Below, in pieces: positions 1-64,000 of a stretch of DNA of 64,000 nt. The first letter of the stretch is position 1; every line of letters begins with the position of its first letter. The notes below the pieces were generated by a model, which saw nothing but the letters and a program-made list of their open reading frames with translations, was not told the DNA's origin and did not search any database. A program made the translations under genes and the position numbers. Source of the stretch: Nymphaea colorata (taxonomy: Eukaryota > Streptophyta > Magnoliopsida > Nymphaeales > Nymphaeaceae); NCBI RefSeq assembly GCF_008831285.2, contig NC_045143.1, forward strand, positions 7,695,503 to 7,759,502. Reading direction: 5' to 3'.

Positions 1-1117
1 TTATGATAAAGTGAGTGGTGACAAACAACAATATATGGGGATTGTGATCCTTGATTTATTTTGAGCTCTTGGACTATTTGCTTCCGAATTGTTTCTTGAA
101 TATTCATCTGAATAGCCTGAAGAAAAACACATCAAAATTTGTCAGATTATCAGTCAAGTTAATATGGTCTCACAAGAAGATTAAATTATTGAAACACTTC
201 AGAAAGTTTTTCCATCCATCTCATATCAAACTAATAATAGTTTGCTTGCTGTGTCATGTGCATCCCGTTCTGTATTGGTCCACCCTCATATGAAAATTGT
301 ATCCAAAACTTAAAAATGGACGTATCCATACATCATTAGCCATATGCATTTGATGTAGCTTGCATGTTTCATGCCACGAGGATATGCTAGAAAAACAATC
401 AGTGGATAGCTACATGACTACTGTTGTATGTGATTAAGGAGTTCTGCTCTACTCAGTTTTCTAATTTAACATATATGTTGCACCACATTGATTCACATGA
501 AAGTAACATAAAGGGCTTACTAATATCTTAAATGAGGACAACCAGCTCCTAGGAGTACTAAAAGCATTAATGTGGTAAACGTTGATCTCAATCCATCCTT
601 TTAGTTGTGACTTCTTATACATGATGCCACAGAATTCCGGTGTCGTACCGGCACCGTGCGGGTACTCCTCCTTAAGAGGAGTACCCGTGTGACATAGGAC
701 TCATCAAACACTCTGAATTAATTTCATAAATGCAAAAGTGATGATCAATTGACTATAGTGTGTCCCACCATTTTTACTTCTTGTGGTTAATTCGCACAAG
801 CCACAAGTCCTAAATATCCAATTCTCTAAAACAGCCGAACAAATTCCTTCCAAATCACAATCTTGCATAACAGGACAGTACTAAAATTAGGATGATCTGG
901 TTCAACCTTACAAAAATGATTATTCATGTCCAAGTTTAGCATAATAAAAACATTATTGGAATATATGTATACACACATATATATACACACACACACGCAA
1001 ACAAGAACAGAGAAACCACTCTTGAGGTGGGAGATTTGGCTGTACTGGTTCAACCTGATGCATCTAAGGTCACCGGCCCAACATCTCACTCTCTTTGTAC
1101 ATACTTATATACATACA

Positions 1118-1165
<48 letters not shown>

Positions 1166-3562
1166 CACCTCAAGTGCTTTTATTCAAATAAAAAAATATT
1201 TTTCCAAGAAAAACTCTCCGCACCTCTGCTTCATAGGCTGCTAGGTTACGTTTAGAAGCAAAGATTTTTCATAGATCTAGAAACATGGCCAACAACTTCT
1301 GGATTTCTGAATTTCAATCATATTTTTAGATGTTGAAGTTTCATTAAAAAATTACCAAGATTTGGTAGGACTTTATCTAGGAAAAGGAGGACTTTATCTA
1401 GGAAAAGGGTCGATGAAAGAAGCATAAGATGATTGGCCTACATTTTGAAGTTTGAACTAAAACTTACCTTTAATGCATATAATTGCCCAGTCCATTTGTG
1501 GCGAACAAGTTGAACAACACCACCACTTCCTTTGCCAATAACTCTTATGGTTTCAAAGTCTGCCAGTGAGAACTCAGAATCGAATTCTTTGGTCTCTGAT
1601 GGCTGCAATGTATAACTTCGACTATCAGTCTCCAAGATAATATTGAGAAAATGAAGAACAAAGAAAACCAACACAAATACACTCAAAAACTGTATTTTGT
1701 AAGATGTACAAAAGTGAACAGGAAGGACCATGGCATAAACTTTAGATGTGAAGTGAAGACTGTGAAGGAGACAAAGTTTCTCTTAAAAACATTAAAGAAC
1801 ACACATAGACCGATTTTCAGATGTAATTGATATCGGGGTTCAGTGAATCATATTTGCACTGGACCCAGGAAGGTTCCTAACCTGGATTCACATGTAAGGT
1901 ATAAAATTATAAATATCGTGCCTCAATCAAGGTCCAGTTGGACATATCAAGCAGGTAAGCAGGCTCAGGCTCTACACAGGACCATGCAACCTAGATCCAG
2001 TCTAAAGAACATAACAATTTTTATCAAGAAAAAATGAAATATCCATTACAATTTACAATCACAAATGTTAACTTCTTATCAAGCAAACATGAAATATCCA
2101 GTATAATTACAAGTCAAACAAATCATCCAGAGTAACTAAAGCTAGCATTAGTAACAGCAATGAAATCCATAGGAGAAGATTTTAAGTAACTTGGAAGTAT
2201 AGCCTTTGGTTCTCTTTATACAATTTGATATCATGGAGCATAATGTAGAAATAAGTTATGGAACTACTAGCTACTGGTGAAGGAAAACATCTTGATTGTT
2301 CATCCAAAAATCTTTAAGCAACATCTTCCAACAGCAAATCAGCTGCATGCATGCATAGACCAAGGATTTCCTCAAGCAAGTATTTGCAATCGTTAGATTA
2401 ATTCCCACAATGTAAAGTGACTTTATAATATTGCAGATATTGGTCGCTAAATTGGCTTCAGATAAGTCCACTTCTATTCTATTTCTTCTTCTTGCAAATT
2501 CACACACAAATAATACAAAATAAAGCTACCGCTTTCCAAGCAATGTGCTGCCACACTCCAATCAGCCAAGTGTTTGAACTTTGCAGAAAAACTAATATTC
2601 AGAAAATTGTCGCAAACTTGTCAAATTCAAATGATTCTATCTGATTTTACAAAAACATCGCTTTCATACTTGTATTCAATCATAAAATGATCACCAACTT
2701 TATACGCCACACTGCTTGCCTGGCTTAGGAACTTTCCAATACTATCAATACCAAAAAAAGATCACACCAAAATAAGCAGGAAAAGAAATCTCCAAATTTC
2801 GGTTACAGAGTTCATTCGAGAAAGCACAACTAAGAACCTACCTGACTTTGCTTTTCTTCTGAAAGCAGCCGCAGGCCTTTCTGGTTCAAGAGAAGATCGC
2901 CATCCTGAAATGTACCACTTGCAGTCCTAGAAAATAAACAAGTCATACCGAATGACATCCCAAGAAATTACCATAATGCTCACTAATCTCATTCAAGAAA
3001 GAGCTAAGATATATTAAATACAGCAAATTTGCACAGAAAACAAATTATGGTATTTGAAAATGAAACTCAATTACGACAGATGAAACATTTCTCTATGGTT
3101 CGCAACTCAACAAAAATGAACTCAAGAAAATTCAAGGAAACAGCATGCATGAATTGCAGACTAAGATAACGCCAAATTCTAAGATAAATACTCAACAAAC
3201 AAAAGAAAAGGACTCAGAAGAATACAAATCCTGCAACTCGAAGCACATAAATCAAAAGAAAACCATAAGAACTTTCAAAATAATGGGCAACCGGGAGCGG
3301 TAAAACACAGAAACCCAAGATTCAGCCAAAACCAAAGAGCAAGATTCAATGATCGCGCCGTTCTCCTTCACAAGAAGCAAGCCGAAACAATCACGGTCAT
3401 AAAGCAGATGATCCCGAAAACCACGTCAAAGTAAGGCGCGAAATTCCAAAAAACTCGACAATAGAAGATTGAGCGGGAGAAAACTTACAAAAAGTTAGAA
3501 ACAGGAGCCTCCTGAGCGGGGACGGATAGCTTGAGTTGCTTCAGTGGCTTCGCGCTCCTCAT
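1..3562 (-). CDS. MKK6: MAP kinase kinase, MKK6-type, 5' part (partial)
   Basis: Four exons are assembled on the minus strand: 3489..3562, 2842..2926, 1468..1602 and <1..116, all with GT-AG borders and a continuous frame. The protein starts [20 protein letters not shown], continues with a [20 protein letters not shown] stretch, then the kinase start with the glycine loop [15 protein letters not shown] and the ATP-binding lysine in LYALK. The edge exon encodes [20 protein letters not shown], the alpha-C region. The N-terminal pattern ([16 protein letters not shown]) is that of plant group A MAPKKs, closest to MKK6, which in Arabidopsis acts in the ANP-MKK6-MPK4 cytokinesis pathway. The catalytic loop and activation segment lie beyond the window. 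The ATG at 3562 gives the family's usual N-terminus. The third intron (117..1467) is 1,351 bp and holds an AT microsatellite. Confidence 0.93.
1117..1164. repeat. (AT)n microsatellite
   Basis: Nearly pure AT dinucleotide run inside the third intron of the MKK6-like gene. A CA/TA-rich stretch lies just upstream (965-1000). Confidence 0.9.
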
Positions 3563-3640
3563 GACTCCTTGCTGACTAGGGTTCCACAGAGGGAGAGGGA
3601 GAGGGAGAGAAGGGGAAGAAAGATCAGAGGACGGAATTTA
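3563..3640 (-). promoter_or_regulatory. CT-rich leader of the MKK6-like gene
   Basis: Read on the minus strand, the bases just before the MKK6 ATG are a run of CCCTCT and CTTCTC repeats (plus-strand GGGAGA repeats at 3589-3620). Pyrimidine-rich leaders are common in plant housekeeping genes. No clear TATA box is seen close to it. The call rests on position and composition only. Confidence 0.4.
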
Positions 3641-4660
3641 TTTTGTTTGACTAATCCCTCAAACTTATCAGGTATTACTCGAACGGGTCCAAGTGATCGT
3701 TGTTTCAGTTAACTGCACCGTATGTAAGTCCGCTAAACGCGATGAAACGTGCAAACTTACTTCTCAAACTTTGTCTCCTTCTAGGATGAGTAGACTTGGG
3801 CTCTAGTTCATACTAGTATTGGTCTACTCGAGCAGATCTTTTTCACTTGGAGTGCATTGTTTAAACTCAAGTCTTAAACTTAAACTCCTTCGAGTTAAGA
3901 TCAAAGTGATTTGTTTAGAATAGATTATGAACTTTAAACTCCTTCGTTCATAAACAAATATTTTAAGAGATTGTTCTGTGTCCCATCAATTTGACAGTAT
4001 AATGTCTTTAATTGCCATTAATAAAGAAAACATTGTATCTTTGGAATGTGAGTGTGCTGTAAGTTTATCCCAAGATTGAGGTATATTCAAATAATACTAG
4101 AACTAATCATGAGATAATACTAGAACTAATCTTGAGACTCTATCTTTAGAGCATATGTATGTGATACTCACAAAGTGTTCTTATTAGCAAACAAAATAAC
4201 CCGTGACCTCTATCAATTCTAGTTTTGATCCAACTACATCATAAAATACATGCTCTCAAGAACATAGATGTAGTTGAATTACTAAATCAGAAACGTTAAT
4301 TGAAGTTCTTGTTTACTTTTCTTGAAGAAACGGAAGCCTTTTTTTTTCAACAAATAATGAGAACATCTGTCGGTTCTGCTTGACTAAAGAAAAGTCAATT
4401 AAGCAAAATTTGTGTCCTCCTTTAGGCATAACTCATGAGCATCTCCGCATCATCTCAGTCTGTCAGTCATACAAGAAGCAAAGAAGAGAAAATATCCAAT
4501 ATGAGACAGAAAGGCTTGCGGCAAGATCAACTAGAAAATGTTTTAACATGTAAATAGTGGAAAAGATAAACCCGTACATGAATAATATGATGACATGACG
4601 GCTTTTATGAAAATTAAAGAAGTGAATTATTTTGTTCAAGACGGGGTTGGTAGTCGGCGA
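3641..4660. other. Intergenic stretch, no gene seen
   Basis: AT-rich DNA upstream of the MKK6-like gene. Stops are frequent in all frames and no family is recognisable. A short direct repeat (ATAATACTAGAACTAATC) occurs twice near 4094-4125. Confidence 0.6.
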
Positions 4661-4673
4661 ACGGGGAGAGAGA

Positions 4674-4855
4674 GAGAACCGATAAAATGGAAATATATAA
4701 CAAAATTTGAGGACAAAAAGTCTCATAAATACAAAAACAATCCGTAAAAAATAAAAATAACGCAAAATACACAAGCAGAAAGAACAAATATACAATACAA
4801 TGCACAGAAAAATAAAAGAGAAGAGGAAAGACGAAACGACACAGTCACCCAACGG
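4674..4855. repeat. Dispersed repeat, copy 1
   Basis: This segment (starting CCGATAAAATGGAAATATAT) matches 7408..7560 and, in a shorter form, 12425..12492. Shared landmarks are ATATATAACAAAATTT, ACAAGAAGT or ACAAAAAGT, and a distal GTCACCCA. A GA-rich tract precedes copies 1 and 2. Open frames across it are shadows. It is probably a fragment of a transposable element, class unknown. Confidence 0.6.
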
Positions 4856-5574
4856 AGAGAGAGAAAGACTTTCATTCATTTTGTGATTCAAAAACGAAAA
4901 TTTCATAATCATAATTTCTCTTTTTCATAATCATAATTCCTCTTTCAAACTGAAATGCAATCAAAATTTCATATTTTAATCTTACCACTCACTATTTTGG
5001 TGAAATGTCTAACACCCAAGTAGCCTTTAAATCAAACTGCCGTTTTTGTGAATTCTTGTGAATGGATTAGAAATATTTGAAATTTAAATAAAAAATTTCA
5101 AATAATTATAAATAATTAAAAGTTGGTGCATCACACTGTTGAATCGCCCGCTAAATGAAATTTGTTTGTCATTGTTTCGATCTGAATCGATTAATTCATA
5201 TTGGTCAATACGATCGGTGCCACCTCTTTTATGTTAGATCGTGATCCAAGAAAGAGAAGTGGTCTTCCAAATGATAACCTTAAGATAGACGCAATTTTGC
5301 TTGAATTTCCCCTTCCCCTTACCTTACCTTACCTCCAAGAACTGGAGAGGTTGGAGAGGTTACGGTGCATTAAGGGTGGGCAACCGGTCAGGTACCCAAT
5401 GAATAAATACGTATTCGGCTCGTGATGGGCCGAGCTTGGACTGGTAATTTGACACTTGAACTAGTTCAGAAAAAAAAAAAACCTCGCCAGACCGAGTTGG
5501 CCCAAATTAGGTACTAGGGGCTCTACTCGGCTCGATACACATATTTAAAACTCCACTGTCCATATTTTTATTTT
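4856..5574. other. Intergenic stretch, no gene seen
   Basis: AT-rich, with a GC-richer island near 5330-5530. An open frame of 74 codons at 5201..5425 has no recognisable motif and no conserved context. Confidence 0.5.
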
Positions 5575-5575
5575 G

Positions 5576-5688
<113 letters not shown>

Positions 5689-5829
5689 CATACACACGCG
5701 CGCCAGCAGTCAGCTTACTTTGCAACTTTTGGTGCATCGCAGATGCCTTCCTCATAAACTCTTTGTGTATCACCGATGGCTCCCTTAAAAACTCTTGGTA
5801 TATTGTCAAGGGTTTTTTAGGTATTAAAA

Positions 5830-6530
5830 TAAAAAATGTTAAGGGTTTTACATATGGCTAGACGTCGAACCGAGTACCTGACAGGTATAAAGTTGAGACT
5901 CAGGCACTGATAACTAAGTGGGCCAGGCTTGGGCTGCCAATAAGGGTTTTGTGCTGGCCCAAGCCCAGCTATGTTGAGCCTTGCACAGGCTCGGCCCGAC
6001 CAAATGCCCAGTCTTACATAGCATCCATTGGAATCCAGCTAGTGTTGCATTCACACTATCAGTTTGACCATGTATGCTATGTCCTATGAGGCATGTTTGA
6101 ATCTAATTCCCAAAACCTCTTATGACTGAAAAGGGACTCTTATGTATCACTGAAAATGTTTGGTACCAGAGAAGGTGAGGATGTTGCTTTTGTGGTTGGG
6201 AAACTTCTCCATGTTAGACTTCAATACATGACAAGTATAAAGCGATGAAAGCACTTCTTTGTGATGGTTGGAAAAAACCCCCAAATCAGTCTTTGTAGTT
6301 GACAACTTAACAGCTGAGTGGGTCAGGGGAGCAGTTACATAAATTGGTTCAAGTAAAGTTGTTGAGAGATTAAGCTTAGATGACAAGATAAAATGGATGT
6401 TGAATTGAGTGAGCAAGAAGAATATTTCATCGTATCCCCCAACAAGAAAGTCGGACCCCCACCCTTCCCTCATTTTTCTACGATACCAAGCCTTCGTTCT
6501 GTGCTTTGGGGTGATGCCTTTGCTATACTT
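5830..6530. other. Intergenic stretch with GGCCCGA-type repeat debris
   Basis: Contains GGCCAGGC, TGGCCCAAGC and CTCGGCCCGAC motifs similar to those at 5405-5525 and 62760-63060. These look like fragments of one dispersed plant repeat. No gene is seen. Confidence 0.4.
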
Positions 6531-6534
6531 CAAC

Positions 6535-6702
6535 TTTCATATTGGTGTCTCACTTTTTATAGCACGGGAAGTTGATGAGTGCTAACACTTGTAGTTGCTC
6601 TTATGCTTAATAGGTTTTTCATATTGGTGTCTCACTTTTTATAGCACGGGAAGTTGATGAGTGCTAACACTTGTAGTTGCTCTTATGCTTAATAGGTTTT
6701 TC
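6535..6702. repeat. Tandem duplication, 2 x about 83 bp
   Basis: A block beginning TTCATATTGGTGTCTCACTT and ending TGCTTAATAGGTTT is present twice in direct succession, almost identical. No gene is nearby. Confidence 0.9.
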
Positions 6703-7309
6703 ATTTGTTCAGAAGAACCATATATTCTTCAAACAATTGTTTTTAGAATGATGTCAGTTATAATCTTGTTATTTTTCTGAAACAAGAGCATAGCATTCCT
6801 GAAAAATGGATTAGAAGATTTTTTTTTATGAAGACAATGTTCTTTCTTCCAAATGCCTTCTTAGGTTCACTTTTTTTGTTATTGTCCCAAAACTGCTTGA
6901 ATAAATATGAATTTGAGTTCATCTCATGTATCACCAATTAATCACATTTTCTTGAATTATTCATTTGCAAGATCCATTTGGTGCATGCAAGGTAATTGTT
7001 GTTTGGGTATGAATCTATTCCTTAGAAGGCATTCAATGAAAAGAACATTGTATTTTTACAATCTAGAAAAACATGTTCATGATGCGATAATCGCTTGTGC
7101 ATCTAACGATCAAATGTTGAAGATAATCATTCCATGTTTCAAGAAACAACCACAACATGGTGTTTTTTGACCCATCCATCCCCTAACAACCTAGTCTACT
7201 TCAAGTGGGTGTAAGTGAACTCCTTGAAACCTTTGAGACCAAGTTGATTTATAAGTTTTGTGGACACCCTTAGTTGCGGTTTGTCTAACTTAACCACAAT
7301 CAGCTCTTA

Positions 7310-7385
7310 ATACCATCAAAATAGTACCCTCTAGAATTGAACCGAGGATGTGGTTCACACACCTTGACCGGTTGTGCTATAGAAA
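7310..7385 (-). repeat. Possible tRNA-derived SINE head
   Basis: On the minus strand, TAGCACAACCGG (7369-7380) resembles a pol III A box and GGTTCAATTC (from 7343 down) a B box, about 26 nt apart. A CT-rich tract lies just before the A box. No cloverleaf was worked out and no body or tail is clearly bounded, so this is a candidate only. Confidence 0.35.
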
Positions 7386-7407
7386 AAGAGAGAGAGAGAC
7401 ACACACA

Positions 7408-7560
7408 GACACGATAAAATAAGAATATATAACAAAATTTGGAGACAAGAAGTCCCCTATATACAAGAACAAACCACAAAAACAAAATAAAAGAACAAAA
7501 TATAAAAACAACAATTCAATAGAACAGAATAAGAGGAGTGATGAGTGTCACCCAGTAGCA
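7408..7560. repeat. Dispersed repeat, copy 2
   Basis: Second copy of the family at 4674..4855, preceded by a GAGAGA tract at 7385-7400. It shares GATAAAAT, ATATATAACAAAATTTGG and GTCACCCAGTAGC landmarks in the same order and orientation. Confidence 0.6.
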
Positions 7561-8334
7561 AATGAAAGACGGAGCCGTAGCCGAATAGTAAAGTGAACAT
7601 CTCCATGCACAAGGTGTGCTATAGAATCCGGTTTTGAGAAAGTGTTCATGTGTTGCGCTCATCCCAAATGCACCACCAAGAGGATATGAGTCACAACCTC
7701 CAGACACAAATGCAAGAAAAAATAAGGTGAGGAGAAGGACAAGAGAGAGAGAGAGAGAGAAAGAGTAGGATATAGTTAACTCTACATCCATATATAGTAG
7801 CCATGTCCAAACAAAGCCTTCAGCCACTCAGCGGCTTAAATTCATCCAAGTAGGTCAGAACTAGGAATTGGACACCCTTGAAATCCACCAGGTATTTGGC
7901 TAGGCTATGGACCAACACCGTATTCGTTACTGAAAGTTTTATAAAAGCACGTTAATGAAAAAATGCTTAGATTCGAATATGTTATATTCAAGCACCTAAA
8001 TGAGATACACACAAGGGTTAAATGAAACTATGAAATGTAAGCTTGTTTTTTATTGTGCTACTCAAAGTTGAGGGCGTTTTTGTAACATTTTCCTTCAACG
8101 TTTCACGTCAACCTACCCAAAGAACACAATATTGATTTCAAATTTTAATCCAAATTATGCAAGAACAAGAAAATGAAACTGAAACTAAACTATATGGAGG
8201 ATTATATTGAATGACGCAAGATATACTATGGGAATCCAGGTCAGCTCGGATACTCAAGAAAAATAAATCTTAGATTCAGCAGAGGTATCATTCAGTTTGT
8301 ATTTGTGTCAATCCCAATGTAGTATAGTTATTTT
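7561..8334. other. Intergenic stretch, no gene seen
   Basis: Contains a short GA tract at 7743-7760. The open frame at 7516..7827 (minus) is low-complexity and serine/leucine-rich across that tract, with no family resemblance. Confidence 0.5.
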
Positions 8335-8344
8335 TTTTTATTAA

Positions 8345-8542
8345 ACCCCGATAGATGGTAGCGTACTGGGCGGCAAAGTGGTCTGACTCGTCTAACGACT
8401 TAAGTTTGAGTCTCGGAGTGGTTACTATCACGTTCCAGTACGCTTTACCTCTGAATTGTAAAAGGTTACAAAACATGCTATGTGGTCTGGTGACCTCTCG
8501 TAGGTGAGGTGGAATGAACCACTCACTCTTAAAAAAAAATCA
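8345..8542 (+). repeat. Candidate tRNA-derived SINE
   Basis: TAGCGTACTGG (8359-8369) is close to the pol III A box and AGTTTGAGTCTCGG (8403-8416) to the B box, spaced 33 nt apart as in tRNA. A roughly 110-bp unrelated body follows, ending in CTTAAAAAAAAA (8528-8540), a typical SINE tail. No clear target duplication is visible, so the ends are approximate. Confidence 0.5.
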
Positions 8543-8557
8543 CATAAAAATCTTTTA

Positions 8558-9119
8558 AGTTTCCGTTTGATGTTGTTGTATGGACATGACTTCTTGTTTT
8601 AATTTTAAGACATCACAAATAAGCTTCTGTTGTATTGCGGGGAGCCCTTCTCGTTCTGCCATTGCCCCAACATCTTCGATGAAGCTGCTACCATCAAATT
8701 CACTAAAAAGCTTGTCAGTTATAGCTTTGGCAATTGTTGTTTTACCGATGCATGGGTTGATCACCAAATGGAACTGATCTGGGAACTAACCCCTGAACGC
8801 GCTTGCATATGCCGGTAATTATATCTGCTTCCGTCCTGCAATGGCAAATGGTGGAGAGATTGTCATCCCAACATAACTGGGAGGGCTGAATGGAAAGATT
8901 TGTAACATCATGTTGTAGAGAGAGAGAGAGAGAGAGAGAGTCACCTACTCTTTTGTGCCCTTCTTGAAAGCGAAGCCAGAAATGCGGCCTATTGTTTTCA
9001 AGGCATCTATGCAGTCTTGCACATTCACTCGTTCCAACCCTCCCTTTTTCTGGAGCTCTACGATAGCAGACATATACAACCCTCCATCATCTTTGACCTC
9101 AGAAGGATCAACCCTCCCA
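8558..9119 (-). pseudogene. TIR-NBS resistance gene fragment (broken)
   Basis: Two pieces lie in the order expected of a TNL gene. At 9119..8943 the frame reads RVDPSEVKDDGG, then VNVQDCIDALKTIGRISGF, the second half of a TIR domain, up to a TAG. At 8768..8558 it reads CIGKTTIAKAITDKLFSEFD and then EGLPAIQQKL, the start of the NB-ARC domain with the P-loop GKTT. The glycines normally before GKTT are replaced (NPCIGKTT). A (GA)n tract at 8917-8940 separates the pieces. The start of TIR, the rest of NB-ARC and the LRRs are absent on this strand. It is a decayed fragment, not a working receptor. Confidence 0.8.
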
Positions 9120-9898
9120 ATCCTTCTCCTTCCTCTCTCCCTCTCCCTCTCCCACTCCTATGTGTTGCAAAGAGGATCCACCGGCAGCTCCCCCTGCCAT
9201 CGCCATCAGGGTCGTCGGACGGCATCAGAGTGACGCCGGCCGCCAGCCCCACCAGTGACGGCAGGGGGAGCCACCTCGCGGCTCCTGTGTCTGTGGGGGG
9301 AGGGGGAGAGAGTGAGAGAGAGAATGGGAAAAGGAAGAGAAATATGGGCCATCCAGATTTTAAATTTGATACCCCATATTTGATGTCTTAGATGACTACA
9401 CAACCTAAAAAGGTGGGTCTGGTAAGTCAAATGTTTCCTATTTTGCAGTTGAAAGTACATGGCTAACTGCTGTCTCCTTCGCTTATTCCCTCTATTGCCT
9501 CATAAGTAATTGACCAATTCTGCCTACACCTTATTTATTTTGTTTATTATGAACTTTTTTATTTTTTTTGCATGTATTAGTCTTTGAGTTAAATTTTATT
9601 GAATGAACATTTTAAATTTATTTTAAGGAAAGATACAAGTGAACGAACTGAAGAACCGCATGGACGTACATTTGATTCTTTGATTTTTTTTCCTTTAAAA
9701 AAAAAAAAACTCATTTGTGAAGCATTAAGTAATTAGAAACAAAACACAAAGGAACAAATTTCTTAAATATATTTGACAGTTGATGAGTTTCCTGTATAAA
9801 TTTGAAAGAACAGATTACTTAAATAAATTTGTTGGAAATAATCATTTTAGACCTTCATAATTGATCTAAGGTAATGCTTTCACTCACTTTGTGTACAG
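9120..9898. other. Low-complexity and GC-rich stretch, no gene seen
   Basis: CTCCCTCTCC repeats at 9130-9160 lead into a GC-rich block (9175-9300) containing GCCGGC-type words, then AT-rich DNA. The open frames on both strands here differ in composition from coding DNA and match no family. Confidence 0.5.
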
Positions 9899-11136
9899 GG
9901 GTGGCGGATCGAAGGTCATAATTCTTTCTTTAGTTGGAATTTAAGGCCGATACCGATTGAAGAAGCAATGGGCAATCTAAGGTTGCTCCATCTTACAAAT
10001 TGCGTTGTCGATCACAATAGCCTACAGCCTTTGAAGAATCTTAGACGGCTACGGATGGAAAGGTGTGAGGTGTTAAGCTGGGAAGTAATTAATGACGGAG
10101 GCATCCTTGTTGACATTTTGGGTTAGAATTGAAACCAATAGCACTTTGGATGACCTTTAGCAAACAAAGACCGCAATGCTTGGTGAACATTAAGAACGGT
10201 GTATTTTTTATCGAAAATGAATGGGAAGAGTAGAGACTTGAGTTTCCAAAACTAAAGTTGTTGGGAAGGACCGAGAGGGGTTCCAGGATATCTCGTCCTT
10301 TACTCCCTGAATTATTGCGCCTACAAAGTCGGCCTTTTGTTTGCTAAGGAGAGGAAAATTGACACTGACGGACAGGACTTTTTTCCCCTCCTAGTTTATT
10401 TTCTTCCTCCTTTTGGGGTTTATTGTTATTCCAGTCACGGTTGTCGACTGGAATGAAAAGTATACAATGTGTGTGTTTCACAAATGTGAACGTTCAGGCG
10501 TATGTGTGTATCTGTATATATAATGTATGAGGTCCTTGTGTATCTATCTATATATACAACATACATATATCAATGGGGTCCTCGCCCTGGAGAACAATGT
10601 CTTTCATTCACGTGCTATGCCATGTGGGAGGATCAATTTGGATCTTGATCAAGTGCTTTTGTGTGTAGGCATACACATGTCATGTATGTCTGCGTTCATC
10701 TGTTCCTTTTGTTGTGTAGATGTATATGTGTGTGTATTATATGAGATCGTAGACTATCAAATATACCTTTCAGGGATATCTATTTACTTCACATCTTACA
10801 TTATAGGCGATTTGAGGATTTTATATGTGAGCAGTTGAAGTCAAACACCCTCTCAACCTCAAATATGAGATTTTAGTTGCACATTGAAGATCTCCTATGC
10901 AAAGCTTGCTGGGATATTGAACCTTTTTTTTTTTTATTTTTAATTCTGCAGTCTTCAAGAAACTGAAGGTCCTACATATCATAGATTGTAGATATGTTGT
11001 ATTGACATCCCATGATTTCTCACTCATGCGGAGCCTAGTGAAGCTGGTGATTGAGTATTCATGGAAGTCGATTTTGGTAGGCCACAAACAAAAAGATCTC
11101 AATATAAAACTTCATTTACGAATTGAAGGAAATTAA
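9899..11136 (+). pseudogene. LRR region of a TNL resistance gene (broken)
   Basis: An exon-like piece after a TTTGTGTACAG acceptor (9899..10126) reads GWRIEGHNSF, PIPIEEAMGNLRLLHLTNC, then LQPLKNLRRLRMERCEVL, with the LxxLxLxxC spacing of plant LRRs, and stops at TAG. A degenerate piece follows to about 10330 (EFPKLKLLGR). A third piece after a poly-T and TTCTGCAG acceptor (10952..11136) reads FKKLKVLHIIDCRYVVLTS and SLMRSLVKLVIEYSW before TAA. Strand and order fit TNL leucine-rich repeats, but stops separate the parts and no TIR or NB-ARC lies upstream on this strand. It is a relic on the opposite strand to 8558..9119. Confidence 0.7.
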
Positions 11137-11139
11137 AAA

Positions 11140-12240
11140 AGGAAAGGAGTAGGATGTTGGAAGTTAGCTATAAGCACAATTTCAAAATACTGCATTTTGG
11201 AATTTGAATTAATATAGAAAGTTTTGCGACATGACCATGCTGACAAAAATATCACAATAGTTTTAGAAACTCAAGAACGCTTTATGTTTCAAACGAGCAC
11301 ATGGGCGCCCATGTGCAAGCCTAAGCTCGGTGTAGTCTTAAAATATTATTACTGCTCTCAAAAGAGCTTAATCATGTTCAATTTAGGTTAAGAAAATATC
11401 TAATTTGGTCAAATATTTACTTTGAAGCGTTCCCCTAATCTTGTATTATTTTTATAGAGATGTTTGGCGGTTATGGCAAAAGTATTAGCACATGGAAGCA
11501 AGAGAACACCTTGTAGATGGGGCTGAGCAAGGAATTTTTGTTGTAGAAACTGAAACATAGTTTCAAAATTTTAATAAGAGTTGAAATATAAATTTTCAAA
11601 AATTTTTATGTAAGTTAAACTAAATTTTGGGCAGTACAATTAAATGTTTTAGCAATAATATGCCCACAAGTCTTCAATATCACTGAAAGGTACACTTTGG
11701 ATTTTTCTATGGTTATGCACACACACGGTTAAATGAGAGAAAACTTGTCATGAAAAAACACGATAAACGTGCTTTTGACTTTCTCAATAAGCCTAATAGT
11801 TCCCATGAGTGACTTTTGTCAAAGAACGTTCGCTTTCTTTGATATTTTTTAGTTGCCAGAACTTTATTTTCACATTTTTTACGTTTTTTTTAAACTTTTT
11901 TTATTATTTAGTGAACTTTTTTGTGGAAAAAACAACTTGTCCTATTATCTTAAAGAAAAACTTTGTCATTACGTTATTTGTGGCATTGATCAAACCTTGT
12001 TATAATCTTACATTTGGAGCTAGCGGTTGCAATATAGTGTGAAACTCATTGGTATCAGCCTTTATGTTAATGAAGAGGTTGATATTATATGCATCCGCTA
12101 TAAATAAGTAGAATAATATCAATTGTTTTAATGCAGAAAAAAATGTTTAAACATTTACCTTTGAATCTTGGGGGCAGTATGTTAAACATTTAGCTTTGGT
12201 TAAGGGAGCTACCATTTTTGGAGGGGCAGCGACTTTTGGC
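11140..12240. other. Intergenic stretch with a dispersed repeat
   Basis: No gene is seen. The part near 11540-11640 (GAGTTGAAATATAAATTTTC and flanks) recurs at about 12745-12830, both beside AAACTAAAATTTT-like words, so a short dispersed repeat lies here twice. Confidence 0.45.
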
Positions 12241-12249
12241 AACAGCAGC

Positions 12250-12320
12250 GTGTGCTGGTCATTTTCAACATACATGGGGTTGCAGTGTGCTGGTCATTTT
12301 CAACATACATGGGGTTGCAG
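12250..12320. repeat. Tandem duplication, 2 x 35 bp
   Basis: GTGTGCTGGTCATTTTCAAC followed by ATACATGGGGTTGCA occurs twice back to back, identical in both copies. Confidence 0.9.
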
Positions 12321-12424
12321 CAAAAGACGGGAGCAGATCAGCCACTTGAGCCCCGCGGGCATCACATGGTCGGTTTCCTTTTTGGCGAGAGAGGGAGCCA
12401 GAGAGAAAAAGGATGAAAGGATGG

Positions 12425-12492
12425 GCCGATAAAATGGGAATATATAACAAAATTTTGGAACAAGAGGTTCCCTAAATACAAAAACAATCCTG
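12425..12492. repeat. Dispersed repeat, copy 3 (short)
   Basis: Truncated third copy of the family at 4674 and 7408: CCGATAAAATGGGAATATAT, then AACAAAATTTTGG and CAAAAACAATCC. It is followed by a repeat of local sequence (CCGCGGGCATCACAT at 12355 and 12513). Confidence 0.55.
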
Positions 12493-12939
12493 AAAGGATG
12501 GGAAGGTGGTTGCCGCGGGCATCACATCCACATGGTCGGTTTCAGTTTTGGTGTCTCACCAAACTTTTCTTTTTCAAATGACCCACGGAATTGCAGTCAT
12601 GGTCATTTCTCATTCTGTCCTCATGGGGACTGATTTAATCTCTCATTTATCCATCAAAGTCGAATGAGCATTAATTCTTTAATGCAATAATTTGTGAGTA
12701 TTAAAAACAATAACCTGCCGGGTAACCAATTTTTCATGGCATGGCAGAGACTAAATTATATTTTCAAAGTTTTAGCAGGAGTTGAAATATAAATTTTTAA
12801 TACAAATCAAACTAAAATTTTAAGATTTACGTTTACAATTTTCCTTTTTTTTTTATTGTAAGCCCCAGCTAGCCTCCCCTTTTACCTTACAATAATATTT
12901 TTTTATCATAAACAATATAAATTGTAAACGTAAAAAATT

Positions 12940-13895
12940 TTTTGTCATGGCGGATTGCCTTCTCCCATGTTCGTCGTTTCTGGTTAGGGAATGTCAGGAA
13001 GGAAGAGACGCTGGTTTGCTGAAGGGATCCAAAAGAAGGCGGTGGGAAAATTTGCCATCTTCAAAATGTGTCATGGCGGATTTCCCTCTCCCAGGTTCGT
13101 AGATTTAACTTGTTTTTTACTTGCATTGATAACATATGTGTGTGCGCAAAAGACGATTATCATCTGTCGAACATATTTTTTAACCGGTTAAGTTGGTGAA
13201 CTTTGGGGTCTTTTGAGTTCAATTAGGACGGACGTGAACTCCTCTGTTGCAGAGTTACTCACATCGTCGGCATGGACATGTGGAACATAGAGTCTGACTG
13301 AACAACCAGCTGAACTGCAGGTCGATCCTTCCGTCCCTACTAAGACTAATTCAGACACTGAACGCAATCACTCGTCTTGCTGTCATGGCGCGTTTCCCAG
13401 TGCTTACATTCTCGATTCTCGTGGGGAGTCGAGCTTCTTGAAATCTGAGCTTTGTGGTGGAGTTGGGTATGAGAGATTTTGGAGCCAGGTGGAGCTGGTC
13501 GCCATTTCCTGGCCTCCGGAGATGGTGAAATCTCTTGTGGTCATGGCGGATTTCCCTCTCTGTAGTGGAGTTGGGTATCAGAGATTTTGGTGAGAGGTGG
13601 AGTTGGTCGCCATTTTCTGGCCTCCAGAGGAGAACTCTCTTGCTGTCATTTAGGATTTCCCTCTCACGAGTGGTTAGATTTTCGTGGGGAGTCGAGGTTT
13701 TTGGAATCTGAGCTTTGTGGTGGAGTTGGGTATGAGAGATTTTGGAGCGAGGTGCAGTTGGTCGCCTCGGGAGAAGGTGAACTCTCATAGAGAGAGAAAA
13801 AGTCTTTAGGGAATGTCAGGAAGAGACGCAGAAATGGTTTGCTGAAGGATCCAAAAGAAAGGCAAGGAGCGGTGGGAAATGTGCATCTTTAAAAT
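12940..13895. repeat. Complex local duplications
   Basis: The word TCATGGCGGATTTCCCTCTC or a close variant appears five times (about 12948, 13073, 13382, 13540, 13645). Blocks such as GTGGAGTTGGGTATGAGAGA and TGGTCGCCATTTTCTGGCCT recur two or three times between 13430 and 13790. An outer pair (GGGAATGTCAGGAA with GGTTTGCTGAAGG and ATCCAAAAGAA) flanks the block at about 12984 and 13808. The open frames on both strands here come from the repeat structure. Confidence 0.75.
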
Positions 13896-14109
13896 ATATA
13901 CTATACTTTTGTCAGATTTAAAGCTATCTGACTCTCCACTAACCTTTTACTCTCCTTCGCTCTATACCACTTACCAGAAGAAATCCCGAGGGATTTAACG
14001 ATGATGCTTTCTCTCTCCCTCCTCCCTCTTGTTTCTGTTTCTTCCTTTCCATGTTCGTTCTCTCTGTTTTTCGCTGTTTTTGATGTTCCGCGCCGCTTCC
14101 CTCTCGCGA

Positions 14110-14235
14110 CTTGTTCGTGCTCTCCTTCTGGTGCTGGTTCGCCTCTGCTTGTTCGTGCTTTCTCCTCCTGGTGCTGGCTCGTCTTTGCTTGTTCGTGCTT
14201 TCTGCTTTTGGTGCTCGTTCGGCTCTGCTATGTGC
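14110..14235. repeat. Minisatellite, about 3 x 39 bp
   Basis: Three imperfect direct repeats built on CGTGCTTTCTCCTCCTGGTG and TGCTTGTT. All three plus-strand frames stay open through it, which is a composition effect. It lies upstream of the decayed hydrophobic-protein locus and might be part of its leader. Confidence 0.7.
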
Positions 14236-14560
14236 TATCTGTCCTCTCCCCTCCTTTTATATGACGGGAGGTCCAAAGTTAAGTACTTCTTTAATTTTTT
14301 CAATTGTTTTGATAAATCACAAAATAAATTACATTATTGACAATTGTTTTCAAAATTTAAGCACGTAATTATCTATATTTTGTATTATTGTCTGGGTTTT
14401 TTTTTTTTTTAAGTAATTTGCTCTGACATAATCTTTTTTGGTAGGGTAATGGTGACTTTTTGCACCCTCTTCTCCTTCTATATATATATCATGTTGTTAT
14501 GTTGTTCTCTGTCTTTCCGTTTTATCTTTGCATGTTCGTCTTTTCCTGTTAGTTCTCTTC

Positions 14561-15228
14561 ATGGCGATTCCGCATTTTGTTCTTGTTGATTGGGATCTTC
14601 CTTAAGAGCTGATTGCCTTTATGGTGCTTCAATTGGTCGTTTTGTTTGCTATATTTGGTCTTTGGGGCTTCCTCTCTGAGAGATTTTTTCGTGCGCGTTA
14701 TACCGTTTCTTCAGATTGGGCTTTCCTCACTTCAGTTGATTTTGAACTTTTTCAACCTTTGCTGTCCTTTTATTGGTGTTTGAAGAGGTTGTTTGTTTTT
14801 GTTCGCTCATTTTTCTACATGTCCTTTCCTGATCATCTTGTCGTTCTTCTGGTGTTTCCTCTTTCCTGGAATATGGCTAAACGGATTCTTTTTGTTTTGA
14901 CCACAATCTGTAGGGCATTTTCTTCTGTGCCCAGGACTTTTGGTTTTTCTTTGAGATGTTGTATTTTCCTTCTGAAACTTGCACTGGCTGTTTGGATGGT
15001 GGTTGCAATAGTAGAAGATTATCTTGACTCATTGTCCATCTTCAATGTCAGCCAAAGATCTCGTGAACTTTTGTCTCTGCTTTTGTGAGCATTGGTCATA
15101 TTTTCTTGTATATGCGGATGAACTGAGAGCAATACGGGATGATCGTGATGGAGTATGGGCGGGTGAAATGAGAGGAGTATGGGACGAACTGCCGTCAAGT
15201 GAGTCAAGTGATGGAGGCCACCCATGAT
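14561..15228 (+). pseudogene. Single-copy homologue of the array protein (decayed)
   Basis: Reading from ATGGCG at 14561, the frame gives MAIPHFVLVDWDLP, then TAA (14603-14605), then stays open for 155 codons from the ATG at 14621 to 15088. It includes RILFVLTTICRAFSSVPR and IFLLKLALAVWMVVAIV. These align with AYVILVVVATVFRAMYSIPK and ALLLKVVVALMLVLLIAW of the array frame. The tail EHWSYFLVYADEL (other frame, about 15090) matches HHWSKLLKYEEE, so there is a frame change or a missed intron near 15050. About 40 bp of 3' flank (TTTTGTTTAGTTTTGTTTTAGAATGTG at 15250-15280) also matches. It runs opposite to the array. Hydrophobic segments suggest a membrane protein; function is unknown. It may start at 14621 and be expressed, or be a pseudogene. 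Confidence 0.65.
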
Positions 15229-15309
15229 AGTGAGTTTGCTTTTGTTTTTGTTTAGTTTTGTTTTAGAATGTGGCCACTGTTTGCGAGGCGAACTTGTACA
15301 TATGCTCAT

Positions 15310-16344
15310 GGATAATGTCGTCTAGAACCTTCCTGATATTGGAAGAAAGACCATGTTCTTTTTTATGGTTTGAATGGTCCCTCCTGCCATGAAAATGCTC
15401 TCTCCCTAAAATCTAAATTGCTTTATTAAATTCATGCATGAAGAGAAGGATTATATTTATTATTTACAGTCTTATGAGTTTGAGAGAGGAGAATGGAAAA
15501 GAATGTTAAAATCCGGCTCACACTTTTTTTTGCTACACGATCACATCTCATTCCTGTAGCCAAGTGAAGGTTGGCGTAACATATTTATTCCGCAAAACGA
15601 AGCACTAGCTAGATAAAACTTAATGAACTAAGGAGAAACGAAAATCCTATCATGAGAAAAGTGATGTGTTATATGGTTTAGTTAAGCCCTAAGACACTCG
15701 GGGATTTTTATTGAAGACCGTGGAATTTCAGTTGTTATTTTTCTGCATCTTTATTTGCTCTTTCCTACACACACACACTATGCTTCTACATCTTTAGTTG
15801 CTCTTTCTCACGCACACACACACCCGCCCATGCTAGTAAACAGGACACCTGTTCCACGACGCTATTTTCCGGTTCGCTCGTGTAATGAAAGCAGAATGAT
15901 ACCTATGCATTTAGATAAACTTCCGTCTCAGTACATCTCATCTGTAAACATATACATTTTGCACCCTTTTCTCTATTACAGTCGAGATTTGACAACGAAA
16001 GGCGTTATTTCCTGCTTTTTAGTGAGACCTAGAATGTATGAGTTTATTTCTTGCTTTTCATAATGTCTCTTGTTTTTTCTTAGTATTTCTTGTCCAGCTT
16101 GTTCAAATATTCGGAAATTGGAAAATCAACAACTACCTCAAAATTGCTTATACCCACTGGATTTGTAACTTTTCCGTTAGTAAATTTGGAAAATGTAGAA
16201 TAGGTTTCTAATTTATGTTGACCAACTTCCATTATTTCTATTAGGTGGGGTTTACATCAGATTACGTATATGAGATCTGCAGTTTTGAAGTCCAAACCCT
16301 ATCCATCAAATTCAAATTCACGAATAACCGAAAAACTAAAATAT
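15310..16344. other. Intergenic stretch, no gene seen
   Basis: Lies between the decayed homologue and the array. It contains an imperfect direct duplication at 15740-15825 (TTCTGCATCTTTATTTGCTC and TTCTACATCTTTAGTTGCTC, each followed by a CA-rich run). Otherwise it is unremarkable AT-rich DNA. Confidence 0.6.
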
Positions 16345-17125
16345 CAAATCACCATCACAAAAACTAAAAAACCACAGAACGAATAACACAAAAACACCAT
16401 CAAGTGAGACGATAAGTGATCAAAGAAAGCCCTAACAGATGAAGAAAAAGAAGACAAACTCGTCATTACCAAAACTAAAAACAAAAGACAAAAACAAATG
16501 CAAACAAGCCACAAAGAACATGATATTTACAGAGGGATTGAGACATTTTAAAAAATTTTGATAATGTCGTGTACTTTCTAGTCTTTTTATTTTTTATGAT
16601 CTTCCTTTAACGTTTTTAAAACCCTTCTTTTCCATTTTATGAAGGGTATTTGGGTCATTACATACTCATATACATGCGTAGGAGTGCTTGCTAAAAATTT
16701 TACGTATTCTTCCTATCGATGAATGTTTGCTAGAAACTTAAGTACATTCGTAGAACGTTGTAGCGTAGTATTCCATGAATCTGACCAAAATTTCGAAGCA
16801 AAATAATTCACTAGTAAATTATCGAAAGGAATAACAGAATGAAGGGAAGTTCGGTTTCTACTTTTCGTTCAAACTTTGTTGAGGTGACCATACTTGGAAT
16901 TGTATAATGAAAAGATAAGGATTCGCTAGATACAAAAATTACCTACTTAACACATTAAAATATGGATTTAATGCTCAGAAACACATTCAAACATGGATTA
17001 TCATTCAATTTTTGTTGCTCAAGAGTAGCCACACATTCCAAAACAAAACTAAACAAAAGAAAACAAAAGTAAACTAACTTTTCTGGTTGATGGTTGGTAT
17101 TTTTCTCACTTGGACTGTCATTACA

Positions 17126-17722
17126 TTAGACTCTATGGTAATGACATGCTTCAACGCTTTCTTCTTCTTCATATTTTAAAAGTTTTGACCAATGGTGTAA
17201 AAAGGAGAAACACAACTCCACCATGAATCGATGCGTATGACCCCATGCTATCAAAAGAACCAACATAAGAGCGACTACAACGTTCAACAAGAGAGCACAA
17301 TTTGTCACTGTAAGTGAAACAACGCCGCCATTCTTGGGTATAGAATACATTGCCCTGAACATTGTGGCCACAACAACAAGAATCACGTAAGCCCTTTTCT
17401 GGGAAGCAAAGGACACAAGAAAAATGAGTACATGACACTGCAATGTCACTTTTTTGAGAACAATCCTGAACCACCGTTTCTGGGACCTAAATTGCTGATC
17501 GTTGAGAAACCCAACTGAAACATCCCAGACTGAAAAAAAGGGGAAATACACCGTAGCAAACAAACTCTTCAATCACACAAAAGAGCGCACAACACGAAAC
17601 CAAATCACCATCACGAAAACTAAAATACCAAAGAACGAATAACTCAAAAACACCATCAAGTGAGAGGATAAGTGATCGAAGAAAGCCCCAACAGACGTAG
17701 AAAAAGAAGACAAACTCGCCAT
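17126..17722 (-). pseudogene. Array unit 1 ORF, type A
   Basis: TGA splits the frame after VVRSFV. The remainder is open for 148 codons but has no ATG near its start. Private variants include SYSFFGILV and FLNDQQF, as expected of an edge copy. Confidence 0.6.
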
Positions 17723-18381
17723 TACCAAAACTAAAACCAAAAGACAACAAGAAATGCATACAAGCCACAAAGAACATGATATTTACAGAGGGATTGAGAC
17801 ATTTTAGAAATTTTTGATAATGTCGTGTACTTTCTAGTCCTTTTAATTTTTATGATCTCCCTTTAACGTTTTTAAAACCCTTCTTTTCCATTTTATGAAG
17901 GGTATTTGGGTCATTACATACTCATATACATGCGTAGGAGTGCTTGCTAAAAATTTTACGTATTCTTCCTATCGATGAATGTTTGCTAGAAACTTAAGTA
18001 CATTCGTAGAACGTTGTAGCGTAGTGTTCCATGAATCTGACCAAAATTTCGAAGCAAAATAATTCACTAGTAAATTATCGAAAGGAATAACAGAATGAAG
18101 GGAAGTTCGGTTTCTACTTTTCGTTCAAACTTTGTTGAGGTGACCATACTTGGAATTGTATAATGAAAAGATAAGGATTCGCCAGATACAAAAATTACCT
18201 ACTTAACACATTAAATTATGGATTTAATGCTCAGAAACACAATCAAACATGGATTATCATTCAATTTTTGTTGCTCAAGAGTAGCCACACATTCCAAAAC
18301 AAAACTAAACAAAAGAAAACAAAAGTAAACTAACTTTTCTGGTTGATGGTTGGTATTTTTCTCACTTGGACTGTCATTACA

Positions 18382-18978
18382 TTAGACTTCATGGTAATGG
18401 CATGCTTCAACGCTTTCTTCTTCTTCATATTTTAAAAGTTTTGACCAATGGTGTAAAAAGGAGAAACACAACTCCACCATGAATCGATGCGTATGACCCC
18501 ATGCTATCAAAAGAACCAACATAAGAGCGACTACAACTTTCAACAAGAGAGCACAATTTGTCACTGTAAGTGAAACAACGCCGCCATTCTTGGGTATAGA
18601 ATACATTGCCCTGAACACTGTGGCCACAACAACAAGAATCACGTAAGCCCTTTTCTGGGAAGCAAAGGACACAAGAAGAATGAGTACATGACACTGCAAT
18701 GTCACTTTTTTGAGAACAATCCTGAACCGCCGTTTCTGGGACCTAAATTGCTGATCGATGAGAAACCCAACTGAAACATCCCAGACTGAAAAAAATGGGA
18801 AATACACCGTAGCAAACAAACCCTTCAATCACACAAAAGAACGCACAACACGAAACCAAATCACCATCACAAAAACTAAAAAACCACATAACGAATAACA
18901 CAAAAACACCATCAAGTGAGACGATAGGTGATCAAAGAAAGCCCCAACAGACGTAGAAAAAGAAGACAAACTCGCCAT
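18382..18978 (-). pseudogene. Array unit 2 ORF, type A
   Basis: Reference type A copy: MASLSSFSTSVGAFFDHLSS then CYSLCGFLVFVMVIWFRVV, TGA, then LKGLFATVYFPFFSVWDVSV to ACHYHEV. One in-frame stop is its only break. Confidence 0.6.
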
Positions 18979-19637
18979 TACCAAAACTAAAACCAAAAGA
19001 CAACAAGAAATGCATACAAGCCACAAAGAACATGATATTTACAGAGGGATTGAGACATTTTAGAAATTTTTGATAATGTCGTGTACTTTCTAGTCTTTTT
19101 AATTTTTATGATCTCCCTTTAACGTTTTTAAAACCCTTCTTTTCCATTTTATGAAGGGTATTTGGGTCATTACATACTCATATACATGCGTAGGAGTGCT
19201 TGCTAAAAATTTTACGTATTCTTCCTATCGATGAATGTTTGCAAGAAACTTAAGTACATTCGTAGAACGTTGTAGCGTAGTGTTCCATGAATCTAACCAA
19301 AATTTCGAAGCAAAATAATTCACTAGTAAATTATCGAAAGGGATAACAGAATGAAGGGAAGTTCGGTTTCTACTTTTCGTTCAAACTTTGTTGAGGTGAC
19401 CATACTTGGAATTGTATAATGAAAAGATAAGGATTCGCCAGATACAAAAATTAACTACTTAACACATTAAATTATGGATTTAATGCTCAGAAACACAATC
19501 AAACATGGATTATCATTCAATTTTTGTTGCTCAAGAGTAGCCACACATTCCAAAACAAAACTAAACAAAAGAAAACAAAAGTAAACTAACTTTTCTGGTT
19601 GATGGTTGGTATTTTTCTCACTTGGACTGTCATTACA

Positions 19638-20234
19638 TTAGACTTCATGGTAATGGCATGCTTCAACGCTTTCTTCTTCTTCATATTTTAAAAGTTTTGA
19701 CCAATGGTGTAAAAAGGAAAAACACAACTCCACCATGAATCGATGCGTATGACCCCATGCTATCAAAAGAACCAACATAAGAGCGACTACAACTTTCAAC
19801 AAGAGAGCACAATTTGTCACTGTAAGTGAAACAACGCCGCCATTCTTGGGTATAGAATACATTGCCCTGAACACTGTGGCCACAACAACAAGAATCACGT
19901 AAGCCCTTTTCTGGGAAGCAAAGGACACAAGAAGAATGAGTACATGACACTGCAATGTCACTTTTTTGAGAACAATCCTGAACCGCCGTTTCTGGGACCT
20001 AAATTGCTGATCGATGAGAAACCCAACTGAAACATCCCAGACTAAAAAAAATGGGAAATACACCGTAGCAAACAAACCATTCAATCACACAAAAGAGCGC
20101 ACAACACGAAACCAAATCACCATCACAAAAACTAAAAAACCACATAACGAATAACACAAAAACACCATCAAGTGAGACGATAGGTGATCAAAGAAAGCCC
20201 CAACAGACGTAGAAAAAGAAGACAAACTCGCCAT
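19638..20234 (-). pseudogene. Array unit 3 ORF, type A
   Basis: Same TGA as unit 2. It differs by LNGLFATV after the stop and PFFLVWDV. Confidence 0.6.
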
Positions 20235-20893
20235 TACCAAAACTAAAACCAAAAGACAACAAGAAATGCATACAAGCCACAAAGAACATGATATTTACAG
20301 AGGGATTGAGACATTTTAGAAATTTTTGATAATGTCGTGTACTTTCTAGTCTTTTTAATTTTTATGATCTCCCTTTAACGTTTTTAAAACCCTTCTTTTC
20401 CATTTTATGAAGGGTATTTGGGTCATTACATACTCATATACATGCGTAGGAGTGCTTGCTAAAAATTTTACGTATTCTTCCTATCGATGAATGTTTGCAA
20501 GAAACTTAAGTACATTCGTAGAACGTTGTAGCGTAGTGTTCCATGAATCTAACCAAAATTTCGAAGCAAAATAATTCACTAGTAAATTATCGAAAGGAAT
20601 AACAGAATGAAGGGAAGTTCGGTTTCTACTTTTCGTTCAAACTTTGTTGAGGTGACCATACTTGGAATTGTATAATGAAAAGATAAGGATTCGCCAGATA
20701 CAAAAATTACCTACTTAACACATTAAATTATGGATTTAATGCTCAGAAACACAATCAAACATGGATTATCATTCAATTTTTGTTGCTCAAGAGTAGCCAC
20801 ACATTCCAAAACAAAACTAAACAAAAGAAAACAAAAGTAAACTAACTTTTCTGGTTGATGGTTGGTATTTTTCTCACTTGGACTGTCATTACA

Positions 20894-21490
20894 TTAGACT
20901 TCATGGTAATGGCATGCTTCAACGCTTTCTTCTTCTTCATATTTTAAAAGTTTTGACCAATGGTGTAAAAAGGAGAAACACAACTCCACCATGAATCGAT
21001 GCGTATGACCCCATGCTATCAAAAGAACCAACATAAGAGCGACTACAACTTTCAACAAGAGAGCACAATTTGTCACTGTAAGTGAAACAACGCCGCCATT
21101 CTTGGGTATAGAATACATTGCCCTGAACACTGTGGCCACAACAACAAGAATCACGTAAGCCCTTTTCTGGGAAGCAAAGGACACAAGAAGAATGAGTACA
21201 TGACACTGCAATGTCACTTTTTTGAGAACAATCCTGAACCGCCGTTTCTGGGACCTAAATTGCTGATCGATGAGAAACCCAACTGAAACATCCCAGACTG
21301 AAAAAAAGGGGAAATACACCGTAGCAAACAAACTCTTCAATCACACAAAAGAGCGCACAACACGAAACCAAATCACCATCACAAAAACTAAAAAACCACA
21401 TAACGAATAACACAAAAACACCATCAAGTGAGACGATAGGTGATCAAAGAAAGCCCCAACAGACGTAGAAAAAGAAGACAAACTCGCCAT
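20894..21490 (-). pseudogene. Array unit 4 ORF, type A
   Basis: Same TGA. It shares LKSLFATV with unit 1 and is otherwise like unit 2. Confidence 0.6.
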
Positions 21491-22174
21491 TACCAAAACT
21501 AAAACCAAAAGACAACAAGAAATGCATACAAGCCACAAAGAACATGATATTTACAGAGGGATTGAGACATTTTAGAAATTTTTGATAATGTCGTGTACTT
21601 TCTAGTCTTTTTAATTTTTATGATCTCCCTTTAACGTTTTTAAAACCCTTCTTTTCCATTTTATGAAGGGTATTTGGGTCATTACATACTCATATACATG
21701 CGTAGGAGTGCTTGCTAAAAATTTTACGTATTCTTCCTATCGATGAATGTTTGCAAGAAACTTAAGTACATTCGTAGAACGTTGTAGCGTAGTGTTCCAT
21801 GAATCTGACCAAAATTTCGAAGCAAAATAATTCACTAGTAAATTATCGAAAGGAATAACAGAATGAAGGGAAGTTCGGTTTCTACTTTTCGTTCAAACTT
21901 TGTTGAGGTGACCATACTTGGAATTGTATAATGAAAAGATAAGGATTCGCCAGATACAAAAATTACCTACTTAACACATTAAATTATGGATTTAATGCTC
22001 AGAAACACAATCAAACATGGATTATCATTCAATTTTTGTTGCTCAAGAGTAGCCACACATTCCAAAACAAAACTAAACAAAAGAAAACAAAAGTAAACTA
22101 ACTTTTCTGGTTGATGGTTGGTATTTTTCTCACTTGGACTGTCATTACATTAGACTCCATGGTAATGACATGCT

Positions 22175-22747
22175 TCAACGCTTTTTTTCTTCTTCATATT
22201 TTAAAAGTTTTGACCAATGGTGTAAAAAGGAGAAACACAACTCCACCATGAATCGATGCGTATGACCCCATGCTATCAAAAGAACCAACATAAGAGCGAC
22301 TACAACTTTCAACAAGAGAGCACAATTTGTCACTGTAAGTGAAACAACGCCGCCATTCTTGAGTATAGAATACATTGCCCTGAACACTGTGGCCACAACA
22401 ACAAGAATCATGTAAGCCTTTTTCTGGGAAGCAAAGGACACAAGAAGAATGAGTACATGACACTGCAATGTCACTTTGTTTAGAACAATCCTGAACCGCT
22501 GTTTCTGGGACCAAAATTGCTGAGCGATTAGAAACCCAACTGAAACATCCCGGACTGAAGAAATGGGGAAACACACCGTAGCAAACAAACCTTTCAATCG
22601 CACGAAATGGCGCACAACACGAAACCAAATCACCATCACAAAAACTAAAAAACCACAGAACGAATAACACAAAATCACCATCAAGTGAGACGATAGGTGA
22701 TCAAAGAAAGCCCCAACAGATGAAGAAAAAGAAGACAAACTCGCCAT
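22175..22747 (-). CDS. Array unit 5: intact hydrophobic protein, 190 aa
   Basis: The first type B copy, standing among type A copies. It is open from the ATG at 22747 and ends early as KYEEEKKR because of an extra T in the run near 22185. The CGA codon after PFV or HFV (VRHFVRLKGLF) is TGA in type A neighbours. Expression is unknown. Confidence 0.4.
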   Translation of the reverse strand: MASLSSFSSSVGAFFDHLSSHLMVILCYSFCGFLVFVMVIWFRVVRHFVRLKGLFATVCFPISSVRDVSVGFLIAQQFWSQKQRFRIVLNKVTLQCHVLILLVSFASQKKAYMILVVVATVFRAMYSILKNGGVVSLTVTNCALLLKVVVALMLVLLIAWGHTHRFMVELCFSFLHHWSKLLKYEEEKKR

Positions 22748-23396
22748 TACCAAAACTAAAAACAAAAGACAACAACAAATGCAAACAAGCCACAAAGAAC
22801 ATGATATTTACAGAGGGATTGAGACATTTTAAAAATTTTTGATAATGTCGTGTACTTTCTAGTGTTTTTATTTTTTGTGATCTTCCTTTAACGTTTTTAA
22901 AACCCTTCTTTTCCATTTTATGAAGGGTATTTGGGTCATTACATACTCATATACATGCGTAGGAGTGCTTGCTAAAAATTTTACGTATTCTTCCTATCGA
23001 TGAATGTTTGCTAGAAACTTAAGTACATTCGTAGAACGTTGTAGCGTAGTGTTCCATGAATCTGACCAAAATTTCGAAGCAAAATAATTCACTAGTAAAT
23101 TATCGAAAGGAATAACAGAATGAAGGGAAGTTCGGTTTCTACTTTTCGTTCAAACTTTGTTGAGGTGACCATACTTGGAATTGTATAATGAAAAGATAAG
23201 GATTCGCCAGATACAAAAATTACCTACTTAACACATTAAATTATGGATTTAATGCTCAGAAACACAATCAAACATGGATTATCATTCAATTTTTGTTGCT
23301 CAAGAGTAGCCACACATTCCAAAACAAAACTAAACAAAAGTAAACTAACTTTTCTGGTTGATGGTTGGTATTTTTCTCACTTGGACTGTCATTACA

Positions 23397-23993
23397 TTAG
23401 ACTTCATGGTAATGGCATGCTTCAACGCTTTCTTCTTCTTCATATTTTAAAAGTTTTGACCAATGGTGTAAAAAGGAGAAACACAACTCCACCATGAATC
23501 GATGCGTATGACCCCATGCTATCAAAAGAACCAACATAAGAGCGACTACAACTTTCAACAAGAGAGCACAATTTGTCACTGTAAGTGAAACAACGCCGCC
23601 ATTCTTGGGTAAAGAATACATTGCCCTGCACACTGTGGCCACAACAACAAGAATCACGTAAGCCCTTTTCTGGGAAGCAAAGGACACAAGAAGAATGAGT
23701 ACATGACACTGCAATGTCACTTTTTTGAGAACAATCCTGAACCGCCGTTTCTGGGACCTAAATTGCTGATCGATGAGAAACCCAACTGAAACATCCCAGA
23801 CTGAAAAAAATGGGAAATACACCGTAGCAAACAAACCCTTCAATCACACAAAAGAGCGCACAACACGAAACCAAATCACCATCACAAAAACTAAAAAACC
23901 ACATAACGAATAACACAAAAACACCATCAAGTGAGACGATAGGTGATCAAAGAAAGCCCCAACAGACGTAGAAAAAGAAGACAAACTCGCCAT
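23397..23993 (-). pseudogene. Array unit 6 ORF, type A frame on type B spacer
   Basis: Same TGA, with CRAMYSLPKN variants. The unit is 10-11 bp short because one repeat of the AAACAAAAGA tract near 23331 is missing. Confidence 0.6.
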
Positions 23994-24652
23994 TACCAAA
24001 ACTAAAAACAAAAGACAACAACAAATGCAAACAAGCCACAAAGAACATGATATTTACAGAGGGATTGAGACATTTTAAAAATTTTTGATAATGTCTTGTA
24101 CTTTCTAGTCTTTTTATTTTTTATGATCTTCCTTTAACGTTTTTAAGACCCTTCTTTTCCATTTTATGAAGGGTATTTGGGTCATTACATACTCATATAC
24201 ATGCGTAGGAGTGCTTGCTAAAAATTTTACGTATTCTTCCTATCGATGAATGTTTGCTAGAAACTTAAGTACATTCGTAGAACGTTGTAGCGTAGTGTTC
24301 CATGAATCTGACCAAAATTTCGAAGCAAAATCATTCACTAGTAAATTATCGAAAGGAATAACAGAATGAAGGGAAGTTCGGTTTCTACTTTTCGTTCAAA
24401 CTTTGTTGAGGTGACCATACTTGGAATTGTATAATGAAAAGATAAGGATTCGCCAGATAAAAAATTACCTACTTAACACATTAAATTATGGATTTAATGC
24501 TCAGAAACACAATCAAACATGGATTATCATTCAATTTTTGTTGCTCAAGAGTAGCCACACATTCCAAAACAAAACTAAACAAAAGAAAACAAAAGTAAAC
24601 TAACTTTTCTGTTTTGATGGTTGGTATTTTTCTCACTTGGACTGTCATTACA

Positions 24653-25248
24653 TTAGACTTCATGGTAATGGCATGCTTCAACGCTTTCTTCTTCTTCATA
24701 TTTTAAAAGTTTTGACCAATGGTGTAAAAAGGAGAAACACAACTCCACCATGAATCGATGCGTATGACCCCATGCTATCAAAAGAACCAACATAAGAGCG
24801 ACTACAACTTTCAACAAGAGAGCACAATTTGTCACTGTAAGTGAAACAACGCCGCCATTCTTGGGTATAGAATACATTGCCCTGCACACTGTGGCCACAA
24901 CAACAAGAATCACGTAAGCCCTTTTCTGGGAAGCAAAGGACACAAGAAGAATGAGTACATGACACTGCAATGTCACTTTTTTGAGAACAATCCTGAACCG
25001 CCGTTTCTGGGACCTAAATTGCTGATCGATGAGAAACCCAACTGAAACATCCCAGACTGAAAAAAATGGGAAATACACCGTAGCAAACAAACCTTCAATC
25101 ACACAAAAGAGCGCACAACACGAAACCAAATCACCATCACAAAAACTAAAAAACCACATAACGAATAACACAAAAACACCATCAAGTGAGACGATAGGTG
25201 ATCAAAGAAAGCCCCAACAGACGTAGAAAAAGAAGACAAACTCGCCAT
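24653..25248 (-). pseudogene. Array unit 7 ORF, type A, frameshifted
   Basis: A C is missing near 25092 (AAACCTTCAATC for AAACCCTTCAATC), which joins a shadow frame to the downstream part and bypasses the TGA in the wrong frame. Confidence 0.6.
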
Positions 25249-25907
25249 TACCAAAACTAAAAACAAAAGACAACAACAAATGCAAACAAGCCACAAAGAA
25301 CATGATATTTACAGAGGGATTGAGACATTTTAAAAATTTTTGATAATGTCTTGTACTTTCTAGTCTTTTTATTTTTTATGATCTTCCTTTAACGTTTTTA
25401 AGACCCTTCTTTTCCATTTTATGAAGGGTATTTGGGTCATTACATACTCATATACATGCGTAGGAGTGCTTGCTAAAAATTTTACGTATTCTTCCTATCG
25501 ATGAATGTTTGCTAGAAACTTAAGTACATTCGTAGAACGTTGTAGCGTAGTGTTCCATGAATCTGACCAAAATTTCGAAGCAAAATAATTCACTAGTAAA
25601 TTATCGAAAGGAATAACAGAATGAAGGGAAGTTCGGTTTCTACTTTTCGTTCAAACTTTGTTGAGGTGACCATACTTGGAATTGTATAATGAAAAGATAA
25701 GGATTCGCCAGATACAAAAATTACCTACTTAACACATTAAATTATGGATTTAATGCTCAGAAACACAATCAAACATGGATTATCATTCAATTTTTGTTGC
25801 TCAAGAGTAGCCACACATTCCAAAACAAAACTAAACAAAAGAAAACAAAAGTAAACTAACTTTTCTGTTTGATGGTTGGTATTTTTCTCACTTGGACTGT
25901 CATTACA

Positions 25908-26503
25908 TTAGACTTCATGGTAATGGCATGCTTCAACGCTTTCTTCTTCTTCATATTTTAAAAGTTTTGACCAATGGTGTAAAAAGGAGAAACACAACTC
26001 CACCATGAATCGATGCGTATGACCCCATGCTATCAAAAGAACCAACATAAGAGCGACTACAACTTTCAACAAGAGAGCACAATTTGTCACTGTAAGTGAA
26101 ACAACGCCGCCATTCTTGGGTATAGAATACATTGCCCTGAACACTGTGGCCACAACAACAAGAATCACGTAAGCCCTTTTCTGGGAAGCAAAGGACACAA
26201 GAAGAATGAGTACATGACACTGCAATGTCACTTTTTTGAGAACAATCCTGAACCGCCGTTTCTGGGACCTAAATTGCTGATCGATGAGAAACCCAACTGA
26301 AACATCCAGACTGAAAAAAATGGGAAATACACCGTAGCAAACAAACCCTTCAATCACACAAAAGAGCGCACAACACGAAACCAAATCACCATCACAAAAA
26401 CTAAAAAACCACATAACGAATAACACAAAAACACCATCAAGTGAGACGATAGGTGATCAAAGAAAGCCCCAACAGACGTAGAAAAAGAAGACAAACTCGC
26501 CAT
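25908..26503 (-). pseudogene. Array unit 8 ORF, type A, frameshifted
   Basis: TGA as in unit 2, plus a missing C near 26306 (CATCCAGACTG). Confidence 0.6.
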
Positions 26504-27160
26504 TACCAAAACTAAAAACAAAAGACAACAACAAATGCAAACAAGCCACAAAGAACATGATATTTACAGAGGGATTGAGACATTTTAAAAATTTTTGATA
26601 ATGTCGTGTACTTTCTAGTCTTTTTATTTTTATGATCTTCCTTTAACGTTTTTAAACCCTTCTTTTCCATTTTATGAAGGGTATTTGGGTCATTACATAC
26701 TCATATACATGCGTAGGAGTGCTTGCTAAAAATTTTACGTATTCTTCCTATCGATGAATGTTTGCTAGAAACTTAAGTACATTCGTAGAACGTTGTAGCG
26801 TAGTGTTCCATGAATCTGACCAAAATTTCGAAGCAAAATAATTCACTAGTAAATTATCGAAAGGAATAACAGAATGAAGGGAAGTTCGGTTTCTACTTTT
26901 CGTTCAAACTTTGTTGAGGTGACCATACTTGGAATTGTATAATGAAAAGATAAGGATTCGCCAGATACAAAAATTACCTACTTAACACATTAAATTATGG
27001 ATTTAATGCTCAGAAACACAATCAAACATGGATTATCATTCAATTTTTGTTGCTCAAGAGTAGCCACACATTCCAAAACAAAACTAAACAAAAGAAAACA
27101 AAAGTAAACTAACTTTTCTGGTTGATGGTTGGTATTTTTCTCACTTGGACTGTCATTACA

Positions 27161-27755
27161 TTAGACTTCATGGTAATGGCATGCTTCAACGCTTTCTTCT
27201 TCTTCATATTTTAAAAGTTTTGACCAATGGTGTAAAAAGGAGAAACACAACTCCACCATGAATCGATGCGTATGACCCCATGCTATCAAAAGAACCAACA
27301 TAAGAGCGACTACAACTTTCAACAAGAGAGCACAATTTGTCACTGTAAGTGAAACAACGCCGCCATTCTTGGGTATAGAATACATTGCCCTGAACACTGT
27401 GGCCACAACAACAAGAATCACGTAAGCCCTTTTCTGGGAAGCAAAGGACACAAGAAGAATGAGTACATGACACTGCAATGTCACTTTTTTAGAACAATCC
27501 TGAACCGCCGTTTCTGGGACCTAAATTGCTGATCGATGAGAAACCCAACTGAAACATCCCAGACTGAAAAAAAGGGGAAATACACCGTAGCAAACAAACC
27601 TTCAATCACACAAAAGAGCGCACAACACGAAACCAAATCACCATCACAAAAACTAAAAAACCACATAACGAATAACACAAAAACACCATCAAGTGAGACG
27701 ATAGGTGATCAAAGAAAGCCCCAACAGACGTAGAAAAAGAAGACAAACTCGCCAT
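27161..27755 (-). pseudogene. Array unit 9 ORF, type A, frameshifted
   Basis: Deletions near 27487 (TTTTTTAGAAC) and 27600. Short deletions around 27783-27790 place the upstream frame MTQIPFIKWKRR... in phase with MASLSS, giving a 112-codon shadow fusion. Confidence 0.55.
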
Positions 27756-28411
27756 TACCAAAACTAAAACCAAAAGACAACAAAAATGCAACAAGCCACA
27801 AAGAACATGATATTTACAGAGGGATTGAGACATTTTAAAAATTTTTGATAATGTCGTGTACTTTCTAGTCTTTTTATTTTTATGATCTTCCTTTAACGTT
27901 TTTAAAACCCTTCTTTTCCATTTTATGAAGGGTATTTGGGTCATTACATACTCATATACATGCGTAGGAGTGCTTGCTAAAAATTTTACGTATTCTTCCT
28001 ATCGATGAATGTTTGCTAGAAACTTAAGTACATTCGTAGAACGTTGTAGCGTAGTGTTCCATGAATCTGACCAAAATTTCGAAGCAAAATAATTCACTAG
28101 TAAATTATCGAAAGGAATAACAGAATGAAGGGAAGTTCGGTTTCTACTTTTCGTTCAAACTTTGTTGAGGTGACCATACTTGGAATTGTATAATGAAAAG
28201 ATAAGGATTCGCCAGATACAAAAATTACCTACTTAACACATTAAATTATGGATTTAATGCTCAGAAACACAATCAAACATGGATTATCATTCAATTTTTG
28301 TTGCTCAAGAGTAGCCACACATTCCAAAACAAAACTAAACAAAAGAAAACAAAAGTAAACTAACTTTTCTGGTTGATGGTTGGTATTTTTCTCACTTGGA
28401 CTGTCATTACA

Positions 28412-29006
28412 TTAGACTCCATGGTAATGACATGCTTCAACGCTTTTTTCTTCTTCATATTTTAAAAGTTTTGACCAATGGTGTAAAAAGGAGAAACACA
28501 ACTCCACCATGAATCGATGCGTATGACCCCATGCTATCAAAAGAACCAACATAAGAGCGACTACAACTTTCAACAAGAGAGCACAATTTGTCACTGTAAG
28601 TGAAACAACGCCGCCATTCTTGGGTATAGAATACATTGCCCTGAACACTGTGGCCACAACAACAAGAATCATGTAAGCCTTTTCTGGGAAGCAAAGGACA
28701 CAAGAAGAATGAGTACATGACACTGCAATGTCACTTTGTTTAGAACAATCCTGAACCGCTGTTTCTGGGACCAAAATTGCTGAGCGATTAGAAACCCAAC
28801 TGAAACATCCCGGACTGAAGAAATGGGGAAACACACCGTAGCAAACAAACCTTTCAATCGCACGAAAGGGCGCACAACACGAAACCAAATCACCATCACA
28901 AAAACTAAAAAACCACAGAACGAATAACACAAAACACCATCAAGTGAGACGATAGGTGATCAAAGAAAGCCCCAACAGATGAAGAAAAAGAAGACAAACT
29001 CGCCAT
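28412..29006 (-). pseudogene. Array unit 10 ORF, type B, frameshifted
   Basis: No TGA (VRPFVRLKG), but a T is missing near 28680 (GCCTTTTCTGGG) and an A near 28932. Confidence 0.6.
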
Positions 29007-29664
29007 TACCAAAACTAAAAACAAAAGACAACAACAAATGCAAACAAGCCACAAAGAACATGATATTTACAGAGGGATTGAGACATTTTAAAAATTTTTG
29101 ATAATGTCGTGTACTTTCTAGTGTTTTTATTTTTTTGATCTTCCTTTAACGTTTTTAAAACCCTTCTTTTCCATTTTATGAAGGGTATTTGGGTCATTAC
29201 ATACTCATATACATGCGTAGGAGTGCTTGCTAAAAATTTTACGTATTCTTCCTATCGATGAATGTTTGCTAGAAACTTAAGTACATTCGTAGAACGTTGT
29301 AGCGTAGTGTTCCATGAATCTGACCAAAATTTCGAAGCAAAATAATTCACTAGTAAATTATCGAAAGGAATAACAGAATGAAGGGAAGTTCGGTTTCTAC
29401 TTTTCGTTCAAACTTTGTTGAGGTGACCATACTTGGAATTGTATAATGAAAAGATAAGGATTCGCCAGATACAAAAATTACCTACTTAACACATTAAATT
29501 ATGGATTTAATGCTCAGAAACACAATCAAACATGGATTATCATTCAATTTTTGTTGCTCAAGAGTAGCCACACATTCCAAAACAAAACTAAACAAAAGAA
29601 AACAAAAGTAAACTAACTTTTCTGGTTGATGGTTGGTATTTTTCTCACTTGGACTGTCATTACA

Positions 29665-30258
29665 TTAGACTTCATGGTAATGGCATGCTTCAACGCTTTC
29701 TTCTTCTTCATATTTTAAAAGTTTTGACCAATGGTGTAAAAAGGAGAAACACAACTCCACCATGAATCGATGCGTATGACCCCATGCTATCAAAAGAACC
29801 AACATAAGAGCGACTACAACTTTCAACAAGAGAGCACAATTTGTCACTGTAAGTGAAACAACGCCGCCATTCTTGGGTATAGAATACATTGCCCTGAACA
29901 CTGTGGCCACAACAACAAGAATCACGTAAGCCCTTTTCTGGGAAGCAAAGGACACAAGAAGAATGAGTACATGACACTGCAATGTCACTTTTTTGAGAAC
30001 AATCCTGAACCGCCGTTTCTGGGACCTAAATTGCTGATCGATGAGAAACCCAACTGAAACATCCCGACTGAAAAATGGGGAAATACACCGTAGCAAACAA
30101 ACCTTTCAATCACACAAAAGGCGCACAACACGAAACCAAATCACCATCACAAAAACTAAAAAACCACATAACGAATAACACAAAAACACCATCAAGTGAG
30201 ACGATAGGTGATCAAAGAAAGCCCCAACAGATGAAGAAAAAGAAGACAAACTCGCCAT
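29665..30258 (-). pseudogene. Array unit 11 ORF, type A with B-like parts
   Basis: Deletions near 30065 (CATCCCGACTG) and 30119 break the frame. The C-terminal part is type A (ACHYHEV). Confidence 0.55.
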
Positions 30259-30863
30259 TACCAAAACTAAAACAAAAGACAACAACAAATGCAAACAAGC
30301 CACAAAGAACATGATATTTACAGAGGGATTGAGACATTTTAAAAATTTTTGATAATGTCGTGTACTTTCTAGTCTTTTTATTTTTATGATCTTCCTTTAA
30401 CGTTTTTAAAACCCTTCTTTTCCATTTTATGAAGGGTATTTGGGTCATTACATACTCATATACATGCGTAGGAGTGCTTGCTAAAAATTTTACGTATTCT
30501 TCCTATCGATGAATGTTTGCTAGAAACTTAAGTACATTCGTAGAACGTTGTAGCGTAGTGTTCCATGAATCTGACCAAAATTTCGAAGCAAAATAATTCA
30601 CTAGTAAATTATCGAAAGGAATAACAGAATGAAGGGAAGTTCGGTTTCTACTTTTCGTTCAAACTTTGTTGAGGTGACCATACTTGGAATTGTATAATGA
30701 AAAGATAAGGATTCGCCAGATACAAAAATTACCTACTTAACACATTAAATTATGGATTTAATGCTCAGAAACACAATCAAACATGGATTATCATTCAATT
30801 TTTGTTGCTCAAGAGTAGCCACACATTCCAAAACAAAACTAAACAAAAGAAAACAAAAGTAAA

Positions 30864-31508
30864 CTAACTTTTCTGGTTGATGGTTGGTATTTTTCTCACT
30901 TGGACTGTCATTACATTAGACTCATGGTAATGACATGCTTCAACGCTTTTTTCTTCTTCATATTTTAAAAGTTTTGACCAATGGTGTAAAAAGGAGAAAC
31001 ACAACTCCACCATGAATCGATGCGTATGACCCCATGCTATCAAAAGAACCAACATAAGAGCGACTACAACTTTCAACAAGAGAGCACAATTTGTCACTGT
31101 AAGTGAAACAACGCCGCCATTCTTGGGTATAGAATACATTGCCCTGAACACTGTGGCCACAACAACAAGAATCACGTAAGCCCTTTTCTGGGAAGCAAAG
31201 GACACAAGAAGAATGAGTACATGACACTGCAATGTCACTTTGTTTAGAACAATCCTGAACCGCTGTTTCTGGGACCAAAATTGCTGAGCGATTAGAAACC
31301 CAACTGAAACATCCCGGACTGAAGAAATGGGAAACACACCGTAGCAAACAAACCTTTCAATCGCACGAAAGGGCGCACAACACGAAACCAAATCACCATC
31401 ACAAAAACTAAAAACCACAGAACGAATAACACAAAACACCATCAAGTGAGACGATAGGTGATCAAAGAAAGCCCCAACAGATGAAGAAAAAGAAGACAAA
31501 CTCGCCAT
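30864..31508 (-). pseudogene. Array unit 12 ORF, type B, compensated frameshifts
   Basis: Three separate one-base deletions (near 31327, 31411 and 31435) sum to one codon, so the frame reopens after a garbled middle and reads through to NQKS. It is formally open but the first hydrophobic segment is altered. Confidence 0.5.
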
Positions 31509-32171
31509 TACCAAAACTAAAAACAAAAGACAACAACAAATGCAACAAGCCACAAAGAACATGATATTTACAGAGGGATTGAGACATTTTAAAAATTTTT
31601 GATAATGTCGTGTACTTTCTAGTCTTTTTATTTTTTATGATCTTCCTTTAACGTTTTTAAAACCCTTCTTTTCCATTTTATGAAGGGTATTTGGGTCATT
31701 ACATACTCATATACATGCGTAGGAGTGCTTGCTAAAAATTTTACGTATTCTTCCTATCGATGAATGTTTGCTAGAAACTTAAGTACATTCGTAGAACGTT
31801 GTAGCGTAGTGTTCCATGAATCTGACCAAAATTTCGAAGCAAAATAATTCACTAGTAAATTATCGAAAGGAATAACAGAATGAAGGGAAGTTCGGTTTCT
31901 ACTTTTCGTTCAAACTTTGTTGAGGTGACCATACTTGGAATTGTATAATGAAAAGATAAGGATTCGCCAGATACAAAAATTACCTACTTAACACATTAAA
32001 TATGGATTTAATGCTCAGAAACACAATCAAACATGGATTATCATTCAATTTTTGTTGCTCAAGAGTAGCCACACATTCCAAAACAAAACTAAACAAAAGA
32101 AAACAAAAGTAAACTAACTTTTCTGGTTGATGGTTGGTATTTTTCTCACTTGGACTGTCATTACATTAGAC

Positions 32172-32753
32172 TCATGGTAATGCATGCTTCAACGCTTTTT
32201 CTTCTTCATATTTTAAAAGTTTTGACCAATGGTGTAAAAAGGAGAAACACAACTCCACCATGAATCGATGCGTATGACCCCATGCTATCAAAAGAACCAA
32301 CATAAGAGCGACTACAACTTTCAACAAGAGAGCACAATTTGTCACTGTAAGTGAAACAACGCCGCCATTCTTGGGTATAGAATACATTGCCCTGAACACT
32401 GTGGCCACAACAACAAGAATCACGTAAGCCCTTTTCTGGGAAGCAAAGGACACAAGAAGAATGAGTACATGACACTGCAATGTCACTTTTTTAGAACAAT
32501 CCTGAACCGCGTTTCTGGGACCAAATTGCTGATCGATGAGAAACCCAACTGAAACATCCCAGACTGAAAAAATGGGGAAAACACCGTAGCAAACAAACCT
32601 TTCAATCACACGAAAGGCGCACAACACGAAACCAAATCACCATCACAAAAACTAAAAAACCACAAACGAATAACACAAAAACACCATCAAGTGAGACGAT
32701 AGGTGATCAAAGAAAGCCCCAACAGATGAAGAAAAAGAAGACAAACTCGCCAT
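32172..32753 (-). pseudogene. Array unit 13 ORF, A/B mosaic, several deletions
   Basis: Shortest group of units (1246 bp). Single bases are missing near 32178, 32508, 32522, 32615 and 32664. Type A-like DQQF is combined with the B-like ACACGAAAGG block. Confidence 0.55.
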
Positions 32754-33406
32754 TACCAAAACTAAAAACAAAAGACAACAACAAATGCAAACAAGCCACA
32801 AAGAACATGATATTTACAGAGGGATTGAGACATTTTAAAAATTTTTGATAATGTCGTGTACTTTCTAGTCTTTTTATTTTTTATGATCTTCCTTTAACGT
32901 TTTAAAACCCTTCTTTTCCATTTTATGAAGGGTATTTGGGTCATTACATACTCATATACATGCGTAGGAGTGCTTGCTAAAAATTTTACGTATTCTTCCT
33001 ATCGATGAATGTTTGCTAGAAACTTAAGTACATTCGTAGAACGTTGTAGCGTAGTGTTCCATGAATCTGACCAAAATTTCGAAGCAAAATAATTCACTAG
33101 TAAATTATCGAAAGGAATAACAGAATGAAGGGAAGTTCGGTTTCTACTTTTCGTTCAAACTTTGTTGAGGTGACCATACTTGGAATTGTATAATGAAAAG
33201 ATAAGGATTCGCCAGATACAAAAATTACCTACTTAACACATTAAAATATGGATTTAATGCTCAGAAACACAATCAAACATGGATTATCATTCAATTTTTG
33301 TTGCTCAAGAGTAGCCACACATTCCAAAACAAAACTAAACAAAAGAAAACAAAAGTAAACTAACTTTTCTGGTTGATGGTTGGTATTTTTCTCACTTGGA
33401 CTGTCA

Positions 33407-34005
33407 TTACATTAGACTCATGGTAATGACATGCTTCAACGCTTTTTCTTCTTCATATTTTAAAAGTTTTGACCAATGGTGTAAAAAGGAGAAACACAAC
33501 TCCACCATGAATCGATGCGTATGACCCCATGCTATCAAAAGAACCAACATAAGAGCGACTACAACTTTCAACAAGAGAGCACAATTTGTCACTGTAAGTG
33601 AAACAACGCCGCCATTCTTGGGTATAGAATACATTGCCCTGAACACTGTGGCCACAACAACAAGAATCACGTAAGCCTTTTCTGGGAAGCAAAGGACACA
33701 AGAAGAATGAGTACATGACACTGCAATGTCACTTTGTTTAGAACAATCCTGAACCGCTGTTTCTGGGACCAAAATTGCTGAGCGATTAGAAACCCAACTG
33801 AAACATCCCGGACTGAAGAAATGGGGAAACACACCGTAGCAAACAAACCTTTCAATCGCACGAAAGGGCGCACAACACGAAACCAAATCACCATCACAAA
33901 AACTAAAAAACCACAGAACGAATAACACAAAAACACCATCAAGTGAGACGATAGGTGATCAAAGAAAGCCCCAACAGATGAAGAAAAAGAAGACAAACTC
34001 GCCAT
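33407..34005 (-). pseudogene. Array unit 14 ORF, type B, frameshifted
   Basis: Open to ASQKR, then shifted by the same missing T (near 33676) as in units 10 and 16. Confidence 0.6.
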
Positions 34006-34612
34006 TACCAAAACTAAAAACAAAAGACAACAACAAATGCAAACAAGCCACAAAGAACATGATATTTACAGAGGGATTGAGACATTTTAAAAATTTTTGA
34101 TAATGTCGTGTACTTTCTAGTCTTTTTATTTTTTATGATCTTCCTTTAACGTTTTTAAAACCCTTCTTTTCCATTTTATGAAGGGTATTTGGGTCATTAC
34201 ATACTCATATACATGCGTAGGAGTGCTTGCTAAAAATTTTACGTATTCTTCCTATCGATGAATGTTTGCTAGAAACTTAAGTACATTCGTAGAACGTTGT
34301 AGCGTAGTGTTCCATGAATCTGACCAAAATTTCGAAGCAAAATAATTCACTAGTAAATTATCGAAAGGAATAACAGAATGAAGGGAAGTTCGGTTTCTAC
34401 TTTTCGTTCAAACTTTGTTGAGGTGACCATACTTGGAATTGTATAATGAAAAGATAAGGATTCGCCAGATACAAAAATTACCTACTTAACACATTAAAAT
34501 ATGGATTTAATGCTCAGAAACACAATCAAACATGGATTATCATTCAATTTTTGTTGCTCAAGAGTAGCCACACATTCCAAAACAAAACTAAACAAAAGAA
34601 AACAAAAGTAAA

Positions 34613-35258
34613 CTAACTTTTCTGGTTGATGGTTGGTATTTTTCTCACTTGGACTGTCATTACATTAGACTCATGGTAATGACATGCTTCAACGCTTTCT
34701 TCTTCTTCATATTTTAAAAGTTTTGACCAATGGTGTAAAAAGGAGAAACACAACTCCACCATGAATCGATGCGTATGACCCCATGCTATCAAAAGAACCA
34801 ACATAAGAGCGACTACAACTTTCAACAAGAGAGCACAATTTGTCACTGTAAGTGAAACAACGCCGCCATTCTTGGGTATAGAAACATTGCCCTGAACACT
34901 GTGGCCACAACAACAAGAATCACGTAAGCCTTTTTCTGGGAAGCAAAGGACACAAGAAGAATGAGTACATGACACTGCAATGTCACTTTGTTTAGAACAA
35001 TCCTGAACCGCTGTTTCTGGGACCAAAATTGCTGAGCGATTAGAAACCCAACTGAAACATCCCGGACTGAAGAAATGGGGAAACACACCGTAGCAAACAA
35101 ACCTTTCAATCGCACGAAAGGGCGCACAACACGAAACCAAATCACCATCACAAAAACTAAAAACCACAGAACGAATAACACAAAAACACCATCAAGTGAG
35201 ACGATAGGTGATCAAAGAAAGCCCCAACAGATGAAGAAAAAGAAGACAAACTCGCCAT
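34613..35258 (-). pseudogene. Array unit 15 ORF, type B, frameshifted
   Basis: Bases are missing near 34883 (TATAGAAACATTG) and 35160. The C-terminus reads through to NQKS. Confidence 0.6.
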
Positions 35259-35916
35259 TACCAAAACTAAAAACAAAAGACAACAACAAATGCAAACAAG
35301 CCACAAAGAACATGATATTTACAGAGGGATTGAGACATTTTAAAAATTTTTGATAATGTCGTGTACTTTCTAGTCTTTTTATTTTTTATGATCTTCCTTT
35401 AACGTTTTTAAAACCCTTCTTTTCCATTTTATGAAGGGTATTTGGGTCATTACATACTCATATACATGCGTAGGAGTGCTTGCTAAAAATTTTACGTATT
35501 CTTCCTATCGATGAATGTTTGCTAGAAACTTAAGTACATTCGTAGAACGTTGTAGCGTAGTGTTCCATGAATCTGACCAAAATTTCGAAGCAAAATAATT
35601 CACTAGTAAATTATCGAAAGGAATAACAGAATGAAGGGAAGTTCGGTTTCTACTTTTCGTTCAAACTTTGTTGAGGTGACCATACTTGGAATTGTATAAT
35701 GAAAAGATAAGGATTCGCCAGATACAAAAATTACCTACTTAACACATTAAATATGGATTTAATGCTCAGAAACACAATCAAACATGGATTATCATTCAAT
35801 TTTTGTTGCTCAAGAGTAGCCACACATTCCAAAACAAAACTAAACAAAAGAAAACAAAAGTAAACTAACTTTTCTGGTTGATGGTTGGTATTTTTCTCAC
35901 TTGGACTGTCATTACA

Positions 35917-36509
35917 TTAGACTTCATGGTAATGACATGCTTCAACGCTTTCTTCTTCTTCATATTTTAAAAGTTTTGACCAATGGTGTAAAAAGGAGAA
36001 CACAACTCCACCATGAATCGATGCGTATGACCCCATGCTATCAAAAGAACCAACATAAGAGCGACTACAACTTTCAACAAGAGAGCACAATTGTCACTGT
36101 AAGTGAAACAACGCCGCCATTCTTGGGTATAGAAACATTGCCCTGAACACTGTGGCCACAACAACAAGAATCACGTAAGCCTTTTCTGGGAAGCAAAGGA
36201 CACAAGAAGAATGAGTACATGACACTGCAATGTCACTTTGTTTAGAACAATCCTGAACCGCTGTTTCTGGGACCAAAATTGCTGAGCGATTAGAAACCCA
36301 ACTGAAACATCCCGGACTGAAGAAATGGGGAAACACACCGTAGCAAACAAACCTTTCAATCGCACGAAAGGGCGCACAACACGAAACCAAATCACCATCA
36401 CAAAAACTAAAAAACCACAGAACGAATAACACAAAAACACCATCAAGTGAGACGATAGGTGATCAAAGAAAGCCCCAACAGATGAAGAAAAAGAAGACAA
36501 ACTCGCCAT
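35917..36509 (-). pseudogene. Array unit 16 ORF, type B, frameshifted
   Basis: Several one-base losses near 35999, 36091, 36134 and 36182 break the frame in its second half. Confidence 0.6.
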
Positions 36510-37164
36510 TACCAAAACTAAAAACAAAAGACAACAACAAATGCAAACAAGCCACAAAGAACATGATATTTACAGAGGGATTGAGACATTTTAAAAATTT
36601 TTGATAATGTCGTGTACTTTCTAGTCTTTTTATTTTTTATGATCTTCCTTTAACGTTTTTAAAACCCTTCTTTTCCATTTTATGAAGGTATTTGGGTCAT
36701 TACATACTCATATACATGCGTAGGATGCTTGCTAAAAATTTTAGTATTCTTCCTATCGATGAATGTTTGCTAGAAACTTAAGTACATTCGTAGAACGTTG
36801 TAGCGTAGTGTTCCATGAATCTGACCAAAATTTCGAAGCAAAAAATTCACTAGTAAATTATCGAAAGGAATAACAGAATGAAGGGAAGTTCGGTCTCTAC
36901 TTTTCGTTCAAACTTTGTTGAGGTGACCATACTTGAAATTGTATAATGAAAAGATAAGGATTCGCCAGATACAAAAATTACCTACTTAACACATTAAATT
37001 ATGGATTTAATGCTCAGAAACACAATCAAACATGGATTATCATTCAATTTTGTTGCTCAAGAGTAGCCACACATTCCAAAACAAAACTAAACAAAAGAAA
37101 ACAAAAGTAAACTAACTTTTCTGTTTTGATGGTTGGTATTTTTCTCACTTGGACTGTCATTACA

Positions 37165-37758
37165 TTAGACTTCATGGTAATGGCATGCTTCAACGCTTTC
37201 TTCTTCTTCATATTTTAAAAGTTTTGACCAATGGTGTAAAAAGGAGAAACACAACTCCACCATGAATCGATGCGTATGACCCCATGCTATCAAAAGAACC
37301 AACATAAGATCGACTACAACTTTCAACAAGAGAGCACAATTTGTCACTGTAAGTGAAACAACGCCGCCATTCTTGGGTATAGAATACATTGCCCTGAACA
37401 CTGTGGCCACAACAACAAGAATCACGTAAGCCCTTTTCTGGGAAGCAAAGCACACAAGAAGAATGAGTACATGACACTGCAATGTCACTTTGTTAGAACA
37501 ATCCTGAACCGCTATTTCTGGGACCAAAATTGCTGAGCGATTAGAAACCCAACTGAAACATCCCGGACTGAAGAAATGGGAAACACACCGTAGCAAACAA
37601 ACCTTTCAATCGCACGAAAGGGCGCACAACACGAAACCAAATCACCATCACAAAAACTAAAAAACCACATAACGAATAACACAAAAACACCATCAAGTGA
37701 GACATAGGTGATCAAAGAAAGCCCCAACAGATGAAGAAAAAGAAGACAAACTCGCCAT
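37165..37758 (-). pseudogene. Array unit 17 ORF, B/A mosaic
   Basis: First half is type B, second half and following spacer are type A (ACHYHEV, and AACCAAAAGACAACAAGAAA at 37770). Deletions near 37493 and 37580 shift the frame. Confidence 0.6.
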
Positions 37759-38365
37759 TACCAAAACTAAAACCAAAAGACAACAAGAAATGCGTACAAG
37801 CCACAAAGAACATGATATTTACAGAGGGATTGAGACATTTTAGAAATTTTTGATAATGTCGTGTACTTTCTAGTCTTTTTAATTTTTATGATCTCCCTTT
37901 AACGTTTTTAAAACCCTTCTTTTCCATTTTATGAAGGGTATTTGGGTCATTACACACTCATATACATGCGTAGGAGTGCTTGCTAAAAATTTTACGTATT
38001 CTTCCTATCGATGAATGTTTGCTAGAAACTTAAGTACATTCATAGAACGTTGTAGCGTAGTGTTCCATGAATCTGACCAAAATTTCGAAGCAAAATAATT
38101 CACTAATAAATTATCGAAAGGAATAACAGAATGAAGGGAAGTTCGGTTTCAACTTTTCGTTCAAACTTTGTTGAGGTGACCATACTTGGAATTGTATAAT
38201 GAAAAGATAAAGATTCGCCAGATACAAAAATTACCTACTTAACACATTAAAATATGGATTTAATGCTCAGAAACACAATCAAACATGGATTATCATTCAA
38301 TTTTTGTTACTCAAGAGTAGCCACACATTCCAAAACAAAACTAAACAAAAGAAAACAAAAGTAAA

Positions 38366-39013
38366 CTAACTTTTCTGGTTGATGGTTGGTATTTTTCTCA
38401 CTTGGACTGTCATTACATTAGACTCCATGGTAATGACATGCTTCAACGCTTTTTCTTCTTCATATTTTAAAAGTTTTGACCAATGGTGTAAAAAGGAGAA
38501 ACACAACTTCACCATGAATCGATGCGTATGACCCCATGCTATCAAAAGAACCAACATAAGAGTGACTACAACTTTCAACAAGAGAGCACAATATCTCACT
38601 GTAAGTGAAACAACGCCGCCATTCTTGGGTATAGAAGACATTGCCCTGAACACTGTGGCCACAACAACAAGAATCACGTAAGCCCTTTTCTGGGAAGCAA
38701 ATGACACAAGAAGAATGAGTACATGACACTGCAATGTCACTTTGTTTAGAACAATCCTGAACCGCTGTTTCTGGGACCAAAATTGCGGATCGATGAGAAA
38801 CCCAACTGAAACATCCCGGACTGAAGAAATGGGGAAACACACCGTAGCAAACAAACCTTTCAATCGCACGAAAGGGCGCACAACACGAAACCAAATCACC
38901 ATCACAAAAACTAAAAAACCACAGAACGAATAACACAAAAACACCATCAAGTGAGACGATATGTGATCAAAGAAAGCCCCAACAGATGAAGAAAAAGAAG
39001 ACAAACTCGCCAT
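38366..39013 (-). CDS. Array unit 18: intact hydrophobic protein, 215 aa
   Basis: Longest open copy of the array frame, type B. From the ATG at 39013 (MASLSSFSSSVGAFFDHISS) it runs 215 codons. Hydrophobic stretches lie at residues 21-43 (VFLCYSFCGFLVFVMVIWF), weakly at 52-74, at 95-125 (VLILLVSF and AYVILVVVATVF) and at 141-161 (ALLLKVVVTLMLVLLIAW). The last 40 residues are charged (KYEEEKAL...). A single-base change in the TTTTTC run near 38455 shifts the end, so the protein reads past the stop used by most copies, adding VMTVQVRKIPTINQKS. No signal peptide or known domain is recognised. The frame choice is supported by the homologue at 14561. Whether it is expressed is unknown; it may be a satellite frame left open by chance. 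Confidence 0.45.
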   Translation of the reverse strand: MASLSSFSSSVGAFFDHISSHLMVFLCYSFCGFLVFVMVIWFRVVRPFVRLKGLFATVCFPISSVRDVSVGFLIDPQFWSQKQRFRIVLNKVTLQCHVLILLVSFASQKRAYVILVVVATVFRAMSSIPKNGGVVSLTVRYCALLLKVVVTLMLVLLIAWGHTHRFMVKLCFSFLHHWSKLLKYEEEKALKHVITMESNVMTVQVRKIPTINQKS

Positions 39014-39668
39014 TACCAAAACTAAAAACAAAAGACAACAACAAATGCAAACAAGCCACAAAGAACATGATATTTACAAAGGGATTGAGACATTTTAAAA
39101 ATTTTTGATAATGTCTTGTACTTTCTAGTCTTTTTATTTTTTATGATCTTCCTTTAACGTTTTTAAAACCCTTCTTTTCCATTTTATGAAGGGTATTTGG
39201 GTCATTACATACTTATATACTTGCGTAGGAGTGCTTGCTAAAAATTTTACGTATTCTTCCTATCGATGAATGTTTGCAAGAAATTTAAGTACATTCGTAG
39301 AACGTTGTAGCGTAGTGTTCCATGAATCTAACCAAAATTTCGAAGCAAAATAATTCACTAGTAAATTATCGAAAGGAATAACAGAATGAAGGGAAGTTCG
39401 GTTTCTACTTTTCGTTCAAACTTTGTTGAGGTGACCATACTTGGAATTGTATAATGAAAAGATAAGGATTCGCCAGATACAAAAATTACCTACTTAACAC
39501 ATTAAAATATGGATTTAATGCTCAGAAACACAATCAAACATGGATTATCATTCAATTTTGTTGCTCAAGAGTAGCCACACATTCCAAAACAAAACTAAAC
39601 AAAAGAAAACAAAAGTAAACTAACTTTTCTGGTTGGTTGGTATTTTTCTCACTTGGACTGTCATTACA

Positions 39669-40265
39669 TTAGACTCCATGGTAATGACATGCTTCAACGC
39701 TTTTTTCTTCTTCATATTTTAAAAGTTTTGACCAATGGTGTAAAAAGGAGAAACACAACTCCACCATGAATCGATGCGTATGACCCCATGCTATCAAAAG
39801 AACCAACATAAGAGCGACTACAACTTTCAACAAGAGAGCACAATTTGTCACTGTAAGTGAAACAACGCCGCCATTCTTGGGTATAGAATACAATGCCCTG
39901 AACACTGTGGCTACAACAACAAGAATCACGTAAGCCCTTTTTTGGGAAGCAAAGGACACAAGAAGAATGAGTACATGACACTGCAATGTCACTTTGTTTA
40001 GAACAATCCTGAACCGCTGTTTCTGGGACCAAAATTGCTAAGCGATTAGAAACCCAACTGAAACATCCCGGACTGAAGAAATGGGAAAACACACCGTAGC
40101 AAACAAACCTTTCAATCGCACGAAAGGGCGCACAACACGAAACCAAATCACCATCACAAAAACTAAAAAACCACAGAACGAATAACACAAAAACACCATC
40201 AAGTGAGACGATAGGTGATCAAAGAAAACCCCAACAGATGAAGAAAAAGAAAACAAACTCGCCAT
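39669..40265 (-). pseudogene. Array unit 19 ORF, type B, nonsense
   Basis: TAG replaces CAG after VGFLIA (near 40038). The rest is open. Confidence 0.65.
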
Positions 40266-40924
40266 TACCAAAACTAAAAACAAAAGACAACAACAAATGC
40301 AAACAAGCCACAAAGAACATGATATTTACAGAGGGATTGAGACATTTTAAAAATTTTTGATAATGTCGTGTACTTTCTAGTCTTTTTATTTTTTATGATC
40401 TTCCTTTAACGTTTTTAAAACTCTTCTTTTCCATTTTATGAAGGGTATTTGGGTTATTAAATACTCATATACATGCGTAGGAGTGCTTGCTAAAAATTTT
40501 ACGTATTCTTCCTATCGATGAATGTTTGCTAGAAACTTAAGTACATTCGTAGAACGTTGTAGCGTAGTGTTCCATGAATCTGACCAAAATTTCGAAGCAA
40601 AATAATTCACAAGTAAATTATCGAAAGGAATAACAGAATGAAGGGAAATTCGGTTTCTACTTTTCGTTCAAACTTTGTTGAGGTGACCATACTTGGAATT
40701 GTATAATGAAAAGATAAAGATTCGCCAGATACAAAAATTACCTACTTAACACATTAAAATATGGATTTAATGCTCAGAAACACAATCAAACATGGATTAT
40801 CATTCAATTTTTGTTGCTCAAGAGTAGCCACACATTCCAAAACAAAACTAAACAAAAGAAAACAAAAGTAAACTAACTTTTCTGGTTGATGGTTGGTATT
40901 TTTCTCACTTGGACTGTCATTACA

Positions 40925-41521
40925 TTAGACTTCATGGTAATGACATGCTTCAACGCTTTCTTCTTCTTCATATTTTAAAAGTTTTGACCAATGGTGTAAA
41001 AAGGAGATACACAACTCCACCATGAATCGATGCGTATGACCCCATGCTATCAAAAGAACCAACATAAGAGTGACTACAACTTTCAACAAGAGAGCACAAT
41101 ATCTCACTGTAAGTGAAACAACGCCGCCATTCTTGGGTATAGAAGACATTGCCCTGAACACAGTGGCCACAAGAACAAGAATCACGTAAGCCTTTTTCTG
41201 GGAAGCAAAGGACACAAGAAGAATGAGTACATGACACTGCAATGTCACTTTGTTTAGAACAATCCTGAACCGCTGTTTCTGGGACCAAAATTGCTGAGCA
41301 ATTAGAAACCCAACTGAAACATCCCGGACTGAAGAAATGGGGAAACACACCGTAGCAAACAAACCTTTCAATCGCACGAAAGGGCGCACAACACGAAACC
41401 AAATCACCATCACAAAAACTAAAAAACCACAGAACTAATAACACAAAAACACCATCAAGTGAGACGATAGGTGATCAAAGAAAGCCCCAACAGATGAAGA
41501 AAAAGAAGACAAACTCGCCAT
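40925..41521 (-). pseudogene. Array unit 20 ORF, type B, nonsense
   Basis: TAG replaces TCG in the CYSFC motif (41435-41437), shared with unit 22. It is otherwise open to ACHYHEV. Confidence 0.65.
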
Positions 41522-42180
41522 TACCAAAACTAAAAACAAAAGACAACAACAAATGCAAACAAGCCACAAAGAACATGACATTTACAGAGGGATTGAGACA
41601 TTTTAAAAATTTTTGATAATGTCCTGTACTTTCTAGTCTTTTTATTTTTTATGATCTTCCTTTAACGTTTTTAAAACCCTTCTTTTCCATTTTATGAAGG
41701 GTATTTGGGTCATTACATACTCATATACATGCGTAGGAGTGCTTGCTAAAAATTTTACGTATTCTTCCTATCGATGAATGTTTGCTAGAAACTTAAGTAC
41801 ATTCGTAGAACGTTGTAGCGTAGTGTTCCATGAATCTGACCAAAATTTCGAAGCAAAATAATTCACTAGTAAATTATCGAAAGGAATAACAGAATGAAGG
41901 GAAGTTCGGTTTCTACTTTTCGTTCAAACTTTGTTGAGGTGACCATACTTGGAATTGTATAATGAAAAGATAAAGATTCGCCAGATACAAAAATTACCTA
42001 CTTAACACATCAAAATATGGATTTAATGCTCAGAAACACAATCAAACATGAATTATCATTCAATTTTTGTTGCTCAAGAGTAGCCACACATTCCAAAACA
42101 AAACTAAACAAAAGAAAACAAAAGTAAACTAACTTTTCTGGTTGATGGTTGGTATTTTTCTCACTTGGACTGTCATTACA

Positions 42181-42777
42181 TTAGACTCCATGGTAATGAC
42201 ATGCTTCAACGCTTTTTTCTTCTTCATATTTTAAAAGTTTTGACCAATGGTGTAAAAAGGAGAAACACAACTCCACCATGAATCGATGCGTATGACCCCT
42301 TGCTATCAAAAGAACCAACATAAGAGTGACTACAACTTTCAACAAGAGAGCACAATATCTCACTGTAAGTGAAACAACGCCGCCATTCTTGGGTATAGAA
42401 GACATTGCCCTGAACACAGTGACCACAAGAACAAGAATCACGTAAGCCTTTTTCTGGGAAGCAAAGGACACAAGAAGAATGAGTACATGACACTGCAATG
42501 TCACTTTGTTTAGAACAATCCTGAACCGCTGTTTCTGGGACCAAAATTGCTGAGCGATTAGAAACCCAACTGAAACATCCCGGACTAAAGAAATGGGGAA
42601 ACACACCGTAGCAAACAAACCTTTCAATCGCACGAAAGGGCGCACAACACGAAACCAAATCACCATCACAAAAACTAAAAAACCACAGAACGAATAACAC
42701 AAAAACACCATCAAGTGAGACGATAGGTGATCAAAGAAAGCCCTAACAGATGAAGAAAAAGAAGACAAACTCGCCAT
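42181..42777 (-). CDS. Array unit 21: intact hydrophobic protein, 198 aa
   Basis: Type B copy open from the ATG at 42777 to the TAA at 42181, ending KSVEACHYHGV. This is probably the unshifted C-terminus, since type A copies end in the same place (ACHYHEV). Private differences from unit 18 include RAFFDHLSS near the N-terminus and ARGHTH after the last hydrophobic segment. The neighbouring units 20 and 22 carry a TAG that this copy lacks. Confidence 0.45.
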   Translation of the reverse strand: MASLSSFSSSVRAFFDHLSSHLMVFLCYSFCGFLVFVMVIWFRVVRPFVRLKGLFATVCFPISLVRDVSVGFLIAQQFWSQKQRFRIVLNKVTLQCHVLILLVSFASQKKAYVILVLVVTVFRAMSSIPKNGGVVSLTVRYCALLLKVVVTLMLVLLIARGHTHRFMVELCFSFLHHWSKLLKYEEEKSVEACHYHGV

Positions 42778-43436
42778 TACCAAAACTAAAAACAAAAGAC
42801 AACAACAAATTCAAACAAGCCACAAAGAACATGATATTTACAGAGGGATTGAGACATTTTAAAAATTTTTGATAATGTCGTGTACTTTCTAGTCTTTTTA
42901 TTTTTTATGATCTTCCTTTAAGGTTTTTAAAACCCTTCTTTTCTATTTTATGAAGGGTATTTGGGTCATTACATACTCATATACATGCGTAGGAGTGCTT
43001 GCTAAAAATTTTACGTATTCTTCCTATCGATGAATGTTTGCTAGAAACTTAAGTACATTCGTAGAACGTTGTAGCGTAGTATTCCATGAATCTGACCAAA
43101 ATTTCGAAGCAAAATAATTCACTAGTAAATTATCGAAAGGAATAACAGAATGAAGGGAAGTTCGGTTTCTACTTTTCGTTCAAACTTTGTTGAGGTGACC
43201 ATACTTGGAATTGTATAATGAAAAGATAAGGATTCGCCAGATACAAAAATTACCTACTTAACACATTAAAATATGGATTTAATGCTCAGAAACACAATCA
43301 AACATGGATTATCATTCAATTTTTGTTGCTCAAGAGTAGCCACACATTCCAAAACAAAACTAAACAAAAGAAAACAAAAGTAAACTAACTTTTCTGGTTG
43401 ATGGTTGGTATTTTTCTCACTTGGACTGTCATTACA

Positions 43437-44033
43437 TTAGACTTCATGGTCATGACATGCTTCAACGCTTTCTTCTTCTTCCTATTTTAAAAGTTTTAAC
43501 CAATGGTGTAAAAAGGAGAAACACAACTCCACCATGAATCGATGCGTATGACCCCATGCTATCAAAAGAACCAACATAAGAGTGACTACAACTTTCAACA
43601 AGAGAGCACAATATCTCACTGTAAGTGAAACAACGCCGCCATTCTTGGGTATAGAAGACATTGCCCTGAACACAGTGGCCACAAGAACAAGAATCACGTA
43701 AGCCTTTTTCTGGGAAGCAAAGGACACAAGAAGAATGAGTACATGACACTACAATGTCACTTTGTTTAGAACAATCCTGAACCGCTGTTTCTGGGACCAA
43801 AATTGCTGAGCAATTAGAAACCCAACTGAAACATCCCGGACTGAAGAAATGGGGAAACACACCGTAGCAAACAAACCTTTCAATCGCACGAAAGGGCGCA
43901 CAACACGAAACCAAATCACCATCACTAAAACTAAAAAACCACAGAACTAATAACACAAAAACACCATCAAGTGAGACGATAGGTGATCAAAGAAAGCCCC
44001 AACAGATGAAAAAAAAGAAGACAAACTCGCCAT
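43437..44033 (-). pseudogene. Array unit 22 ORF, type B, nonsense (last unit)
   Basis: Same TAG as unit 20 (43947-43949), plus private changes near the array edge such as CCTATTTT at 43481. The spacer following it is cut off at 44069. Confidence 0.65.
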
Positions 44034-44069
44034 TACCAAAACTAAAACCAAAAGACAACAACAAATGCA

Positions 44070-46124
44070 TAAGTAGGTCTTCCTATGGCTCAAAGTAAGC
44101 CAAAACATTGGAGGTATAAAGGTACGAGCTTAACGGTTTAACATCAAAGACGGTTTTCCCTATGTAAATATTAAAAATAAAAAATCACACAAAAAAAACT
44201 CGGACTTGTATGTCAGATTCCGTGACGAACCAGTGTCATAAAATCGGTGATCGGTGGCAAGCCAATTCAATTTTCTGGCTCGTTCAAGAGTGCCACGTGC
44301 CTTTTTTGTTGTTTTTAGAATGTTTAAATACCTTTTTATTTTAATTAGTTTGGTTTACTGTGCAATTTATTTTTTCACAAACTAAATATATTTTAATATT
44401 TTGCAAATCCACAACTGGCTCAACTAAATTGTTAAATCGACGGATTCATTGATTGAATCGGCTGCTCGCCATAAACGATTTAAGACCAATTTTATGATTT
44501 TTCTTGCTGAGGGCGCCTTTGGTGTTTTTGGAGATTTTACCATATAGAAAGGGTCATTCGCAGAGAACTTGTTTGTGGATGACTGCAACCGTGTTTGAAG
44601 GGGAGAGGCACATCAAAGGAAAAAAATGTTCCATCAAACACCCCTAAAATATAGCTTTTGGAGAGATCTCATTGTGAGCATGTTCTTTTTAGTTCTTTTC
44701 CTTAATTTTGTATTTTTCTTACTTCTTCAAATTTCTTTTAAAATTTTGACCACAGATGTGATCTGCATAATTGATTAATTTGTTTAACGACAAGCCTCTA
44801 TATCATTTTAGTACATTGATATGCAGGAATTTCAAATATCAACAGGTCACAATTATTCATGTTTACAAGTCCTTCAAAATTGACATAGAAAAACACAAAT
44901 CAAAGAGTTTATTCCAACACCAAAAAGCAGGGATGTCAATAAATCGGATTCCAACCAGATATGCTAACCTAATCTACTTTTTTGGATATTCACCTACTCA
45001 AATTTGAATACAAACAAAGAGAAATCATATCTAAATCTAAATCTGATTTCACGAATCAATTTGAATCTGACTTTTACATTCATATCTAAATCCAAATCTG
45101 AATGTTGGACCTATTTTCAAAATGTAAGAATATTGAATATAAGATATTTATTTAAAACTAAATTCAATCTTAATCATATTTATATATATCTGAATCTGAT
45201 GGGATGTCAATCAGAATGTTCCATACTTGATGGACAATAGGAGAAGCCTACGTACGCATCTTAGGCCCCTCAGAAGACGCAAGAAAATGTTCTCCATTGA
45301 TCAAAATCATCGCAAGTGCATGGTGCCAGTTAGTTAGTAGAGGATATGTATTAGATTACTCATTTTTTATGTCAATATATGTTCTTTAAAGACGTAGCTC
45401 TAAACTTGGGCAGTGAATAATTCAAACTCATTTTACGCAAGTTCAATTGCTAGTTTAATAGACAAACAACGACAAATATAACAAACAAAAAAATCATACT
45501 ATTTCAGGGGCATTTCAAGGGACCGAGACAAATGAGTCGTATAAACACAATGCGTGTGTGTGTGTCTGCGCTCGAGGAACCATTATAACTATTGCTACTT
45601 GAGTAGATTTGAGCAGCAAATTCTTGTGGAATAGCAAAAAGATCAGAGAGAACGAGAGAGAGGAAGAGGGAACAGGCATACTCCGCCTGCCACACAGTAG
45701 CCAAGAATTATTTTTAAGTGCTTCATGAATGGCATTTTCTACCATCATATACAGCACATTAAACAAAGAATGCAGTTGAACCGCTTTTAAGCAACCTGTG
45801 AACTAAACATCCCTATAATTGGAGCTTTCAAATTCCGTGTACCAACATGAAGGAAAAAAAAAGATGCCATGGTGGGAATTACTGGTTTTCATATTTCAGA
45901 ATTAAACATATCGGAGATGAGAAGAAGATGTTCAACTTCAGCTCTGATACATGAGATCTTAAAGTAAGACAAGGCAGCTTAAGCAACAAACTGAAATCTT
46001 TGGAGCTCTGCTCAATGACAGTGGGAATCAACATCATAGAACAACTACTGTGGGGAAAATCATCAACAGCCGAAGCAGAGAAAGCCAAGTGCATGGAGTG
46101 GCCAGAAATCACAGAATCATACTC
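44070..46124. other. Intergenic stretch, no gene seen
   Basis: Starts with a break from array to unique sequence. At 44515-44650 weak inverted ends (GGGCGCCTTTGGTG and CATCAAACACCCC) resemble small hAT-type elements. At 45030-45200 AAATCTGAAT-like words recur. A short GT and GA tract lies at 45555-45665. No coding frame is convincing. Confidence 0.5.
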
Positions 46125-48732
46125 TTACTTCAACTTGTCAAAATTTGCCTGAGTATTTCTCCTTGCACACTCTAGGATCGTCTTGTCAGCAACGATGAAG
46201 TAGGCAGCAATTGCGGCTGTTCAAGGAAAGAGATTTGAAACACATAAGAAATGTTTGCACCCTTTTCTAGAAGAATTAAATCATTAAAGGATAGAAACTT
46301 AAAATTTGAAAAAAGGAAAAAATTGCTGTGATAGTACGAAAATAACAGAATTGCTATTCAGAATCAAACTAGTCGAGGTATTCAGTAAGCACTTCACTAT
46401 TTGGGCAGCCTAAGAACGAGAGATCAAACTAACAACAAGCCTCAAGGTTAGGGGAATAGATGATTCAAGATATTCTCATCATAAAAAGTACAGGTTTTAC
46501 AAGTTGAATGACGTAAACAAAATTATAATTAGCATGAGATCTCATATTAAACTTCCATGCTGCCAGTTCCACATGACCAAGATACTGCAAAGGATGCATA
46601 TGGATATGGTAACATCAAGTGGTAAGAGAAACAAGAACATTCCACACAATTGAGTGGACTACAAACATTTTCTGCGTTCTGCACTTCAAGTTATAAACCA
46701 TTATCATCCTCATGATTATCATGAAGCCTTTACCCACAAGACCTTAGTACCCCTACTCGCCACTCGGTTTTTCTCAGGGCAAACTAGAGGGCGAGGACGA
46801 CCCATCTTTTCTGGGGGGAGGGTGGCTACTTATCACATCCGGTCTGCTGGCAGGCGGCGATTCCATGGCCCTACCTACAAATAGTAGGCGAAGCAATGGC
46901 CATTCCATAAAGCATTAATAGTGAAATAGTAGTGCTTGTAAAGTCTTGCCCTAATACCAATTGATGCAAGAAAGATCAAGATTAACGGATCCTAATCCAA
47001 CTGCATTCACGACTAAGCTAAAACTATGCTTAACACTAATTAAAACTTATGAAAGGAAAACAACAAACAACTACTTCTTCAACCAAATGACAAAACTAAA
47101 TGGAAGACAAAGAAAACTATGAAAGAGCTTCCATTTCATTTCTTTCAACTTCAACCTCCGCAAAATGAACCATCCCTTTATATAGAGAAAGGGATGAGTT
47201 GCGGATCTGGATCCATTTACAAGTACTAACAACTAACTAGATTCAGTTACATAAAATATGGATCTAGTTTATAGATATTTACATTCAGAATCAGCACTAA
47301 GGTCCAAATAACCAAACAAAATCTAAACATAAGTAGGAACTCAAACAAACTGTTAAATCAAATTATATTCCAAAATAAGTTGGATCCGAATCTATCTATC
47401 TACTTCACGTTCTGCATCACATTTGCACCACACAGACGTCACAGTCTAAGTCAATTCCTAAGTAGCAAGAAATAGAAAAGGATGCAAGTTTTTGAACGTA
47501 TATACAGCAAGCACATACACACAAAGTCACATTCAGACAAAATATTCACATGAATCCCGCAAAAGAAAAAAAAAATCATGCCAACGATGGTCAATATTAT
47601 TGGATCAAAATGGCTGTGTTCAATTTGTTGGACTTCTTGAAAAATTAGTCCCTAGGTTACCTGAAGATATAATTAAAGCCTGTGCCGTGTAATTGAGATT
47701 CGCCTTTGCCCATGGAATGACACGAACACCAACCAGCTGCCAAACAATAAAATTGATTAACACGAAAAGACAAACTAACATGACAACGACTTAATGCTGG
47801 AAAAACACACCGACAGGCATAAATATTAATATGATGGGAACATAGAAGCACAATCATTTGGTTCTTGGAAATTTTGAAGCAAGGAACGACCTAAACTCCT
47901 TCGTAAACTTAGACAGAAAGTTTGAATGATATTTGATTAAAGCATTCGAGTTCAGGCTCCATTCAGCAAGCAAACGAGAAGCGGAAAAGGAAGAGGAAAC
48001 ATCCTGTAGTATGCTTCAAAAATAAGATAACGCAGCATGTGCAGATGGACGACTTCATCCAGAAATTTGGAAGGTAGAAAATAGCATAGCCCCAGCTTGC
48101 CCCGTTGAGTCTAAAGGCACCCAAACTGTGTTCAGAAAAAAGCAAAACAAAAAGATAACTAGGTTTTTCGGACTGCCAATGAGCTCGTCTCACAATTTCA
48201 GGAAAACAAAAATGTGGACAAACGATCCCAGAGGAGCCTATCGTCTATCGAAGAAGAAAATTGACCAAAGATAACATAAAAAGCAGCCTGCCCACTTCTC
48301 CAAACAAAGGGAAAGTCAACTACAGATCGAGAAAAACAAGAACAATCACCACAAAATCATCTCACTCGTCTATGAAAATGTTCTAAAAGAAACCCTGAAA
48401 AGCACAAAAAAAGGCGACAATTACCGTTGGAACGGCGCTAGCCGCACCAGCAATCGCTGCTGCCTTCAGTCCTGCCCAAACCCCCTCTGCACAAACACCC
48501 AGGAACAAGAACTCCCGTAAAAGTGAAAATTTGTAGCATATACCATTGACAACAAAACCAGCGCGAGAGAGAGAGAGTAGTCAACTGAAGTACCCTCTGT
48601 GCATTGCTTAGTGTTGAAAGCCCTCTGTTGCTCAAAACTAAGTCGTGGTTTCTCAGCAGGAGATGGGATCAGCAAGGATTCTCTTCTAGCCCTCCAAGAC
48701 TTGCTCAGTTCCGAGGGAATGCTACCCGTCAT
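46125..48732 (-). CDS. ENOD93: Early nodulin-93-like small membrane protein
   Basis: Exons 48594..48732, 48425..48486, 47661..47736 and 46125..46216 join in frame with GT-AG borders to give 122 residues. The protein starts MTGSIPSELSKSWRARRESL. Its core holds the family block ASAVPTLVGVRVIPWAKANL, then NYTAQALIISSAAIAAYFIV and ADKTILECARR, typical of plant ENOD93 proteins. Hydrophobic stretches at about 48-72 and 85-103 suggest two membrane helices. The family is induced in legume nodules and by nitrogen supply in rice, and has been placed in mitochondria; the role here is inferred from that. Intron 3 (46217-47660) carries an LTR-type insertion. A (GA)n tract (minus strand) sits about 25 nt before the ATG. 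Confidence 0.92.
46962..47419 (-). mobile_element. LTR of a retrotransposon, with 5' internal part
   Basis: On the minus strand the 458-bp segment begins TGATGCAGAACG and ends TTTCTTGCATCA, so its ends form the inverted pair TGATGCA/TGCATCA. A TATATAAAGGG promoter-like word lies inside (plus 47173-47185). Directly after it, ATTGGTATTAGGGC resembles the initiator-Met tRNA primer site (TGGTATCAGAGC). The following 300 bp (to about 46660) may be leader and gag remnant. No second LTR is seen, so it is a truncated element, Copia- or TRIM-like, inside the ENOD93 intron. Confidence 0.65.
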
Positions 48733-48753
48733 CTCTCCTCCAGCAGATCCCCT

Positions 48754-48756
<3 letters not shown>

Positions 48757-48790
<34 letters not shown>
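48757..48790. repeat. (CT)n microsatellite in the ENOD93 leader
   Basis: Pure CT run on the plus strand, GA on the transcribed strand, ending about 25 nt upstream of the ENOD93 ATG. GA/CT repeats near plant promoters can bind BPC-type GAGA factors; that role is inference. Confidence 0.9.
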
Positions 48791-48792
<2 letters not shown>

Positions 48793-48799
48793 TGCGGGG

Positions 48800-49500
48800 C
48801 TTTGTTACATTTACAGAGTTTTATTACATGTCTATGAGATGGTCTTACAGTCAGACCCACATGGGCTTCATCCGCTAAGACAACTTGAATGACCATTATG
48901 TCCCCTTCATGTAGTAGTTCAAATCATCGACAATTTCCGCTACTTCCGGCGCCCAATCGTATTTATGCTTTCGTCCGTCAAGCGTCAACGTTTCTCCGAC
49001 AACCCGTTCACACGCCTTTGGCCTTATCTAAACAGGATCTTTTCCTAGATATTCGGCTCAGTAGAAAACAAAAGAAAAATAAAAAAATAAAAACAAAAGA
49101 ACATGAAAATGAAAGATCTCAATTCTCCAAATTATACGCATACGTATGACTGAATGATTCATAAAGTTGAGATAAAAAAAAAATTTGACGTTGTTCTTAT
49201 TAAATCTGGGGTTAAGGAGATCATTAAAAGGATCATTTGGGCCAAGGAAACGCTGGACAAGCCCATAAATCAAAGTTCTTATATTGAGTTGAGTTGTTAT
49301 TTGTTGTTCTTCGGCAATTATGTTGAGCTGAGTTGTTTATTTGTTTTTATCTGGCAATTGTGCAAGTGAGGACCAATCTGGGTGGGTGGAGAATGTTCAA
49401 CGTGTTAAGTCCTCAATCAAAATAGTAGTTTGAGTTGACGATTAAACTTTACTAGTTTACTAGTTCAGGTCTCGGTCGTTTGGCCCAATATGTAGAGTCG
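48800..49500. other. Intergenic stretch, no gene seen
   Basis: Upstream region of the ENOD93-like gene. Repeated words such as GTTGAGTTGAG occur at 49285-49335. No gene or clear element is seen. Confidence 0.5.
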
Positions 49501-49502
49501 TC

Positions 49503-49564
<62 letters not shown>
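49503..49564. repeat. (AT)n microsatellite
   Basis: About 30 AT units, lying about 60 bp beyond the 3' end of the LINE fragment. Confidence 0.95.
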
Positions 49565-49566
<2 letters not shown>

Positions 49567-49619
49567 AAATAATAATCAATGCATATCATTCTTCCATGAG
49601 GAGGGCTTTCTCAAGCTCC

Positions 49620-51330
49620 TTACCTGCTTGCAATTCCGCAACAAAGTGCTCAGTGTGCCCCTGCTTCACTGGAGTGCCTCCCACCTCTTCGTCAACCTAT
49701 TGACCTTATCATCCAGCTTGCCAAAGCGTGCATGCTTCCAAAGCATAAGATTATGCTTCACTTTATTGAGCTTACATAAAACTTGAATCATAGGGTAGCC
49801 TCTTTCCCTATAATTCCATGCCTCCCTGATGACTTCTCTCTGCTGTTGGCTCCAAAAATCCAAGGCTTAAAAAACCTGAATCTGTTCCTGCTGTGCTCTC
49901 TACTGCTTTTTTCCATCATGGGTAGGACCAAGGCTTTGTGATCTGAAGTGGCCTTGGCTATAGATGTCAGTTTCCAATCATACTGCAAAATGTGGATGCA
50001 AACTGTGTTGATAAAACACAAGTCTAATATCCGTTCTTCTCCGCTGCTTTTATTGGACCAGGTGTACTTACAGTCTACGTCTTCAATCTCCTTGAGACCA
50101 CAATTACCTATAAAGCGATTAACACAAAAAGTGGGCTGCACATTGGGGGATGCCAGTTTGATTAAGCGGCAACGTAACAGCATTAAGATCTCCAATCACA
50201 ATCATGGGACAGTGCTCCATAAGTATATGCCCCCTCAGAGCATCCAGACAAGTTCTTCTAAGAGCAACATCATTAGGAAGAAAGACTCCAAATACTCTAA
50301 CCTGCGGTCCCCTGCAGCCAAATTAAAACTTAGCCATAAGCCACCATTCAGATTTTTGCCAACCACTGATAGACACCTTACTCAGGTCCCGGTAGCATAC
50401 TACACATGAGCAAGTATGCTCACTGTCTTCATTGAGTTCCATTCCCATCAAACCAAATTTCTGCGCGGAGGCCTAAGTGAGTTATTTTTTGGGCTGAGCA
50501 TCCAGCAAAAACATGATCCGAGGCCTTTCTTTCTTTCCTAATGAGGGTCAGCCTTTCTTGGCCAGAAGGGTTTGTCTCCTCCTGGTTCTCCCCTGCGTCC
50601 ATTAGCATTCCATGGCCTTGATTTTCCTTATATGTAACTCCCCCCTGCACTATCAGCATAGCCGGCTGAATTTTCTTCTTCATCTTTCTGCTCACTTCTT
50701 CCCATTCTCTCTCCTCTTCCCTTTCCACCTTCTGCGTTTCTTTCAAGGGAGCTTGTCCCTTACCATGGCTATCTCTCTGCAATACCATACTGCCCTTCGC
50801 CTTGCCTTGCCCCCCCATGTATGTGATTTCTGTTTCCAAATAAGGACTAGCCTCTCTTCGCTCACCCTCCCCGTTAAAATAATAACCAGAAGGAGATTGC
50901 AATTCAACCAAATCTATTACATCTTTAAGAGCAGAGAATGGATTTTTAGGGGAAGTAAAAGCAGTATCTGCATTAAACGGAGCTCCAGTTTGTCCTTGTC
51001 CTGTTGCAGACAATCCTAGAGGTCTCGCTTTCAAGGTTCTAGCAATTTGCATAAAAGTATAGTCATTCCAAAGGAGCGCTGGCAAATCAGGAGGCTGGAT
51101 CCCTAGGCTCTGGATAACCCACGAGACTGGGTTTCTCCCTCACTTCGACCACGTCTGCCCGCCACCTGTTTTCTTCACTGAATACCGCCTGCTCCCCTCC
51201 ACCGCATCAATCCCAATTCCATTCTCTCCATCACCCCCCACTCTCCCCTCCAGATCTTCGCTCTCCTCGTCCTCTACCATCCCCCTCCACCGAGATTGGG
51301 CCTCATTATAAGAAAAATACAAGGACTCCT
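49620..51330 (-). pseudogene. LINE (L1-type) fragment: ORF1 end and endonuclease
   Basis: On the minus strand, 51085..50429 is open for 218 codons, hydrophilic and rich in Lys, Glu and Gln, plausibly the ORF1 end. Downstream, out of frame, are RVFGVFLPNDVALRRTCLDA and MIVIGDLNAV (endonuclease GDFN motif), then FIGNCGLKEIEDVDCKYTWS and the catalytic SDHKALVL, continuing as REVIREAWNYRERG and KLNKVKHNLMLWKHARFGKL. This is the plant LINE endonuclease followed by the linker before reverse transcriptase. Stops and frame changes break it, and no reverse transcriptase follows. Confidence 0.75.
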
Positions 51331-52294
51331 CCTCCTAGAATTTCATATTATATAATATAATTACCTATTTTATGTACTATATATATATATATATCAACCA
51401 ACCTACCTACCTGCCGGGAGTCCCCAATGGTAGGATTTGGGTATCATCGGAAACTCAAAAGCAGATTACGTTACGTTATACACAAGTCCTTTCAGAATCA
51501 GATCTTATAACATTCACAGTTCTTCCATACAAGCACAACCCCATTAAATAGAAATATCATGATTTTTAAAGGTCAAAACCAGAACTCCCCTGACCAATTT
51601 GCCCATCATTGAAAAAATTTTGGAGTTATTCCATCTTCGTAAATGTTCTAAATGGGAGTAGAATTGGGCGTAAAAACTTCGTGTAAAACCCCAAACATAG
51701 CTGATGCCATGAACTATTGTCACGGGAAAATTAAATTCTTTAAATGAACAATCCTACAAAAAGGGGTCACAATTTTTTTATTCTTGCTCCACTCTTCAGA
51801 AGTCACACAATATAATTGGGATTCCAAAAGTATTCCAACCTTTGTCACTTGCATCGTACTACTTCCAAATCTTCTAGGTATCTGCTGAAAATGCATGAAA
51901 ACAATTCCAGTTTACCAGGTTGCTCGCAAGGAACCAGTGCTCCAATTTTAATATGATAAAGTCTCGCTGATATTCAAATTATGTAAGCCAGTCCTCTTTA
52001 GAACAGTATCACATCCTCATCACAATTTACACATTGGTTTCAGCCAACCGTTCAGAATACTGGCGAGGAACAAAAATAAAGATCAAGGCGCGTATGCTTG
52101 CCTGTCACTCATCAAAGAAATCAGCAGCCCGTTGCAGAAGATGCCGGTATACCATCCGTCAGAAAAAAAAAATGTGCAGAAGGCAGCCACCAGAAATGAA
52201 ATTCCGGAACTTCTTTTACACTCTTGCCCAAGATCCATCACCAACAGGTAGCCCCTTTGTCTCCTAAGATAACTTGTGCAGAATGGACAATGCA
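51331..52294. other. Downstream flank of CDC5, no gene seen
   Basis: AT-rich, with a short AT run at 51379-51394. The part nearest 52294 is presumably the CDC5 3' untranslated region. No clear polyadenylation signal was fixed. Confidence 0.45.
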
Positions 52295-60960
<8,666 letters not shown>

Positions 60961-63480
60961 AATGAAAGAGGGAAACCCTCTCACCCTCCCCTGGACTTGC
61001 TTTTATCAAAACTCGATGTCGAAAATGCCCTGAAAGTTTCAACAAAATGACGGTAAGCCGACCTGCGGTTTAAGTGGGACTAACACCTGATTTGCACCCT
61101 TTAAGTCCTTATTAGTAAGGATTAGGGATGCAAAATGGGTTTTCCATTTCTATTTGCCGCTCAATTACTCGCACGTGTGTGTAACTAGATTTTAACCGAC
61201 TATTATCACTTTTTTATCTTTTTCTTTATTAAGTAATCATGAATTATTTATGAAAATATAAATAAAAACGGTTTGATTTTATACATATATGTATATATAT
61301 ATATACACAAGAAAACATATATCTACCAAATTCTTATATGAAAATCATCTAAGTTATCGATTCAAAATAAGATTAGATGGTAGAAAATAAGTTGAAAATA
61401 TAAAAGCCAAGTCATTTTGAAAAAAATGAGAAGCGTTCTTCAAAAAGAAACAAGTGGTTTTGTTTTGTTCTTTTTTTCTTAAACAGCCCAAATACTTTCC
61501 ATCAAAATATGATACATGAAGGTTTGTTACTATATTTTTTTCTATATATATTTTACAAGTCGTGGCTTGAATGTCTTCAAGAAATAATAACAATGTATAT
61601 AATTTGAGGCTAAATTTAGGACAGGTTGCATACGGATAAGGATGTAAAGAAGACATAAACGCGTGAAAGTTAATAACTGAATTGTAATTGTTGTAATTCA
61701 TAATTTCTATCTAGTTAAAGTTAATAACTTTCATATACTTTGTGCCTAAACGAGTTGTGGAACTACTAAATTTAACTAGTGCAGTGCACCTACAAAATAA
61801 ATAAGTAATTTTTTTGAGACACTTGTATATATAACAATCAAATATATCAAAACATTAACATATATATTAAATTAATTTCTGCTTCCACCAGGCTCAGCCT
61901 CATTATGTACTGACCCCAATCCAATTACAAATGAGCAGGGAGATTGTTTTGTGTACCTTGAATATGAAATGGGAGATTCTAAGCAATTTGAGAACTCAAT
62001 ATGAAGTTCATAAGTTTCCTTTGTTTTCTAAGAATAGGTTTATGGATTTAGGGTGGATTTGAAGTCCAAGAGAGGACAACAGGATTCAGATCCACAAGTG
62101 GTTCTTCATATCTATAGTGATTTGACATCACTGAGGATCTCAAATCCATGGATTTACAGTGGAACGTCCACCCCATCCAACCTTAAATCCATGAATTATC
62201 GGATAGAAACAGTAACACATTGTTCCATGTATTGAGGCAGATCAAATTGTCAAATGACCTCATAGAGTGTCTTTGTTACCTTGAATATGAGATTTCAAGC
62301 AATTTCATTCATGACTATGAAACTATATGCATTTTTTCTAACAGTGGACTTATGGATTTTATATATCATATCAAAGGCAGATCTAAAATCCATACTATAT
62401 GGGACCCCTTATTTAAACAAACCTCAAATCACACCACACGTAAAAAAAAAGTGGCTTTGAAGTCCAAGAGAGGGGATGATCTCCCTAAGGTTGTAGTTCT
62501 TCATATCTATAGTGATTTTGGGTGACGAAGAGGTTAACAACTCACTACCCAAAGAAAAGAGACTTGAAGACTCGATTCCTCTAGCCCTTAGAAAATTGAG
62601 TGTGATAAGGTACATCCATCAACTAGAGTGTCACAATTATATTGTTTAAAGTATAGGAAAGTAACACCAATGATAATTGAACCGACGACGCATTTCTATG
62701 TGATCGTCTGACCGACCACATGTGACTTTGAACTTTGATTCACCAAAGTCCCACTAAGCTTGGGCATCGGGTTGGCCCGACATCTAAAACCCTGGCTCGG
62801 CCCGACCCAACTCAGAAAACCCAAGCTTGAGTCTGGCCTGGCCTGATTAAATTCAAAAATATATTTTTAAATAAAAATTATATAAATATAATTAATCATA
62901 ATAAAATATTATAAACATATATAAAAATCAATAAAAAAATAAAAAAAAAAACTCATTATGGGGCTCCCTAAGCTTGTCAGGCCGACCCAAGCCGGCCCGA
63001 TATCCCATAAATTTCGGGCTGGTAGTGGGTACTCGGGGGTGGCCTGGCCCGATGCCATGACTTAAGTCCCACGAAGATGGAGTTGAACCCCCAACTAAAT
63101 GTCCTGAATCCAGATCTCGATCCGATTTTGCTTGAGCGTTGATCAAGTCAATCAGGTCCCTCCTAATTTTAGAAAGGCAAAACTAAACCTGGGGAATGCA
63201 TGGTCTACTATACTCGGATCAGATCCAGACCTCGTTCGCAAAAAAGGGCAAAAAAAAGCCATGGGGTCGGTTACACTTGGAACTCTGAGCCAATTTTTAT
63301 GGGTCTCACTTAGTCACACCACGGATCTGACTTCCGGATCCAATTAATGTCCGGATCAGGTCTGAACATTTTTTGCAGATCACGACATGTAAATCTCTTG
63401 TTTAAAGCCCTTATTCGGGTCAGTCCAGCATGATCGTGTTGAGTTTGCCGACCCGATTTCTGATCTAAACCGGATATTGA
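60961..63480. other. Intergenic stretch with duplicated and GGCCCGA-type repeats
   Basis: No gene is seen between CDC5 and profilin. Segments 61960-62115 and 62275-62520 resemble each other in order (TTGAATATGA, AAGCAATTT, TTATGGATTT, GAAGTCCAAGAGAGG, GTTCTTCATATCTATAGTGA). At 62760-63060 GGCCCGAC-like words surround an AT-rich core, as in other plant dispersed repeats. ATATATAC runs lie at 61285-61305. Confidence 0.55.
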
Positions 63481-63654
63481 TCGGGTGTTTCGGGTCTGGG
63501 CAATTATGGAACGTCATTTACTGGAAAGAGCGAGGGCATTCGTGGTACTCGGGATTTGAAGGAGGAAACTTTCTCCTTGAGGGCCCTGAATTGATGGACG
63601 GACGTGAGATTCGTTCCTTAAATCCTATTAAATGCACGGTAGGGTCCGAGTCGC

Positions 63655-63762
63655 GGAGTTCGAAAGGCAGAGAAAGGGAGGGAGAGACGGAGAGCCAGTT
63701 GGAGAGAAAGAAAGAGCAGGGAAGAAAGGGATTCTAGAGAGAGAAAGCCTGAATCTGCAGAA
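63655..63762 (+). promoter_or_regulatory. GA-rich leader of profilin
   Basis: AGAGAAAGGGAGGGAGAGAC and further GA-rich blocks end at the profilin ATG. It is the sense-strand purine counterpart of the CT-rich leader of the MKK6-like gene. It is most likely the 5' untranslated region. Confidence 0.45.
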
Positions 63763-63885
63763 ATGTCGTGGGATACATACGTCGAGGAACATCTGATGTG
63801 CGACATCGACGGTCACTGTCTCACGGCGGCGGCCATCCTTGGCCAGGACGGCAGCGTCTGGGCTCAGAGCGCAAACTTTCCTCAG
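63763..63885 (+). CDS. Profilin, first exon (partial)
   Basis: Forty-one codons from the ATG at 63763: [20 protein letters not shown], then [20 protein letters not shown] and Q, ending at CAG before a GTTTAC donor. This is the conserved N-terminus of plant profilin, about 131 residues in all, including the W3 and Y6 residues of the poly-proline site. Profilin binds G-actin, poly-proline proteins and phosphoinositides and controls actin polymerisation. The first intron runs to the window edge; the remaining exons lie outside. Confidence 0.96.
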
Positions 63886-64000
63886 GTTTACCGATTTTCT
63901 GTCTCTCGAGCACTCCATTTTCTCGATCTTAATCTTGTCACTTCTTGTTTCTCGATTCGGGAGAGATCGATTTGAACAGGTTCCCTCTTGTTTAGCCGAT

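Follow-up and report, generated by a model that had tools for sequence, protein, structure and literature searches.

Kilobase-scale tandem units carrying an open reading frame (ORF) are exemplified in primates by the D4Z4/DUX4 macrosatellite, with a unit of 3.3 kb and a homeobox protein. In plants, executor-type resistance proteins are small, hydrophobic orphan membrane proteins of restricted distribution. In the Stellate/Suppressor of Stellate system of Drosophila melanogaster, a protein-coding gene has been amplified independently at X and Y loci (available part of PMC7874207), and tandem clusters of resistance (NLR) genes are expanded in the water lily Nymphaea colorata (PMC7015852, in the part available).

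The window (the whole stretch of 64,000 nucleotides of N. colorata that was analysed) belongs to an assembled sequence referred to as C6; C2 denotes the other assembled sequence, where a second array is found. The CDC5 protein of this genome is 95-96% identical to that of Victoria cruziana, in keeping with a member of the Nymphaeaceae. A BLASTN search of the window with one unit delineates the following feature:
16345-44071, minus strand: tandem array in which a ~1256-bp unit is present as 23 pieces, u01-u21 being full and u00 and u22 partial
The array is head-to-tail and continuous, its pieces being 95-100% identical to the query unit, with a spacing of 1245-1257 bp and ends that are out of phase (unit position 561 on the left, 720 on the right). 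According to a recut of the units, from which the counts are taken, 21 full units and end pieces of 451 and 965 bp amount to 22.1 unit lengths, so that the about 22 copies of a 1.25-kb unit reported in the first-pass annotation are confirmed at a period of ~1,256 bp, as is the presence of the same minus-strand frame in the copies. A kilobase-scale unit in head-to-tail arrangement is what is expected of a macrosatellite or of a tandem gene array; the high copy number of classical satellites is not found, the two arrays holding 33 copies, a figure that the assembly may undercount. The window gives no Rfam match at gathering score, and so no sign of rRNA genes in or beside the unit; a reading as rDNA spacer is rejected on this basis. 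We favour, with a probability of about three in four, the view that the array is a gene-derived macrosatellite, present on C6 and C2, in which most copies are decaying and a few are intact.

Four copies of the window array are open from ATG for 190-215 codons, in agreement with the at least three initially noticed:
42181-42777, minus strand: unit ORF of copy u21, 198 codons from a conserved ATG, and stop
22175-22747, minus strand: unit ORF of copy u05, 190 codons, a one-base insertion altering the last codons
38366-39013, minus strand: unit ORF of copy u18, 215 codons, a one-base deletion altering the C-terminus
30864-31508, minus strand: copy u12, a 214-codon reading that spans several one-base deletions and uses a different frame for part of its length
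Only u21 has the complete 198-codon frame as assembled, this being also the length kept in the C2 array, and the 214- and 215-codon readings are due to frame-shifting one-base deletions. Dinucleotide shuffling of the unit (500 times) or of the ORF region (1000 times) never produced an open frame this long, and none of 1000 shuffles was open for each of the three sequences tested.

The second array (11 copies, C2:3753089-3766297) aligns over nearly the whole unit, its copies being 89-92% identical to the window unit over 447 bp of the ORF, and sits within a TIR-NB-ARC-LRR cluster, with TIR, NB-ARC, winged-helix and LRR domains around it. In a tree the copies group by array, the C2 clade having a support of 1.000. 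Between them the ORF has diverged by 8.7-11.5% and the flanks by 6.4-6.7% (nine C2 copies, leaving out copy 3765655, which is cut past the array end), which is not the pattern of purifying selection.

A single-copy relative of the ORF, ~100 kb from the C2 array (C2:3646260-3646817; 186 codons, ~72% DNA and 41% amino-acid identity), carries most of the argument on origin. It keeps the same ATG and frame without a stop, and its gaps with respect to a C2 copy are of 12, 30, 6 and 9 bases; the C2 copy has a single gap, of 10 bases, at the non-homologous C-terminal end. Identity to the C2 copy is 60-77% over the ORF and the last 100 upstream bases and 37-59% beyond, the similarity fading near both ORF ends. 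It may also be observed that the flanks of this relative could have been lost through rearrangement. In a substitution-only simulation, no pair out of 2000 stayed stop-free at the observed distance, and 0.45% did so at a distance of 0.30, bearing in mind that comparing stop-free copies only is biased towards preserved frames. A diverged relative that keeps start and frame, with similarity fading near the ORF ends, indicates a probable protein-gene ancestry for the ORF in the unit, as would befit a macrosatellite of genic origin; the shuffles concur, and omega near 1 (see below) adds no support. Survival of such a relative near one of two arrays makes a path from gene to satellite traceable within one genome.

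The same data bear on the reading as a classical non-coding satellite, the long frame of which would be a by-product of a T-rich strand. Indeed, the coding strand of the ORF region is 40% T, some copies have a second open frame of 158 codons on the same strand, and the substitution pattern is neutral; but the frame is kept open in none of the ORF-region shuffles, the relative preserves it free of stops and with gaps that are multiples of three, and only two loci were found in the assembly (counts being lower bounds). Thus, a non-coding origin with a chance frame is rejected on the shuffles and the frame of the relative, and this reading is very improbable.

As to the present state of the copies, a stop or a gap interrupts the aligned frame in 20 of the 22 window copies as assembled, and neither in the other two. 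In-frame stops are present in 14 of the 22, leaving eight without them when one-base gaps are ignored. All of the 53 one-base deletions of the array are confined to one set of copies:
24323-40594, no strand assigned: interior copies u07-u19 (n = 13)
This confinement suggests that many frameshifts may be assembly errors and that the interior deletions are probably, in good part, consensus errors; 14 of the 33 deletion columns are common to two to four copies, so that some may be inherited instead. The array illustrates how assembly errors inside such repeats can hide intact copies. Among the ten full-length C2 copies, four are open with ATG and two more are open with ATG changed to ATT, three have in-frame stops and one more a frame shift. 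Most array copies look as if they were decaying; the few with an open ORF that could make protein are those four on C2 and, out of 22 on C6, one complete and two C-terminus-altered copies as assembled.

Changes in the window-array ORF (57 nonsynonymous, 20 synonymous and 6 stop) match the neutral expectation (58.5:21.2:3.2). Six pairs gave a pairwise codon maximum-likelihood omega of 0.70-1.03, indistinguishable from 1 in each, and that of the single-copy relative versus the arrays is 0.85-1.03 (NG86 0.82-1.07, bootstrap ranges including 1; C6 consensus from eight copies without gaps, u05 left out), so that the argument for a coding ancestor is based on the preservation of the frame and the absence of stops. 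NG86 values for pairs scatter from 0.42 to 2.01, the highest involving u05, whose last codons are frame-shifted. CpG sites are hot, with 14 of the 66 transition columns on 38 CpG sites. The copies now look near-neutral, with no detectable selection; a dN/dS near 1 between copies, one half of the outcome named beforehand as refuting the first proposal (the other half being a lack of transcripts in all tissues), is indeed what is found. Such neutrality argues that the copies lack function, and leaves their descent from a gene unaffected.

Could the copies nevertheless form an active tandem gene family, several of them expressed and the dosage of a membrane protein selected, while those that are broken are for the most part passengers or artefacts of assembly? 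The open C2 copies and the stop-free C6 ones are in its favour, as is a pN/pS of 0.42-0.65 in the first 90 codons in five comparisons (C2 copy 3765655 left out), whereas the same comparisons give 0.95-1.19 in codons 91-198, overall omega does not differ from 1, and the stops and the frame shift listed above affect both arrays. We consider such a family unlikely.

The protein was first described as unrecognised and membrane-like. The former holds within the sequence, domain and structure-database searches made: they found no relatives outside this genome, no TIR, NB-ARC or LRR domain (Pfam), no transposon domain (Pfam and a prokaryote library) and, in the PDB, nothing related up to E 1. Readings 30864-31562 and 25908-26426 gave matches to AmoC (E 0.007-0.008) and VERL (E 0.03-0.04), and one of them and u21 matches to DUF7648 (E 0.15 and 0.056), all below the curated Pfam cut-offs; absent from u05, u18, the inverted relative described below, the C2 copy and the single-copy relative, these are taken as reflecting hydrophobicity. 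The membrane-like character is backed by hydropathy, with peaks at about residues 22-40, 85-130 and 141-159, and not by the AlphaFold model, too poor to use (pLDDT 43, pTM 0.25); the product is a putative multi-pass membrane protein. None of the open-licence papers listed by the literature searches describes this array. With it, an early-diverging flowering plant gains an orphan protein family that is linked to a resistance-gene cluster.

That the array lies between ordinary genes, as initially stated, needs amending on the left side, and the unit itself includes an upstream stretch of interest:
8600-9112, minus strand: relic consisting of NB-ARC and TIR pieces from a TIR-NB-ARC-LRR gene
9407-11818, plus strand: stretches matching the C2 resistance-gene region at 67-88% DNA identity, with an LRR piece at 10930-11064
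14480-15283, plus strand: inverted, diverged relative of the unit, with an ORF at 14621-15088
15910-16323, no strand assigned: left flank adjoining the array, 75% identical to C2:3741402-3741809
21555-21705, minus strand: stretch of ~150 bp, shown for copy u04 as an example, located 65-215 bp upstream of the ATG
The inverted relative is 63% identical to the unit in its best DNA stretch (E 2e-14) and 30% in protein over 100 residues; its own relatives on C2 (3640559-3644319) are also tandem, three copies being 91-93% identical, and this type shows frame breaks and no third-position excess. Part of 11160-11818 may be a dispersed repeat.

The ~150-bp stretch resembles at least five other places on C4, C6, C12 and C16 at 77-79% (40 of 91 candidates scored), which, together with the frequent birth of satellite DNA from retrotransposon tandem repeats (available part of PMC7004042), could point to an array derived from a mobile element. 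Against this, the ORF has no transposon domain, and full-length matches to the queried unit pieces are confined to the two arrays, and ORF relatives to the same two loci (lower bounds). With neither a transposition protein nor dispersed full-length copies found, a transposon is rejected, and such a derivation is hardly credible.

Of the two origins that the first-pass annotation had left side by side, the birth of a satellite from a gene has the stronger support, through the frame-preserving relative, and a young amplified gene cluster less, no selection being detectable on the copies. A coding ancestor is strongly suggested by the sequence, and would have been a small, fast-evolving gene of the water-lily lineage for a probably multi-pass membrane protein, located in or beside the TIR-NB-ARC-LRR cluster. 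A block of 1.24-1.26 kb, comprising the ORF, the upstream region with its dispersed-repeat fragment and the downstream region, would then have multiplied in head-to-tail order, unequal crossing-over being the most likely mechanism. It is now present on both C6 and C2, between which a segmental duplication may have taken place, each array having been homogenised on its own since. With selection on single copies weak or absent, stop codons would accumulate, a CGA-to-TGA change at codon 50 included, and methylation may have caused the CpG changes. It is quite improbable, instead, that the two loci are functional as a system, be it through a fast-evolving orphan membrane protein tied to the resistance-gene cluster (e.g. 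an executor- or guard-type immune protein) with its dose set by array length, or as a pair of the Stellate kind, with small RNA from one array silencing the other.

Among known systems, D4Z4/DUX4 is likened to the water-lily unit by description only, as a kilobase-scale tandem repeat with an ORF, and the executor-type proteins, small, hydrophobic, orphan and restricted like the unit protein, are likewise a lead by description. The relation to NLR clusters is one of position, the C2 array lying within one and the window holding relics of its genes, but the repeated ORF, unlike NLR genes, has no TIR, NB-ARC or LRR match. The Stellate/Suppressor of Stellate system shares tandem repeats of a protein-coding gene at separate loci (PMC7874207, in its available part). 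Stellate differs in deriving from a casein-kinase-2 beta-subunit-like gene, with no sequence relation known, and is active in testes unless piRNA produced at the second locus represses it. Both water-lily arrays, set against that system, keep some open ORFs.

We read the array in the window as a macrosatellite derived from a gene. It has a sister array, and a single-copy relative of it survives, both on a second assembled sequence (C2), the window itself lying on C6. BLASTN with one unit returned 23 pieces of 95-100% identity to the query, spaced by 1245-1257 bp and comprising 21 full units (u01-u21) and the partial u00 (451 bp) and u22 (965 bp), and the phase of the unit at the start of the array differs from that at its end. 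With a 447-bp piece of the ORF as query, the genome gave 34 matches, namely 22 on C6, 11 in the C2 array and one diverged match at C2:3646474.

Loci of the family and its surroundings (bare coordinates are window positions)
16345-44071, ORF on the minus strand: continuous head-to-tail array (BLASTN with one unit)
C2:3753151-3766251: second array, 11 copies (found genome-wide with the 447-bp ORF query)
C2:3646260-3646817: single-copy relative, open for 186 codons, 41% protein identity to u21
14480-15283, strand opposite to the array: left relative (BLASTN E 2e-14, 63%; protein 30% over 100 aa)
C2:3640165-3644319: third, small tandem array of three relatives of 14480-15283, spacing ~1.49 kb
8600-11818: TIR-NB-ARC-LRR gene relics (TIR, NB-ARC and LRR pieces), similar to the C2 cluster

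The C2 copies, with a usual period of 1236 bp, form a clade of their own (support 1.000); among their ten full-length ORFs, four have an uninterrupted 198-codon frame beginning with ATG, two are open and start with ATT, three contain a stop and one is frame-shifted, the eleventh copy being truncated. Protein searches of the genome gave at least 50 matches with the array ORF and at least 37 with the single-copy relative and, among these matches, family members are found only at the C6 and C2 loci.

The ORF of u21, which starts at a conserved ATG and runs for 198 codons on the minus strand, would encode a protein with strong hydropathy peaks at residues 22-40 and 141-159 and weaker ones in between, for which the AlphaFold model is all-helical and too uncertain for interpretation. 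No family was found for the unit ORF in Pfam, at its cut-off, or in the prokaryote library NCBIfam, and no relative in the PDB or, with one copy and a six-sequence alignment as queries, among 5.8 billion proteins. The latter collection includes plants, yet no Nymphaea-named protein is among the 120 CDC5 matches listed, so that the species' own annotation may be absent from it. The CDC5-like splicing-factor gene itself lies at 57730-59502 on the minus strand (Pfam Myb_Cef, E 2e-57), the best relative among those 120 matches being from Victoria cruziana (95-96% identity).

We read the single-copy relative as a real gene, probably held in frame while its protein changes fast, on the basis of the following sequence comparisons. 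Aligned as DNA to a C2 copy, it has gaps of 12, 30, 6 and 9 bases within the ORF; the C2 copy shows a single gap, of 10 bases, in the C-terminal end that is not homologous. Counted per 100 bp, identity ranges from 60 to 77% between 100 bp 5′ of the ATG and the stop, and drops to 37-59% outside that span. Furthermore, in simulations of substitutions only, starting from the C2 ORF, stop-free pairs were 0 of 2000 at a distance of 0.43 and 0.45% at 0.30, and shuffled sequences contained no open frame of comparable length. A weakness of this reading is that omega values near 1 add no independent support and that the copies compared had been picked as stop-free.

Within the array, the substitution pattern looks neutral or almost so: the 83 ORF variants of the C6 copies relative to their consensus are nonsynonymous in 57 cases, synonymous in 20 and stops in 6, against 58.5, 21.2 and 3.2 expected from random change with transitions given double weight. 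Between the C6 and C2 arrays, pN/pS is 0.73 for the whole ORF (0.52 for codons 1-90, 1.11 for codons 91-198); pairwise codon maximum likelihood gives omega values of 0.70-0.88 between arrays and 0.85-1.03 between arrays and single-copy relative, with none of the six pairs distinguishable from 1 (largest 2 delta lnL 1.39). Divergence between arrays is higher in the ORF (8.7-11.5%) than in the flanks (6.4-6.7%), in part because of hot CpG sites, 38 of which hold 14 of the 66 transition columns.

In-frame stops are present in 14 of the 22 C6 copies that span the ORF (u01-u22): at codon 50 in ten copies, singly in u17 (codon 83), u19 (codon 76) and u20 (codon 29), and three times in u22. In two of the 22, u05 and u21, the consensus positions of the frame are free of stops and gaps, u05 carrying a one-base insertion close to the ORF end. 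All 53 one-base deletions fall in the 13 interior copies u07-u19 (24323-40594) and none in the ten outer pieces (u00-u06, u20-u22), which suggests consensus errors of a long-read assembly; a ratio such as that of u16, with eight deletions versus two substitutions relative to the consensus, is improbable as natural mutation. On the other hand, 14 of the 33 deletion columns recur in two to four copies each, which is compatible with inheritance as well as with systematic errors. The published N. colorata assembly rests on PacBio RSII reads, with Arrow and Pilon used for polishing (PMC7015852), a history consistent with uncorrected errors within the repeat. If the deletions are errors, 8 of the 22 copies are without in-frame stops, and the number of intact genes in arrays of this sort would be underestimated.

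As for the surroundings, TIR, NB-ARC, winged-helix and LRR domains were found in seven of seven scanned ORFs of the C2 region, picked from a longer list for their resistance-gene appearance. Window positions 8.6-11.8 kb share 67-88% DNA identity with that region, and four pieces of this stretch, submitted to Pfam as such, gave no match up to E 0.01. The three tandem C2 relatives of the left relative, matched at C2:3640559-3644319, are 91-93% identical to each other; left-type relatives may be pseudogenes, since they carry frame breaks and no third-position excess was seen in them. The ~150 bp 5′ of the unit ORF resemble dispersed sequences. Elsewhere in the window, an 82-bp direct repeat (2.1 exact copies) occupies 6535-6704, and 49788-51085 holds what we take, by eye, to be LINE-type retrotransposon fragments, with no family match in Pfam or NCBIfam; near the C2 array, a 1425-codon open frame (C2:3778624-3782898) resembles, by eye, a Copia-type polyprotein.

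What is new is the orphan family, its association with a cluster of resistance genes, and a series leading from gene to satellite inside a single genome. The kind of locus is already known: Stellate, for example, is a gene tandemly amplified into repeat arrays (PMC7874207).
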